DNA from: Bolinopsis microptera
Taxonomy: Eukaryota > Ctenophora > Tentaculata > Lobata > Bolinopsidae
Assembly (NCBI RefSeq): GCF_026151205.1
Contig: NC_087074.1
Coordinates: forward strand, 20,614,765-20,678,764
Direction: 5' to 3'
DNA: 64,000 nt
Part shown: positions 1 to 64,000 of the stretch, piece after piece
How the letters are laid out: each line of letters begins with the position of its first letter
How positions within the stretch are numbered: the stretch's first letter is position 1
The notes under the pieces: model-generated
Database searches by the model: none
What the model was told of the DNA's origin: nothing
What the model saw: the letters and a program-made list of their open reading frames with translations, nothing else
Program-made: the position numbers and the translations under genes

Positions 1-233
1 AGATGTTGTTTAGATGTTAACCGCACGTTTAGTGAACTTAAAAGCATGTAAAAGTTTACCAGGAATATGATGAGCATGGTTTAACGATTTAGTCTATTCT
101 CTAAAATGTCAGCTGTCAATCTTTATTTTATTAAACTTTTTAGTTCACTTTCCTTCCCACCTAACCTAGTTTCTACCCCACTATATGATACATTATATCT
201 CCACTAGAGTCTAGACAGCTCCCCATGTTTCAG

Positions 234-487
234 ACAACTACCCTATAGAATGTGAGACCTGCGCCAGACTAATTCAACGAGGGACCTGGTTCTATCGCCG
301 TCACTACAAATCCGTCCACCTCCGCCTTAAAGAGTTCACATGTCAGGATTGCAACAAAATGTTTGCTGAAAGTGGAACCCTGAAGCGACACAAGACAAGG
401 TGTCTTGCAATGATGAACAGGAAGACGCGCTCCTATGCTCATCTTACCCTGGATCCCAGGATCTTCCCTCCATCTGACGACTTCTGA
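234..487 (+). CDS. Z1: two-finger terminal exon
   Basis: The sequence shows an acceptor (gtttcag) followed by 2 nt that complete a split codon and 83 codons to TGA. Finger 1 has ligands C6/C9/H23/H28 and finger 2 has C36/C39/H52/C56 (C2HC, H-X3-C). They are joined by a linker reading HLRLKEF. The tail of about 27 residues is basic then Pro-rich. Fingers of this kind bind DNA in nuclear regulators; the target is unknown. There is no start codon, so it must be spliced to an upstream exon. I infer that it is one of a set of alternative 3' ends. It could also be an internal exon of a fused gene, but the in-frame stop argues against that. Confidence 0.8.
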
Positions 488-1082
488 GACTCGTCTAATT
501 GAGTTATTTTGTAGACTGGGCTGTGTAACCCCGTTATCTTATTCTCAGTAGACTTTCCATCCCCACTCAGATAAAGAGATTCATGTAGTTCTTAGCAATT
601 TACTTTTTTATTTGAATTCGATTTTCTCCTTCAATTTTTACCGCCTGATCTTATTACTACTTTATTTTCTATCGCTTTCTTAACAGATATAAAAGTGTAA
701 CTCACAGTTAAACTGAATGGTATGCGGGAAATATTTTTGGCAACTAGACAAATTTCACCAGTAATGTCGTCAGTTCACATATTACGTAATCATTTTATGG
801 AACATTTTGACCCCCCCCCCCTCCGTAATCAGTTTTACACATAGCTATTGTGTCAAAATTACACTAGCGTAATCATTCGGAAACCCCCCCCCCCCTCAGC
901 TGATTACGTAATATATGTGAACGACCCCTTATGAACCAAAGGAGTGAAATTTCCGTAATATCATAATCATGATTACAAAATAAGTCGAGGATCAGATACC
1001 TTACATTCCATAAATGTTATCCTAGCCTGGCACCCTGTCAATTTTCCTATTGACACGTGGTCTTTAAGTCACGTGCTTTCAG
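488..1082. other. Spacer containing a MITE-like inverted repeat
   Basis: This is AT-rich intergenic or intronic DNA. Apart from the inverted-repeat element annotated at 765-932 and two C-runs inside it, I see no gene. Confidence 0.6.
765..932. mobile_element. Small inverted-repeat element (MITE-like)
   Basis: The arms gttcacatattacgtaatca (773-793) and tgattacgtaatatatgtgaac (901-922) are near-perfect inverted copies. The right edge ends in cgacccctt and the interior carries two long C-runs. The size of about 165 bp and the absence of coding fit a non-autonomous DNA transposon. No clear target duplication is visible. Confidence 0.6.
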
Positions 1083-1336
1083 GACAATCCCTAGTGTACA
1101 AGCGAGTGAGCGTGACCTACGAAGGCTGCAAAGTGTGTGACAGACTCAAAGATAAACGAGGTCAATGGAACCGCCACTTCAAGACCGTCCATCTGAAGAT
1201 CAAGAACTATCAGTGTCCGTTCTGTAACCGGAAGTTTGGTGAAAGTGCTACAGTTAAAAAACATATGCGAGTATGCAAAGAGAAACAGGAGAACGTTAAA
1301 TGGGAGGAGGAGGAAGGAGGAGCTTATAAGCCTTGA
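1083..1336 (+). CDS. Z2: two-finger terminal exon
   Basis: The acceptor is gtgctttcag and the exon runs 83 codons to TGA. Finger 1 has C15/C18/H31/H36 and finger 2 begins CPFCNRKF and ends in HMRVC (H-X3-C). The linker is HLKIKNY. The C-terminus is a run of acidic residues (WEEEEGG). An AATAAA lies about 50 bp after the stop, which supports a terminal exon. The open frame runs upstream through the acceptor, so an in-frame GTG there is not a credible start. Confidence 0.8.
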
Positions 1337-1502
1337 TCTGTAATACTTGTGTTTTAAAACCTTAAGTTATGTTCCAAAATTTATTAATAAAATTGCTCCA
1401 CGATTGGCCGTGCACGAGTGTGACTCGTTGCAATTAGGTATGCAAAATTCGTCGTACTCCTTACATTACACCAATTATTAGTCAGACACATCTACATTTC
1501 AG

Positions 1503-1720
1503 TGGACGATAAAGTAATTGTGTGTCCAGTGTGCCACAAAGAGTTTACGGGCAGGCGGGAGGGCAACTTCCGTAGACATATTAGAACGGTTCATCTCCGT
1601 ATAAAGGACTTTGCCTGTCGTTACTGTAACCGTCCGTTTACCCTGAAACACCACCGTATCCGTCATGAACAAACGTGTAAAGAAGCTGAGAAGCTTATTA
1701 AGCTAGGCCCTGAGTCATGA
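1503..1720 (+). CDS. Z3: two-finger terminal exon with amplified tail
   Basis: The acceptor is ctacatttcag and the exon has 71 codons. Finger 1 is C7/C10/H25/H30 and finger 2 is C38/C41/H54/C58, with linker HLRIKDF. The last 19 codons (from RHEQTC to the stop) are the first unit of the 52-bp minisatellite that follows. The 3' coding end itself seeded that array. The stop codon arises where one repeat unit runs into the next. Confidence 0.8.
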
Positions 1721-3222
1721 ACAAACGTGTAAAGAAGCTGAGAAGCTTATTAAACTAGGCCCTGAGTCATGAACAAACGTGTAAAGAAGCTGAGAAGCTT
1801 ATTAAGCTAGGCCCTGAGTCATGAACAAACGTGTAAAGAAGCTGAGAAGCTTATTAAACTAGGTCCTGAGTCATGAACAAACGTGTAAAGAAGCTGAGAA
1901 GCTTATTAAACTAGGCCCTGAGTCATGAACAAACGTGTAAAGAAGCTGAGAAGCTTATTAAGCTAGGCCCTGAGTCATGAACAAACGTGTAAAGAAGCTG
2001 AGAAGCTTATTAAACTAGGCCCTGAGTCATGAACAAACGTGTAAAGAAGCTGAGAAGCTTATTAAGCTAGGCCCTGAGTCATGAACAAACGTGTAAAGAA
2101 GCTGAGAAGCTTATTAAGCTAGGCCCTGAGTCATGAACAAACGTGTAAAGAAGCTGAGAAGCTTATTAGACTAGGCCCTGAGTCATGAACAAACGTGTAA
2201 AGAAACTGAGAAGCTTATTAAGCTAGGCCCTGAGTCATGAACAAACGTGTAAAGAAGCTGAGAAGCTTATTAGACTAGGTCCTGAGTCATGAACAAACGT
2301 GTAAAGAAGCTGAGAAGCTTATTAAACTAGGCCCTGAGTCATGAACAAACGTGTAAAGAAGCTGAGAAGCTTATTAAGCTAGGCCCTGAGTCATGAACAA
2401 ACGTGTAAAGAAGCTGAGAAGCTTATTAAGCTAGGCCCTGAGTCATGAACAAACGTGTAAAGAAGCTGAGAAGCTTATTAAACTAGGCCCTGAGTCATGA
2501 ACAAACGTGTAAAGAAACTGAGAAGCTTATTAAGCTAGGCCCTGAGTCATGAACAAACGTGTAAAGAAGCTGAGAAGCTCATTAAGCTAGGCCCTGAGTC
2601 ATGAACAAACGTGTAAAGAAGCTGAGAAGCTTATTAAGCTAGGCCCTGAGTCATGAACAAACGTGTAAAGAAGCTGAGAAGCTTATTAAACTAGGCCCTG
2701 AGTCATGAACAAACGTGTAAAGAAGCTGAGAAGCTTATTAAACTAGGCCCTGAGTCATGAACAAACGTGTAAAGAAGCTGAGAAGCTTATTAAGCTAGGC
2801 CCTGAGTCATGAACAAACGTGTAAAGAAGCTGAGAAGCTTATTAAACTAGGCCCTGAGTCATGAACAAACGTGTAAAGAAGCTGAGAAGCTTATTAAGCT
2901 AGGCCCTGAGTCATGAACAAACGTGTAAAGAAGCTGAGAAGCTTATTAAACTAGGTCCTGAGTCATGAACAAACGTGTAAAGAAGCTGAGAAGCTTATTA
3001 AACTAGGTCCTGAGTCATGAACAAACGTGTAAAGAAGCTGAGAAGCTTATTAAGCTAGGCCCTGAGTCATGAACAAACGTGTAAAGAAGCTGAGAAGCTT
3101 ATTAAACTAGGCCCTGAGTCATGAACAAACGTGTAAAGAAGCTGAGAAGCTTATTAAACTAGGTCCTGAGTCATGAACAAACGTGTAAAGAAGCTGAGAA
3201 GCTTATTAAACTAGGTCCTGAG
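1662..3222 (+). repeat. 52-bp minisatellite grown from the Z3 tail
   Basis: About 30 head-to-tail copies of a 52-bp unit (tcatgaacaaacgtgtaaag and onward) begin inside Z3. Copies differ by single substitutions such as aagct/aaact and gccct/gtcct. Each unit contains the codons for HEQTC. Confidence 0.95.
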
Positions 3223-3304
3223 ATACTGTACCCTGAAACCTAGGTTTTGTCTGCTTGCTGCAGTCCACTGTTAGGCTGTACCTCACGTATGTTTAGTAAA
3301 CATT

Positions 3305-3348
3305 ACCTTATGTGGTAGTGTTGCCATGGTAGCACTACCATATAAGGT
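3305..3348. repeat. 44-bp palindrome, copy 1
   Basis: The sequence from acctta to taaggt reads almost the same on both strands and could form a hairpin. Its centre is gttgccatggtagc, close to an RFX X-box. Confidence 0.75.
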
Positions 3349-3768
3349 TTGGGATATATCTCACTTATGTTATTACCGGGAAAACTGTTGATTTTAATAG
3401 AATTATGGGATGAGTTTTAAATTATTGTTTCTGATATTAACGAAGTGTGGGGAGAGTGTGTTTCATATTAATTTCGTTGTATTTCATATAACATATTCAG
3501 ACTCCGTTGAGACGGTAGAACATATCTAAATCTGGCGTATGAACCGTTAAAAGACACTTAAACTTAATTATACTTATAATAGATGTAGACTGCCCGCTCC
3601 TCAATAATTCAATTTGCCGAAAAATATGAGCGAAACGCGGTGATTTCGGCATGAAATTGGTAATCATTACTGCGGTTGAAATGCAAAGTAACCGTTAAAT
3701 ATTTACAGACTAAATTAACAGTAATAACCCTCTTTGCCTACCAGTACCACTGAGTCCCTGTAAATGTT

Positions 3769-3812
3769 ACCCTATATGGTAGTGTTGCCATAGTAACACT
3801 ACCATATAAGGT
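3769..3812. repeat. 44-bp palindrome, copy 2, with an X-box-like centre
   Basis: A second copy lies 464 bp from the first. The centre at 3784-3797 is GTTGCCATAGTAAC, which matches the published RFX X-box pattern GTNRCC-N(0-3)-RGYAAC. Binding is not shown. Confidence 0.7.
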
Positions 3813-3848
3813 CATGTTTTGAATAATACCGCTGAGTCTCTGTTTCAG

Positions 3849-4150
3849 TCTATGAGTTTGAAGCTGGCTACACTGTGACCATGAAGTGCCCTCTTTGCGA
3901 GATGAGGTTCTGTAGCAAGCGCAAGTCTCAGTATTACCGCCACTACAAGACTGTTCATCTGAAACTCAAAGAGTTCACCTGTGACTTCTGCTGCAAGAAG
4001 TTCAGTCGAGGAGAACACAAAAAAAGGCATATTCTGAGGAATTGCAAGCTGGCCAAACAGTTTATGGATGGCGTAGAAGGGGCACCGACCTCGGTGGAAA
4101 GCTCTGCCATGAATCTTACAAATTCTAATGATCTTTTTAGCCAGATCTAG
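3849..4150 (+). CDS. Z4: two-finger terminal exon
   Basis: The acceptor is ctctgtttcag, followed by 99 codons to TAG. Finger 1 is C13/C16/H31/H36 and finger 2 is C44/C47/H60/C65 (H-X4-C, one residue longer than in most cassettes). The linker is HLKLKEF. A tail of about 34 residues is polar and Ser/Asn-rich (SSAMNLTNSND) and contains no finger. Confidence 0.8.
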
Positions 4151-4862
4151 TCGATTATAGGTAAAACTGATTTCTGTCGACGTATTTGTAAAAGTTTATG
4201 TAAGATAAACGTTTGGAACAAAAAGTAAGTTTTGGGTAATAAGAAATAAGGTGGCGCATGGTAAATGTACTAAATACGTTATAATTCCCGCATGAACTCG
4301 TTTAATCCAGTCTCGTTATTCCTCCTAGTTCTTTCTTTAAAGTCTTCTTCGAATGTATTCAAACCTAACGTTGTTAACAGAGCATTTTAGTAATATGTAA
4401 TTTTCTTAATATGATGTGTTTATTGCCGTTGTACGAGTACTATAAAGTTAGGAGTGTAACTCAGCTCCATTTAGGAGAGTTACTGATTGTTAGGTGATTA
4501 GATATTGTTTTCATCTACATTTTATACATTTTTGGTTACTTTAATCACATGACAATGATTATGATTCCAGTTAATTTTTGACAACCAGATCGCACTTTTC
4601 GTGTTCATGAATCTTTTTATGTCATCACATCTATGTTTTAATTCGTTAATATTTTTTTCTTAAAAGTTTTTATTCATCGTTAGTAACTGCTGAGTTTTCA
4701 TTGTAAATGAATTTTTGAAACGTCTCTCAACAATGAGATAAAATAAAAGAGCTTGCCAAATAATTAAAACTGAATTATAAAACCTATGCTTTCAACTTTC
4801 AGAATTCAATGCAATTTATCCCATGCAGATATAATATCATTATTTAAATCATACTTTGGCAG
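4151..4862. other. Non-coding spacer
   Basis: AT-rich sequence with no repeat array or open frame worth naming; it ends in the acceptor of Z5. Confidence 0.5.
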
Positions 4863-5194
4863 ATATCAGGCGACCCAAACGACTACGAAACCTGGGAGAC
4901 ACTGAAATGGTTGCATTTGACTACGAGAGCGTTCTCCGTAGCCACAAGTTCACCCACAACATCAGGGAATCACTCCGGGGCCTGGGTATCGCCAAGGACC
5001 ACTTTTACCGGGGGAGACACATCGCAGAGCTCCGGCTCATCGACAGAGACGTGTTCGATGGGCTGCTGAGACGGGCCATGGCCAATAACTCAAGTCTCTA
5101 CGAGTTTGATCGGATCTGCAAGTTCAAGATGTTGGACAGTACTATGAAACTTAAGGCGGAAATATTGAAGAGAAGTGGGAAATTATTACCATGA
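4863..5194 (+). CDS. Z5: terminal exon without zinc fingers
   Basis: It has the same acceptor phase as its neighbours (ttggcag, then 2 nt plus 109 codons to TGA) and higher GC than its flanks, so it looks like a real exon. It codes for no finger: there is one cysteine and no CXXC. The protein is basic and predicted helical, with segments such as RRPKRLRNLG, NIRESLRGLGIAKDHF and MKLKAEILKRSGKLLP. I do not recognise the family. It may be a different DNA- or protein-binding end supplied by the same splicing system. A degenerate unrelated exon is the alternative. Confidence 0.6.
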
Positions 5195-5580
5195 GAGTAA
5201 GGTTGTTAGTACCGAGATTATTTCAGCTAGATTACAGTAATTGCTTAATCGTGCAAATAGAAACCTGCTCGTAGACCCATGTCCCATAGCTCGCACCTGT
5301 ATAATTTAGCACTACAATTTAGCACTACTTTACTTGGGATAAGTACTTAATTGACCTTTATAAGGGCTACCGATCTGCATTATTATTATTCAACTTAATT
5401 GGCTCTCCTCCGGAAATTTGTGAAATTTACTAATAATCTTTCAAATTAATTCGCCGCTATCAATCTAAAATGTGCACATCTTTCCTCCTTTTTACTGAAA
5501 TTTATGTCTGTTAGTTCATAGCTATTGGCTACCTTTTTCTACCCGGGCCGGGTGATGCTGATGAATAATCCCTGTCCCAG
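5195..5580. other. Non-coding spacer
   Basis: No feature is seen apart from the pyrimidine tract and acceptor leading into Z6. Confidence 0.5.
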
Positions 5581-5810
5581 TTCGCGGAAAAGATTTCCTT
5601 GTGTGCGGAAGCTGCGGCAAACAGTTCCGTGGATCCCGTCAGAGCTCCAACTTTAGAACCCACTACAAAGCGGTCCACCTCGGTCTGAAGGAGCACCCGT
5701 GTCGGCTGTGTGGCAAGAGGTTCTCTCAGATGAATAACCGTAGTCGCCACGAGAAGATTTGTGACAAGAACAAGCGTGTACTAGAGAGGGGCTGGGGGGA
5801 GCGTGGTTGA
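5581..5810 (+). CDS. Z6: two-finger terminal exon
   Basis: The acceptor is cctgtcccag, followed by 75 codons to TGA. Finger 1 is C8/C11/H27/H32 with a GSRQSSNFRTH helix region. Finger 2 is C40/C43/H56/C60 with a QMNNRSRH helix. The linker is HLGLKEH. A short basic, Gly-rich tail (ERGWGERG) follows. Confidence 0.8.
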
Positions 5811-6083
5811 GTCTGACTCTTCATCCGAGCATGTATTTTAATAACTGCTCAGTAAAGATCCTAGTGTTCGGTCGTTTCTGTGACTTCAGAGCCATACCCT
5901 CCGCATGATACAGTTTTACGGATTTTGTTTAACCTTGATTTTATTATTTTCATGTTATATATCACGTTAAATTATGCTAAAATATATTGCTTTGAAGATT
6001 AAGATCGAAAATTACATGAAATAAGCCATAATTGTGGAGCTTTTGAGTTCATTAAATCCATCAGAAATCCTGCAATTAACAGA
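5811..6083. other. Spacer before the CRE/E-box array
   Basis: Non-coding AT-rich DNA; nothing else is seen. Confidence 0.5.
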
Positions 6084-6280
6084 CGTGACGTCACACCACG
6101 TGTAACGTGACGTCACACCACGTGTAACGTGACGTCACACCACGTGTAACGTGACGTCACACCACGTGTAACATGATGTCACACCACGTGTAACGTGACG
6201 TCACACCACGTGTAACATGATGTCACACCACGTGTAACGTGACGTCACACCACGTGTAACGTGACGTCACACCAGGTTCA
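6084..6280 (+). repeat. 22-bp array with TGACGTCA and CACGTG, upstream block
   Basis: About nine copies of gtgacgtcacaccacgtgta (22-bp period) lie directly against the Z7 acceptor. Each unit holds a palindromic CRE-like TGACGTCA and an E-box CACGTG. Two copies have TGATGTCA. The array replaces the usual pyrimidine tract of the intron end. Confidence 0.9.
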
Positions 6281-6281
6281 G

Positions 6282-6505
6282 ATGGCGGTATAAGGTGTGG
6301 TGTGTGCAGGAAGACCTTCCTGGGGCCCCACTCCCAGCCCCACTACCGACTCCACTACAACACAGTGCACCTAAAGATCAGGAAACACCAGTGTGCTGTG
6401 TGTGGCAAGCGGTTCTCACAGAATGGGAGTAAGAACAGACATCAGAAAAGTTGTGAGGCTAAACGGTCCGGTGTAACGTGTAACATGACGTCACACCACG
6501 TGTAA
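6282..6505 (+). CDS. Z7: two-finger terminal exon embedded in a repeat
   Basis: The acceptor is ccaggttcag, with 73 codons to TAA. Finger 1 is C5/C8/H24/H29 and finger 2 is C37/C40/H53/C57 with helix SQNGSKNRH. The linker is HLKIRKH. The last 15 codons (about GVTCNMTSHHV) are translated 22-bp repeat, so the minisatellite has replaced the original C-terminus. The stop falls in the repeat. Finger residues are intact. The weak pyrimidine tract makes splicing efficiency uncertain. Confidence 0.75.
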
Positions 6506-6590
6506 CGTGACGTCACACCAGGTGTAACGTGACGTCACACCACGTGTAACGTGACGTCACACCAGGTTCAGATGGCTAAACGGTCCGGTG
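6470..6590 (+). repeat. 22-bp array, downstream block, with duplicated acceptor
   Basis: Four or five further 22-bp units follow Z7. At 6561-6571 the Z7 acceptor (accaggttcag) recurs, followed directly by atggctaaacggtccggtg. That joins the exon start to the exon tail with the fingers missing. In the standard phase this copy would stop after one full codon (ggc taa). Confidence 0.8.
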
Positions 6591-6836
6591 CTCCTTTCTG
6601 GAACTTGAGTGGGGAGACGGGGGATGTTTAGAACTTCAGATTGTGGACTTCTTTAAAACCTTATAATATGTTGTGTCTGTGGTTTAAATATGGTTTTTAG
6701 CATGTGTGTTTGGTGTAAATATATCTAGTAATTATGGCCACTCCAGCGTAAACTACTAGGATGTAAACTATATACGATATTTTAAATATCATTTCATCTC
6801 CCTTGGAACATGCTCGGACTATGTGAACTGTTTCAG

Positions 6837-7156
6837 TAGTGTCTGAAGGGGGATGCGAATGTCCGGATTGCGGCAGGAAGTTTAAAGGACCTCGCAGCGG
6901 GGAGATGTGCCGGACCCACTACGAAACAGTACATCTCAAGTTGCGCAGACACAGATGCGGCATTTGTGGCAAGGGTTTCTCTCAGAACGGGAGCATGAAC
7001 AGACATCAGAAAAGTTGTGAAGCACCGGAACTTCTTCTCAGTGAGAGTGGAGGTTATGTGTGTAGGTACTGCAGTGAACATTACAAGAGTAAGGGAGCCG
7101 CCAGGAAGCATGTTAAGAGCTGTTATAGGAGAGTATTTGAAAATAAGCAGTTATGA
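6837..7156 (+). CDS. Z8: three-finger terminal exon
   Basis: The acceptor is ctgtttcag, followed by 105 codons to TGA. Finger 1 is C2H2 (CPDC to HYETVH) and finger 2 is C2HC (CGIC to HQKSC) with helix SQNGSMNRH. After a 12-residue spacer, a third CX2C finger (CRYC, ending HVKSC) is near residues 72-92. The linker is HLKLRRH. The finger 2 helix is nearly the same as in Z7, which suggests duplication between neighbours. The 3' flank (7163-7200) resembles coding sequence of Z10. Confidence 0.8.
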
Positions 7157-7744
7157 GGAGTTGACATACCACGTGATGCCCATATTAGCAGTTATGAGTA
7201 GGAGTTGTTCTGAGTGTTTGAGATGGTCCAGAAACATATTGAGTGGACGGTCCCATAATACAGTTTGGCGTTTTGATTTATCGAAGTAAATTGTTTTTCT
7301 AGTTTACCTTTTTATGTTGGTGCCATTTACAAAATCTTTTCTATTCAATACTCTTCAAGTATTTCTAGTGAATATCTATAATATTTCTAGTGAATATCTA
7401 TAATATTTCTAGTGGATATCTATAATATTTCTAGTGAATATCTATAATATTTCTAGTGAATATCTATAATATTTCTAGTGAATATCTATAATATTATAGG
7501 ATTTTTATTGTACTATATCATCTTAACCCGTTAGAGCAACCATTGCATTACCAATATAACAAGACATTCACTGTGACAAAAATTTTATACAAAAAAATAA
7601 AGAAGAAATACGTAAATATGATTGACGCTGTCATGATGACACCACTATTCCTGTTCCTAAGCTATTCCTAAGTTCTAATCTGTTCCTAAGCTATTGTTCC
7701 TATGTTCCGAAGCCATTGTTCCTAAGCTATTATCCTAGTTTCAG
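7157..7744. other. Spacer with a 22-bp tandem repeat
   Basis: Apart from the repeat at 7361-7495 it holds AT-rich DNA and a short run of cctaagctattgtt-like duplications just before Z9. No gene is seen. Confidence 0.5.
7361..7495 (+). repeat. 22-bp tandem repeat (tttctagtgaatatctataa)
   Basis: About six copies of a 22-bp AT-rich unit; no relation to any exon is seen. Confidence 0.9.
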
Positions 7745-7980
7745 ATGGGGTAGAGTGTTCGGTGTGTCGGAGAGGATTCCTAGGCCCGTACGCTATGCCT
7801 CACTTCGTCCTCCACTACCGGACGGTTCACCTGAAAATCAAGAAGTACCCTTGCGCTTTGTGCGGCATCCGCTTCTCTCGTATCACCAACCGGAACCGTC
7901 ACCAGAAAACCTGCCAGAATAAACAGTACTACCGTTACTTGGACCCCAACACTGGACATTTGATAAACCTGCCAGAATAA
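7745..7980 (+). CDS. Z9: two-finger terminal exon
   Basis: The acceptor is cctagtttcag, followed by 77 codons to TAA. Finger 1 (CSVC to HYRTVH) carries the LGPYAMPHFVLH segment, and finger 2 (CALC to HQKTC) has helix SRITNRNRH. The linker is HLKIKKY. The segment coding NKQYYRYLD is duplicated around the stop (7917-7945 and 7975-8001), an early stage of tail amplification. The second copy is untranslated. Confidence 0.8.
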
Positions 7981-8513
7981 ACAGTACTACCGTTACTTGG
8001 ACAGCACGTGATACAGTCTGTTGTGATATTGTTTGACGAATTTTGTATTATGTACGAGATCTGTGTGGAGGAGTATTGTAATTCATACTGACTGGTTACC
8101 ATGGTTACTAAATGAGAGATATGTAATTTTTGCTTTAGAGACTGTGAGATACGGGTGTAATGTTTTAAACAAGCTGAATATTCAGACTATGTGACCTTGT
8201 GTACTACTAAATAGAGTGTGTTGTATTCCGGCGTGTGACTGTTAATGGAGTTGAGCTAATTTCATATCATACAGAATAGAGATTGCATAGTGAATGTCTG
8301 ATCATATATTAGTAACAGGCCGTAAATTAGGATCTAGCACCACAACCAACTAAAAGTCAATATTAGGCTGCCAACCAGGGACAAAAGGAATTCGCGGCAT
8401 GTACGGAATCGCGATTTTTCCCATTATTTGCGACAAATTTTATGTATAGTTTAATGTATAGTCTGTTAAAAATCGCGGTATCGCCAACCAGTGTCCTAAA
8501 TCAGTGATTTCAG
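7981..8513. other. Non-coding spacer
   Basis: No feature beyond a partial copy of the Z9 tail (to 8001) and a ggttaccatggttac motif near 8096. Confidence 0.5.
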
Positions 8514-8836
8514 GCATTTCAGAGCTATTCCAGCTGACTTACCGGCCAAACAGCGAGTTTTACAAACACGTGATAAACTGTGAGTTCTGTGATCGCCAGT
8601 TTTACCACGAGGGCGGCTACAGGTGCCACCTGACAAAGGTTCACGACAAGAGAACCTGGCCTGTAGGTTGTCCATCTCCTGCAAACATACCACGTGATGC
8701 CCATATTAGGAGTTATAACTCCAGACCGCCCTCCAAACGGATCATGACGTGTCAGTATTGTAACAAGGAGTTCACAAGTACGAGGAGTAAGTCTGGACAT
8801 GAGTGGAGATGTGCCCGTATATTTCACCCTGACTGA
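8514..8836 (+). CDS. Z10: two-finger terminal exon with HEWRC end
   Basis: The acceptor is gatttcag, with 106 codons to TGA. A second AG nine bases downstream (catttcag) keeps the same phase and could be used instead. Finger 1 is CEFC to HLTKVH without the HLKIK linker. It is followed by a long spacer (about 30 residues) that includes IPRDAHIRSY, then the C2HC finger CQYC to HEWRC. The HEWRC finger recurs in Z11, Z13 (HEWQC) and Z17. The last 12 codons became a 34-bp minisatellite. Confidence 0.8.
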
Positions 8837-10610
8837 GTGGAGATACGCCCGTATATTTCACCCTGACTGAGTTGAGATGTGCCCGTATATTTCACCCTGA
8901 CTGAGTGGAGATGTGCCCGTATATTTCACCCTGACTGAGTGGAGATGTGCCCGTATATTTCACCCTGACTGAGTGGAGATGTGCCCGTCTATTTCACCCT
9001 GACTGAGTGGAGATGTGCCCGTATATTTCACCCTGACTGAGTGGAGATGTGCCCGTATATTTCACCCTGACTGAGTGGAGATGTGCCCGTATATTTCACC
9101 CTGACTGAGTGGAGATGCGCCCGTATATTTCACCCTGACTGAGTGGAGATGTGCCCGTATATTTCACCCTGACTGAGTGGAGATGCGCCCGTATATTTCA
9201 CCCTGACTGAGTGGAGATGTGCCCGTATATTTCACCCGGACTGAGTGGAGATGTGCCCGTATATTTCACCCTGACTGAGTGGAGATGTGCCCGTCTATTT
9301 CACCCTGACTGAGTGGAGATGTGCCCGTATATTTCACCCTGACTGAGTGGAGATGTGCCAGTATATTTCACCCTGACTGAGTGGAGATGTGCCCGTATAT
9401 TTCACCCTGACTGAGTGGAGATGTGCCCGTATATTTCACCCTGACTGAGTGGAGATGCGCCCGTATATTTCACCCTGACTGAGTGGAGATGCGCCCGTAT
9501 AGTTCACCCTGACTGAGTGGAGATGTGCCCGTATATTTCACCCTGACTGAGTGGAGATGTGCCCGTATATTTCACCCTGACTGAGTGGAGATGTGCCTGT
9601 ATATTTCACCCTGACTGAGTGGAGATGTGCCCGTATATTTCACCCTGACTGAGTGGAGATGCGCCCGTATATTTCACCCTGACTGAGTGGAGATGCGCCC
9701 GTATATTTCACCCGGACTAAGTGGAGATGTGCCCGTATATTTCACCCTGACTGAGTGGAGATGCGCCCGTATATTTCACCCTGACTGAGTGGAGATGTGC
9801 CCGTATATTTCACCCTGACTGAGTGGCGATGTGCCCGTATATTTCACCCTGACTGAGTGGAGATGTGTCCGTATATTTCACCCTGACTGAGTTGAGATGT
9901 GCCCGTATATTTCACCCTGACTGAGTGGAGATGTGCCCGTATATTTCACCCTGACTGAGTGGAGATGTGCCCGTATATTTCACCCTGACTGAGTGGAGAT
10001 GCGCCCGTATATTTCACCCTGACTGAGTGGAGATGTGCCCGTATGTTTCACCCGGACTGAGTGGAGATGTGCCCGTATATTTCACCCTGACTGAGTGGAG
10101 ATGTGCCCGTATATTTCACCCGGACTTTGTTGAGATGTGCCCGTATATTTCACCCTGACTGAGTGGAGATGTGTCCGTATATTTCACCCTGACTGAGTGG
10201 AGATGTGCCCGTATATTTCACCCGGACTGAGTGGAGATGTGCCCGTATATTTCACCCTGACTGAGTGGAGATGTGCCCGTATATTTCACCCTGACTGAGT
10301 GGAGATGTGTCCGTATATTTCACCCTGACTGAGTGGAGATGTGCCCGTATATTTCACCCTGACTGAGTGGAGATGTGCCCGTATATTTCACCCTGATTGA
10401 GTGGAGATGCGCCCGTATATTTCACCCTGACTAAGTGGAGATGTGCCCGTATATTTCACCCTGACTGAGTGGAGATGTGCCCGTATATTTCACCCTGACT
10501 GAGCTTGAGTGGAGATGTGTCCGTATATTTCACCCTGACTGAGTGGAGATGTGCCCGTATATTTCACCCGGACTTTGTGGAGATGTGCCCGTATATTTCA
10601 CCCTGACTGA
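8802..10610 (+). repeat. 34-bp minisatellite grown from the Z10 tail
   Basis: About 53 copies of a 34-bp unit (tgagtggagatgtgcccgta and onward) begin inside the codons for HEWRCARIFHPD. The main variants are atgtg/atgcg, ccctg/cccgg and gtatat/gtctat. A few units have ctttgt in place of ctgagt. Confidence 0.95.
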
Positions 10611-10844
10611 AACACTATTATTCTGAAGTTAAAACTTGAATTAACTATTTGATTTTGGATGCGGTTACTAAAATGTTACGGGGCTTAAATTTGGCTAAAA
10701 TCTGCGGTTCATTTTATAAGAAATTTTGCCACCAAATTTTGGCCAATTCAGGCACGCTCTAAAATCTAAAAATAGGCCTAGAAATAATGTAATTAGAAGA
10801 TAACTGAACTACAATACAATATCTTCAAACTATCCTTGCTTCAG

Positions 10845-11188
10845 TTGTCACTCTTGATGGTCTCATGTGTCCGTCATGTGACCGGACATTTCGTGGTCCA
10901 CGGAGAAAGGAAATATTCAAGACCCACTACTCGGCCATCCATCTTCACATCAAGAAGTATGTATGTTCCTACTGCACTAGACGGTTCGCTCAGAACGGGG
11001 CACGGAAACGACACGAACTGACGTGCAAAGGTCCCGGATCCTGGAATTCCAACTTCCAGATTGAAATAGTCGGCACTCAGCCAAATGCAACACCCGCTGT
11101 TTGTCGACACTGCAAGAAACAGTTCGATAGCTTGCGGAGTAGGAGCAGTCACGAGTGGCGGTGTAGCGACCGTTTCGGAGCCGGCTGA
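10845..11188 (+). CDS. Z11: three-finger terminal exon
   Basis: The acceptor is ttgcttcag, followed by 113 codons to TGA. Finger 1 (CPSC to HYSAIH) carries FRGPRRKEIFKTH, finger 2 (CSYC to HELTC) has helix AQNGARKRH, and a 27-residue spacer leads to finger 3 (CRHC to HEWRC). The linker is HLHIKKY. It combines the standard pair with the HEWRC module seen as the last finger of Z10 and as the only finger of Z13. Confidence 0.85.
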
Positions 11189-11687
11189 TGGCTGTTACTT
11201 ATCCGAAATCTACAATGTAAATGCACTGTAATGACATGCACTATGCACTTGTTATTTTGTCACAGCGTCAAATATTGTAAAGGAGCCGTTATTATTGACA
11301 TGGTTTTAACGGCGTCTTACTCTATCCGTACTATGCAGTTCACGTGTTAATCGCAAACTCGGTGAAACAATTAGATATTTAGTTACAATACATAGCTGTT
11401 TAAATCTTTATTTGCAGTTTAATTTAATACAATAGTAATGCGCTGGGAAGTTATATTTGTACAATTAAGTTCTGGGACTGTTTGGGACTCGCGACCTATT
11501 TGTTTTTACATTATGTCAATATTCGTATTAGTTTTTGCTTTATTCTTCAGATTATTCTATTATTCGACTTAAACCTTAAAATATCAAATGGTCAGATTGA
11601 ATCAAAACTGAGTGGCAAAAAAACAGAAGACAGCTCAGATGAGATCAGAGCCAGTATTATATGTGAAATTATATGTAACATTTTTAG
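11189..11687. other. Spacer with a pre-exon copy of a Z12 coding repeat
   Basis: Mostly AT-rich. At 11629-11668 it contains a copy of the tcagatgagatcagagccag segment that is repeated inside Z12. Confidence 0.6.
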
Positions 11688-12205
11688 ATACAACAGGAGA
11701 ATTGATGGAAGTACTAGGACTAATGCCCTCCCCAAACATGGCTCCACCACTTCGAGATCCACCACTTCAAGATTCAGATGAGATCAGAGCCAGTATTATA
11801 TGTGAATCGTCCACACCACTTCAAGATTCAGATGAGATCAGAGCCAGTATTATATGTGAATCGTACACACCACTTACATATACGACAGCTTCAGGAATAA
11901 ATTTAACTATGAATGGGGTACGAGGCAGTAAGGTTGGCGTATCGTATGCATGCAAACACTGTGACAGAAAGTTCACCGTTAGCAGATCAATGTATGCGCA
12001 TCTCGGGAATTGTTTTCTCAACCCCTCAAGAAAGAAACGTAAACCTCGGTCTTCTAAATCCATTACAAATGTTTCCCGCCAAGATTTGCAGCCGCAGAGT
12101 AGCAGGGAGAAGAAGGTGCAGGTGGCAATCAGACGTTCCCAGAGTCCCACCAACGATGCAAATCTTCCACCAGGAAAGAGACAGTACAGGCGTTTTTGTG
12201 AGTAG
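11688..12205 (+). CDS. Z12: long single-finger terminal exon
   Basis: The acceptor is catttttag, followed by 171 codons to TAG, the longest cassette. It starts TTGELMEVLGLM, shared with Z13. Two copies of PLQDSDEIRASIICES follow, each with an internal in-phase ttcag that could act as an acceptor. The only finger is C2HC (CKHC to HLGNC, near residues 86-106). A basic C-terminal region (SRKKRKPRSSKS, then KRQYRR) looks like a nuclear localisation signal. With one finger, DNA contact may depend on the basic tail. Confidence 0.7.
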
Positions 12206-12610
12206 AGTCACGAGACTCGGACACTGGATGCTGTCTCAATCTGAAGTAGGGCCCTTCACGAAACAATTTATGTAATAAGATCTTCATGATATTTAGTTTC
12301 GAGAACTGTGTACTTTATAGCTCGCTGTTTTTATCAGTATATCGATACTGATTTTTAAGTTATTCAACATGATAATTGTTTTGATGTTATGATATGCATA
12401 TTTATTTTAGCCTAATATGCTCTATAGGTGTTACGTTTGACAAGAAGTTGTATCATAGTTCGTGACTAAAAGGATGAGGGTATTTTTATCAAGTGACTAT
12501 TGCAACCTGACTGCCAATCTATTGGCTGCCCCCCAACAATATCAGATATGTCCTATAACTTGACTTTCACATCCTACTTTTAACCTACCCCTAATGTAGA
12601 CCATTTCCAG
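12206..12610. other. Non-coding spacer
   Basis: No repeat array or coding sequence is seen. Confidence 0.5.
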
Positions 12611-12897
12611 ATACAACAGGAGAATTGATGGAAGTACTAGGACTAATGTCCTCCTCGAACATGACTCCACCACTTCGAGATTACAGCTACAACCCGACCT
12701 CTGACGAGCCTGCTTTAGATTACAGCTACAACCCGACCTCTGACGAGCCAGCTTTAGATTACAGCTACAACCCGAACTCTAAGACATGTAAACATTGTGG
12801 CAGGGTCCTTGTGACTGTGAAGAGCAGGTCAGCTCATGAGTGGCAATGTAAAAAGGGACCTCCCAAGAAAAGACGTCGTTGGTTCTACTCAAAATAA
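12611..12897 (+). CDS. Z13: single-finger terminal exon with 13-residue repeats
   Basis: The acceptor is ccatttccag, followed by 94 codons to TAA. It begins with the Z12 leader (TTGELMEVLGLM) and contains three tandem copies of a unit based on DYSYNPTSDEPAL (39 bp). It then has one C2HC finger (CKHC to HEWQC) and a basic end (KKRRRWFYSK). Z12 and Z13 are clearly duplicates of each other whose middle parts expanded independently. The stop lies in the left target duplication of a SINE. Confidence 0.75.
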
Positions 12898-12910
12898 GAC
12901 GTCGTTGGTT

Positions 12911-13203
12911 AATTTAATTTGTAATTTGTAAAGTTCGTAGATTACTCTACAGGGTCATCGAATAGTTCGACCGCCCTTGTTTTACAGTACACTACATTGT
13001 AGATGTTCTGAAGGAGTATCCTAAGATTCTTGATCTTTTGGCACAGGCACCCCTCCTCATTTAACCCTCAATCAAGTTTCCTATCATTCGGCTGAGTCGA
13101 CCGAGGAGATCGCATAGATCCAATGAATCCTTAGCTTCTCCCTAGACTGAGTGAAACTGGGATTCGAACCCTGAACCTTCTGTACAGAACCACTAGGCCA
13201 CCC
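12911..13203 (-). mobile_element. tRNA-derived SINE
   Basis: On the minus strand the head reads gggtggcctagtggttctgt (A box) and then gggttcgaatccc (B box, complement of 13159-13171), as in a tRNA-type Pol III promoter. The body continues to about 12911. It is flanked by 24-bp direct repeats (12887-12910 and 13204-13227) differing at one base, which are the target duplication. It landed just after Z13. Confidence 0.8.
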
Positions 13204-13227
13204 ACTCAAAATAAGACTTCGTTGGTT

Positions 13228-13732
13228 CAAAACAAAATGTGTGGCTTATTGTTTATTTTATTTAATTTAACAGTTACTTACTTCGTTAGTTATGTGTGGC
13301 TTATTGTTTATTTTATTTAATTTAACGGTATAGTAATCTTTTCTTGTTTTAGAGTACTTTATTATCTGATAATTTAGATTTTACTTGTTTTGGGGTCCTT
13401 TTTTCTGCTAACTTAATACTTACTGAACAATGAACATAACTATATGTAGTATAATCAGACAACCGTTAATTAATTAACGTATTTAATTAACGGATGTAGT
13501 TAATTATAGTATCACCATAGTCTTACATCTAATCGTGCATTGATATCCCGAATCTTCTTTCTCACTAGAAAGCATCACTGAAAAATTTTGAATAAAATTC
13601 TAAATTTGGTTCAAAAACTATATTTACATTTACAATATTTTACACTAGAAGTCATATTAGATTTACAATGCTGAGGAACTAGTAGTGTAACTATGGTAAC
13701 TAGAAGTGTAACTATGGTAACTATTACTTCAG
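13228..13732. other. Spacer with a short duplication
   Basis: A segment ending in gtgtggcttattgtttattt is present twice (about 13239 and 13291). Two copies of gtaactatggtaact occur just before Z14. Confidence 0.6.
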
Positions 13733-14025
13733 TTTCAACAGAGGATAGAATAATCCCAATGATCCTGAAATGTTCATTTTGTGGAAAGATATTCTACGGC
13801 CCAGAGAGAGATAACATGCACAGAAGACACACAACTTCAGCTCACCCTATTTCCTCCCACCTGATACAGAAGACAGTGCCAGAAGCAGAAAGATTGGTCA
13901 CGATCTGTACTCCTCGAAAACATGCCTGTCTACACTGTGACAGAGCTTTTGATACTCTTAAGGGTCTTAATATCCACCGGTCGCTTTATCACGAGCGGTC
14001 TTCTCCTTACGCCAAGAGGAAGTAG
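13733..14025 (+). CDS. Z14: two-finger terminal exon, KGLNIH type
   Basis: The acceptor is tattacttcag, followed by 96 codons to TAG. Finger 1 (CSFC to HTTSAH) lacks HLKIK and is followed by a spacer of about 30 residues. The last finger (CLHC to HRSLYH) has helix DTLKGLNIH, also found as the last finger of Z16. The end is basic (SSPYAKRK). A central CXXC finger appears to be missing compared with Z16, so this may be a deletion derivative of the three-finger form. Confidence 0.75.
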
Positions 14026-14359
14026 ATTGAACTCAATGAGTATTTGAGCGAGCAATAACAATTTGTTGTCGCCATGTCATGGTGCAGAGATGTTTAAATC
14101 AGCGAGGAGACTGGCCTTCTGACTCGACTATGTGAAACACCGTGTTATGTAATCTTTCATGTTTAAATTATAATGATTTTAATGTTTTGCCGTCAGAAAA
14201 ACGTTACTCTTATGTAGATTTGTGGGTCCTGTGTAAATTAGCCGGCTGAGCAAATTATATTAAGGTCACAGAAAGTTTAAAGCTGGGAATGTAAGAATTA
14301 TTTCCAAAAAATTTTGTCTCACCTAGAGTTGCAAGCTTTCACAATGATAATTCCTTCAG
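14026..14359. other. Non-coding spacer
   Basis: No feature is seen except the tract before Z15. Confidence 0.5.
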
Positions 14360-14580
14360 CTTCAAACGGGTTAGAATGCCCCATATGTGGATGGACTTTT
14401 GATGGTCCACGGAAAAACTCAAAGTTAGAGAACCACCTCCAAACTTTCCATCTCAAGATGACAACAAGCTTCCCTTGTGAGTTCTGCGGCCGCTCTTTTA
14501 ACAGGAAGGACAACATGAAGAGACACCAGGAGACTTGCCGAATGAACCCCAACCCCCGACCATCTAAAAGAAAGCTATAG
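14360..14580 (+). CDS. Z15: two-finger terminal exon
   Basis: The acceptor is aattccttcag, followed by 72 codons to TAG. Finger 1 (CPIC to HLQTFH) contains DGPRKNSKLENH. Finger 2 (CEFC to HQETC) has helix NRKDNMKRH. The linker is HLKMTTSF, one residue longer than usual. The basic tail ends PSKRKL. Confidence 0.8.
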
Positions 14581-14851
14581 CAGCGTAGCATGCTGTCACG
14601 CCTGAGATTATGGATATTATAAACTTCGATATTCGATTAAATATTTATGTTGCTGAGTTGAGAATTATTTGTGGGTCCTTATACGACGAAATATGATCTT
14701 AGTCTTAAGTATCATATTTTAATTTTTTATTTGTGGATTTTTTGGGATTAAATTAAAGATAAAATGATAAGAATTGCTAATACATTTTTCTCCCAGTTAC
14801 GCTACCAGTTCTTAAATAAAAGCGGATTAAAACACACACTCCCCTTTTCAG

Positions 14852-15171
14852 TAGTGGCAGATCAAGGCTTGGAATGTCCAGTATGCAAGATGATCTTTAA
14901 GGGTCCCCGACAGAGAGGCGTTTACAAGACACATTTCGAAACCATACACCAAGGAAAGAAGATCAGCCCCACTTGCATTATATGTGGACGTACATTCAAC
15001 AAGGAGAACGACAGGAAAATGCACCAACAGACCTGCCCAAATATCCTGAAACCCAGACTGCCGTCCAAACATGTTTGTGTACACTGTGACAGAAACTTTG
15101 ACACCCTGAAAGGCCTCAACATCCACAGGACCCTCTACCATGAGCGATCCCCTCACGCAAGAAAGAGATGA
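14852..15171 (+). CDS. Z16: three-finger terminal exon
   Basis: The acceptor is ccccttttcag, followed by 105 codons to TGA. Finger 1 is CPVC to HFETIH, finger 2 CIIC to HQQTC, and finger 3 CVHC to HRTLYH with helix DTLKGLNIH as in Z14. The first linker is HQGKKISP. The C-terminus is basic (SPHARKR). Z14, Z15 and Z16 lie together and share parts, which suggests local duplication and trimming. Confidence 0.85.
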
Positions 15172-15413
15172 ATGTTTGTTTTTCCTATAATGATCAGTTA
15201 AATGGTTTCTGTGAATGTGTATGCTCGGTATAATGAATGTTAGAATGGTTTTTAAAAACTTTAAAACAATTATAAATTATTAGATCCAGGTGAAACGGAC
15301 TTAAATTTTAGTCTGGATGTGGTAGCGTCGAATTCTCAAACGCAATCAGCAGTTTTAAGATGATATGCCAACCTAGGCCTCGTTCCTTACTATAAGAATC
15401 AATTCCGCTTCAG

Positions 15414-15754
15414 TATTCGAAGAGCGTGCAATTGCGCGAGAACACCTCACGGCGAGGTGTCCAGTATGTGGTAAAACGTTCCGTGGTCCTCACTGTAAAG
15501 GAGTACTCTCAACCCACATAAACACGATCCACCTCAAAGTTAAGAGCTGGCACTGTGTCTTCTGTGCACGTGTCTTCTTCCGAAACGACAGTAGGAGGAG
15601 ACATCAGCTAACGTGCTTCAGGAACCCCGACCTGGGGAGAGAGGCTGGCGGCTCAGAGACTGTCTCGGATGAGTTTTGTAAATATTGTCATCAGATGTTT
15701 GGGAGTGTGAAGAAGAGAGCAGCTCATGAGTGGCGATGTGGACGGACTTTATAG
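15414..15754 (+). CDS. Z17: three-finger terminal exon
   Basis: The acceptor is ttccgcttcag, followed by 112 codons to TAG. A leader of about 16 residues precedes finger 1 (CPVC to HINTIH), finger 2 (CVFC to HQLTC, helix RNDSRRRH), a Gly/acidic spacer, and finger 3 (CKYC to HEWRC). The linker is HLKVKSW. An AATAAA lies about 170 bp after the stop. It shares its last finger type with Z10, Z11 and Z13. Confidence 0.85.
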
Positions 15755-16230
15755 ATAAAGGACTCCAAAAGGACGGAGTGCAGAAAATAGTCAAAAATGA
15801 GCTTATTTATTAGAAATGGTTACGTAAATTATTATTTTGGTCGTTCTAATATTTTTTGTCGTTGACATGCTGTCTGCTTTAAGTGTGTTCTGCCAGTCTA
15901 CAGCGTGTGATTGGTTTGTTTTTCCCAAATAAAATGAAGTCATATCTGTTCAGTTAAGTAAGACTGTGCTTTCTGTCTGAATTCTAGCGTATAATCCGCT
16001 GGTTTAAAAATATGTTGGGACGGAGTTATTTCATGCTTTGATTTTGAATATAAACCACCCCCAAAATATGTCTACATCAAATTACTTTATTACCCGGCTG
16101 CCATATCATCGTCTTGACGAATAGATTCGTCTAAAGTAGTCCGTAGTCAGTACTGTTCCTTCATTATTCAGTACTGTTCCTTCATTATTCAGTACTATTT
16201 CTTCAGTACACAGTACCTCCGCTCATACAG
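15755..16230. other. Non-coding spacer with short duplications
   Basis: Short tandem copies of tcagtactgttccttcatta (16146-16200) lie before Z18. No gene is seen. Confidence 0.5.
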
Positions 16231-16487
16231 GCGGTTGGGAGTGCCTGCTATGTGGAAAGATATTCACCGGACGTCAGAGCAAATCAGTCTTCAAACTCCA
16301 CCTGGACACAATCCACTATCAGAAGCAAAGTTCACCCTGTCAACACTGTGACAAGGTGTTTAACCGGGCTGGAAACCGGAAGAGACACGAACGCTCGTGC
16401 CGGGAGAATCCTGCTCATCAGATGCGGGAGGAACAGTTCAGACTGAGAGTGCACGACCCAGCAGAGGTGTCCGGTTGGAGATCCTGA
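16231..16487 (+). CDS. Z18: two-finger terminal exon
   Basis: The acceptor is cgctcatacag, followed by 84 codons to TGA. Finger 1 (CLLC to HLDTIH) has TGRQSKSVFKLH and finger 2 (CQHC to HERSC) has helix NRAGNRKRH. The linker is HYQKQSSP. The tail (MREEQFRLRVHDPAEV) is charged, and its DNA is duplicated once after the stop (16485-16552), an early tandem amplification. Confidence 0.8.
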
Positions 16488-16928
16488 TGCGGGAGGAACA
16501 GTTCCTGGGAGTGCACGACCCAACAGAGGTGTCCGGTTGGAGATCCTGATGGTGGTCAACTTGTGTCCATTTAGGAATACTGAACTTTGATGATGTCAAT
16601 ATTTAGGAATTAAGTCCATCCCCCCTTTTTAATCGTTTACTTTACCTTTTAAGTCATTGGAAGTAGTGTATTATTTATATACACGAAAGTTGCTCTGACA
16701 TTGGTAATCTGTACCTTTAAGAGCGTGGATTGTTGATTAAGTCGGAGGACATAAGACCGAATTTTGGATGGTTCGTAATATGTAATGCAAAATGGCAAAA
16801 TTATGCAAAATCTTCAGGATTAAATGTTCGCAAAATTTACCACTCACCAGTCTGGGCCAAACTGAAAGTCCAATAAAATTCAAAAATCATGAAACCTGAA
16901 ACAATTTTTCGAACTATCACTACCCCAG
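16488..16928. other. Spacer with a second copy of the Z18 tail
   Basis: The first 65 bp repeat the Z18 3' coding end; the rest is plain AT-rich DNA. Confidence 0.6.
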
Positions 16929-17137
16929 TGGGTAACGACGACCATGGAATGGTGTGTACCGTCTGCGGCAAGGTTTACCGGGACAAGTTTACCTGTAGGA
17001 AACACTACCAAACAATACACCTCAAACGACGGGATTACGCGTGTATATACTGTCAAAAACTGTTCTCACAAAAAGGAAATAGATGTAGACACGAACTAGT
17101 TTGTAAACATAAACGTCCGTTACCACCTTGGAGTTGA
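16929..17137 (+). CDS. Z19: two-finger terminal exon
   Basis: The acceptor is ctaccccag, followed by 68 codons to TGA. Finger 1 (CTVC to HYQTIH) is shorter than usual, without the FRGPxx insert (YRDKFTCRKH). Finger 2 (CIYC to HELVC) has helix SQKGNRCRH. The linker is HLKRRDY. The tail ends PLPPWS. Confidence 0.8.
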
Positions 17138-17597
17138 GATTTTAGAAAAGGAAAATATGAATCTTGATGATTGTTTCGAGACTTGATTGGTTGAATTTGA
17201 CGACGATTATGTCGGAGATATTTGTTTTTATCAAGGAAGATTATTTAAAAGTTTTAGTAGCATTCAAGAAGTATGTTTTGTTGTATCTGTATGAAGTCCA
17301 GAGAGCTTTTTATTTAATTTCAGTTACTTGTTATGGGACCACACATGATCATGAGTTTGAAGAGCTGTTTTAGCAATTGATATTGCTTTTACATTGCATT
17401 GTTTCCGAAGGTCTTTATCGCAATGATTAATTTGATCGAAAACCCGAAACCATCCTATTTTCCCAGCGAGATTAAACGCACTGCAGCGCAAAACTTTTTA
17501 ATTTGACTACCTGACCTCTAAGCTTAAATTATTATTTCCATACTTCTAACAATACTTAAACAGTAGTAAAATCTCACTGAACCCGTCCTGTTACCAG
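17138..17597. other. Non-coding spacer
   Basis: A 69-codon open frame at 17164-17373 has no finger and no acceptor in phase and is probably chance. Nothing else is seen. Confidence 0.5.
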
Positions 17598-17809
17598 ATC
17601 TAGATGGAGTCACGTGCCCAGTATGCGGGAAAGCATTCCGAGGGCACCACTACAAGAACACCTTCAAAGTTCACTATCGTACAGTGCACCTCAAGATCCG
17701 GAACTACATCTGCACCTACTGTAGTAGGAGGTTTACACAGTACGGGTCAAAGAAAAGGCACATGAGCACGTGCATTTATAATGTTGGTAACGGTGGAAAC
17801 GGCACATGA
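17598..17809 (+). CDS. Z20: two-finger terminal exon with amplified tail
   Basis: The acceptor is cctgttaccag, followed by 69 codons to TGA. Finger 1 (CPVC to HYRTVH) carries RGHHYKNTFKVH. Finger 2 (CTYC to HMSTC) has helix TQYGSKKRH. The linker is HLKIRNY. The last codons (HMSTCIYNVGNGGN) are the first unit of a 44-bp array. Confidence 0.85.
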
Positions 17810-18238
17810 GCACGTGCATTTATAATGTTGGTAACGGTGGAAACGGCACATGAGCACGTGCATTTATAATGTTGGTAACGGTGGAAACGACACATGAACA
17901 CGTGCATTTATAATGTTGGTAACGGTGGAAACGGCACATGAGCACGTGCATTTATGATGCTGGTAACGGTGGAAACGGCACATGAGCACGTGCATTTATG
18001 ATGCTAGTAACGGTGGAAACGGCACATGAGCACGTGCATTTATGATGCTAGTAACGGTGGAAACGGCACATGAGCACGTGCATTTATAATGTTGGTAACG
18101 GTGTAAACGGCCCATGAGCACGTGCATTTATAATGCTGGTAACGGTGTAAACGGCACATGAGCACTTGCATTTATAATGCTGGTAACTGTGGAAACGGCA
18201 CATGAACACGTGCATTTATAATGTTGGTAACGGTGGAA
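17757..18238 (+). repeat. 44-bp minisatellite grown from the Z20 tail
   Basis: About 11 copies of a 44-bp unit (ggcacatgagcacgtgcatt and onward) start within the Z20 codons for HMSTC and contain a ggtaacggtgg stretch. Confidence 0.95.
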
Positions 18239-18656
18239 AGTGATATGGGTGAAATGATGCTGTAAGTGTGGACTGTGGCCATTACCCGGCCTGCTGTATC
18301 GATGTTCTTGAACTTAGTCTGAACTATGCATTAGTTGAATGACAAGGAGAAAAAATGATTTTTTTTCGCATTGCTTTTCAGTTACAGTACTTAAAGTAAC
18401 TTTCGATATATGTATGGTATATTAACTAGCGGTGTATTCCCTTCTTAGGAACATGTACAATTATTAACATGGCTTAAACGTGAGGTTTACAATGATTTTC
18501 TTGGAGATAATATGGCACTTTCAAATTTAAACCAAGCACTGGACGAAACGGGCCCTAAATAATATAAACTGCATACATTTAGCAACCTTTGAAACGGAAA
18601 TTAACCTGCTTTTCATGATTTGTGAACCGAAAATGACTATTCAGTTGTGATTTCAG
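18239..18656. other. Non-coding spacer
   Basis: Nothing supported besides the Z21 intron end. Confidence 0.5.
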
Positions 18657-18862
18657 TTTACACAGAAGAAGGAATCGTTTGTCCAGTTTGTCAAAAAATA
18701 TTTAGAGGTCACACAAACAAAAGTTCATTCAGAGTTCACTTTCGAACTATCCACCTTAACATCAAGAACTTTGTTTGCCACCTCTGCGGCCGGAAGTTCA
18801 CTCAGAACGGCTCTAGAAAGAGACACATGCAGGTGTGTTCTGTACCCCCATTTACCAGGTAA
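18657..18862 (+). CDS. Z21: two-finger terminal exon
   Basis: The acceptor is gtgatttcag, followed by 67 codons to TAA. Finger 1 (CPVC to HFRTIH) has RGHTNKSSFRVH. Finger 2 (CHLC to HMQVC) has helix TQNGSRKRH. The linker is HLNIKNF. The tail SVPPFTR runs into a 16-bp array that supplies the stop, and the segment ttctgtacccccatttacc recurs at the far end of that array. Confidence 0.85.
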
Positions 18863-19036
18863 CTAAGTAACCAGGTAACTAAGTAACCAGGTAACTAAGT
18901 AACCAGGTAACTAAGTAACCAGGTAACTAAGTAACCAGGTAACTAAGTAACCAGGTAACTAAGTAACCAGGTAACTAAGTAACCAGGTAACTAAGTAACC
19001 AGGTAACTAAGTAACCAGGTAACTAAGTAACCAGGT
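18853..19036 (+). repeat. 16-bp minisatellite (ccaggtaactaagtaa)
   Basis: About 11 near-identical units lie between two copies of the Z21 tail (gttctgtacccccatttacc). The exon end was duplicated with the array between the copies. Confidence 0.95.
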
Positions 19037-19563
19037 TCTGTACCCCCATTTACCGCGGAGTTTGGGAGAAAGTAAAAAAGCCGTGGTAAATCAGGGCTTT
19101 GATTGTTTATACACTATGTATGTTAAGCCCGATTTGTGGGAAAGGAAATGGCCGCTGTAAATCGGGGTTTTACTGTACAAACTTTAATAAGATGTGGTTT
19201 ATGAAATACCGGTGAGATTGTCATTAGTGAGATTATTTAGTGTTAAAAGAGCCAGTAATATTATTACTGATACGTTTTGTTTTAAGGTCTGTGCTGTGAG
19301 CGAGCATAGCCCGTTATACTGATTAATAATAGTTATTGATTATTATATTCTGTAATACATGAGTCATTATGTATTAGTTAGATTTATTTAATTCGTATTT
19401 CTATCTCAATTAATTTTTGTGTTTCCTTTCTCTAATAAATCAAAATGAACAATGGCTAAGAAATGACGATACAGAATTTAAAAGTGAACCTTAGTTGTAT
19501 CAGTTGAAAGTATCAGTTGTCGATCCACTCATTCATGACCACTTTTAATCGAACCAAGAACTT
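19037..19563. other. Non-coding spacer
   Basis: The first 20 bp copy the Z21 tail. No gene is seen; an AATAAA occurs near 19434. Confidence 0.5.
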
Positions 19564-19717
19564 TCAGTGCTTTCCGTGCTACCTGATAACTTGAACGAAG
19601 ACTGCTGTTACCCCTAGTTACCTCCTAGTTACCCAACTTGAACGAAGACTGCTGTTACCCCTAGTTACCTCCTAGTTACCCCTAGTTACCTCCTAGTTAC
19701 CACCTAGTTACTTTCAG
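19564..19717 (+). repeat. Decoy copy of the Z22 exon start plus GTTACC array
   Basis: The acceptor and first 15 codons of Z22 (ctttcagtgctttccgtgct and onward) occur here too. They then run into cccctagttacctcctagtt repeats. Spliced in the standard phase, this copy would stop at TAG 19615-19617, inside the array. A second, shorter copy of the exon segment lies at about 19638-19658. Confidence 0.85.
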
Positions 19718-19941
19718 TGCTTTCCGTGCTACCTGATAACTTGAACGAAGACTGCTGTTTGTGTCCAGTTTGTGGTAAAATCTTTCTTGGAGTCTGGAAA
19801 AAGAAGAACGCCCATCTTCACTACCGCACTGTTCACTTGAAACAGCAAAACTACAAGTGTTCGTTTTGCGACAAACGTTTTGGTCAATGTGGTTCGAGGA
19901 AGAGACACGAGCACACCTGTCCACGACGCTCAACTTGCTGA
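19718..19941 (+). CDS. Z22: two-finger terminal exon
   Basis: The acceptor is ttactttcag, followed by 73 codons to TGA. Finger 1 (CPVC to HYRTVH) carries LGVWKKKNAHLH. Finger 2 (CSFC to HEHTC) has helix GQCGSRKRH. The linker is HLKQQNY. The array upstream has pushed a partial copy of the exon start 150 bp away. This copy keeps a usable acceptor because the duplication regenerated it. Confidence 0.85.
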
Positions 19942-20169
19942 TTTCTATTCCTCCGTATATTATATTGATGTTATTGATTTTTTAAAGGTTCCTGTGCACG
20001 ATGTATAGCACGTTAAGACACAAATTTAAGTATATTTTGGGTTTTTCTAACCCTAACAATTTACTGTTACCCTTTCTTCGTCAGATTAAAACTGGAATAG
20101 TCGAATAGATAAAGCCGCACAAAATTCGACCAGAGATACGTCATAAATCTTCAATATCTTTACTTTCAG

Positions 20170-20387
20170 TGATGAAGATCAAAGCAGACGCCTACCACCG
20201 GGCTAAGGACCAGAGGAAGTTTGTTTGCGTTCTGTGTTGCAAGTCCTTCTACCGTCGCCGTCACCTGGAGAACCATCACCGGACTCACACGGGAGAGAGG
20301 CCCTTTGTGTGTGGTCTGTGTGGGAAACGCTTCGGAGACAGTTCTAACTACAGGAAACACATCAAGCAGCCACATATGATACCTTGA
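20170..20387 (+). CDS. Z23: two-finger terminal exon with canonical linker
   Basis: The acceptor is ttactttcag, followed by 71 codons to TGA. It differs from the rest: finger 1 (CVLC to HHRTH) and finger 2 (CGLC to HIKQPH) are joined by THTGERPF, the classic Krueppel-type linker, and both are C2H2. The leader is basic. The standard phase and + orientation show that it belongs to the set. It may be an older or independently acquired cassette. Confidence 0.85.
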
Positions 20388-20470
20388 TGTAAACTCAGAC
20401 ACGGGCCAATATGAACCACTTAAACACGGGCCAATGTGAACCACTTAAACACGGGCCAATGTGAACCAAT
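20388..20470 (+). repeat. Short tandem repeat after Z23
   Basis: Three copies of about 26 bp (cacgggccaatgtgaaccac) follow the stop closely. Confidence 0.85.
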
Positions 20471-20779
20471 TTATTCGGTGAAGAAAGTTTTAAATAGTTT
20501 ATAACTTTGTAACGAACTAATTTATAGTATTAACCCAGTAGTAAGCTAAGAGTATTAGCTAGTTTACAGAGCTTTTGTATAATTATCATACTTTATAGAT
20601 TTAGTACAGAGAAATTACATGTAAACTGTGAGATAAACATAATATGTCAGATTTATCGAGATTATTTATACGTGACCTGCTTAGCTTTGATCGTGAGACC
20701 AATCATCAGCAAATTATTTTACCTTTTCACACGAAAGTTAATGTCCCTCCAAATATCAAACCCGGATATTTAGGACTTC
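20471..20779. other. Non-coding spacer
   Basis: AT-rich; nothing supported. Confidence 0.5.
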
Positions 20780-20999
20780 ACTGGTAGGACCACTGCGAAC
20801 CACTGGTAACCACTGGTAACCACTGGTAACCACTTCACTGGTAGAACCACTGGTAACCACTTGTAACCACTGGTAACCACTGGTAACCACTTCACTGGTA
20901 GAACCACTGGTAACCACTGGTAGAACCACTGGTAACCACTGGTAACCACTGGTTACCACTAGTTACCACTTCACTGGTAGAACCACTGCGAACCACTGA
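20780..20999 (+). repeat. GGTAACCACT-type minisatellite before Z24
   Basis: Decamers of ctggtaacca type are interspersed with ttcactggtagaacc units. The array ends about 15 bp before the Z24 acceptor. Confidence 0.9.
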
Positions 21000-21017
21000 A
21001 GATTATTTAACTTTCAG

Positions 21018-21223
21018 CCAGCAGGAGAATAGCGTACCAGCACAAGTGCCCCATCTGCGAGAAGATATTTCAGACCAAACAGAACTGTGCTACCCACTAC
21101 CAAGCTATCCACCTTAAAGCGAGGCCTTTCCAGTGTGAAACGTGTGGCAGGTTCTTTGGGTTCCACCAGTCCAAGATTAGACACTCTAAGACATGTCCTG
21201 CATTGAAAATGAAACGTTTTTAG
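21018..21223 (+). CDS. Z24: two-finger terminal exon
   Basis: The acceptor is taactttcag, followed by 67 codons to TAG. Finger 1 (CPIC to HYQAIH) has a short middle (QTKQNCATH). Finger 2 (CETC to HSKTC) has helix GFHQSKIRH. The linker is HLKARPF. The basic end is KMKRF. Confidence 0.8.
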
Positions 21224-21496
21224 ATAAGATGGCGGACTGTTGCCCTTTAAATGTTTTAATTTAAGAGCAGGACTCAGTAATTTATAGATACGATTTTTAA
21301 TCTGATCCAGATTTATTAAATAATAGCCTGTTAATTGTAACCTAAGTTGCAAATTCTTAATACCAAACATCGAGCATTTCATTTGAATTGATTTCTTTAT
21401 ATTACTATATTTATAACAAATAGACATAGAGTATGTCCATCAACAAATTATACAACAACAAAATCAACTCCGTTAGTTTCATATCGACAAATCTCT

Positions 21497-21578
21497 GATC
21501 TAGTTACCACCTAGTTACCACCTAGTTACCACCTAGTTACCACCTAGTTACCACCTAGTTACCACCTAGTTACCACTT
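21497..21578 (+). repeat. 11-bp CTAGTTACCAC array before Z25
   Basis: About seven copies of ctagttaccac end about 10 bp before the Z25 acceptor. Confidence 0.95.
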
Positions 21579-21589
21579 TCCTGACCTAG

Positions 21590-21771
21590 GAGGTTACAAT
21601 TGTCCCGTTTGTAATAAGACGTTTCTTGGGAAAAGCTACAAGCAAGATTACGCTCGACACTACCAAGCAATCCATCTTAAATTGCGCCAGTACAGATGCG
21701 AGAGGTGTGGCAAGATGTTTGCGTACACATTCACCAGAGCTCGACACATGAAACGAAACTGTAGAGGTTGA
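21590..21771 (+). CDS. Z25: two-finger terminal exon
   Basis: The acceptor is ttcctgacctag, followed by 59 codons to TGA. Finger 1 (CPVC to HYQAIH) contains LGKSYKQDYARH. Finger 2 (CERC to HMKRNC) has helix YTFTRARH. The linker is HLKLRQY. It is close to Z26 in all parts, so the two are recent duplicates. The acceptor may derive partly from the CTAGTTACC array. Confidence 0.75.
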
Positions 21772-21989
21772 TGGGTTTAAAACGTCTGCAGAGTATTATA
21801 GTTATAGTTAAATTATTTAGAAGCCTATATATTAGTTATTAATTGTTTTTAAAAGTTGAACCACGCGCATGTTTATGGCTTCAAAGATATACTGATAGGA
21901 CTTACGGAAGGAATTTCACAGTACGATATGAAACTGTTCTGTTTTATCGAAGCTAAGCAGTAATTTTGGAATTTTTCGGCAAGTTAAAC

Positions 21990-22597
21990 CCTCCTAGTTA
22001 CCACCTAGCTACCTTCAATTACCACCTAGCTACCTCCTAGATACCTAGTTACTACCAAGACCTCCTAGTTCCCTCCTATTTACCACCTATTTACCGCCTA
22101 GTTATCCCCTAATTACCCCCTAGTTACCGCCTAGTTACCGCCTAGTTACCACCTAGTTACCGCCTAGTTACCACCAAGACCGTCTAGTTACCACCAACAC
22201 CTAGTTACCTCCAATATGCCACCTAGTTACCGCCTAGTTACCTCCTAGTTATCACCTAGTTACCACCTAGTTACACCTAGTTACCTCCTAGTTACCCCTA
22301 GTTACCACCTAGTTACCCCTAGTTACCACCTAGTTACCCCTAGTTACCACCTAGCTACCACCTAGTTACCCCTAGTTACCACCTAGTTACCCCTAGTTAC
22401 CACCTAGTTACCTCCTAGTTATCACCTAGTTACCACCTAGTTACACCTAGTTACCTCCTAGTTACCCCTAGTTACCACCTAGTTACCCCTAGTTACCACC
22501 TAGTTACCCCTAGTTACCACCTAGTTACCCCTAGTTACCACCTAGCTACCACCTAGTTACCCCTAGTTACCACCTAGCTACCACCTAGTTACCTCCT
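21990..22597 (+). repeat. CTAGTTACC minisatellite before Z26
   Basis: About 600 bp of irregular 9-11-bp units (ctagttaccac, ctagttacccc, ctagttacctc). A block of roughly 170 bp is itself repeated (about 22232 and 22401). The array ends about 11 bp before the Z26 acceptor. Confidence 0.95.
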
Positions 22598-22608
22598 AAC
22601 ACTATCAG

Positions 22609-22796
22609 GGTGTTACAACTGCCCCGTCTGCAGTAAGGTGTTTGCAGGAAGGAACTTCAGGCAGGACTACCTGAGACACTACCAGTCTGTTCACCTAAAG
22701 TTACGGCAGTATCAGTGCGAGATGTGCGGCAAGATGTTCAGTCTGGCTCAGACCAGGAACAGACACGTGAGGTCCAAACATCTCAGTCACATGTGA
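22609..22796 (+). CDS. Z26: two-finger terminal exon
   Basis: The acceptor is aacactatcag, followed by 61 codons to TGA. Finger 1 (CPVC to HYQSVH) contains AGRNFRQDYLRH. Finger 2 (CEMC to HVRSKH) is C2H2 rather than C2HC, with helix LAQTRNRH. The linker is HLKLRQY. It is the sister of Z25. A fragment of another cassette follows directly (P1). Confidence 0.8.
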
Positions 22797-22808
22797 TTTA
22801 TTAGAGTT

Positions 22809-22902
22809 TGAACAGACACGTGATAAATTACTGTAACAGGGCATTCTCTCAGAGTAACAATAGGAATAGGCACTCTTACACGTGCAAGGAGCGGCCACGC
22901 TA
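22809..22902 (+). pseudogene. P1: finger-2 fragment fused behind Z26
   Basis: The frame starting in gaacagacacgtga continues INYCNRAFSQSNNRNRH and ends HSYTC plus six residues and TAG. It is the second half of a C2HC finger of the SQNGS type with only one of the two CXXC cysteines. The 14-bp joint gaacagacacgtga also occurs in Z26, so the fragment probably arrived by recombination at this short homology. Confidence 0.7.
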
Positions 22903-24416
22903 GGCGCCGCTTTAGTGTTTCTGGCTAAGTGCCAACTCTCGTCACGTGTTCTCACTGTAAACATAGTGTTATGTTATTAAAAAAGCTAAATCACGTGTCG
23001 TTACTTTTTATTATCGGATGGTTAAATATCACATAGTTATATTATTATGTTTACTAATTTTTTAATAGAAAAGACAGACTATTCAGTTTATCATATATGG
23101 TATCTGGTTAAATTCATGATATTAAATTATTATGAATTATTATTACAACAATTTAGATTTTGAATAATCGAGTTTTATTTTGTCTGTTTATTTGGCAGGA
23201 TGTAAATTTATTCTTACAGCAACAAAATATCGGAATGCAACTCAAAATATCATTGATAATCTCAAATCATCACAGAGCAATTATGTTTGTTTGTTTGTTG
23301 TTTGTTTGTTTATAGAACCCGTCCCCAATCTCGTATCGGAAAATGACTAAACTCAGGTCTGAGTGTGAATACGGGTGGTACCTTCCAGTTTGTTCATTAA
23401 GCATTTAGAGTTTGTAAAACTGCAGTTACAATTGTGCTAGAGTATTTTTAGTTTGTACGGTCGATATCAGGTCTAAATCCCTACATGCTTCCAAAATTTC
23501 CAATCTGCAACTTTCTGCACAATGTACTGGAATGTTTTGGGAAAAAAAAAGAAAGTGATATATAAATAAAATCAACGATTTAGTGTTAGGAAGGTCAAAT
23601 TAATTCCCTGGTTTCTAAAGTCAGCTTAAAAGTCGGAAAATTTAAGTATGTAGGGTCGATACCAAACCGATTATTGAGCGATGGTAGCTAAATAGTTGGT
23701 TCCTGGGATACAGAGTCCTCCTGATTCCTCAGTCTTTGAGTGTGTTTGTTGTTCTTGTTCAGTTCTGTCCATATTTCCTCGTGTTATATAATCAAGAGGC
23801 TTACATATGAACATATTGACATGGGTGTAGAGTTGAGCCTGTACGGAACCTAGTAGTTTCAGTTCCTTGTTTAACTTGCCGTACAGCAAGGACATTCACT
23901 ACTTTAGCCCGGCGAGGCACTTAGCTCACTCCACATGTTCAAAGTTATGTTTATTAGGGCAGAGGTTCCATTGTCAATCAGATAGCATCACCAGTAATTA
24001 ATTAGTGTAATTATCAAAGTTCACGTAAGTGGGTGCGAGTCATCACCAGTAATTAATTAGAGTAATTATCAAAGTTCACGTAAGTGGGTGCGAGTCAAAT
24101 TCAACTGTTGTGTAGCTGGGTTGACAATATAGTGCGACTTGTTGACAGAGAGGGGGGCACAGAACAGAATATAGAATATAGATTTGTCCACCAAATGATA
24201 AAAAGGGAGTATCACATGATCGGTAGTCGGTACCAGCAAGTCATTAGCAAAATTAGAGCGTCCTCCGTATTTATGTATTATGTCTAATAATATGGTTCTT
24301 TTCATTTATTGTGGAACTTGGAGGGTTACTTTCTACTCGTATTATGTTTGTGAGATCCGACGGAAGCTAACAAGAACATGTTAACAATTGTTTGAACCAA
24401 TCCACGAGGGAGTGAA
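22903..24416. other. Long spacer with fragments of dispersed repeats
   Basis: It contains TTTG repeats (23282-23312), a segment at 23671-23960 related in inverted orientation to 59330-59440, and a roughly 59-bp tandem duplication at 23981-24097 (catcaccagtaattaattag and onward). No cassette is seen. Confidence 0.6.
23671..23960 (-). mobile_element. Fragment of a dispersed repeat
   Basis: The complement of about 23850-23950 (tccttgctgtacggcaagtt, aaacaaggaactgaaac) is closely similar to 59373-59440 on the + strand. A 74-codon minus-strand frame here starts MSLLYGKLNKELKLLGSVQA. I infer an interspersed element, class unknown. Confidence 0.5.
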
Positions 24417-24521
24417 ACAACCGAGACTGTAATAACTTGTTCCTAGTTACCACCTAGTTACCACCTAGTTACCACCTAGCGCCTAGTTACCACCTAGTTA
24501 CCCCTCGTTACCGCCTAGTTA
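24417..24521 (+). repeat. Partial Z27-like exon start plus GTTACC array
   Basis: The segment caaccgagactgtaataact (from 24420) matches the start of Z27, then breaks into ctagttaccac repeats. The exon start resumes at 24522. No acceptor AG precedes this copy. Confidence 0.75.
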
Positions 24522-24742
24522 CAACCGAGACTGGAATAACTTGTTCGGCGTGTTCAAGAATGTTCCGTGGACCCCAACAGAAGTGCCACTATCGGATCCA
24601 CTACCGTACAGTACATCTCAAGATAAAAGATTAAGTTTGCAGTTGGTGTGGCAGGCCATTCTCCCGAAACAGCAACCTACAGCGTCACCAGGGATTTTGT
24701 AAAGTTGCGAAAAAGCAAACATTTAACAGATCCGGTTCTTGA
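24522..24742 (+). pseudogene. P2: dead copy of Z27
   Basis: It matches Z27 at most positions over the two fingers. The linker codon after AAA-GAT has become TAA (near 24631), so finger 2 is cut off. The normal acceptor has been replaced by a GTTACC array ending cctagttacaaccgag. Finger 2 still reads CSWC to HQGFC with its ligands, so the damage is recent. Confidence 0.85.
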
Positions 24743-25013
24743 GGTCCAGAGCAAACTCTAAGTATTGGTTAATGTTATTAATACATATTCTATACGGTAT
24801 ATTATACCAACGCAATATCCGCGTTTTATATGGCAGCATTAAATCTTCTTTCTTTTTAATTTTACAAGTTTACACCTGGAAGCGTCGAAAATATAAATTT
24901 CTAATTATGGTTGGCACAGTTAATCGGTGCATGAATAATGGGTATAAACTAGCCTCGGTAAAATTTTGGAAAACTGCCAGTTTCATAGTTAATGTTATCC
25001 TATAATATTTCAG

Positions 25014-25219
25014 CAACCGAGACTGTAATAACTTGTCCGGCGTGTTCAAGAATGTTCCGTGGACCCCAACAGAAGTGCCACTACCGGATTCACTACCGTG
25101 CAGTACATCTCAAGATAAAAGATCACGTTTGCACTTGGTGTGGCAAGGGATTTTCCCGCAACAACAAGTTACAGCACCACAAGAGAACTTGCAAAGTTGG
25201 GAAATTGCAGAGCTACTAG
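25014..25219 (+). CDS. Z27: two-finger terminal exon
   Basis: The acceptor is ataatatttcag, followed by 67 codons to TAG. Finger 1 (CPAC to HYRAVH) carries RGPQQKCHYRIH. Finger 2 (CTWC to HKRTC) has helix SRNNKLQHH, with an H-H pair before the ligand spacing. The linker is HLKIKDH. The tail is followed by a short GTTACC array. P2, 490 bp upstream, is its broken duplicate. Confidence 0.85.
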
Positions 25220-25539
25220 TAGTAACCAGTAGTTACCAGTGGTTACCAGTGGTTACCAGTGGTTAGAAGAATTTATTAACGTTGAGTGTTTCTGACTGTG
25301 ATTAAGATTTTATTGAAGTGTTATTATTAATGTATCTAACAAAGAGTTTAGTTTCTAACTGTTGTCTCGGGTGGAATATCCCACTGCTCACCTGTGCCCT
25401 AAAAACCTCGTTCTGAATACAGTACGTAAGATTCCCCAGTTAATTTACGAGCTCAAGGTACCAGCAAACTAGGGTGACCTAAATATCTCACAATTACAGT
25501 TATTCTAGCACCCCCCTTTACAGAGCTCTCGAATTTCAG

Positions 25540-25766
25540 GCAATTTTGAGGTAAACGAAAGCGTCAGATGTGAAGTTTGCCACCGAGTTTTCTACGGTTA
25601 CCAGCGGAAAAACCACTTCAAAATCCACTACAGATCAGTACACTTGCGGATCAAGGAACACGGGTGTGCCTGGTGCGGGAAACTGTTCGGCAGAGTTGAT
25701 TCAAGCAGGAGGCACGAGAAGATATGCCCTATGAGGGATGTCAAACATTCTAGAAAATATGAGTAG
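25540..25766 (+). CDS. Z28: two-finger terminal exon
   Basis: The acceptor is cgaatttcag, followed by 74 codons to TAG. Finger 1 (CEVC to HYRSVH) contains YGYQRKNHFKIH. Finger 2 (CAWC to HEKIC) has helix GRVDSSRRH. The linker is HLRIKEH. AATAAA occurs about 100 bp after the stop. Finger 2 (GCAWCGKLFGR) is close to those of Z29 and Z30. Confidence 0.8.
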
Positions 25767-26102
25767 ATGTCTAGGATATTGCGGAGAATGAACTTCTGGG
25801 AAGAGTATTCGACCCATCACGCCATCTACATGATATTAATATAGTGGATGTCCTTAGTGCGTCCAATAAACTCAACCGAACTCGGAACTAAAGCTATATT
25901 CATTTACGCGGTGATCAGCAAAACTCTTTTCTAGAAAATCGATAGTTTCATAGAATGTGCTGTTAATGTTTTGGTTTGGATTTTACGGTGCATCACGAAC
26001 ATATTTGAACATATTTGATACTTATAACTGTATTTGCACTAAGTACGCCGTTTTCTTAAAATCTAGCTACCCAATTATGAAAATCTAGAAACCATTAATT
26101 AA
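25767..26102. other. Non-coding spacer
   Basis: Nothing supported except a polyadenylation-like AATAAA near 25863. Confidence 0.5.
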
Positions 26103-26260
26103 ACCGATCCCTGACTTCATTTGTACCACCAGAAACAAACAACACAGAAGTAGTCCAGTAATAACTTGTTCCTAGTTACCACCTAGTTACCCCCTAGTTA
26201 CCTCCTAGTTACCACCTAGTTACCCCCTAGTTACCACCTAGTTACCTCCTAGTTACCATG
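26103..26260 (+). repeat. Decoy copy of the Z29 acceptor and exon start plus GTTACC array
   Basis: The segment ttgtaccaccagaaacaaac with 9 codons of Z29 occurs at 26120-26155. It then joins taataacttgttcctagtta, the junction sequence also seen at 24430, and CTAGTTACC units. In standard phase this copy stops at TAA 26159-26161. Confidence 0.85.
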
Positions 26261-26294
26261 AAGTCAGATCCCTGACTTCATTTTGTACCACCAG

Positions 26295-26503
26295 AAACAA
26301 ACAACACAGAAGTAGTCAAGTGTCAAATCTGCACAGCAACGTATCGCGGTTATAACAGAAACCGGAACCTTAGATTTCACATTGACGCTGCACATTACGG
26401 GATCAAGAAACACAGCTGTATTTGGTGTGGGAAGCTGTTCGGTAGGGCTGACTGTACCAGGAAACATGAGAAGAGTTGTAGGATGAGACTCAGAGCTATT
26501 TAA
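26295..26503 (+). CDS. Z29: two-finger terminal exon
   Basis: The acceptor is tttgtaccaccag, followed by 68 codons to TAA. Finger 1 (CQIC to HIDAAH) contains RGYNRNRNLRFH. Finger 2 (CIWC to HEKSC) has helix GRADCTRKH. The linker HYGIKKH differs from HLKIK and recurs in Z32 (HYGIKEG). The duplicated acceptor at 26131 makes a short alternative end possible. Confidence 0.8.
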
Positions 26504-26714
26504 TTATCACTTTGTGTGCAATTTTAACGGAGACCTTTTTTCAATTTTATTCTCTTGTGCGTTAATTTTATTTCAAGTTCATTTGAGTTACTTAATAAAT
26601 CATTGCAAATCACCTTGTGCATGTTGTTGCGACAACAAATTTTCTTTTCAAAAGGGTTTTTGAAACTAAATAAAAATCTCCATCTCATGCTCAATTATCA
26701 TCACACTCCTCTAG

Positions 26715-26923
26715 ATGGCACACCAACGGTACAGTGTAACATCTGCTTCCGGGTATTTAGTGGACCTCCCAGTGTAGGGAAGCAGTCCCGTGAGCGTCAC
26801 ATCAAGCACGTGCATTTCAAGATTAAGGAGATCCCGTGTGAGTATTGTGGAAAACTCTTCGGCAGGTCAAGCACGCGGAACGCGCATTATAAGAGATGTC
26901 CTAGACGGAGGAATTATGATTGA
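26715..26923 (+). CDS. Z30: two-finger terminal exon
   Basis: The acceptor is cactcctctag, followed by 68 codons to TGA. Finger 1 (CNIC to HIKHVH) carries SGPPSVGKQSRERH, 2-3 residues longer than average. Finger 2 (CEYC to HYKRC) has helix GRSSTRNAH. The linker is HFKIKEI. The frame is open upstream into the intron; the leader there is AT-rich and not credible coding. Confidence 0.8.
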
Positions 26924-27336
26924 ACAATGAACTTTGTTGAACTTTTCAGTGGGCTTCAACATCAAATATATTAACAAATAGTTAATTGTATTGCACTGTC
27001 AGGAGTATTTATATTTTGGTACGTAATTTATTTAACCATTGATGGACAGATTGCTTTGTTAAGCGTTTTGGTTGGGTTATCATATTCTGTTAAATTGCTG
27101 CGATGCGACTTGCAAGGCTTTAACTAAACGTTCCCTCTAGCTCTGCACTGGTAGGCTGTAGATTATTTTTACCCGTTACCTAAACCAATTTGTTGATGGA
27201 AACTGGTGAAGATTGCCTCCTATTCTAGCTCATAAAACTAAAACACAAGTCCCAAAATACGCTTACCCAGCTCTCCTTGTTTTATATCACTCCCCAAACA
27301 GTATCTCCTACTGAGACCCATAAACCATATTCTCAG
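26924..27336. other. Non-coding spacer
   Basis: No repeat array; it ends in the intron of Z31. Confidence 0.5.
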
Positions 27337-27566
27337 CTGTACCGGAATTCTCCTTAGCTTTATCGGAATTCTCCCTGAAGTGCCAGATATGTGAGTCCTG
27401 GTTTCGAGGAGCTCAAAAGAGCTGGGTGGCTCGGAGCTTGAGACGGCACATCAAGGAGGTACACGAACAGAGGAAGGAGTGGGGTTGTACAAGGTGTGGT
27501 AAGATGTTTACAAGGAAGTTTACTTTGGAGCTCCATCTGGTTAAACGTCATGGAATGAGGGAGTGA
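27337..27566 (+). CDS. Z31: two-finger terminal exon
   Basis: The acceptor is catattctcag, followed by 75 codons to TGA. A second AG at 27356-27357 (ctccttag) is in the same phase and would remove 7 codons. The leader has a PEFSLAL / SEFSL duplication. Finger 1 (CQIC to HIKEVH) contains RGAQKSWVARSLRRH and finger 2 (CTRC to HLVKRH) is C2H2. The linker is HEQRKEW. Confidence 0.8.
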
Positions 27567-27840
27567 GTCACTTAGTGAGAGGAGTTTGTCGTGAATTATC
27601 GAACATATCTTGCACAGACATTGGACAAATTTATTGCTGAATGGTTTATTCCGACATGACTGTAAAAGATGCATTATGATCTTTTAATTAGGGTAATTAA
27701 AGATCTTTATTTTTATCTTTATATGGTCGCCGGCGAATTTCCCATCCTCATTCCACCCTCATTCATTTCCAACACATTGATGGTGATCATGTTCACTTTC
27801 TTCCTACGTTCTTTCCTCCTCATCTCCGATCACCTATATC
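27567..27840. other. Spacer with a strong pyrimidine tract at its end
   Basis: The run cttcctacgttctttcctcc at about 27800 looks like an intron end before the 43-bp array. The only AG at the array edge (27845-27846) leaves 1 nt, not 2, before the finger frame. Confidence 0.5.
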
Positions 27841-29052
27841 TGAAAGAACATTGCAATGTACCCTGTGTCTCGCCACCTACGGAGGAAAGAACAATGCAAT
27901 GTACCCTGTGTCTCGCCACCTACGGAGGAAAGAACAATGCAATGTACCCTGTGTCTCGCCACCTACGGAGGAAAGAACAATGCAATGTACCCTGTGTCTC
28001 GCCACCTACGGAGGAAAGAACAATGCAATGTACCCTGTGTCTCGCCACCTACGGAGGAAAGAACATTGCAATGTACCCTGTGTCTCGCCACCTACGGAGG
28101 AAAGGACAATGCAATGTACCCTGTGTCTCGCCACCTATATCTGAAAGAACAATGCAATGTACCCTGTGTCTCGCCACCTACGGAGGAAAGAACAATGCAA
28201 TGTACCCTGTGTCTCGCCACCTACGGAGGAAAGAACATTGCAATGTACCCTGTGTCTCGCCACCTACGGAGGAAAGGACAATGCAATGTACCCTGTGTCT
28301 CGCCACCTACGGAGGAAAGAACAATGCAATGTACCCTGTGTCTCGCCACCTACGGAGGAAAGAACAATGCAATGTACCCTGTGTCTCGCCACCTATATCT
28401 GAAAGAACAATGCAATGTACCCTGTGTCTCGCCACCTACGGAGGAAAGGACAATGCAATGTACCCTGTGTCTCGCCACCTACGGAGGAAAGAACAATGCA
28501 ATGTACCCTGTGTCTCGCCACCTATATCTGAAAGAACAATGCAATGTACCCTGTGTCTCGCCACCTACGGAGGAAAGGACAATGCAATGTACCCTGTGTC
28601 TCGCCACCTACGGAGGAAAGAACAATGCAATGTACCCTGTGTCTCGCCACCTACGGAGGAAAGAACAATGCAATGTACCCTGTGTCTCGCCACCTACGGA
28701 GGAAAGAACAATGCAATGTACCCTGTGTCTCGCCACCTACGGAGGAAAGAACAATGAAATGTACCCTGTGTCTCGCCACCTACGGAGGAAAGAACAATGC
28801 AATGTACCCTGTGTCTCGCCACCTACGGAGGAAAGAACAATGAAATGTACCCTGTGTCTCGCCACCTACGGAGGAAAGAACAATGAAATGTACCCTGTGT
28901 CTCGCCACCTACGGAGGAAAGAACAATGAAATGTACCCTGTGTCTCGCCACCTACGGAGGAAAGAACAATGCAATGTACCCTGTGTCTCGCCACCTACGG
29001 AGGAAAGAACAATGCAATGTACCCTGTGTCTCGCCACCTACGGAGGAAAGGA
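27841..29052 (+). repeat. 43-bp minisatellite carrying a zinc-knuckle start
   Basis: About 28 copies of a 43-bp unit (gaaagaacaatgcaatgtac and onward). The unit codes for QCTLCLATY, the CX2C half of a finger like that of Z32. Because 43 is not a multiple of 3 and the unit has no stop in any frame, long open frames run through the whole array in all three + frames. Variants include gaacaatgaaatg and ctatatctgaaa. Confidence 0.95.
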
Positions 29053-29118
29053 CAGAAAACGGAGTCTCCGACGCGGACGGCACATCAAATACGTCCACCA
29101 GAGGGTCAAAGACGACTG
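29012..29118 (+). pseudogene. P3: broken cassette at the end of the 43-bp array
   Basis: The last array unit continues into a complete finger 1: CTLC, GGKDRKRSLRRGRH, IKYVH, then QRVKDD and TGA. Finger 2 is lost. The following 46-bp unit has tgtcagttctga, where the second CXXC cysteine codon is a stop, and it is repeated three times (to 29246). The acceptor in front of the array is out of phase by one base. Confidence 0.7.
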
Positions 29119-29246
29119 ACGAGGAGTGTCAGTTCTGAGGAAGTACTCTTTGCAAAGACGACTGACGAGGAGTGTCAGTTCTGAGGAAGTACTCTTTGCA
29201 AAGACGACTGACGAGGAGTGTCAGTTCTGAGGAAGTACTCTTTGGC
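29107..29246 (+). repeat. 46-bp repeat of a broken finger 2
   Basis: Three copies of gacgaggagtgtcagttctg plus aggaagtactctttg, derived from the second finger of P3. Confidence 0.85.
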
Positions 29247-29497
29247 CACCCATGTTCTGATTGTCCACCCGTCCACCGTGACCAGTGACCAGTGTGTACA
29301 CCGTGACCAGCGTTTTTGCCGGATTCGTAACTTGTATGTTTTATGGATTCTTTAGAATTTTGGGGGCTTTATTAAAAGATAAAGGTTGCAAAGATTTTAT
29401 GCGGTGTTTTCTACAATATCTACCGCTGTCAAACGATTGTTTCGTTTCGCAAATAAGACCCAGAAACACATGTAATAGTCACATCCTCCCTTTCCAG

Positions 29498-29703
29498 GAC
29501 CCAGTGTAGCAGACCGAATAGTTCAGTGTGAAATCTGCCTGGCAACGTACCGGGGGCCCAGCAGGAATCGCAGTCTGAAGCTTCACATAAAGGCGGTGCA
29601 CTACGGGATTAAGGAGGGTCGATGTGAGATTTGTAATCGTACATACACCAGGAGAGCCACACTGGAGGCTCACATCGCTAAGTTTCACGGGAGAGCGAAG
29701 TAG
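29498..29703 (+). CDS. Z32: two-finger terminal exon
   Basis: The acceptor is ccctttccag, followed by 67 codons to TAG. Finger 1 (CEIC to HIKAVH) carries RGPSRNRSLKLH. Finger 2 (CEIC to HIAKFH) is C2H2 with helix TRRATLEAH. The linker is HYGIKEG. The last 16 codons are repeated at 30383-30431 beyond a long decamer array. Confidence 0.85.
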
Positions 29704-30382
29704 AGTACTGGTAACCAGTGGTAACTACTGGTAACTACTGGTAACTACTGGTAACTACTGGTAACCACTGGTAACTACTGGTAACCACTGGTAACCACTG
29801 GTAACTACTAGTAACTACTGGTAACCACTAGTAACCACTGGTAACTACTGGTAACCACTGGTAACCACTGGTAACCACTGGTAACCACTGGTAACTACTG
29901 GTAACTACTGGTAACTACTGGTAACTACTGGTAACCACTAGTAACCACTGGTAACTACTGGTAACCACTGGTAACCACTGGTAACCACTGGTAACCACTG
30001 GTAACTACTGGTAACCACTGGTAACTACTGGTAACTACTGGTAACTACTGGTAACTACTGGTAACCACTAGTAACTACTGGTAACTACTGGTAACCACTG
30101 GTAACCACTGGTAACTACTGGTAACTACTGGTAACTACTGGTAACCACTAGTAACCACTGGTAACCACTGGTAACTACTGGTAACTACTGGTAACTACTG
30201 GTAACTACTGGTAACTACTGGTAACTACTGGTAACTACTGGTAACTACTGGTAACCACTGGTAACTACTGGTAACTACTGGTAACCAGTGGTAACTACTG
30301 GTAACTACTGGTAACCACTGGTAACCACTGGTAACTACTGGTAACCACTAGTAACTACTGGTAACTACTGGTAACCACTAGT
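29704..30382 (+). repeat. 10-bp GGTAACYACT array inside a duplicated Z32 tail
   Basis: About 68 decamers (ggtaactact / ggtaaccact, a few with agtaac) lie between the Z32 stop and a second copy of its 3' end. Confidence 0.95.
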
Positions 30383-30431
30383 AATACACCAGGAGGCTCA
30401 CATCGCTAAGTTTCACGAGAGAGCGGAGTAG
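30383..30431 (+). pseudogene. Duplicated 3' end of Z32
   Basis: This repeats the codons TPGGSHR-like frame and the EAHIAKFH segment (gctcacatcgctaagtttca) with its own TAG. It has two substitutions relative to Z32 and is untranslated, lying after the array. Confidence 0.8.
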
Positions 30432-30800
30432 AGTTTTACATCTGTGGTTAAATCTTGCCTGTTTGAAGTATGGATCTTTGTTAGAAAGAAGGGCATTGGA
30501 TTTCTTTTGTATTTATTTATTTGCACGATTTGTTTAAATTTATGTGTAGGCTATGGTTTTTATAGTTAACATCGACTTTCTCTTTTTAATAACTAACGAC
30601 ATTAATTTTTCAAAAACTATGCTCATACTGTATTAGTTCACACTGTTATACGTCAAGCAAATAATATAAACTCGGAGAAGATGCCACCTAAGTTCTGCTG
30701 TTCTTTCAAATTCAATGGACCACAGCATTATAAATAACCTATAAGTCCCAGAATTTCCTTCTCAAGTTTCGCCCCACCTATAAGTACACATTTCTCGCAG
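30432..30800. other. Non-coding spacer
   Basis: AT-rich; it ends in the Z33 acceptor region. Confidence 0.5.
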
Positions 30801-31048
30801 CAGCAGCCCCCTTCCTACCTGAGCCCCCCTCTCTCCCCCGCTGTAAGATCTGCCACAAAGTGTTCCACGGAGCAGGAGCTATAGGGAAGTACTCCCTAAT
30901 CCGGCACGTGCGAGAGGTACACGAGAGGGTGAAGGGTGGGAGATGCCAGTTCTGTGGCAGAACCTTCTCCCGGAAAACTACACGTGATGCTCACGTGACC
31001 AAGTTTAAGGGACAGTGTGGAGAGAAGTGGTTGCATCATCACGTGTAG
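30801..31048 (+). CDS. Z33: two-finger terminal exon
   Basis: The acceptor is tttctcgcag, followed directly by two more CAGs, so three in-phase acceptors (30800, 30803, 30806) are possible. There are 81 codons to TAG. A Pro-rich leader (FLPEPPSLPR) precedes finger 1 (CKIC to HVREVH) and finger 2 (CQFC, helix SRKTTRDAH, ending HVTKFKGQC). The linker is HERVKGG. The tail (WLHHHV) overlaps a duplicated cacgtgtagtgtacactcct segment. Confidence 0.8.
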
Positions 31049-31118
31049 TGTACACTCCTTATATGGGCATCACGTGTAGTGTACACTGTACACTCCTTAT
31101 ATGGGCATCACGTGTAGT

Positions 31119-31642
31119 AAGGGGCAGTAGGCAGTGAGTGGGTCGGTCAATTTGGCGCTGTTACATTCCTGTAATTTCAGCGGCCAAACTTTTTTACGCA
31201 ATGTTTTCTTCGAACGGTTTTGAAGGGCAAGTGACAGTAATTATACCTTCTTCTAGAGTACAATGCAGACAGTATCTTACAGTAGACCTGTTAAATTATA
31301 ACATGCAGACAGTCAGTCGGTATTGTCGATATGACGTTTAGTTATTGAACAGTTTGATTTTAAAAGCTAGTACCTATAGAATTTGATTCCCATAAGACGA
31401 ATATGATTCAAGAGAAGAGCTAGCTATAGGAACGGTATTAAATTATTGTTTCAAAATGTTTGCCATTTAACAATAGTATGATAAATGTTTTCACTAATAA
31501 ACAGATTTTAATTTTATTATAAGATTAGTCTAAATTGTTCCAAAACTATGTACGAATTAACAAAGTTAAATTCTACGTGACAAAATCTCGAATCCTACGA
31601 TATGACCCTCCTTTAAACGGTCACAACAAAAATCATCACTCC
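31119..31642. other. Spacer
   Basis: A 67-codon frame at 31138-31341 has no finger. Nothing else is supported. Confidence 0.5.
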
Positions 31643-31712
31643 TTACCACCTAGTTACCACCTAGTTACCTCCTAGTTACCACCTAGTTACCACCTAGTTA
31701 CTCCTTACCACC
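31643..31712 (+). repeat. CTAGTTACC array before Z34
   Basis: About six 11-bp units; the last (ctccttaccacctccacag) forms the Z34 acceptor. Confidence 0.9.
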
Positions 31713-31719
31713 TCCACAG

Positions 31720-32033
31720 ATGAGCCTTACCCTGGTTACGACTATCGTGAGTGCACCGCCTGCCCAACAAAGTTTATCGGGAACCTCCCTCAACGTAAAA
31801 GCAACTTCAAACGACACTGGAAGGGGGTTCATATGAAGCTGAAAAACTTTGTGTGTGAGTTTTGCGGCAAATACTACAACCGGAAACATGACATGCAGAG
31901 ACACGTAATGAAACAGCACTTCAACTGCAGCAACCCTTCCCCCGACTTCAACAACCCCTCTAGCTCTCAGATATATGAGGTATTGGGATCACTCCAGCAA
32001 GCATGGGTCAACGACCTTGATCGATATGTCTGA
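31720..32033 (+). CDS. Z34: two-finger terminal exon with long tail
   Basis: The acceptor is accacctccacag, followed by 103 codons to TGA. Finger 1 (CTAC to HWKGVH) contains GNLPQRKSNFKRH. Finger 2 (CEFC to HVMKQH) is C2H2 with helix NRKHDMQRH. The linker is HMKLKNF. A 36-residue tail is Ser/Asn/Pro-rich then acidic-hydrophobic (EVLGSLQQAW). Confidence 0.85.
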
Positions 32034-32451
32034 CCACTTTACTAGGATATTTCCAATTTTTACTACTTTTAATTGAGCATGCCATGCTATTCAACACGAT
32101 TGCACGATTGAAGCATATTTTCATGATTGATCGGATCTAACTGGGGGGATAGTATATTAGAGACTGGTTTCTCACTACCTGGAATTTTATCGACTCCGTA
32201 TCCGTTGATGTTTCGTAACAACAATATAAATATTTCGGGGAAAAAATATTTGATATGCATCAGTCATAGTATTAGTGCAATGCTCTTTGTGTGCGACCAA
32301 ATATCTGCTAATTAGTTGTGTACTTAATCTGATAACGTTTTACCGATCAGCCTACATCTCCTAATCAGACTGAGCCGGTTTCGACTCTACTAATTTCACT
32401 TATTTATCAGCTAACACGACGATTAGTTAATAATTAACTGATTTATTTCAG
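32034..32451. other. Non-coding spacer
   Basis: Nothing supported besides the intron end. Confidence 0.5.
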
Positions 32452-32657
32452 TAATCTTCACTGCGAAGGACTACCTAGGCTGTCCCGTGTGTGGGCAATG
32501 TTTCCGCGGTACTGGTCCCAGTAGTAGACACAACTTCAAAGCCCACTGGAGGGTGAAACATCTGAATATAAAAGACTTCCGGTGTGACTTTTGTGGTGAT
32601 AGGTTTGCCAGGAAGCACCATCTTCACTTTCACGTCCAGGCAAAACACACGCGATGA
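32452..32657 (+). CDS. Z35: two-finger terminal exon
   Basis: The acceptor is gatttatttcag, followed by 67 codons to TGA. Finger 1 (CPVC to HWRVKH) contains RGTGPSSRHNFKAH. Finger 2 (CDFC to HVQAKH) is C2H2 with helix ARKHHLHFH. The linker is HLNIKDF. Z34-Z37 share a Trp after the first histidine of finger 1 (HW), a local subfamily mark. Confidence 0.85.
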
Positions 32658-32911
32658 AGATATTGGTGTCTTGTTATACGTGTGATTATTTAACAGTTGT
32701 GTTATGAAATGAAGAGTTATATGACGAACTATTTTTAAGTAAAAAATTTGACGAAAATAACATTTTTATTAGATGAATTTTTTCTCCGTTACCATCGGTA
32801 AATTTATCATTAGTTTCAAGAATCCGGCCATGACGAACAGTATATTTACAATTCAGTGGATACAGGATATATATTAAGATAGAGATCAGATATTCTACAA
32901 CTCCTTTTCAG

Positions 32912-33150
32912 TCCCAATAGCTGAAATCATCACAAAGGACGGCCGCTTCGTCTGTCCGGAATGCAACCAACAGTTCCGGGGACCCCAAGCCAAGAACCTT
33001 CTGAAATACCACTGGCAGAGCGTCCATCTGAAGATCCGGAATCACAAGTGTGATGTGTGCGGGAGACGGTTTGCGCGGCGCTGGGATATGCAGCGCCACT
33101 TCAAGAAACTCCATCTCAAATATCCGGGCAGCTCGGATGTCACAAATTGA
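32912..33150 (+). CDS. Z36: two-finger terminal exon
   Basis: The acceptor is ctccttttcag, followed by 78 codons to TGA. Finger 1 (CPEC to HWQSVH) contains RGPQAKNLLKYH. Finger 2 (CDVC to HFKKLH) has helix ARRWDMQRH. The linker is HLKIRNH. The broken cassette P4 is its close copy. A 22-bp array follows directly from the stop. Confidence 0.85.
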
Positions 33151-33625
33151 TATAGCGTACTGTGTGTCCGGATATAGCGTACTGTGTGTCCGGATATAGC
33201 GTATTGTGTGTCCGGATATAGTGTACTGTGTGTCCGGATATAGCGTACTGTGTGTCCGGATATAGCGTACTGTGTGTCCGGATATAGTGTTCTGTGTGTC
33301 CGGATATAGCGTACTGTGTGTCCGGATATAATGTACTGTGTGTCCGGATATAGTGTACTGTGTATCCGGATATAGCGTACTGTGTGTCCGGATATAGTGT
33401 ACTGTGTATCCGGATATAGCGTACTGTATGTCCGGATATAGCGTACTGTATGTCCGGATATAGCGTACTGTGTGTCCGGATATAATGTAATGTGTGTCCG
33501 GATATAGCGTACTGTGTATCCGGATATAATGTACTGTGTGTCCGGATATAGCGTACTGTGTGTCCGGATATAGCGTACTGTGTTTGTATGTCCGGATATA
33601 GCGTACTGCGGTCCGGTTATAGCGT
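33150..33625 (+). repeat. 22-bp minisatellite (tatagcgtactgtgtgtccg)
   Basis: About 21 units start at the Z36 stop. On the minus strand they give a long frame of HYIRTHSTLYPD repeats that has no other support. Confidence 0.95.
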
Positions 33626-34242
33626 ATGTGCTTTTTATTTATCTTATCTATGACGTGCTGCATCTGGCCTCACCTTATCAGTCGAGAAGCTGAATTATTA
33701 CAGTACAGTAATATAGTACTATAGTACGAAGAGGAAACTCCGTGGCAATTTGTGTGATTTGGAGAATTCGTAAAACTTTCAAAATGGTAATGAGTGTCAA
33801 TTTAGTTGTGGTGCTTTTGTGCAATTGTTACTTGAAAAAGATGGGACGTATATATCATTACATTTATTCTGTGATTGCATGGATCTAAATTGACATCATT
33901 AAATATAATATATCATTGCAAATATTTGGATGTTTCTTCTGTGTCGATGTGCTGTTAAAGTGATAGAAATATGTTATTACGTAAGAGTAATCTTCTATTT
34001 TCACTGTACGATGTAGTGCTTTCTTAGTCTTGATGCCCTTGTGATAGCCGCGTGCCAAAACAACGCAAAATATTAGTGACATATCTAATGGTAAACTCGA
34101 GAGCGTGAAACTTAGATATCAAATTAACTAACAAAATTTGGTTGTCTCTAAAAATTGTTTCCGAAAACTTAAGATAAAAAACAGTCTACTAGACAAAAAT
34201 AGCACGATGAGAGATACAACGCTATACGATAACCTATTTCAG
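33626..34242. other. Non-coding spacer
   Basis: AT-rich; nothing supported. Confidence 0.5.
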
Positions 34243-34481
34243 TGGTAGATCTGACCGAAGAATGCCCCTATGTGTGTACCAAGTGCAACAAAGTGTTCAG
34301 GGGCAGGGCACCCCAAGCAAAACAGAACCTCCGGCAACATTGGAGAACTGTTCACCTTAAGATCCGGGACCATAAGTGTGATGTTTGTAGCAAGAGGTTC
34401 TCTACTCGGTCATACATGAAGGTCCATCTCAGAAAGTGCCACGAATATGATGTAGTTTGCCGGCCAGGCTTTAGAGAATAG
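34243..34481 (+). CDS. Z37: two-finger terminal exon
   Basis: The acceptor is cctatttcag, followed by 78 codons to TAG. Finger 1 (CTKC to HWRTVH) contains RGRAPQAKQNLRQH. Finger 2 (CDVC to HLRKCH) is C2H2 with helix STRSYMKVH. The linker is HLKIRDH. A short tail ends RPGFRE. Confidence 0.85.
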
Positions 34482-34937
34482 AGTTGATCCACCAAATTAT
34501 ATGAACTCTCCTACTGTGACATTCAAATGGGATATATTGGGATCAATATAATATATTTGAAGTAAACATTGGCCAGTAAGCAAAGCAGGTCCCCAATCAA
34601 AAGGATATTTTTCATTTATTAGCATGTTTGACTAGTAAAATCAAAACGTAATTATTCATAAATTTTAACTAAAGATTCTAGTGGAACTTATTAAATTTTG
34701 TAATCGTATGCTACATTTCTACGAGAAAGCATATTTGAAGGGCGTCCTAGTCGAAGTAGATAAATCTTTAGGCCAAACATAGCCGCTGAAAATGGGTTAT
34801 TTTAAAAGGCACAATCCTTACCAATCCTTACGTGAACATGATAACTAAAATTACAAAATTCATCCATTGATTCTGCTTTCATGCTATTCCCAGTCTTGGA
34901 ACCCAACCACTCCGAAAACCCTGTATAATTATCTCAG
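34482..34937. other. Non-coding spacer
   Basis: Nothing supported. An AG at 34892-34893 would lead to an early stop in the standard phase. Confidence 0.5.
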
Positions 34938-35168
34938 AAGACGGCCCTATCACGTGCCAGCAGAGGTTCCGGGGACCCCAAGCAAAGTACCAGTTACCAT
35001 AGTTACCAAGCAAAGTACCTGTTGAAATACCACTGGAACAGTGTCCACCTGAAAATCCGGAACTTTGAGTGTGAGGCTTGTGGCAGGAGGTTCGCTCGAA
35101 AATGGGATATGCAACAGCATTTCAAGAAACTTCACGTCCAGAGAAACTCTAGATATATTCATAATTAG
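34938..35168 (+). pseudogene. P4: frameshifted copy of Z36
   Basis: The acceptor attatctcag gives the standard phase, but finger 1 reads TCQQRF where Z36 has VCPECNQQF, so one zinc cysteine is lost. A 28-bp insertion (34991-35018: cagttaccatagttacca plus a duplicated agcaaagtac) then shifts the frame and gives TAG at 35000. Downstream, finger 2 (CEAC to HFKKLH) is intact in the other frame. The insert carries the same GTTACC motif as the arrays. Confidence 0.9.
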
Positions 35169-35398
35169 GTTTAGACATTGTTAATTTTATTTACCAACAT
35201 GTTTAACTTTATCGCCGGCCTACACTTTTCTAATCCAAATTTGTATTATAATTCTATTCGGCAAACGTGTCACGACTTGTATTAATCTAAGAATGAAGTG
35301 ATCCGGGTTCAGTTATTGACTAGGTATCGGAAATTCGCTCCATGAACCCACACTCCACAGTTCACCTTTCCATTTCTTCCACTACCACCTGTTTTCAG

Positions 35399-35709
35399 CG
35401 CACTACATCCAACAATTTACCCGGAACAAGGAGGATTGGGAACGTTGCTCACTCTGTACACGAGAATTCAAAGGAAAATACCGCCGCCCCATGATAAAGA
35501 GACACATCCTCTCTGTCCACTACGAGGTTAAAAACCACGGCTGTCCTGATTGTGACAAGAAGTTTTACAGCAAGAGTGACATGGACAGACACAGAAGGCT
35601 GGTTCACTGCGATGTCATCTGCTTTATCTGCAGGAAGAACTTTTGTAGGAAGGCTGATTTGCAGAGACACATTGAGTTTGAGCATCGCGTGAGAGATGTT
35701 ACCTCCTAG
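35399..35709 (+). CDS. Z38: three-finger terminal exon
   Basis: The acceptor is ctgttttcag, followed by 102 codons to TAG. The fingers are CSLC to HILSVH, CPDC to HRRLVH, and CFIC to HIEFEH, all C2H2. The last two are separated by only CDVI. The first linker is HYEVKNH. The leader HYIQQFTRNKED resembles those of Z39 and Z40. The final codons and the stop (ACCTCCTAG) are the first unit of a GTTACC array. Confidence 0.85.
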
Positions 35710-35850
35710 TTACCTCCTAGTTACCTCCTAGTTACCTCCTAGTTACCTCCTAGTTACCTCCTAGTTACCTCCTAGTTACCCCTAGTTACCTCCTAGTTAC
35801 CTCCTAGTTACCCCTAGTTACCTCCTAGTTACCACCTAGTAACCCCTGAT
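35700..35850 (+). repeat. CTAGTTACCTC array providing the Z38 stop
   Basis: About 13 units of 9-11 bp start inside the Z38 frame. Confidence 0.95.
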
Positions 35851-36212
35851 TACTGATAAAGTGAAACGTGGGTCTTTAAAGTTTAGATTTTTTAGTAAGT
35901 GATTTTTAGTAAGTGAACAACGTCACGAATATGTCAACGAGGTTACCATGGTTACCACAGGTTTTCCACATCGACATAATATTAACTACGGTAGGAACTT
36001 TCTGTGTTAATAGCACTGTGAATCTGAGTCCCGAATATGGACTATTTCGGGAGTATAATAAAGTTTAATTGTTTGTGGCATATGAGTTATATCATAAATG
36101 TTTAAAAGTGTGATATCCTAAATGTTTGATAACCATTAGCTTGTCTACTAGGATAATCTCTTTGATAATGTCGGAGAGCTTTTAAAATAGGTGATAGCAA
36201 ACAATATATCAG
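35851..36212. other. Non-coding spacer
   Basis: It contains ggttaccatggttacc (about 35941) and an AATAAA near 36057. Confidence 0.5.
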
Positions 36213-36224
36213 CGTACTCTTCAG

Positions 36225-36448
36225 GCAAGCTCATCGAAGTTTTCACTCGAAATAACGAAATACGGGAAAAGTGCAACGTCTGTTCTCGGGAGTTCTCGGG
36301 GAGGAACCGCCGCATGATGATCAAACGTCACGTCCTCTCAGTCCACTTTAACATGAAGCGCCACAACTGTGACATGTGTGGGAAAAGGTTCTTCAGGAGA
36401 AGTGATCTGGATAGGCATAAACTGGTGCATGTGCATGTTCGTTACTGA
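36225..36448 (+). CDS. Z39: two-finger terminal exon of the Z38/Z40 group
   Basis: The acceptor is tactcttcag, followed by 73 codons to TGA. Another in-phase AG at 36211-36212 would add four codons. Finger 1 is CNVC to HVLSVH (SGRNRRMMIKRH). Finger 2 is CDMC to HKLVHVH with helix RRSDLDRH. The linker is HFNMKRH. It lacks the third finger of Z38 and Z40, possibly cut off when the 11-bp array downstream formed. Confidence 0.8.
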
Positions 36449-36485
36449 GTACTCCCGCCTGCACCGACAAGTGTGTTTAGTAATG

Positions 36486-36904
36486 AGTGGAGTACCGTGT
36501 AACCACCGTGGAACCACCGTGGAACCACCGTGCAACCACCGTGCAACCACCGTGGAACCACCGTGCAACCACCGTGCAACCACCGTGCAACCACCGTGGA
36601 ACCACAGTGGAACCACAGTGCAACCACCGTGGAACCACCGTGGAACCACAGTGGAACCACCGTGGAACCACCGTGGAACCATCCTGGAACCACCGTGGAA
36701 CCACCGTGGAACCACCGTGAAACCACCGTGTAACCACCGTGGAACCACCGTGTAACCACCGTGGAACCACAGTGCAACCACCGTGGAACCACAGTGGAAC
36801 CACCGTGGAACCACCGTGGAACCACCGTGTAACCACCGTGTAACCACCGTGTAACCACCGTGCAACCACCGTGCAACCACCGTGTAACCACCGTGTAACC
36901 ACGG
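36486..36904 (+). repeat. 11-bp minisatellite (caccgtggaac)
   Basis: About 38 units of ccaccgtggaa type, with gtgcaac and gtgtaac variants, give spurious long frames on both strands. Confidence 0.95.
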
Positions 36905-37363
36905 CCCCATCCTGATCAGAGGAAATGTGGCAGTAGAAAAGACGTAATATTAACTATTGAGAGTATTAAGTTTGATTATTGCGGGTTATTCTTTGATAAC
37001 CTGTTTCCAGTTATATTCGTTGAATAGTTCCTTGGACCATCATCTTATCACCATGCCAAATGTAACTATGGTAACTAAATGCCCATCACTACTGCAGTAA
37101 CTAGAAGTTGGCCGTATCGAGATAAAAAAGGAAGTGTCTCAATCTTATTACTATTTTTAAAACACCGACTATTGACTGAGGAAGTTTAATTTTAATTATA
37201 TTTTCAATTAGTAATAGGTAATCTTGGTTAAATATTTTATGAACTTTTTTCATTGTTATCAGTTTTTCTTTGAATAATGAGTATCGTTCCTTTTGAATAG
37301 TGTGACATATTTAGACGCCGATCATGAAATTGACGATCAAACCTCCTTCAATACCAGTTAAAG
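36905..37363. other. Non-coding spacer
   Basis: Nothing supported. Confidence 0.5.
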
Positions 37364-38069
37364 AAACTATATCCAATTCCTCTGCTTTCAGACAACTACT
37401 AGTAACCTAGCAACTACACTAGTAACCTAGTAACTACACTAGTAACCTAGCAACTACAATACCAGTTAAAGAAACTATATCCAATTCCTCTGCTTTCAGA
37501 CAACTACTAGTAACCTAGCAACTACACTAGTAACCTAGCAACTACACTAGTAACCTAGCAACTACAATACCAGTTAAAGAAACTATATCCAATTCCTCTG
37601 CTTTCAGACAACTACTAGTAACCTAGCAACTACACTAGTAACCTAGCAACTACAATACCAGTTAAAGAAACTATATCCTCTGCTTTCAGACAACTACTAG
37701 TAACCTAGCAACTACACTAGTAACCTAGCAACTACAATACCAGTTAAAGAAACTATATCCAATTCCTCTGCTTTCAGACAACTACTAGTAACCTAGCAAC
37801 TACACTAGTAACCTAGTAACTACACTAGTAACCTAGCAACTACAATACCAGTTAAAGAAACTATATCCAATTCCTCTGCTTTCAGACAACTACTAGTAAC
37901 CTAGCAACTACACTAGTAACCTAGCAACTACACTAGTAACCTAGCAACTACAATACCAGTTAAAGAAACTATATCCTCTGCTTTCAGACAACTACTAGTA
38001 ACCTAGCAACTACACTAGTAACCTAGTAACTACAATACCAGTTAAAGAAACTATATCCTCTGCTTTCAG
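37364..38069 (+). repeat. Tandem array of splice-acceptor copies before Z40
   Basis: Seven copies of a unit containing aataccagttaaagaaacta, ctctgctttcag and acaactactagtaacctagc precede the real exon. AGs end at 37391, 37499, 37607, 37689, 37777, 37885 and 37987, and the eighth at 38069. Units are about 81-114 bp depending on the number of inner ctagtaacctagcaacta copies. In the standard phase each decoy reads aac tac TAG. Confidence 0.95.
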
Positions 38070-38384
38070 ACATACATCGAGACGTTTGAACGAAACAACG
38101 AACAGTGGGAGAAATGCCAATTCTGCCAACGAGAATTCAAAGGAAAGAACCGCAGACCCATGATGAAGAGACACATCCTCTCTGTTCACTTCAACGTCAA
38201 AAACCACAGCTGTCAGGCGTGCGGAAAGAAGTTCTTCCGGAGGAGCGACCTGGACAGACACGTCAGACAGCATGTTGAGTGTATCTGTCCGGGTTGTGGG
38301 AGGAAGTTCTTTAGAAGAGTGGATCTGGAGAGACACATTGAGGACCATCACTTCGGGCTGAACAATGTTGGTGGTTTGGAGTAG
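38070..38384 (+). CDS. Z40: three-finger terminal exon, acceptor out of phase
   Basis: There are 104 codons from the AG at 38068-38069 to TAG. The fingers are CQFC to HILSVH, CQAC to HVRQH, and CPGC to HIEDHH, with leader TYIETFERNNEQWEK, close to Z38 and Z39. This is the only intact cassette whose finger frame begins 0 rather than 2 bases after the acceptor. Standard-phase splicing would stop after five codons (TGA). A one-base change during array growth is likely, so it may be a silent or newly dead cassette. Confidence 0.7.
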   Translation, partial: TYIETFERNNEQWEKCQFCQREFKGKNRRPMMKRHILSVHFNVKNHSCQACGKKFFRRSDLDRHVRQHVECICPGCGRKFFRRVDLERHIEDHHFGLNNVGGLE

Positions 38385-39100
38385 GTCACCTTAGCTGTGG
38401 GTTCGTGTGTCCGCACGTGCACTGCGCGTGTTCACACGTGCACACCTCACTTGAACATGGTCAGCGGTCCAGCATAGTCTCAACATGTAGTTGAGGTTTT
38501 GTTAATATGTGGTATTGTGGTTTTACTTCTTTCATTGTTCTGTGCGGTTTCTTTAAAATCATTAAGCTTGACGGTGTCTTCTATGTTACGATATTTCCAT
38601 ACGTGACGCTTTATTTTGAGATATTTTTACTGTCTAGTTGAATTATTATTTTGAGATGCAAGTTACATTAAGACTTACTCTTAGAAGAAATTTCTATTTA
38701 TTTGAATTATCATGATCTTTACGTCGAGGTTAAAATTACGGTTGATTAGTGGGCTCCTAATTAGTGTGCTCTTAATTAGTGGGCTCCTAATTAGACTCCT
38801 AATTAGTGTGCTCTTAATTAGTGGGCTCCTAATATCATACAGCACCTATAATGGCAATGCACTTCCCTCTCCAATGGTTTGGACTGAACGTGACGACCTG
38901 TACCTTGCATACTAAAGGTAGCAAATAGGAGCAGTGTGGCTAGACATTCCTGGAAGTTTCATTATACCGTTATACTTAATAATAATAACAATAGTAACGC
39001 TTTATTTGTATACCGCTTATATCAGTAGGCTAATTACATGTTTATTAATTTGGTAGACTGTAAGGGTAGGATGTACAGTGTTTAAGAGACACATTTACAG
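38385..39100. other. Spacer with short repeats
   Basis: At 38741-38832, gtgggctcctaattagtgtg repeats occur. No cassette is seen. Confidence 0.5.
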
Positions 39101-39351
39101 GTTCACCCCACCCGGATATAGATGACTACGGGGGAGGTATTATAGATTACAAGTCTGACTGTCTAGCGCTTCAGTCAATCTGTAGGGTTTGCGGTAAAGT
39201 TTTCCTGGGCAGAAACCACAAATCTCTGGTCAGTCGTCATGTTAGGGGCGTTCATCAGAAGCTTCGACCCTACCTGTGCAAGATCTGTGGCAAAAGTTAC
39301 CAGCAGTCCAATAATTTAAAGTCTCACAATTGTAAACTGCTGCGGTTCTGA
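39101..39351 (+). CDS. Z41: two-finger terminal exon
   Basis: The acceptor is cacatttacag, followed by 82 codons to TGA. A leader of about 25 residues is acidic (PDIDDYGGG). Finger 1 (CRVC to HVRGVH) contains LGRNHKSLVSRH. Finger 2 is CKIC, helix QQSNNLKSH, with H-N-C close together (SHNC), so the last ligand spacing is H-X1-C and may not bind zinc normally. The linker is HQKLRPY. Confidence 0.75.
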
Positions 39352-39615
39352 TGCTGTGGTTGATTGTACGTGCAATTAAAATGTGGAATTTATATTGTGT
39401 TAAAGATTTATTGAACAAAGTAGTAATTTCCAATTCGTTTTGAGGTGAACAGTTTTTCGAAGCGGCTTCAAAATTGGTTTTAAAACTCTTACATCCACAG
39501 CATTAAAAAAATTTTCGTGTAATTGTCATTTTCCCCCTCATGCATCCTTAAATGCGTCCTTTAATTAAGTAAGTAACAAAACGTGAACAAAATTTTTCAA
39601 AGAAATATCCTGCAG

Positions 39616-39809
39616 CTTATTCAGAAGAAGTTGCCTGTCGAATTTGTGGAAAGGTTTTCCTCGGTAAAAACAAGAATTCACTTCTCCGGAGACATATTGA
39701 TGGAGTGCACCTTAAGCTGAGACCCTACAAGTGCCCTTACTGTACTAAAGACTTTCAACAGTCGGGCAATCGCACTCAGCACATCAAACAGCATCACTTT
39801 ATAAGATAG
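39616..39809 (+). CDS. Z42: two-finger terminal exon with amplified tail
   Basis: The acceptor is tatcctgcag, followed by 63 codons to TAG. An in-phase AG eight bases on (ttattcag) is an alternative. Finger 1 (CRIC to HIDGVH) contains LGKNKNSLLRRH and finger 2 (CPYC to HIKQHH) has helix QQSGNRTQH. The linker is HLKLRPY, as in Z41. The codons for TQHIKQHHFIR and the stop begin a 1.4-kb array. Confidence 0.85.
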
Positions 39810-41195
39810 ATCGCACTCAGCACATCAAACAGCATCACTTTATAAGATAGATCATACTCAGCACATCAAACAGCACCACTTTATAAGATAGATCATACTG
39901 TCTACACACTCAGCACATCAAACAGCACCACTTTATAAGATAGATCATACTGTCTACACACTCAGCACATCAAACAGCACCACTTTATAAGATAGATCAT
40001 ACTCAGCACATCAAACAGCATCACTTTATAAGATAGATCATACTCAGCACATCAAACAGCACCACTTTATAAGATAGATCATACTGTCTACACACTCAGC
40101 ACATCAAACAGCACCACTTTATAAGATAGATCATACTCAGCACATCAAACAGCATCACTTTATAAGATAGATCATACTCAGCACATCAAACAGCATCACT
40201 TTATAAGATAGATCATACTGTCTACACACTCAGCACATCAAACAGCATCACTTTATAAGATAGATCATACTCAGCACATCAAACAGCATCACTTTATAAG
40301 ATAGATCATACTCAGCACATCAAACAGCACCACTTTATAAGATAGATCATACTCTGTACACACTCAGCACATCAAACAGCATCACTTTATAAGATAGATC
40401 ATACTCAGTGCACACTCAGCACATCAAACAGCATCACTTTATAAGATAGATCATACTCAGCACATCAAACAGCACCACTTTATAAGATAGATCATACTCT
40501 GTACACACTCAGCACATCAAACAGCATCACTTTATAAGATAGATCATACTCAGTGCACACTCAGCACATCAAACAGCATCACTTTATAAGATAGATCATA
40601 CTCAGTGCACACTCAGCACATCAAACAGCATCACTTTATAAGATAGATCATACTCAGCACATCAAACAGCACCACTTTATAAGATAGATCATACTCAGCA
40701 CATCAAACAGCATCACTTTATAAGATAGATCATACTCAGTGCACACTCAGCACATCAAACAGCATCACTTTATAAGATAGATCATACTCTGTACACACTC
40801 AGCACATCAAACAGCATCACTTTATAAGATAGAGCATACTCTGTACGCACTCAGCACATCAAACAGCATCACTTTATAAGATAGATCATACTGTGTACAC
40901 ACTCAGCACATCAAACAGCATCACTTTATAAGATAGATCATACTCAGCACATCAAACAGCATCACTTTATAAGATAGATCATACTCAGTGCACACTCAGC
41001 ACATCAAACAGCATCACTTTATAAGATAGATCATACTCTGTACACACTCAGCACATCAAACAGCATCACTTTATAAGATAGAGCATACTCTGTACGCACT
41101 CAGCACATCAAACAGCATCACTTTATAAGATAGATCATACTGTGTACACACTCAGCACATCAAACAGCATCACTTTATAAGATAAATCACACTGT
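39771..41195 (+). repeat. Composite minisatellite grown from the Z42 tail
   Basis: Core units of about 42 bp (ctcagcacatcaaacagcat and cactttataagatagatcat) alternate with longer units of about 54 bp containing ctgtacacactcagc or cagtgcacactcagc. About 30 units in all start inside Z42. Confidence 0.95.
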
Positions 41196-42060
41196 GTACT
41201 TTTCCTTCATTTGTTTGAAAGTGTGCAAAATACAAACAAATATTGAATTTTGACCTTCGTGATTGAATGCCTGTCAACAGTGCCCAAAATGCGCCATTTT
41301 GTTCTTGTTATGATTTACCTGGGGACCTCAGGCTATCATGTTCATTAACATAGAATATGTAAGTTATGATTTGAACACAACTAAGCTTGTGATCATCACC
41401 ATCTGCCAACCTATTTTACTAAGTAGTGATCACAATGTACTTGTAGTTGTACAATGTACTTGTAGTGATCACAATGTACTTGTACAATGTACAATGTACA
41501 ATGTACTTGTAGTTGGTCATAGAACAGGATTGTCTGATCCATGTGGAAATTATTTATTGTATAGATATGATATACACTTTAAAGCTAATAGTGCAAGTGG
41601 ACAGCCGAGGTACAAATAGTCTTTTAGTTTCACTATCATGACACAAATTTTTGTAACAGTGTTTAATGCGCATTGCGCAACTATGCAATTGCTATCTTTT
41701 ATATAGTGTTCTTTATAATTTACATGGATTATAAATTATTTCTTAACCATTCAGTTGTTTAAGATAAAGGCGTATTGTATTACTTATTATTACGCGTGTT
41801 GATATTTTACAAAATTTATTGTTATCACTTTATCATTTATATATGGTTTAAAATGACATTACATTTATAGCAGTAGCTTAGAAGTAAATTTATTTTAATA
41901 TGCAGTGTTTCAATTGTTTTACCTTCAACGATAATGAATCAAATAAATTTTTCTGACTTGGATTTTTAAATTAAAATACTCATCACCACTAAATTGCGGT
42001 TTTAGTATCACTCCAAGTTATATCAGTGCAAAGTTGGATCATGACTTGGATAGTTTAACG
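41196..42060. other. Spacer with a TGTACAA cluster
   Basis: At 41428-41517, acaatgtacttgtagtgatc and acaatgtacaatgtac repeats occur; the same motif returns at 42453-42536. No cassette is seen. Confidence 0.5.
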
Positions 42061-42148
42061 CTAACTCCTCCTCCCAGGCACATTACCCCTCACATTACCC
42101 TCCCATAACCCCTCACATTACCCCTCCCAGGCACATTACCCCTCATAG

Positions 42149-42354
42149 AATTGACGGGAGAAGGAACGGGAGCCTCAAAGTGTCCTATCTGCCACAAAGA
42201 ATTTCAGAACCCCCGTAACGCGGCACGACACTATGAGACTGTACACCTAAAGCTTAAAAACTACGGTTGTCCATTTTGTGGGAGAAGATTTGGCCAGAAG
42301 GCCACGGCGAAGGCTCACGTCCTTAGAGTTCATGCTATGAGCCACCTAAAATGA
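42149..42354 (+). CDS. Z43: two-finger terminal exon
   Basis: The acceptor is acccctcatag, followed by 67 codons to TGA. Finger 1 (CPIC to HYETVH) is short (QNPRNAARH). Finger 2 (CPFC to HVLRVH) is C2H2 with helix GQKATAKAH. The linker is HLKLKNY. Short cattacccctc repeats form the pyrimidine tract. Confidence 0.8.
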
Positions 42355-42714
42355 AAGAATTAATGAAGAGACGATAAAAAAGAAGTACGTTGGGAATCGT
42401 CATCGAATATGTGTTTCGTTTATCATATTTCGATTATACAAGGCTTATAATGATACTTGTAGTGATCACAATGTACTTGTAGTGACCACAATGTACTTGT
42501 AGTTGTACAATGTACAATGTACAATGTACTTGTAGTTTATCATATTTCGATTATACACGTAACCATGGTAACAAGGCTTATAATTTATCAAAAAATATCA
42601 CCGTAAAACATATTTCACATTATTCTTCTAGTATTCTAAATTTTTTTAAAAATTTCGAACAAAATGGGCTGCATGTTGCGTGTCTACATTCCACTAATTA
42701 AACCCCAATTTCAG
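42355..42714. other. Spacer with an X-box-like 14-mer
   Basis: It contains the TGTACAA cluster (42453-42536) and GTAACCATGGTAAC at 42559-42572, which fits the RFX X-box pattern. No cassette is seen. Confidence 0.6.
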
Positions 42715-42920
42715 GTTCAGATTCGGAGACCAGGTGCGGGTTATGTGACAAGGCCTTCAGAGGTATATCCCGCAGAGCAAACCTTTACCGTCACATCCAC
42801 ACCATCCACTCCAAGAGCTACAACTTCCCCTGTCCCGTCTGCAACAAGATCTTCAACCAAAAGAGCAATTTGAAGAGGCACGTCAAGAATATTCATCTCC
42901 AGAACTTTAATATCCCTTGA
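42715..42920 (+). CDS. Z44: two-finger terminal exon
   Basis: The acceptor is caatttcag, followed by 67 codons to TGA. An in-phase AG five bases downstream (gttcag) is a possible alternative. Finger 1 (CGLC to HIHTIH) contains RGISRRANLYRH. Finger 2 (CPVC to HVKNIH) is C2H2 with helix NQKSNLKRH. The linker is HSKSYNFP, clearly diverged from HLKIK. Confidence 0.8.
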
Positions 42921-43380
42921 TCTCTGAGACTCTGAAGCTCATATTATTATCATTTTGTTTGAACTTTTGAATTTAGATTTTTTGGTCGGTTATTATATTA
43001 ATTGTTTTGTGCGCTTGAGAAGGGATTAATTTATGGCTCAAATATTGTTGTTTTCAGTTTAAGCTTATTTTGGTGCATCAAAAAGGAACAGAAATTTAAA
43101 ATACCGCACCGCCAATATCACAGTAGAGTACAGTATGTAGTAGGTCGCATTCTCCTACAAATAGAAAATTACGAATTTCTCAGAAAATTACGATCTTCTT
43201 CTGAACTTCTCAGAAAGATAATACTGAGATAGTTATCCTACCTTAATTTAATGGTGTCCCCAGTATCAAGGCAGTTAGCTAATTAGACTATTCCAGTTTT
43301 CCTCAGCCTCCAACCCCTTTCCGTGCCCTCCCTTCACCGACCTCAACTTAACAATGATTGACTCTACCTTAACCAATCAG
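42921..43380. other. Non-coding spacer
   Basis: A 76-codon frame at 43002 has no finger and no sign of selection. Nothing else is seen. Confidence 0.5.
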
Positions 43381-43613
43381 GTCTGACGTGTCCTCTGTGT
43401 AAGAAACGGTTCCAATGTCGGAGAAATCGAGACCGCCACTTTGACTCGGTTCACCTGAAGCTGAAGAACTTCAAGTGTCCACTGTGTGAACACAGGTACT
43501 CCCAGAAAGTACACCTCAAGGGTCACATGAAGCGAATCCACCACTTTGTGTACGATGACAACGAGGCTGCTGGGTTCCCTGAATTGGGGACAAGTCTGAA
43601 GAAGACGCCGTGA
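43381..43613 (+). CDS. Z45: two-finger terminal exon
   Basis: The acceptor is ttaaccaatcag, followed by 76 codons to TGA. There is almost no leader: finger 1 starts at residue 3 (CPLC to HFDSVH, QCRRNRDRH). Finger 2 (CPLC to HMKRIH) is C2H2 with helix SQKVHLKGH. The linker is HLKLKNF. An acidic tail (VYDDNEAAG) follows. The stop lies at the start of tacgtga repeats (43607-43668). Confidence 0.8.
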
Positions 43614-44807
43614 TACGTGATACGGGATACGTGATACGTGATACGTGATACGTGATACGTGATTCGTGACCTGGTGTTGATTAATTTGTCGACCAGTGGC
43701 TGGCGCTAATCTTACTCTTAGGAGGCACTGATTTGCCAAACTGTTTCAAACTCTGAATGATATCTATGATAAGCCGTTAAATGGTTTCCATCGGTAGAAA
43801 TTGGTGCTTTTGAATTTTATAACGGATCCAATTAAATGGAAAATAATTAAAATAATTAAAAAGTTATCCAATTTATCCTCCGGGGAATCCTCTAAATGTT
43901 GACCATATGAATTTGATCAATTCGGTCGAATACATTTATATAAGCTGTTGATTGGTTTTAAACATTTTTTTACTTTCATTACTTAAACCGTATTTTGTAT
44001 CAGTATTGTGGAATGTGGATACATGACTGTCAACATTTCTTCACCGAATTTTTAACTAATCTCTAATTAAACTTCAAATAACCGAGTTTCCTTTCTTTCA
44101 TCTCATCTAACATTTTCAATCAATATTTCTCGAATAATTTTAAACCTAAATGGAAACTACCGCGAATAATGAAGAATAACCAAAAGTAATCGTAATTAGT
44201 AATGCTATGACGTAAGTACCGCTATGGGGTTGCTAAGAGTGTGGCGTTGCTAAGGGTGTGGCGTTGCTAAGGGTGTGTCTGACTAGTGAAAGTGGTTGCT
44301 TTTACACGAAACTGAGAGTCACATTTATTGTAAAATGGTTTGGTGTACGAGAAATTGGACAGAGTGGGATGAGATGCCGCTTTTCACTTCAGCATTTTTT
44401 CTGGGAAAGATACGATCTATGAACAGCGACCGAAATAAATATTGTAAATACTGTTTTGTGCGACGAAATGCAGCTCTTGAATTGACCTATTTGAAATTGT
44501 GTTAAAGTTTAATTTAACTAGGAGAAAAAATAACAAAAAAATTAAACTTAATAACTTTCGTAACTACCACTACTATGTTTGAACGTATACTAGTTCCTAA
44601 TCAATGTAAGTTGAGGGCTTCGTAATATACATAATATATAACACTGAAATTATTTAACACTCTACATAACAATAAAAACAACATCAGATAACTAATAACT
44701 TAATTAATCACTTAGTTAATTAATTAATCACTTAACTAATCACTTAATTAATTAACTAATCACTTAATTAATTAATTAATTAAAACCTCTCGTCCCCCTC
44801 CTCCCAG
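43614..44807. other. Long spacer
   Basis: It contains tacgtgatacgtga repeats at its start, a 16-18-bp gttgctaagggtgtggc repeat (44228-44276), and a cacttaattaattaac block (44697-44780). No cassette is seen. Confidence 0.5.
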
Positions 44808-45043
44808 TGCCAGGACAGCAGTGGCGGTGTAAGGTGTGTGACAGGGTGTTCCACGGTAAGGGGTGCAAGTCCCAATACAACCGCCACTACAAGGTAGTCC
44901 ACCTCAACATCAAGCCCTTCCGGTGCGACCAGTGCGGCAAACGGTTCAGTCAGAAGTGTAACAGGAGACAACACATGGCACGGCATCACGGTGCTGAGCA
45001 GGACCTGGGGTATGCTCTCAGTATGCTGAGAAAGACGGAGTGA
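44808..45043 (+). CDS. Z46: two-finger terminal exon
   Basis: The acceptor is cccctcctcccag, followed by 77 codons to TGA. Finger 1 (CKVC to HYKVVH) contains HGKGCKSQYNRH. Finger 2 (CDQC to HMARHH) has helix SQKCNRRQH. The linker is HLNIKPF. The tail (DLGYALSMLRKTE) is amphipathic. It is the last cassette before a 10-kb stretch occupied by mobile elements. Confidence 0.85.
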
Positions 45044-45162
45044 GATGCTTTTCTATATATATGTATATATATAGATTTCTATATCGTGCTAAGATCTGGA
45101 GCTCTGTTTCATGAGTTTGGTTGGAATCAGGGAAATCAGTCCAATGTGGATGAACCTGATTA

Positions 45163-45485
45163 GGGGCCATCTACTTAGGACGTCCGGCAAATAGGGAGGA
45201 GGTGGTTTTGGAATTTCGGTTAAACCCGGACAGGGGGAGGGGGTGGTTTCTGAAAATCCGGACGTCCGGAAATTTTGGCAGAATTAACGAAAAAGTCGCA
45301 TTTATTTCAACTCTTTGACAATGAATTTGAGTTGGTTTTATTTGTACTATTAAAAGTAGCTGGAAATCCGGACGTCGGGGGAGGGGGGGGGGGGGTGGTT
45401 TTGAAAATTCGAACACACCCGGACAGGGGGAGGGGGGTGGTCTGAAAATCTGTGATTTTGGCGGACGTCCTAAGTAGATGGCCCC
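45163..45485. mobile_element. 323-bp MITE with TTA target duplication
   Basis: The terminal inverted repeats ggggccatctacttaggacg (24 bp, 45163-45186 and 45462-45485) are perfect. TTA flanks both sides (45160-45162 and 45486-45488). A 3-bp TTA duplication is typical of PIF/Harbinger elements. The interior has repeated gtccgga segments and long G-runs that could form quadruplexes. No transposase is present. Confidence 0.85.
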
Positions 45486-46680
45486 TTACCACTTAGGAGG
45501 TTAAGATATTTTGTAACCACTAAAACTGAATGAGAAAACCGAAAAGGCGGGGAACATGCGTTAAATAAGATTTATTTTTAAGTAATTTTAAACAAACATT
45601 ATTTTTATCAGAGTTTTAAATTCTAAACAAAGCAGTTTTTACATAGGTGATTATTTTGCAGAAAACCAGATAAATTTAAAGTATAGCATGTATAAACATT
45701 TTTATGTATTATATAATCTTAACTGCATGTAATAAACATTTTCCGAGGTAACTGCTCAAATTAATCTGCTGTAAATGTTTATTGGGATTACTTTATCCAT
45801 TTCTGTGATAGCGTTACCAGTTACCGAAGATAATCTTAGTTTTTCAAATACTTTCCAGATTTTATGTTCTTAAATTTCTAAACTCATTTGTTTGCTACAC
45901 CTAAAATGTTTGGTTAAATTATATCTTAAAACAAAGCTAAACTGCGAAGTGTTGCAATAAAAATGCACGCGGAGTTGAATATATTAACATGAAAATGTTT
46001 CAATGCATTACATCCAGTATTATGCAGAATGAGACTGCATATTATTCTGGAGCGGATCTCAGCTCTCAGTTTTATCACTTCATGCATATTTCACAGCAAT
46101 TTCACGTACATTATCTTATTCGAGCATGCCAAAAAGCAGCATGATTTAAGATTTAAGCTCATCATATGCAGTATCTTATTATGCAGCATGGGAAAAACTA
46201 CGCAATCTTTTACTATCGTAGTGTTATATTCTGAGCCTGGAATGTTCTTAGCAGACACCTTGGTCGGTTGCCGCATATTTTGTTACTTTATCTTCCCGGT
46301 CACAGTTTCCCCTAGTAGGTCCAGGTCCGTGAGCATTATTAGCCGCATTATTAGCCGCATTATTAGCCGCATTATTAGCCGCACTGTCGCTAAGGTCTGT
46401 AATGTGTAACTTAAAGTTATAGTGTAACTTATGTTTGCTATTTTAACAGTTATATAACCAGATAGGGCTTTTGACAAGCAGTCTGCATGGTTAACTCACT
46501 TATGTGAAGAAGTTTTGATTTTAGAAAATTAAACTCAAATGTTAAAACACTAAATATTGTAACTTAAATTAATAAAAGAGATTGCCGAATAAAGTTGTTT
46601 CACTGTGTAAACGTCAGGGTTAATACAATTCCTCTACTGAACTGCTGAACCAATGTCCCCATTTCTTCGTACTAGCACAG
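45486..46680. other. Spacer without cassettes
   Basis: AT-rich. It holds a 15-bp attagccgcattatt repeat (46333-46383). No gene is supported. Confidence 0.5.
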
Positions 46681-47067
46681 TATGATTATCAAATGTGTGA
46701 TATTCACACAGTATGATTATCAAATGTGTGTTATTCACACAGTATGATTATCAAATGTGTGATATTCACACAGTATGATTATCAAATGTGTGATATTCAC
46801 ACAGTATGATTATCAAATGTGTGATATTCACACAGTATGATTATCAAATGTGTGATATTCACACAGTATGATTATCAAATGTGTGATATTCACACAGTAT
46901 GATTATCAAATGTGTGATATTCACACAGTATGATTATCAAATGTGTGATATTCACACAGTATGATTATCAAATGTGTGATATTCACACAGTATGATTATC
47001 AAATGTGTGATATTCACACAGTATGATTATCAAATGTGTGATATTCACACAGTATGATTATCAAATG
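46680..47067 (+). repeat. 31-bp minisatellite (tatgattatcaaatgtgtga)
   Basis: About 12 units, near perfect, each with inverted cacaca/tgtgtg parts. It is unrelated to any exon. Confidence 0.95.
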
Positions 47068-47424
47068 GCGCTGCTGCAAACCGGAGTCATTTACCATGGA
47101 AATGTTGTGGTCTGCCTATAGATTCTACTGCTCGACTGTCATTCCTATTCTATGTGTAGATGTAAAATACAGATTTATTGGAACTCTGTGAAATTTGTGA
47201 TATCAGTGACAATCATCTTATCTTTGGATAGTTTATGTCTAAAAAAGAGAGTCCCTTACTTTATTGGATTATTTAGCAAGATTCTGCGAGCTCACAACAT
47301 AACCGGCTGAACTAACCGGCTGATTCTGGTAGTTACCATAGTTACACTACTAGTTACCATAGTTACACTAACCGGCTGATTCTGGGGTTTGGTTGGTCAA
47401 TAGTGGAAGGTGATTGGTTTTTAT

Positions 47425-48665
47425 CAACCTCTCACCAGAATCCACATGTACACAACCTACTAGCAGTTTCTCTTGAACCTCCCACCAGAATCCACATGTA
47501 CACAACCTACTAGCAGTTTCTCTTCAACCTCCCACCAGAATCAACATGTACACAACCTACTAACAGTTTCTCTTGAACCTCCCACCAGAATCCACATGTA
47601 CACAACCTACTAGCAGTTTCTCTTGAACCTCCCACCAGAATCCACATGTACACAACCTACTAACAGTTTCTCTTGAACCTCCCACCAGAATCCACATGTA
47701 CACAACCTACTAGCAGTTTCTCATCAACCTCCCACCAGAATCCACATGTACACAACCTACTAGCAGTTTCTCTTGAACCTCCCACCAGAATCCACATGTA
47801 CACAACCTACTAACAGTTTCTCTTCAACCTCCCACCAGAATCCACATGTACACAACCTACTAGCAGTTTCTCTTCAACCTCCCACCAGAATCCACATGTA
47901 CACAACCTACTAGCAGTTTCTCTTCAACCTCTCACCAGAATCCACATGTACACAACCTACTAACAGTTTCTCTTGAACCTCCCACCAGAATCCACATGTA
48001 CACAACCTACTAGCAGTTTCTCTTCAACCTCCCACCAGAATCCACATGTACACAACCTACTAGCAGTTTCTCTTCAACCTCCCACCAGAATCCACATGTA
48101 CACAACCTACTAGCAGTTTCTCTTCAACTTCCCACCAGAATCCACATGTACACAACCTACTAGCAGTTTCTCTTCAACCTCCCACCAGAATCCACATGTA
48201 CACAACCTACTAGCAGTTTCTCTTGAACCTCCCACCAGAATCCACATGTACACAACCTACTAGCAGTTTCTCTTCAACCTCCCACCAGAATCCACATGTA
48301 CACAACCTACTAGCAGTTTCTCTTGAACCTCCCACCAGAATCCACATGTACACAACCTACTAGCAGTTTCTCATCAACCTCCCACCAGAATCCACATGTA
48401 CACAACCTACTAGCAGTTTCTCTTGAACCTCCCACCAGAATCCACATGTACACAACCTACTAACAGTTTCTCTTCAACCTCCCACCAGAATCCACATGTA
48501 CACAACCTACTAACAGTTTCTCTTGAACCTCCCACCAGAATCCACATGTACACAACCTACTAGCAGTTTCTCCTCAACCTCCCACCAGAATCCACATGTA
48601 CACAACCTACTAGCAGTTTCTCTTGAACCTCCCACCAGAATCCACATGTACACAACCTACTAGCA
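47425..48665 (+). repeat. 50-bp minisatellite, left part
   Basis: About 25 copies of a 50-bp unit (aacctcccaccagaatccac and atgtacacaacctactagca). It is cut by the LINE at 48665 and resumes at 54746. Confidence 0.95.
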
Positions 48666-49080
48666 TCAATGAGATTTCATAACTCTATACAACATTCAAA
48701 ATTCACATACAAATCTATAAATAATCAAGTGCGTTCTCTTCAGTATTACTCAAGTTCAGTGCGATAGTCCCTTATTACGTAAACGCTACAAACAAATCAA
48801 ATACAAATAACACCTCACAAAACTACACAACACAAAAGCAACCACTTTATTCGATTTCTATTTTTTAGCCAAATCAGTTATTTAAATCATACTGATAAGG
48901 CCCTAGATAAGGACACTTTATTTCACTTAATTATCCGATTTTAGCTTAGAATAATATAATTTACTTTTAAATCATATCACGATTCTGTAGCATACAGGAC
49001 CTCCGGTTCTCGTGAAAGAATCTGATTTGAACTATAGTTTTATATACTATCAGTATCATAATCATAATATTTAGTTATAA

Positions 49081-49487
49081 ATGGAACCCACTGTTACATC
49101 TGAAAATAAAGTCAAGATCAAATGTTCAAGCTGCAGCGGCTGGTGTTACTCTATTAGAAATATTCGCACATGCTCATGGTGTCAAAGTAATGTCCATGTC
49201 AAATGTTTTAAGGATAATTTAGGCTGTACGAGTTGCTGTGAAAGTATCATTCCTGGATTTCACGCAACCTACTATGAAATCTATGACGACTACAGTAAAC
49301 TTAATAGTGACATATTTAATCCGTACGATCAGAATAGTCGATTTAATCTTATTGGCGACGCCATGACCAACGAAGAGCATCAAGATTCAACTTGGAGCAA
49401 TATTTCATCTTTCCTAACTAGTTGTCAGTATAAACAACAACGTAACGTGAAAAAATCTACCTGCTCTCAACTTAAAACATTTTCTAT
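49081..49487 (+). pseudogene. LINE coding region, 5' part (zinc-finger N-terminus)
   Basis: The frame starts at ATG in METVTS-like context and codes for a cysteine cluster (CSSC, CSWC, HVKC, CTSCC; about residues 14-54) like the PHD-type fingers at the start of some CR1-related proteins. A polar region follows. It is interrupted after KTFS by the DNA transposon. Removing the insert and one 3-bp duplication brings it into frame with the endonuclease at 51797, so this and the next entry were one gene. Confidence 0.75.
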
Positions 49488-51796
49488 AGGGGTCATTCAT
49501 AAACGAAAACTCAGACTCAAATTGTGAGATAATCTTAGATTTTGAGATCAAATTCGCTTTTGGTATTCGTAAAGTTAAGTATTTGCGGGCTGAGTATTTT
49601 GTCGCTAGTAAATGCTCAGAGTTGGAACTAGCACTCAAATCGGTATTCATAAAGTTAGTATTTACTCGTCACCCAAAACTAACTCAAGATTGGTATTCAT
49701 AAAGTAAGCAAATGATCAAAACTCATGCTCAAAATGTGAGAACCGAATTCACATTCTCAAATCATTTTCTCACCTATTGCTCAACGACTTTTAACGTCAA
49801 TAACTTCCCTTCTAATTGATATTTTCACTTCAAATTTTTAGGGACGACTGATCCCCACTGCCAGTACAAAAGCTCTAATATATTTTTTCCCGATTGGATG
49901 ACGTTTTTGCAAATTTTCCCAGAAAAATAAACACGTTAGAGTATAAGCTTCCTTGTAAGTCCAATATAGATGCGACCATTACGGTTAGTTAAAGCTAAAA
50001 ATGGTGTCCCCACGACATTCAGGAGCCAAGTAACGCAGATCAGTCATCAATTCAAAAAATAGTTATAAAAAACCTCTCTGAAAGCTTTGGCTAGGACTAG
50101 CGATAAAAATTGCGTACCGAGATGATTGTAATAGGCTGAACAGTGAAAACAAACGTACACTGCTAATTGCTAATATGAAATGCAATTTCCAACCACCATT
50201 GATAGTTAAAATATAATTGAGCTTACCGTCCGCATCAAGCTGAAAACCGATGTAACATTCTGAGTATATATTGATATTTCCGCCAACACGGTAAATGTCA
50301 TACTCGTAACTTGTGATCCTACAGTGATGAAAACTTGTATTAGTACGTTTGAAAGACCCCGTCATAAAGACAATAATTTGGATTAAATTAAGTTTCAAAT
50401 TCAATGCTCATTACACACTCCGAGACTTTGTATTGTTTTATCTGATTTGCACGATTCGAGTTCATACTGACTGTAGTAGACATCTCACTGGCGCTGACAA
50501 CAGATATATCGTCTCCGTCCACAGATCTGTCTAGCTCTAGTAAATCATCCATGTATGACTTAGGGGGTGGTATATATGAGGTGGCACCAGCTACAACACC
50601 AAAATCTAACCGCTGGACAAGAGGGTCCGGAGTTATCTCAGGATTTAGATTTCCTAACAAAAAATCTAAAAACTTCTTCTCATCAGCGTTCAAATCTGGA
50701 TCTACATTTCCTGTTGATTTGTCAGTTTTCTCCAGTAGCCTTGATTTTTTATTGGAAAAAGATCTCGCTACTTGATCTTCGGTGGTCATATTATTGAGTT
50801 CTTGAGCTATTTCTCTAGAAATGTCCATTCTCGCTTGTTTTTTTTTGACGATTTATCTCTTGGTCCCAAAAAATGCCTGGCCATCCAGTCAACGGACGGT
50901 TCTTCAAAGCGGAACTGGGTTTTGTAGTAAAAGTCCGTTTGGGGCTGACGTCGGGTCTTGAATGTTCTAGTCGAATGTGCAGGGCCGGTGGTAAAAGAGG
51001 AAGTGCCATAGAGCTCAGACTTAACACAAGCTGAGTTCAAACTTCGTCAATTAATCAATAACAAAATTAATCAATAACAAAAGACACAATCATGTCGAAA
51101 ACATGCCACGAACATGATCATACAAAAGTTCAGCTTACCTTTCTATCACTGTCGGTATTGGGTTAGAATAATCTGCTAGGTAATTTTTGAACATCGATAT
51201 GTATTTAATAAAGTTTGAGAAATTGACGGCAAACCACAGTAAAACTACGGTGGGTTTCGGGAAACTACCGTGGGTAAAAGAAAATTACCTGTAGGGGACA
51301 CAATATCGCACACGCAACATTCATTATAGATATCAAGAATGATTCTGAATTATCTTCGGAGTCAAGGGTGTTGTCATTTTGCCGCCATTTCAAGATTGCG
51401 ATATCACAAATTCCATCACAGACATATGCGGTACGTGATGTGCGAATGTCGAATGTACTCGACACAAATGTTTATTTCACATTCCTTCGATACATCGATG
51501 TACATCCGAATTTGGGTGTTTTCCCATTAACATAAGATGGCAAACAAAAGATCTGAATTAACCTGTCGTTCTTCTTAAAATACTGATTTGAGTATTTGAG
51601 TGCTAGTTTGAGAGCATTTTAGTGAGTATTTACTTGAATGTAAGTCATACTCACGATGAATTCAGCTTGAGTATTAGTTTTTACTGGGCAGTAAATGCTC
51701 AAACTTTGTGAATACCGATTTTGAGACTCAGAAAAATCTAAGTAATCACTAGCGAGTATTTACTTAAGAAATACTTAGTTATTATGAATGACCCCT
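49488..51796. mobile_element. 2.3-kb DNA transposon inserted in the LINE
   Basis: The ends are aggggtcattcataa and its complement (51782-51796). Subterminal regions repeat ggtattcataaagtaag and agtatttact motifs in both orientations. Flanks are tat (49485-49487) and tct (51797-51799), a 3-bp duplication with one substitution, which fits PIF/Harbinger. Minus-strand open frames remain inside. Confidence 0.8.
50388..51040 (-). pseudogene. Relic coding region of the DNA transposon
   Basis: Two overlapping minus-strand frames (51040-50807 and 50828-50388) look like one gene split by a frameshift near 50820. The first includes FYYKTQFRFEEPSVDWMARH, which could be the start of a Harbinger-type transposase. 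The second (EDQVARSFSNKKSRLLEKTD, DEKKFLDFLLGN, MDDLLELD) is acidic and unrecognised, possibly the accessory Myb-like protein of such elements. No catalytic DDE region is seen. Confidence 0.4.
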
Positions 51797-54371
51797 TCTG
51801 AACATAAGATCCCTTATTAAGAATATAGATCAACTACGTGATGATATTGAGACTTATGATAAGTATGATATATTGTGTTTTAACGAAACTAATTGCACTT
51901 TAGGGAAATTACCGAACGGAATAAACGACGTTACCTTAGATGGATTTCATGAACCATTTATCCAGGATCCAATTCGCCCATCTGGAAAAGGTGGGGGGCT
52001 AGCCACTTATGTACACAAACGTGTAGTCGATTATGATAAAATTGATATTTTCACTCCAAACCCTGAACCAACTAATACTAGTGGCGAATTTCAATTTATC
52101 AAGCTCCATCAGTGCAAAGGATACAACAGAACGAAAATAATTGGCAATGTTTACCGTTCTCCCGCTAGGAGACCTGAAGCGTTTCTAGAAATTTTCAAAA
52201 ATACGCTGCACAACCTAGGGAGACACACCCGTAAACATATGACGCTTCATGGAGATTTCAACCTTGATTTACTGAAGCACAGCAGCGACCAAGCATGTCA
52301 GAACATTATAGATATTGCGTCCTCTTACGGTTTTATTCAAATTGTATCACGCCCAACTCGCCTAACGGACCATAGTGCCACGCTTATTGACCACATCTAC
52401 ACAAACAATCTTGAGGATACAATAAGCTGTAACGTCTTAACGACAGATATGTCTGATCACTTAGCAATAGTCACTACAATAAATCTTGATAACACGCCAA
52501 CCAGCAGCTACCGCTCTGCGTCTAACTCACAAAATGTATCTCAAACTGAAACACGTAGATTTAACGACACCAACAATCAAAAATTCAGAGACTTAATTAC
52601 AGATGAAAGTTGGTCAGAAATTTTTAACAATACCAATGATGCCAACGAACAGTTCAATAATTTAAATACGGCTTATAATAAGATTTACGAGTCCGCCTAT
52701 CCCACAAAAAGACAAACACGAAGACAAAATGAACGTGTTAATCCGAAACCATGGATGCTACCCTGGCTCGAAGAAGCTATAGAACGTAAAAATGAGTCAT
52801 ATTATGATTTTGTTAAGGAACCATCTGATAGTAACCGCAGTAAATATGACCGTCTGAAGAAGTTTTGTAATAAACACATCGATAAAGCTAAAAACAAGCA
52901 CTTCAAAAAATTTTTTGAGCAAAACAAAGAAAATTCTAAGAAGCAGTGGCAAATGATAAACAGTCTTCTTAATAGGAAAAAATCTAAACCTACTTCAATT
53001 AAACTGACTGACGAAGACGGCTCAATCAGCACTCCGGCAGCTGTAGCAGAAAAATTTAACGATTACTTCTCAAACATCGCTCCTAAAATTAAGTCTGAAA
53101 TTAGTAGTAGGACCACTTTTGATCCTGGTGGAACCCATAGCACACTTCGCAAAGCCACTCCAAGTAGTATTTACTTAAAGCCAGTCACTGCCACAGAAAT
53201 TCAGGACGTCATAAACCTGCTTAAGAATAAAGCCACACTAGACACTAAAATTGAACCTCTAAAAATCGCTAACAGCTGTCCCAGTTTTACTAGTGTACTA
53301 GCCCACGTTGTCAACAGTTCTTTTGAACAGGGGATCTTTCCACAGGCTTTGAAAGAAGCGAAGGTGGTCCCAATTCACAAAGGTGGATCTAAATCTGACA
53401 TAAAAAATTACAGACCAATATCTCTTCTTGCTTCTTTCTCTAAAGTATTTGAAAAGCTAATGCATAACCGAGTTATAAGTTTTTTAGATAAATACAGCAT
53501 ACTATGTGAAAACCAATACGGTTTTCGCCCGGGTAGGTCTTGTGAACATGCTCTTCTCAACGCAAAAGACACCATTCTTAATTCAATGTCTAAAAAGCAG
53601 GTAACTTTACTTCTTTTAATCGATTTCAGCAAAGCTTTCGACCTTGTGGATCATTCCATACTCTTGCGCAAGCTGGACCATTACGGCATAAGGGGTCAAG
53701 CCTTAAACTGGTTTAAGTCATATCTCACTAACAGGAAACAGTTTGTATCAATTGGCTCGTCAAAATCTTCAACCAACCAAATTTTATACGGCGTGCCTCA
53801 AGGGTCAATATTAGGACCTTTACTTTTTATAATCTACATAAACGACCTGCCTCAAATATCAGATATAGCCAATTTCATTATGTACGCAGATGATGCCAAC
53901 ATCTTCCTGATAGGAGAAAATCTTAATGAAGTTTACGATAAAACAGTACACAATATCATTGTAAAGAACGCACTCATTTTAATGCATAAATTGAAAAACT
54001 TTCCTCATCTAGTACCATTGTCTCTCAAGAAAACAATTCCCAAAAGCGCACCATTATTTAATACTAACCTGGATTCTATTCTCACTACACAATGGTCAGA
54101 AAAGTATGGTCAACACCCTTACAACAACTCAGTATTTTTTAAAGGTCCATTATTAGCAATAAACCGATATAATGTTGCAGCAACTTCCCCGCCTAGTCTA
54201 TTTAACCTGAACATTTACAAAACTTGTATAAAAACTATGCTCATCGATCAGCAAAATGAAAACATCGAAGACGATTGGCCTAATTTCATGTTATATTGTA
54301 TAACAGGACTAAGAAAATCAAAGCGTAACATAAACCAAAATGCCGATAATAACCTTGTCTCTACATCTTAG
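51797..54371 (+). pseudogene. LINE endonuclease-reverse transcriptase, 3' part
   Basis: The frame reads from LNIRSL at 51798 through an AP-type endonuclease (NETN, GGGLATY, HGDFN, MSDHLAIV) to a reverse transcriptase: NYRPISLL, ENQYGFRPGRS, LIDFSKAFD, GVPQGSILGPLLF and the catalytic YADD, around residues 671-674 counted from the ATG at 51873. After YADD only about 160 residues remain. They jump to a typical C-terminal part (NIIVKN, KNFPHLVPLS), so an in-frame deletion of the thumb region is likely. The copy is dead or non-autonomous. Confidence 0.85.
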
Positions 54372-54745
54372 ATTATATGCACACACTTATGCATCACTCA
54401 ATAAACGTCGCATATCTCATCAATTACACTGCCAACATAGGACATTCTTTTTTATCGCCGCGATTTCAAATCAAGTTACAAATTCTACAAATTTGAAGTG
54501 CTCAGTCTTGTTTTACTTTTCTTATCTTTACCTATTAACCATTGGAAAATAAAACTTTAAGCTATAAACCTTCATTGCATACTTTACCGGTAGAGTCTAA
54601 ATTGAATAGTTTGAGATTTCCTTTACATTTTATATTTATGCATGTGCCCCACGGGGATGAATTTCTTATTACCATTGATATTATATATACTTTTTTGAGT
54701 AAACATTGGCTGGTACCACGGGCCAGTCCCCAACAAAAAAAAAAA

Positions 54746-54865
54746 AAAGCAGTTTCTCTTGAACCTCCCACCAGAATCCACATGTACACAACCTACTAAC
54801 AGTTTCTCTTGAACCTCCCACCAGAATCCACATGTACACAACCTACTAACAGTTTCTCTTGAACC
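54746..54865 (+). repeat. 50-bp minisatellite, right part
   Basis: Two and a half units of the array that is interrupted at 48665 (gcagtttctcttgaacctcc and onward). Confidence 0.95.
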
Positions 54866-55183
54866 GGAAGGTGTTCCTCTCGGCTCTCATGCTGGTGCTG
54901 AAAAATGCAACGACAAAGTTCCAATCATGAGAGTTAAAGTTTGTTTTTGGATGATTCGTCATATTCTTGCCAGACTTAATCCACATTTTTTTCCGGGTCA
55001 GGTTGGTCGAGAAAAATTACAATACAAAACTTACACGCGAAACTTTCTCTTTTCAAAGCATAACTTACGTTAATGCGAATGTGGTCCAAGAAGTTCAAAT
55101 CCTCTTCGCGTGGCGGTTCTCTAGTATCTATTATGTGAAAGTGAAAGTGAAAGTGAAAGTATCTATTATGACAACTATTTCAG
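54866..55183. other. Spacer before Z47
   Basis: It contains gtgaaagtgaaagtgaaagt (about 55135-55160), also found after Z48 near 56207. Confidence 0.5.
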
Positions 55184-55413
55184 GTTCCCTTAACATTTCC
55201 TCATCCTACTTATGGCAACTACGGAAAGAAGAGGATGCGGGAAGAAAAAGTGTCGAATGTCCGGTCTGTTTCAAAATATTCAGCAAGAAAAGTAACTTGA
55301 AGCAGCATCTACGATCAGTACATCAGAAACTTCGGCCCTTCAAATGCGTGACTTGTGGAAGAACGTTTACTCAGATGAGGGATATGAAGGAGCACGCTAA
55401 GCGGATTCACTAG
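55184..55413 (+). CDS. Z47: two-finger terminal exon
   Basis: The acceptor is caactatttcag, followed by 75 codons to TAG. The leader is Ser-rich then basic. Finger 1 (CPVC to HLRSVH) is compact (SKKSNLKQH) and finger 2 (CVTC to HAKRIH) is C2H2 with helix TQMRDMKEH. The linker is HQKLRPF. The stop is the first TAG of a GGTTACTAG array, and finger 2 is partly duplicated beyond it. Confidence 0.85.
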
Positions 55414-55545
55414 GTTACTAGAACTGGTTACTAGGTTACTAGAACTGGTTACTAGGTTACTAGAACTGGTTACTAGGTTACTAGAACTGGTTACTAGGTT
55501 ACTAGAACTGGTTACTAGGTTACTAGAACTGGTTACTAGGTTACT
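55412..55545 (+). repeat. 21-bp GGTTACTAGAACTGGTTACTA array
   Basis: About six units separate Z47 from a rearranged copy of its own second finger. Confidence 0.95.
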
Positions 55546-55660
55546 ATGTGTGACTTGTGGGAGAACGTTTACTCAGATGATTGTTTACTTGATGAAGGAG
55601 CACGCTCAGATAAGGGATATGAAGGAGCACGCTAAGCGGATTCATCACCGTGCTTCCTGA
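55546..55660 (+). pseudogene. Rearranged second copy of Z47 finger 2
   Basis: It reads VTCGRTFTQM, then an inserted IVYLMKEHAQI, then RDMKEHAKRIH, RAS and TGA. One CXXC cysteine is missing upstream. It is untranslated after the Z47 stop and shows finger duplication around an array. Confidence 0.85.
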
Positions 55661-56003
55661 TTCTGGATTGTTTATTTGAAATTCTTTAGATGAAGGGGAT
55701 GTACTGCATTTATTGGATTTATTTAGTGATTGTATGAGTATATTTAACTTACGATTTTATTAATTATGAAATGGTGGCATCCTTTTTCGTTATATTCGAA
55801 TACAAAGCCAGAAAATTTAATACAGAACTAATTATTAAATATTTGTGTTTTTGTTATTAATGATGTTAAATTTATTTTCCAAATAACGACCTTAATTTCA
55901 ACACTTTACATTTATTTTAAATGAGAGATTTTTTATTTGAAAGTCAAAAACGCTCACCCAGGTTACATTAAAAAAATTGAATTATAAAAAAACGGTATTA
56001 CAG
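55661..56003. other. Non-coding spacer
   Basis: AT-rich; nothing supported. Confidence 0.5.
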
Positions 56004-56212
56004 GTTACGAATACATCTGCCATTTCTGCAACAAGCAGTTCAGCAAGAGAGCCACCCTGACACGACACGTGACCACCATACATTTCCAAGTGAAGCCATT
56101 CCAGTGTCACATGTGCAAACGGTCCTTTTCACAGAAAACATGTCTGAAGATCCACCTGGAGAGCGCCGAGAAGAGGGGATCGTGTTTTATTAAAAATCAG
56201 TTTCGGAAGTGA
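56004..56212 (+). CDS. Z48: two-finger terminal exon, H-X9-C type
   Basis: The acceptor is acggtattacag, followed by 68 codons to TGA. Finger 1 (CHFC to HVTTIH) starts at residue 5. The linker is HFQVKPF. Finger 2 has CHMC, helix SQKTCLKIH, then LESAEKRGS and C, so histidine and last cysteine are nine residues apart. This spacing is the same in Z49-Z53 and P6. Cys inside the helix (KTC) is an alternative fourth ligand. Confidence 0.85.
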
Positions 56213-56440
56213 AAGTGAAAGTGAAAGGCTTTATGTGAAGTAAATGTTTCGTGTTATCAGCTATTTTATTTAGACGACTGTATGTGTCTTTTATTAACAG
56301 ACCATTTAAAAGTAACTTTAATGGACACTTATCTAATTATTTTAATAATTTACTGCAAAGCTCCCTGAAAAACTGTTCATGTAATTCGTATACTCGTGGA
56401 AAGTTATGACTATCAAATCTCAATTAATTGTATCAACCAG
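56213..56440. other. Short spacer
   Basis: It begins with gtgaaagtgaaag; nothing else. Confidence 0.5.
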
Positions 56441-56673
56441 GACTCATCTGCTATGTCTGCAAACAAGAGTTCTCGCAGAAAGGAAACCTTAACCGACATA
56501 TCAGAACAATCCATCATCAGATCAAAAAGTTTCAATGTGACAGATGCAAGCGAACGTTTTCGCAGAAAACCTGCCTTAAAATCCATTTGGAGAGTGCAGA
56601 AAAACGGGGATCATGCTATCCTGGTTGGATTGGTAATGCTTACGAAACTAGTGGAAATAACAAACAATTGTGA
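56441..56673 (+). CDS. Z49: two-finger terminal exon, H-X9-C type
   Basis: The acceptor is tgtatcaaccag, followed by 76 codons to TGA. Finger 1 is CYVC to HIRTIH (SQKGNLNRH). Finger 2 is CDRC, helix SQKTCLKIH, then LESAEKRGSC, identical to Z48 from the helix on. The linker is HHQIKKF. The tail is longer (WIGNAYETSGNN). Z48 and Z49 are tandem duplicates 230 bp apart. Confidence 0.85.
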
Positions 56674-57296
56674 CATTAGCGAACTGCATTTAACCAGTGT
56701 ACTTTATGCTGTATTTTCATGACACTGTCAAATATTCACAGCATCACTTATAATGATGTATAAATTCTAGCATTTGTAACACGCTTAATCCATTCAAGCG
56801 AGACTTATTTAATGCACTATTATATCAGTTCACAATTTATGGACAACTGTTGGTTATTGAAGTCGAAAATTAAGCTACCTTACTCGGGAATATTATAGCG
56901 GGTTAATTTATGACTGGGAAAATTAATGACCGGGAAAAATATGGCGGAATGTTCCAAAACCCACCAAGCATCAAAATGTATTACTATTAGTTTACCTTAC
57001 TCGGGAATCTTATAGCGGGTTAATTTATGACTGGGAAAATCAATGACCGGGAAAAATATGGCGGAAATATCCAAAACCCACCACGTTATCCCAGTCATAA
57101 TATTCCCGAGTAAGGTAGATAAAGTCACCTTTATTATCGCCCAAGCAACCAATGTTTTTTAGTATATTTACTTTTAATAATCTGCACTAGTCTGGCAAAT
57201 TAAAATAACAATGCGGTGATGTTTGTTGACTATATATTATTTTATGTAATTTTAACAATAAATATTTCTTATTTTTATCTATATCCAATCGCCCAG
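56674..57296. other. Spacer holding an inverted-repeat element
   Basis: Apart from the element at 56876-57117 it is AT-rich and non-coding; the end is the intron of P5. Confidence 0.5.
56876..57117. mobile_element. Small inverted-repeat element (MITE-like)
   Basis: The arms taccttactcgggaatatta and its complement (57098-57117) enclose two copies of a segment with ttatgactgggaaaat and gaccgggaaaaatatggcgg. No coding and no clear target duplication. Confidence 0.65.
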
Positions 57297-57334
57297 ATTT
57301 TATTTGTAAACACTGTCATCACACGTTCAATTAG
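57297..57334 (+). pseudogene. P5: cassette cut off after its first CXXC
   Basis: The acceptor caatcgcccag has the standard phase. The exon then reads ICKHCHHTFN and TAG. Everything after the first knuckle is replaced by the 27-28-bp array. As spliced it would add 11 residues with no working finger. Confidence 0.8.
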
Positions 57335-58058
57335 ATGTTCAGCCTAGACATCCACATTTCAACTATTCAGACTAGACAGCCACATTTCAACTATTCAGAC
57401 TAGACAGCCACATTTCAACTAATCAGCCTAGACAGCCACATTTCAACTATTCAGACTAGACAGCCACATTTCAACTAATCAGCCTAGACAGCCACATTTC
57501 AACTATTCAGCCTAGACAGCCACATTTCAACTATTCAGACTAAACAACCACATTTCAACTATTCAGACTAGACAGCCACATTTCAACTATTCAGCCTAGA
57601 CATCCAAATTTCAACTATTCAGACTAGACAGCCACATTTCAACTATTCTGGTACACAGCCACATTTCAACTATTCTGGTACACAGCCACATTTCAACTAT
57701 TCTGGTACACAGCCACATTTCAACTATTCTGGTACACAGCCACATTTCAACTATTCTGGTACACAGCCACATTTCAACTATACTGGTACACAGCCACATT
57801 TCAACTATACTGGTAGGTACACAGCCACATTTCAACTATTCTGGTACACAGCCACATTTCAACTAGTCTGGTACACAGCCACATTTCAACTAGTCTGGTA
57901 CACAGTCACATTTCAACTAGTCTGGTACACAGCCACATTTCAACTATTCTGGTACACAGCCACATTTCAACTAGTCTGGTACACAGCCACATTTCAACTA
58001 GTCTGGTACACAGCCACATTTCAACTATTCTGGTACACAGTCACATTTCAACTATTTA
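57333..58058 (+). repeat. 27-28-bp minisatellite (cagccacatttcaactattc)
   Basis: About 27 units in two types: agactagacagccacatttc first, tctggtacacagccacattt later. It starts inside P5. Confidence 0.95.
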
Positions 58059-58777
58059 TTTCGGAATACGGGTCTGATTTTAGTAATATTTTCATTTCTA
58101 TTTGTGATGGTGATAACAAGTGATACGATAACGTACTAACAGTAGTAAATTGTAAAAGAAGTGGACGGTTACGATGTTTCATATCACGTGGTGCGCTTTC
58201 GTGTCACGTGGTATAGACTCGGCGTATGCTATTGGTGGCACGTGGTACGCACGTGACGCGCCCACGTGATCGCGCGTCTAACTGTTCTACTATTATCGAG
58301 TTCTAATCAGCAGTATCATTGATTATTGTAAGTCGGAGAATTGAATGATAAACATCAGTTACGACTAAAAAGCGGGCCGGGTTTATACAAATTTCCGGGG
58401 CGGGATGATATCACCTTGAGATGTTTATCTAACAGCGGGCCGGGCTGAGTGATAATATGATCCCGCGTCGAAATCCCGGAGATATTTATAGTAGTGTAAC
58501 CATGGTAACTAGTAGTAACAAGTAGTAACCGAGTGTTGGAACTGTAAACTTGCTGCCACTTAGCAAAAAATGCGTACTATTACTCGGCTTAGAGTGTTGC
58601 TTATCAAATGTAAAAGAATTAAGAAATGCTGACGAGCCATTAAGGTTATGTTCAGTATAAAAATTACCGTTTTGATCGGTTCTTATTAAAAAAGTTAAAA
58701 CATAGTCATAGTCAGTCCACTAAGAAGATGAATGACATTAAATAATTAAATGTACTTACACAAACTTAATAACCCAG
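58059..58777. other. Spacer with CACGTG cluster and GC-rich stretch
   Basis: At 58184-58275 there are four or five CACGTG or CACGTGA sites. At 58370-58470 two copies of agcgggccggg occur. GTAACCATGGTAAC is at 58496-58509. It might be a promoter, but no start site can be shown. Confidence 0.4.
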
Positions 58778-58983
58778 GTCATGTTTGCCTGCGCTGCAAC
58801 CAAAAGTTCAGTCACCGAGGAAATCTGAGACGGCACATTTCTACGATTCACCACCAAGTGAAGCCATTCCAATGTGTCACGTGTCAGCGAAGCTTTTCTC
58901 AGAAACAAGCTCTCAACATTCACCTGAAAAATTCCGAACGAAGGGGCTGGTGTTTCATTCCGGATTCTTACCGTGACTTTTAA
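58778..58983 (+). CDS. Z50: two-finger terminal exon, H-X9-C type
   Basis: The acceptor is ttaataacccag, followed by 67 codons to TAA. Finger 1 (CLRC to HISTIH) starts at residue 3. The linker is HHQVKPF. Finger 2 is CVTC, helix SQKQALNIH, then LKNSERRGW and C. Short tail IPDSYRDF. Confidence 0.85.
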
Positions 58984-59621
58984 ACAGATTGGAATTTGTT
59001 ACGACAAAAACGTTTCGTATGAAAAGCAGATTTGAGTAGTGTTTGGCAACGTAAATTATTGAAAACAAGGCATACTTATCTGATTCAATTTCATCAAATT
59101 TGAGAAATTTGACTAAAATGTTAATTTGTTAATCAAGTGTTGGCTAAAAAGAGCGAAGTTATTAGTACACTATATGCTTGGTGTAGCTTGTTGGGATAGT
59201 ATAGGAATTCTGGTTCCTATAGTTGGGAATGAGGTAGTTGTCTGTTCACAGATCGCCCTCTAAAACTTACAAGGAAATATTTCCTGTAGATCCTTGGTAT
59301 ATAAGCAACATTTGACAGAGCATTGTGTGGAGTGAGCTATGTGCCTATCCTTGGAGAAACCGGCGAATGTCCTTGCTGTACGGCAGTGTTAAACAAGGAA
59401 CTGAAACCGAGGGGTTCCGTTCAGGCCCTTCACACTTTGTTTCTGTCTAGTTCTAATGTACCGTCACAATAGTGACTTAAATGTATGATGAACGGGACTG
59501 AATTTTATCAGATGGTGCCAAATTATTCAACAAAAATAGGAATGACACTATCGGTTGCTTTAAGTTTAAAGTCCAGTTATAAACTACTAAAAAGTTTCCA
59601 ACTGTTAATTCCACCACCTAG
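58984..59621. other. Spacer with a dispersed-repeat fragment
   Basis: The stretch 59330-59440 (tccttgctgtacggcagtgt, aaacaaggaactgaaac) matches 23850-23950 in opposite orientation. No cassette is seen. Confidence 0.55.
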
Positions 59622-60054
59622 GTGTCGAAGTCGAGCTCATTTGTCAGCACTGCGAAAAAAAGTTCTCCCAAAAGGGAAACCTAAAGCGACACGTAATAAC
59701 AGTAGTGTAACCATGGTAACTAGTAGTAACTAGTAGTAACAGAGGACAGCTCTACAACAGCACAATAACAGTAGTGTAACCATGGTAACTAGTAGTAACT
59801 AGTAGTAACCGATGTGAGCGCTGCTTTACCCAGAGGACAGCTCTACAACAGCACAATAACAGTAGTGTAACCATGGTAACTAGTAGTAACTAGTAGTAAC
59901 AGAGGACAGCTCTACAACAGCACATCTCTAACGTTCACCACAACATCAAGCCTTTCCAGTGTACGCGGTGCAAGCAGTGGTTTTCTAGGAAGACCGGCCT
60001 GAAGTCTCATTTGGAACGATTTGATAGAGCTGGATCTTGCTATATTAGAAATTA
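59622..60054 (+). pseudogene. P6: cassette shattered by X-box-like repeats
   Basis: The acceptor is ccaccacctag. The exon reads into CQHCEKKFSQKGNLKRHVI and then hits an inserted block (aacagtagtgtaaccatggt and onward) with TAA. Three such blocks (about 59697, 59766 and 59856) separate copies of agaggacagctctacaacag. After the last, the frame continues LQQHISNVHHNIKPF and a complete second finger of the H-X9-C type (CTRC, SHLERFDRAGSC) to TAG. The exon ends are intact and the middle is destroyed. Confidence 0.9.
59697..59910 (+). repeat. GTAACCATGGTAAC-containing insertions in P6
   Basis: Three blocks of about 46 bp with gtaaccatggtaactagtag. Each GTAACCATGGTAAC 14-mer (59707, 59776, 59867) fits the RFX X-box pattern. 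Confidence 0.85.
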
Positions 60055-60243
60055 GTACATGTAATTTGATTAGAATATGAGATGATTATTATATAATGGG
60101 ATATGTGATTATATTTTAAACATTCTTAACGGCGATTTTAAACCATGATATGCTGTTCTCAATATTGGTCTTTTATGTACGGTGATAGGCGAATTTTATA
60201 AGCCCGTTAAATTTATCAGCACAAAGAAACACTCTTCCACTAC

Positions 60244-60275
60244 TCCTTACGCAAAAAAACATTTAGCCGAGGAAC
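60244..60275 (+). pseudogene. Fragment of a finger before the 21-bp array
   Basis: Cttacgcaaaaaaacattta followed by gccgaggaac reads KKTFSRG. It resembles the KSFSRGWN part of Z51, now on the other side of the array. It is probably a leftover of a duplicated exon start. Confidence 0.5.
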
Positions 60276-61138
60276 TAGTAGTGTAACTATGGTAACTAGT
60301 AGTGTAACTATGGTAACTAGTAATGTAACTATGGTAACTAGTAGTGTAACTATGGTAACTAGTAGTGTAACCATGGTAACTAGTAGTGTAACTATGGTAA
60401 CTAGTAGTGTAACTATGGTAACTAGAAGTGTAACTATGGTAACTAGAAGTGTAACTATGGTAACTAGTTGTGTAACTATGGTAACTAGTTGTGTAACTAT
60501 GGTAACTAGTAGTGTAACTATGGTAACTAGTAGTGTAACTATGGTAACTAGTAGTGTAACTATGGTAACTAGTAGTGTAACTATGGTAACTAGTAGTGTA
60601 ACTATGGTAACTAGAAGTGTAACTATGGTAACTAGTTGTGTAACTATGGTAACTAGTAGTGTAACTATGGTAACTAGTAGTGTAACTATGGTAACTAGTA
60701 GTGTAACTATGGTAACTAGTTGTGTAACTATGGTAACTAGTAGTGTAACTATGGTAACTAGTTGTGTAACTATGGTAACTAGTTGTGTAACTATGGTAAC
60801 TAGTTGTGTAACTATGGTAACTAGTAGTGTAACTATGGTAACTAGTAGTGTAACTATGGTAGCTAGTAGTGTAACTATGGTAGCTAGTAGTGTAATTATG
60901 GTAACTAGTAGTGTAACTATGGTAACTAGTAGTGTACCTATGGTAACTAGTAGTGTAACTATGGTAACTAGTAGTGTAACTATGGTAACTAGTAGTGTAA
61001 CTATGGTAACTAGTAGTGTAACTATGGCAACTAGTAGTGTAACTATGGTAACTAGTAGTGTAACTATGGTAACTAGTAGTGTAACTATGGTAACTAGTAG
61101 TGTAACTATGGTAACTAGTAGTGTAACTATGGTAACTC
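60276..61138 (+). repeat. 21-bp array (gtgtaactatggtaactagta)
   Basis: About 41 units. The core GTAACTATGGTAAC differs by one base from the RFX X-box pattern; one unit (60367-60380) has GTAACCATGGTAAC and fits fully. Being 21 bp, it stays open and gives long frames on both strands. Confidence 0.95.
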
Positions 61139-61142
61139 GCAG

Positions 61143-61342
61143 GTATCTGCCGTTTTTGCAACAAGAGTTTCAGCCGGGGATGGAACATGAACCAACACAT
61201 CTCAACCATCCACCACAAGGTCAAACGGTTCCTGTGTCACAGGTGCGGGCGGAACTTTACTCGCAAGAATAGTCTGACTAACCACCTGAAGAGGTCCCTG
61301 CAGGACGGGAAATGTTTCGCTAGAAATGATTCGCATCGTTAA
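61143..61342 (+). CDS. Z51: two-finger terminal exon, H-X9-C type
   Basis: The acceptor is aactcgcag with standard phase, followed by 65 codons to TAA. Finger 1 is CRFC to HISTIH (SRGWNMNQH). The linker is HHKVKRF. Finger 2 is CHRC, helix TRKNSLTNH, then LKRSLQDGK and C. The intron end is the 21-bp array, with no pyrimidine tract, so usage is doubtful although the coding part is intact. Confidence 0.7.
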
Positions 61343-62099
61343 GTGTTTAGATTTTAGTCAAGACAAATTAAAGCAAATTAATGGCAAATGAAGCATTTAA
61401 TTTTGTCTGACGGTTAATTGGATAAATTCAATCTTTTAATTTATTGTCAAGACAAAACTGTGGTTAGTTAAATCGATGTTTAAATATTTCGATTGGGTTC
61501 GCAGACTTTTATTCTGTTCACCCTTTATTTTAAAACTGAGAGGGGTTTTAATTCAATTTAAATTTTGACTATAATATAAAATTAATGGTGCGACTTGTAT
61601 CACAGTATTAACTATTACTTTAATTTTAGATCTCTATTCTGCTACATTCATGTTAAAATGTCGTAATAATTTACGACATTTCGTGACTACTATACAGTAC
61701 AACATGCATAGCATCAACTGTCGCTGGCGCAACTTGAGTCACTAGTTGCACACATTCAATTTTAAATGCTTAAAATCTGATAATTATTGGAGCAGTTCAA
61801 TAATTGCATCCGAGATCACAGTCTTGTGCACATATCTGAGAGTCGTCAAACACAAAGATTTTGCAACAAAGGAGATTTCAATGACCACATAATATTTTCT
61901 TTTTATCATAGAGTATCAGTAATAACCCCTAAACATACCACATGTGACGGCGATCGTCTTGTAGAAAAAATTGCCAGATTCAATTATATCGGGCTGAGAA
62001 GAAAGGGCCATCTCTCATTAGACATTTGAATAGCAAAATATTTGAATAGATTATGCTAGCTTACAAAACAAAACCCTGGAGCAGATTAGAGGGCTGAGG
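61343..62099. other. Spacer with a possible finger relic
   Basis: Near 61855-61895 a frame reads RFCNKGDFNDHI, reminiscent of CNKRFSxKGNLNxH, but key residues are lost. Otherwise AT-rich. Confidence 0.35.
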
Positions 62100-62515
62100 T
62101 GCTACGGAATTGTAACCTAGTAACCAGCCAGTAACCTAGTAACCAGCCAGTAACCTAGTAACTACGGAATTGTAACCTAGTAACCAGCCAGTAACCTAGT
62201 AACCAGCCAGTAACCTAGTAACTACGGAATTGTAACCTAGTAACCAGCCAGTAACCTAGTAACCAGCCAGTAACCTAGTAACTACGGAATTGTAACCTAG
62301 TAACCAGCCAGTAACCTAGTAACCAGCCAGTAACCTAGTAACTACGGAATTGTAACCTAGTAACCAGCCAGTAACCTAGTAACCAGCCAGTAACCTAGTA
62401 ACTACGGAATTGTAACCTAGTAACCAGCCAGTAACCTAGTAACCAGCCAGTAACCTAGTAACTACGGAATTGTAACCTAGTAACCAGCCAGTAACCTAGT
62501 AACCAGCCAGTAGGT
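62100..62515 (+). repeat. 60-bp higher-order array
   Basis: Seven nearly perfect 60-bp units, each cggaattgtaacctagtaac plus two accagccagtaacctagta parts. Confidence 0.95.
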
Positions 62516-63031
62516 GCTACATTAGAGGGCTGAGGTGCTACGGAATTGTTTGTTGGCGTATAAATACTTACTCTAGGTTGGTTTGGCAGGGATTGCTTCT
62601 GGACAACAGTAAGTAGTACGTCCTCCATTCATTCCTGGTTCAGATCTTTCTGTAGATTCCATTCCAAGAGTGAGTTGTTGGTGATGGCGGTGTATCCTTT
62701 GGTTGGCGGGGTACCGGGTATCGGGAAACGTCTCCTTAGAGGGCTGAGGTGCTACGGAATTGTTTGTTGGCGTATAAATGCTGGCCCTTTCTACACAACA
62801 ACTTTAATTATGAGACATGATGATACGCTTTGAGTCGAACTCAATTTATGTATTGACTGGCAATGTAAAATGCTTTCCGGCCTTTTATATGATAATAAAT
62901 TTGACAATTTTTCGTTCCAAATTTCTAATGAAAGTTCTGCATATAAATTTCCGAATCAATCTTTCGAAATTCATACGTGGTATCTGACAAAAAATTTAAT
63001 TTTTACTTGCAAAATATCATCACGACTCCAG
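62516..63031. other. Spacer with repeated TATA-like segment
   Basis: The segment gagggctgaggtgctacgga (62086, 62525, 62740) precedes the 60-bp array and, at the last two sites, ttgtttgttggcgtataaat. The TATAAA could be a promoter element, but no transcript is evident. Confidence 0.4.
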
Positions 63032-63222
63032 GTATTTGCTGTTATTGCAACAAAAGATTTAGCACAAAAGGGAATCTGAACAAACATGTTGCTTCCATCC
63101 ACCTCAACGTAAAGCCTTTCAAGTGTCATGGATGTCAGCAGAGATTTTCTCAAAGAGTTCACCTCAAAGTTCACATAGAACGGGCTCAGCGGAACGGGGC
63201 GTGCTTCATAAAATATTCATAG
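63032..63222 (+). CDS. Z52: two-finger terminal exon, H-X9-C type
   Basis: The acceptor is cacgactccag, followed by 62 codons to TAG. Finger 1 (CYC after ICC, to HVASIH) contains STKGNLNKH. The linker is HLNVKPF. Finger 2 is CHGC, helix SQRVHLKVH, then IERAQRNGA and C. Short tail FIKYS. Confidence 0.85.
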
Positions 63223-63758
63223 AAATATCTTTGAACACGACGCTAAAAACACTACTGTTCAGAATCAGAGTAATGTCATTAATTTTGTTTAGTTTGTTTG
63301 ATATTGAATGCAATTGAAGTTATGCTCTGCTAAATGGTGGTTTTTGATGAGTTCTGAACGTCGTTGTTAGATTAATCTGGTTTTAGATGGAATAAGATTG
63401 GAATATGCATAAGATTAGGAATTTCCGATTTAATTCTGAAATATCCATTCTTAATAATTTCTTAATGAATATTTAAGACAAGATCAAATGTTGACTTTCA
63501 AAATTGCTAAGTTATTGGAAATAAATGATTCACTTTGTTTTCGGTGCTGCACCAAATTGAATGTATGTTTTTATCTATATTTTTGGTATGACATGGCCTT
63601 ATGGTACAATAATATAAAGGTGTTTAATTTGTATATTTCAAAATTTAACAATGACAAAAACTTACTGATAATTAATTAGTGATCTTTAAGGATATGTTTT
63701 TTAAAGTAACAAGAAATTTTTGCAATTTCAAATACATAATATAATTACTTCTTCTCAG
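63223..63758. other. Non-coding spacer
   Basis: AT-rich; nothing supported. Confidence 0.5.
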
Positions 63759-63952
63759 ATATCACTACTTGTCGGTATTGCAACAAGAGGTTCAGTCACA
63801 GAGGAAATTTGAACCAACATGTGGCGACAATCCACCACAAGGTCAAGCCCTTCCAGTGTAACTGGTGCCATCAGAGGTTCTCACAGAGGATTACCCTCAG
63901 GATACACATGGAAAGGTCTGAGAAGAACGGGAGCTGCTACATCAAGAAGTGA
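63759..63952 (+). CDS. Z53: two-finger terminal exon, H-X9-C type
   Basis: The acceptor is acttcttctcag, followed by 63 codons to TGA. Finger 1 (CRYC to HVATIH) contains SHRGNLNQH. The linker is HHKVKPF. Finger 2 is CNWC, helix SQRITLRIH, then MERSEKNGS and C. End YIKK. It lies 48 bp from the window edge, so the series probably continues. Confidence 0.85.
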
Positions 63953-64000
63953 TTTACATTCCTTTAATTATATTATATATTCTTTTAATTATATATATTA

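Follow-up and report, generated by a model that had tools for sequence, protein, structure and literature searches.

A zinc-finger cassette array in a ctenophore genome as the probable variable 3' half of a single gene

Layout of the cassette array

The 64-kb stretch of ctenophore DNA analysed here (the window) carries 53 zinc-finger cassettes spanning positions 234-63952, each with a splice acceptor on its 5' side and its own stop, and all on the plus strand (Table 1). The sequence-only reading had arrived at the same count and strand, which re-listing reproduced. A 54th cassette (4863-5194, +), without fingers, enters in the same phase and resembles CCDC106; its Pfam match has an E-value of 5.7e-7 and 30.0 bits against a curated cut-off of 30.2, and its predicted structure (mean pLDDT 45) was too poor for a fold search. 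Totals of 54 comprise the finger cassettes and this one, with two decayed stretches left uncounted; cassettes are named by their start positions.

A strict finger pattern matched 38 ORFs with two fingers and 52 with one on the plus strand of the window and none of either kind on its minus strand. In twenty windows simulated with a first-order Markov model, two-finger ORFs were absent and single-finger ORFs numbered two. By regular expression, which overlooks second fingers with wide spacing, the 54 cassettes divide into 19 with C2H2+C2HC, 17 with C2H2+C2H2, six with three fingers, 11 with one and one with none. Against solved structures, the cassette alignment matched general finger proteins among the best 60 of 245 matches. 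A 36% match over 44 residues between cassette 17598 and viral contigs was taken as chance.

The array is interrupted by 10 kb free of cassettes (45044-55183) that carry a LINE-like element. An in-frame stop follows finger 1 of cassette 24519, and two further stretches (~34938-35168 and ~27842-29244) are decayed cassettes, the latter overrun by 43- and 46-bp minisatellites; at some cassettes minisatellites extend into the exons. Rfam gave no match in the window at gathering scores. Continuation had been proposed at both ends of the window: the right end does appear unfinished, whereas the first 233 bases show nothing to indicate that the array goes on leftward.

Table 1. Positions of the cassettes and decayed stretches in the window (ZF, zinc finger)
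Feature	Position	Strand	Remarks
ZF cassette, 2 fingers	234..487	+	phase +2
ZF cassette, 2 fingers	1083..1336	+	phase +2
ZF cassette, 2 fingers	1503..1720	+	end copied in 52-bp minisatellite 1662-3222
ZF cassette, 2 fingers	3849..4150	+	transcript-like support from P0006
Non-finger cassette, CCDC106-like C-terminal domain	4863..5194	+	Pfam; phase +2, acceptor by eye
ZF cassette, 2 fingers	5581..5810	+	
ZF cassette	6282..6505	+	M. leidyi match in P0003, 78%
ZF cassette, 3 fingers	6837..7156	+	possible M. leidyi match in P0003, ambiguous
ZF cassette	7745..7980	+	M. leidyi match in P0004, 72%
ZF cassette	8514..8836	+	M. leidyi match in P0004, 77% over 43 residues; acceptor 8514 or 8523, both phase +2, counts use 8523
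ZF cassette, 3 fingers	10845..11188	+	single AG; M. leidyi match in P0004, 61%
ZF cassette, 1 finger, long	11697..12205	+	
ZF cassette, 1 finger	12620..12897	+	
ZF cassette	13742..14025	+	
ZF cassette	14327..14580	+	
ZF cassette, 3 fingers	14852..15171	+	M. leidyi match in P0002, 67%
ZF cassette, 3 fingers	15414..15754	+	
ZF cassette	16231..16487	+	
ZF cassette	16929..17137	+	single AG
ZF cassette	17598..17809	+	M. leidyi match in P0002, 65%
ZF cassette	18666..18862	+	
ZF cassette	19718..19941	+	
ZF cassette, TGERP-type linker	20170..20387	+	first whole codon is ATG
ZF cassette	21018..21223	+	
ZF cassette	21590..21771	+	
ZF cassette	22609..22796	+	
ZF cassette, stop 24632-24634 after finger 1	24519..24634	+	finger 2 behind, same frame, to ~24715
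ZF cassette	25014..25219	+	
ZF cassette	25540..25766	+	M. leidyi match in P0002, 77%
ZF cassette	26295..26503	+	
ZF cassette	26715..26923	+	M. leidyi match in P0002, 72%
ZF cassette	27358..27566	+	
Decayed ZF cassette, 43-bp and 46-bp minisatellites	27842..29244	+	outside the 54
ZF cassette	29498..29703	+	best M. leidyi match in P0002, 47%, ambiguous
ZF cassette	30804..31048	+	
ZF cassette	31720..32033	+	
ZF cassette	32452..32657	+	
ZF cassette	32912..33150	+	
ZF cassette	34249..34481	+	
Decayed ZF cassette, finger 1 broken	34938..35168	+	outside the 54
ZF cassette, 3 fingers	35399..35709	+	
ZF cassette	36225..36448	+	
ZF cassette, 3 fingers, no +2 acceptor	38070..38384	+	acceptor at edge of minisatellite repeating that acceptor
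ZF cassette	39122..39351	+	
ZF cassette	39625..39809	+	
ZF cassette	42131..42354	+	
ZF cassette	42715..42920	+	
ZF cassette	43381..43613	+	single AG
ZF cassette	44808..45043	+	
ZF cassette	55184..55413	+	
ZF cassette	56004..56212	+	single AG
ZF cassette	56441..56673	+	single AG
ZF cassette	58778..58983	+	single AG
ZF cassette	61143..61342	+	single AG
ZF cassette	63032..63222	+	single AG
ZF cassette	63759..63952	+	single AG

Entry phase of the cassettes and the sequence after their stops

We scored acceptors with a measure that ignores the reading frame. Of 55 finger-like ORFs, 46 have their top-scoring AG two bases ahead of the frame; without 34929 (decayed) and 38342 (a chance ORF), neither of them an intact cassette, the figure is 45 of 53. 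All nine ORFs with only one possible AG are in phase +2. In the final acceptor table, picked by inspection with the phase already known, a +2 acceptor is present in 53/54 cassettes, the sole exception being 38070; the acceptor of 4863 was chosen by eye, outside the phase-blind scoring. At position -3, the 54 chosen acceptors carry C (47 cases) or T (seven).

Upstream of the first Cys pair, 45 of the 53 finger cassettes have no in-frame ATG after the acceptor. The other eight do (3849, 10845, 11697, 12620, 13742, 14327, 16929 and 20170), so that the claim that no cassette has a start codon was too strong. If the upstream exon ended in T, joining would produce a stop in 12 of the 54 cassettes (11 with 8514 rather than 8523 as acceptor); with any other final base no stop arises in any of them.

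Downstream of the stops, AATAAA or ATTAAA occurs within 300 bases in 16/54 cassettes against 15.3-15.8 expected, which is no enrichment, and a wider set of poly(A)-signal variants reached a p of only about 0.06-0.07. Strong donor-like sites are likewise not enriched there, and a hexamer scan found nothing strong. In non-coding, non-repeat DNA, AATAAA occurs 24 times on the plus strand and 80 times on the minus strand; because permuted hexamers are also skewed, this asymmetry was not used as evidence. Arrays of the 11-bp TAGTTAC repeat have their end 40 bases or fewer from the following acceptor in 6 of 9 runs, compared with 2 of 8 for the reverse complement; a docking or selector role for them was weighed and is not supported.

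A front joined to one cassette, and counterparts in Mnemiopsis leidyi

P0006 is a 472-residue protein from a 1,496-bp contig (a cluster of four member sequences) that probably derives from RNA. After a front of ~375 residues it continues into cassette 3849 exactly from the predicted acceptor, the junction falling at residue 376/377, and it ends three residues before the stop of that cassette. Residues 376-472 are identical to the cassette at 91 of 97 positions. Among the six differences is the split codon, which encodes Ile (A|TC) in P0006 and Val if the window is read unspliced, implying that the upstream exon ends in A. The exact position of the junction marks at least one of the cassettes as an alternative 3' terminus of a longer gene, and it supports the earlier proposal that the window is the variable half of a gene whose constant front lies elsewhere. 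Cassette 3849 is the one cassette for which a front-joined product was found.

The front had been expected to be a BTB exon. We rejected this for P0006, in which a Pfam scan at E-values up to 5 (HMMER filters discard most matches above ~0.1) gave no BTB match. A low-confidence single-sequence structure model of P0006 (mean pLDDT 40) contains helices and no strands; residues ~31-70 alone reach a pLDDT of 61-76, and the model says little about the front and was too poor for a fold search. The front consists of a probably helical N-terminus followed by a long Ser/Pro-rich stretch. In a comparison with solved structures, the cassette part of P0006 accounts for its matches to finger proteins, and there are further weak matches with E-values above 0.01; P0006 has no match among viral contigs.

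The front need not lie in the same transcript as the cassettes. They could be separate transcripts joined in trans, like part of the mod(mdg4) output, a variant compatible with our preferred reading that we consider possible though doubtful. Leader trans-splicing is described as abundant in ctenophores (PMC8527503), and residues 1-376 of P0006 have no tblastn match in the 64-kb window at E-values up to 10. Nothing in the data demands trans joining, and since all listed cassettes lie on one strand, joining in cis suffices.

The cassettes might also be separate small genes, an operon-like run whose 5' ends come from a ctenophore spliced leader. Ctenophores trans-splice leaders widely and bare acceptors are compatible with this, yet the published Hormiphora leader contains no ATG, for which reason we rejected it as the source of a start codon, and most finger cassettes lack one of their own. 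A leader does not account for the single reading phase either, and P0006 places a 375-residue coding front on a cassette. We regard this alternative as highly unlikely. No 15-base piece of the Hormiphora leader, which may differ from that of the species studied here, is present in the window.

Three Mnemiopsis leidyi gene models, ACHWQZ_G005926, ACHWQZ_G005927 and ACHWQZ_G005929 (P0002-P0004), match the cassettes, eight clearly (61-78% identical) and two ambiguously. In the annotation each is a hypothetical protein of its own. They appear to be chains of cassette fragments, each model stringing together pieces of 2 to 5 cassettes in window order, and the cassette order is common to the window and M. 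leidyi. Among named proteins, those carrying cassettes of this array come from M. leidyi only, on which ground an insect source was rejected; other named matches (snail, firefly, butterfly) are general multi-finger proteins by score and Pfam list, at 28-30% identity. The chaining would suit internal exons of one huge poly-finger protein. However, every listed cassette has a terminal stop, several chained pieces lack the end of the cassette, donor-like sites show no excess after the stops, and P0006 terminates within cassette 3849, which together make a poly-finger protein most improbable.

Seven zinc-ligand columns are invariant across the 20 of 54 cassettes that entered the ligand alignment, in which mean column identity is 27%. 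Among 1,093 cassette pairs (24519 excluded, pairs with fewer than 45 aligned codons dropped) the median pS is 0.84 and the median pN 0.44; synonymous sites are close to saturation and nonsynonymous changes are fewer. The cassettes are under purifying selection. The finger recognition positions are diverse, with 45 distinct quartets among 52 cassettes. An array that is mostly a graveyard, with few cassettes used and the others decaying copies, would account for the damage or wrong phase of 24519, ~27842-29244, ~34938-35168 and 38070 and for the minisatellites that invade exons. Against it, the other 52 cassettes are open from the +2 acceptor to the stop, the substitution pattern is one of constraint, and the clear M. 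leidyi matches retain their identity; we find this explanation highly unlikely.

A proposed variable-end gene compared with lola and mod(mdg4)

With its cassette anatomy, common phase and one exact front-cassette junction, the window very probably represents the variable 3' half of a single ctenophore gene, in which an external constant front is spliced to single cassettes. The exon for the constant N-terminal part would lie beyond the window, end in A at a phase-1 junction and be joined to one cassette per splice. Each cassette would act as an alternative terminal exon supplying a DNA-binding end, typically a C2H2 finger with a second finger of C2H2 or C2HC type behind it, together with a stop. 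With one front and one cassette per mRNA, the products would therefore share an N-terminal part and differ in DNA-binding specificity. The remaining cassettes are presumably used in the same way, each with its own poly(A) site, and most joining would be in cis, with the front exon lying to the left. Counting against this reading are the restriction of joined products to a single cassette, the lack of poly(A)-signal enrichment after the stops, the one cassette of 54 that stops early, the one out of phase and the two decayed stretches.

To our knowledge, genes of such design at such scale are known from insects only. There, lola has a part in the wiring of neurons, while mod(mdg4) functions in chromatin and in the pathfinding of nerves. 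PMC1947980 and PMC11426971 describe 20 lola isoforms with a constant N-terminal part and alternative C-terminal exons, most of which encode C2H2 or C2HC fingers and three of which do not. For mod(mdg4), PMC4667647 gives a common 5' part with 31 alternative 3' ends in D. melanogaster and up to 41 in Plutella xylostella. The ctenophore array, with 53 ends plus one, is larger than these figures, as the sequence-only reading had supposed.

Like both genes, the array consists of 3' exons that share an entry phase (38070 excepted) and carry their own stops, and like lola it has C2H2 and C2HC fingers among its ends. A front common to many ends, as in both genes, would agree with the single joined product P0006, which fits exactly. 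The differences lie in the ends and the front. The ends of mod(mdg4) are mostly FLYWCH and some lie on the opposite strand, joined in trans, whereas all listed ends here are C2H2/C2HC, save 4863, and on one strand. The constant part of lola is a TTK-type BTB domain, the type also found in mod(mdg4) and reported in PMC11426971 as not found outside Arthropoda; the candidate ctenophore front has no BTB match. Hormiphora gene clusters have been seen as having a common 5' exon (PMC8527503), which is a leader of 35-48 bases, in contrast to the ~375 coding residues of P0006. Our best reading is that the gene works like lola and mod(mdg4) while standing outside that BTB family, and its origin is probably independent of theirs.

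This analysis defines the array, the phase of its junction and a candidate for the front half. If the reading is correct, an unrelated and larger ctenophore case would mean that such a design evolves repeatedly and does not depend on a BTB domain. Comb jellies would also have transcription-factor diversity overlooked by gene counts, because in the M. leidyi annotation the array figures as hypothetical proteins. More speculatively, comb jellies, whose nervous system may be of separate origin, might have independently evolved the largest known constant-front, variable-end transcription factor gene, with a non-BTB front, well over fifty and perhaps a hundred ends in an order older than the split from Mnemiopsis, possibly joined in trans by the spliced-leader machinery, and serving to diversify cell identity.

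Inventory and entry phase of the cassettes

Finger-bearing open frames were found over the whole window by a scan of the forward-strand frames, and a strict finger pattern applied to the same window gave none on the reverse strand. This recovers the 53 zinc-finger cassettes, all on the forward strand and each with its own stop, that the sequence-only reading had described; with one cassette without fingers (4863; names are start coordinates) the list comes to 54. Acceptors were picked by inspection, that of 4863 by eye; TTCAG is their commonest form (24 of 54) and base -3 is C in 47 of 54. Coding lengths range from 37 residues, in the cut-short cassette 24519, to 168, with a median of 75. The spacing between one cassette's stop and the acceptor of the following one has a median of 537 bases, and the longest inter-cassette gap (about 10.1 kb) contains a LINE-like element. 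Cassette 20170-20387 differs from its neighbours in its classical TGERP linker and in that its first complete codon is ATG.

Using a general splice model, we scored every AG from the upstream in-frame stop to the first Cys, ignoring frame. The top-scoring AG lies two bases before the reading frame (phase +2) in 46 of 55 rows, or in 45 of 53 without two non-intact rows (34929, a decayed cassette, and 38342, a chance open frame). Seven of the remaining eight have a +2 acceptor at a lower score, which was the one listed. In line with the earlier claim that all but one share an entry phase, only 38070 of the 53 has no +2 acceptor; its acceptor marks the border of a minisatellite in which it recurs. 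Where a single AG leaves no choice of acceptor, the phase is +2 in 9 of 9 cassettes. If the upstream exon ended in T, the split codon would become a stop in 12 of the 54.

Arrays of the 11-bp unit CCTAGTTACCA directly precede acceptors between 19615 and 31695, and runs of TAGTTAC end at most 40 bases from the next acceptor in 6 of 9 cases, compared with 2 of 8 for the reverse complement. These arrays might serve as pyrimidine tracts, or base-pair with complementary copies at other places in the pre-mRNA. Over the whole window, AATAAA in non-coding, non-repeat DNA occurs 24 times on the forward strand against 80 on the reverse, a roughly threefold deficit that slightly exceeds the skew of permuted hexamers and could reflect selection against early polyadenylation.

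Constraint, turnover and Mnemiopsis leidyi counterparts

Seven zinc-ligand columns are invariant across 20 aligned cassettes, in which mean column identity is 27%. For 1,093 cassette pairs (at least 45 aligned codons each, 24519 excluded), the median proportions of changed synonymous and nonsynonymous sites are 0.84 and 0.44. Even the 22 closest pairs have pS of at least 0.66 (pN 0.18-0.35), so synonymous sites are near saturation there too. Mean identity is higher between neighbouring cassettes (0.454 over 47 pairs) than across cassette pairs overall (0.366), which tandem duplication would lead one to expect. At helix positions -1, 2, 3 and 6 of the standard C2H2 scheme, 52 cassettes carry 45 distinct quartets. 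These were read from the earliest C-X2-C-X12-H after residue 20, which in most cassettes, though not in all, belongs to finger 2.

Protein search 1 gave one match, an M. leidyi hypothetical protein at 65% identity (ACHWQZ_G005929, P0002); search 2 gave three, namely two further M. leidyi models (G005926, P0003; G005927, P0004), whose contig is as long as that of the first, and one generic finger protein. On these matches the window's DNA is most likely that of a ctenophore other than M. leidyi. The M. leidyi models, annotated as separate hypothetical proteins, are cassette pieces chained together and appear to be wrongly joined parts of alternative ends. Their best matches run in window order: 6282, an ambiguous one (6282, 7745 or 6837), 7745, 8523, 10845, 14852, 17598, 25540, 26715 and an ambiguous 29498. 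The chance of eight clear matches falling in order is 2/8 factorial, or 5e-5, provided that gene numbers follow the chromosome, as we assumed; within single models, order is kept by three clear matches in P0004 and four in P0002.

Broken cassettes (24519, about 27842-29244, about 34938-35168 and, by phase, 38070) and minisatellites beginning in exon ends point to a probable birth and death of ends across this conserved order. Repeat growth seems to have been seeded by exon ends.

Repeats and mobile-element features, in window coordinates
Feature	Coordinates	Remark
Minisatellite	1662-3222	starts in, or copies, preceding cassette's end
Minisatellite	8800-10610	starts in, or copies, preceding cassette's end
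Minisatellite	17752-18239	starts in, or copies, preceding cassette's end
Minisatellite	39856-41199	starts in, or copies, preceding cassette's end
LINE-like element	49081-54368	in cassette-free stretch
Endonuclease and reverse transcriptase ORF	51792-54368	of LINE-like element
Small cysteine-rich ORF	49081-49524	upstream part of LINE-like element

A protein joining a separate front to cassette 3849

Protein search 3, with the cores of cassettes 234, 1083, 1503 and 3849, gave eight proteins at E <= 0.001 among 67 candidates. Seven are multi-finger proteins by their Pfam lists, from other animals or unnamed sources. The best, P0006 (98% identity over 26% of the query), has 472 residues and is encoded on a 1,496-base contig. 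Its residues 377-472 are cassette 3849 from the first whole codon, and residue 376 is Ile, whose codon requires an upstream A ahead of the TC that the cassette contributes; read without splicing, the window has Val here. A comparison of residues 1-376 with the window gave no hit up to E 10. Since other DNA lies upstream of cassette 3849 in the window, P0006 is most simply read as the product of a spliced RNA. With 91 of 97 residues (376-472) identical, it may represent a different allele or a closely related species. Its last residue falls three short of the window's stop, at either a true stop or the contig edge.

The front had been proposed to be probably BTB; Pfam at E up to 5 gave P0006 no BTB match there, only one to an unrelated domain (E 1.6). 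Structure prediction reaches moderate confidence only at residues ~31-70, which are helical, and the remainder of the front is, by eye, Ser- and Pro-rich. Two short stretches of it resemble SUMO sites.

Proposed mechanism and known systems

The simplest account of the array is a gene in which a constant front, its last base A as P0006 implies, would be joined to one of many alternative terminal exons. Such a gene would explain the missing start codons, single phase, stops, selection and P0006, as well as a non-finger end sharing the phase. The proposal that the window is the variable half of such a gene gains from P0006, whose front joins cassette 3849 at the predicted acceptor; against it count that this is the only junction seen and that poly(A) signals are not enriched after cassette stops.

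In the available parts of the sources, lola has 20 isoforms, in which a BTB front carries ends that mostly contain fingers, three of them lacking any (PMC1947980, PMC11426971), and mod(mdg4) has 31 isoforms in the fly and as many as 41 in a moth, with mostly FLYWCH ends (PMC4667647). Among the open-access matches listed, no title or abstract opening described a comparable ctenophore array; the nearest ctenophore report, as far as its available part goes, concerns Hormiphora gene clusters with a common 35-48 base leader (PMC8527503). The array would work like lola but, unlike lola, shows no BTB match in its candidate front. Since TTK-type BTB domains are also reported, in the available part of the source, not to be found outside Arthropoda (PMC11426971), it is likelier that the array arose independently of lola.
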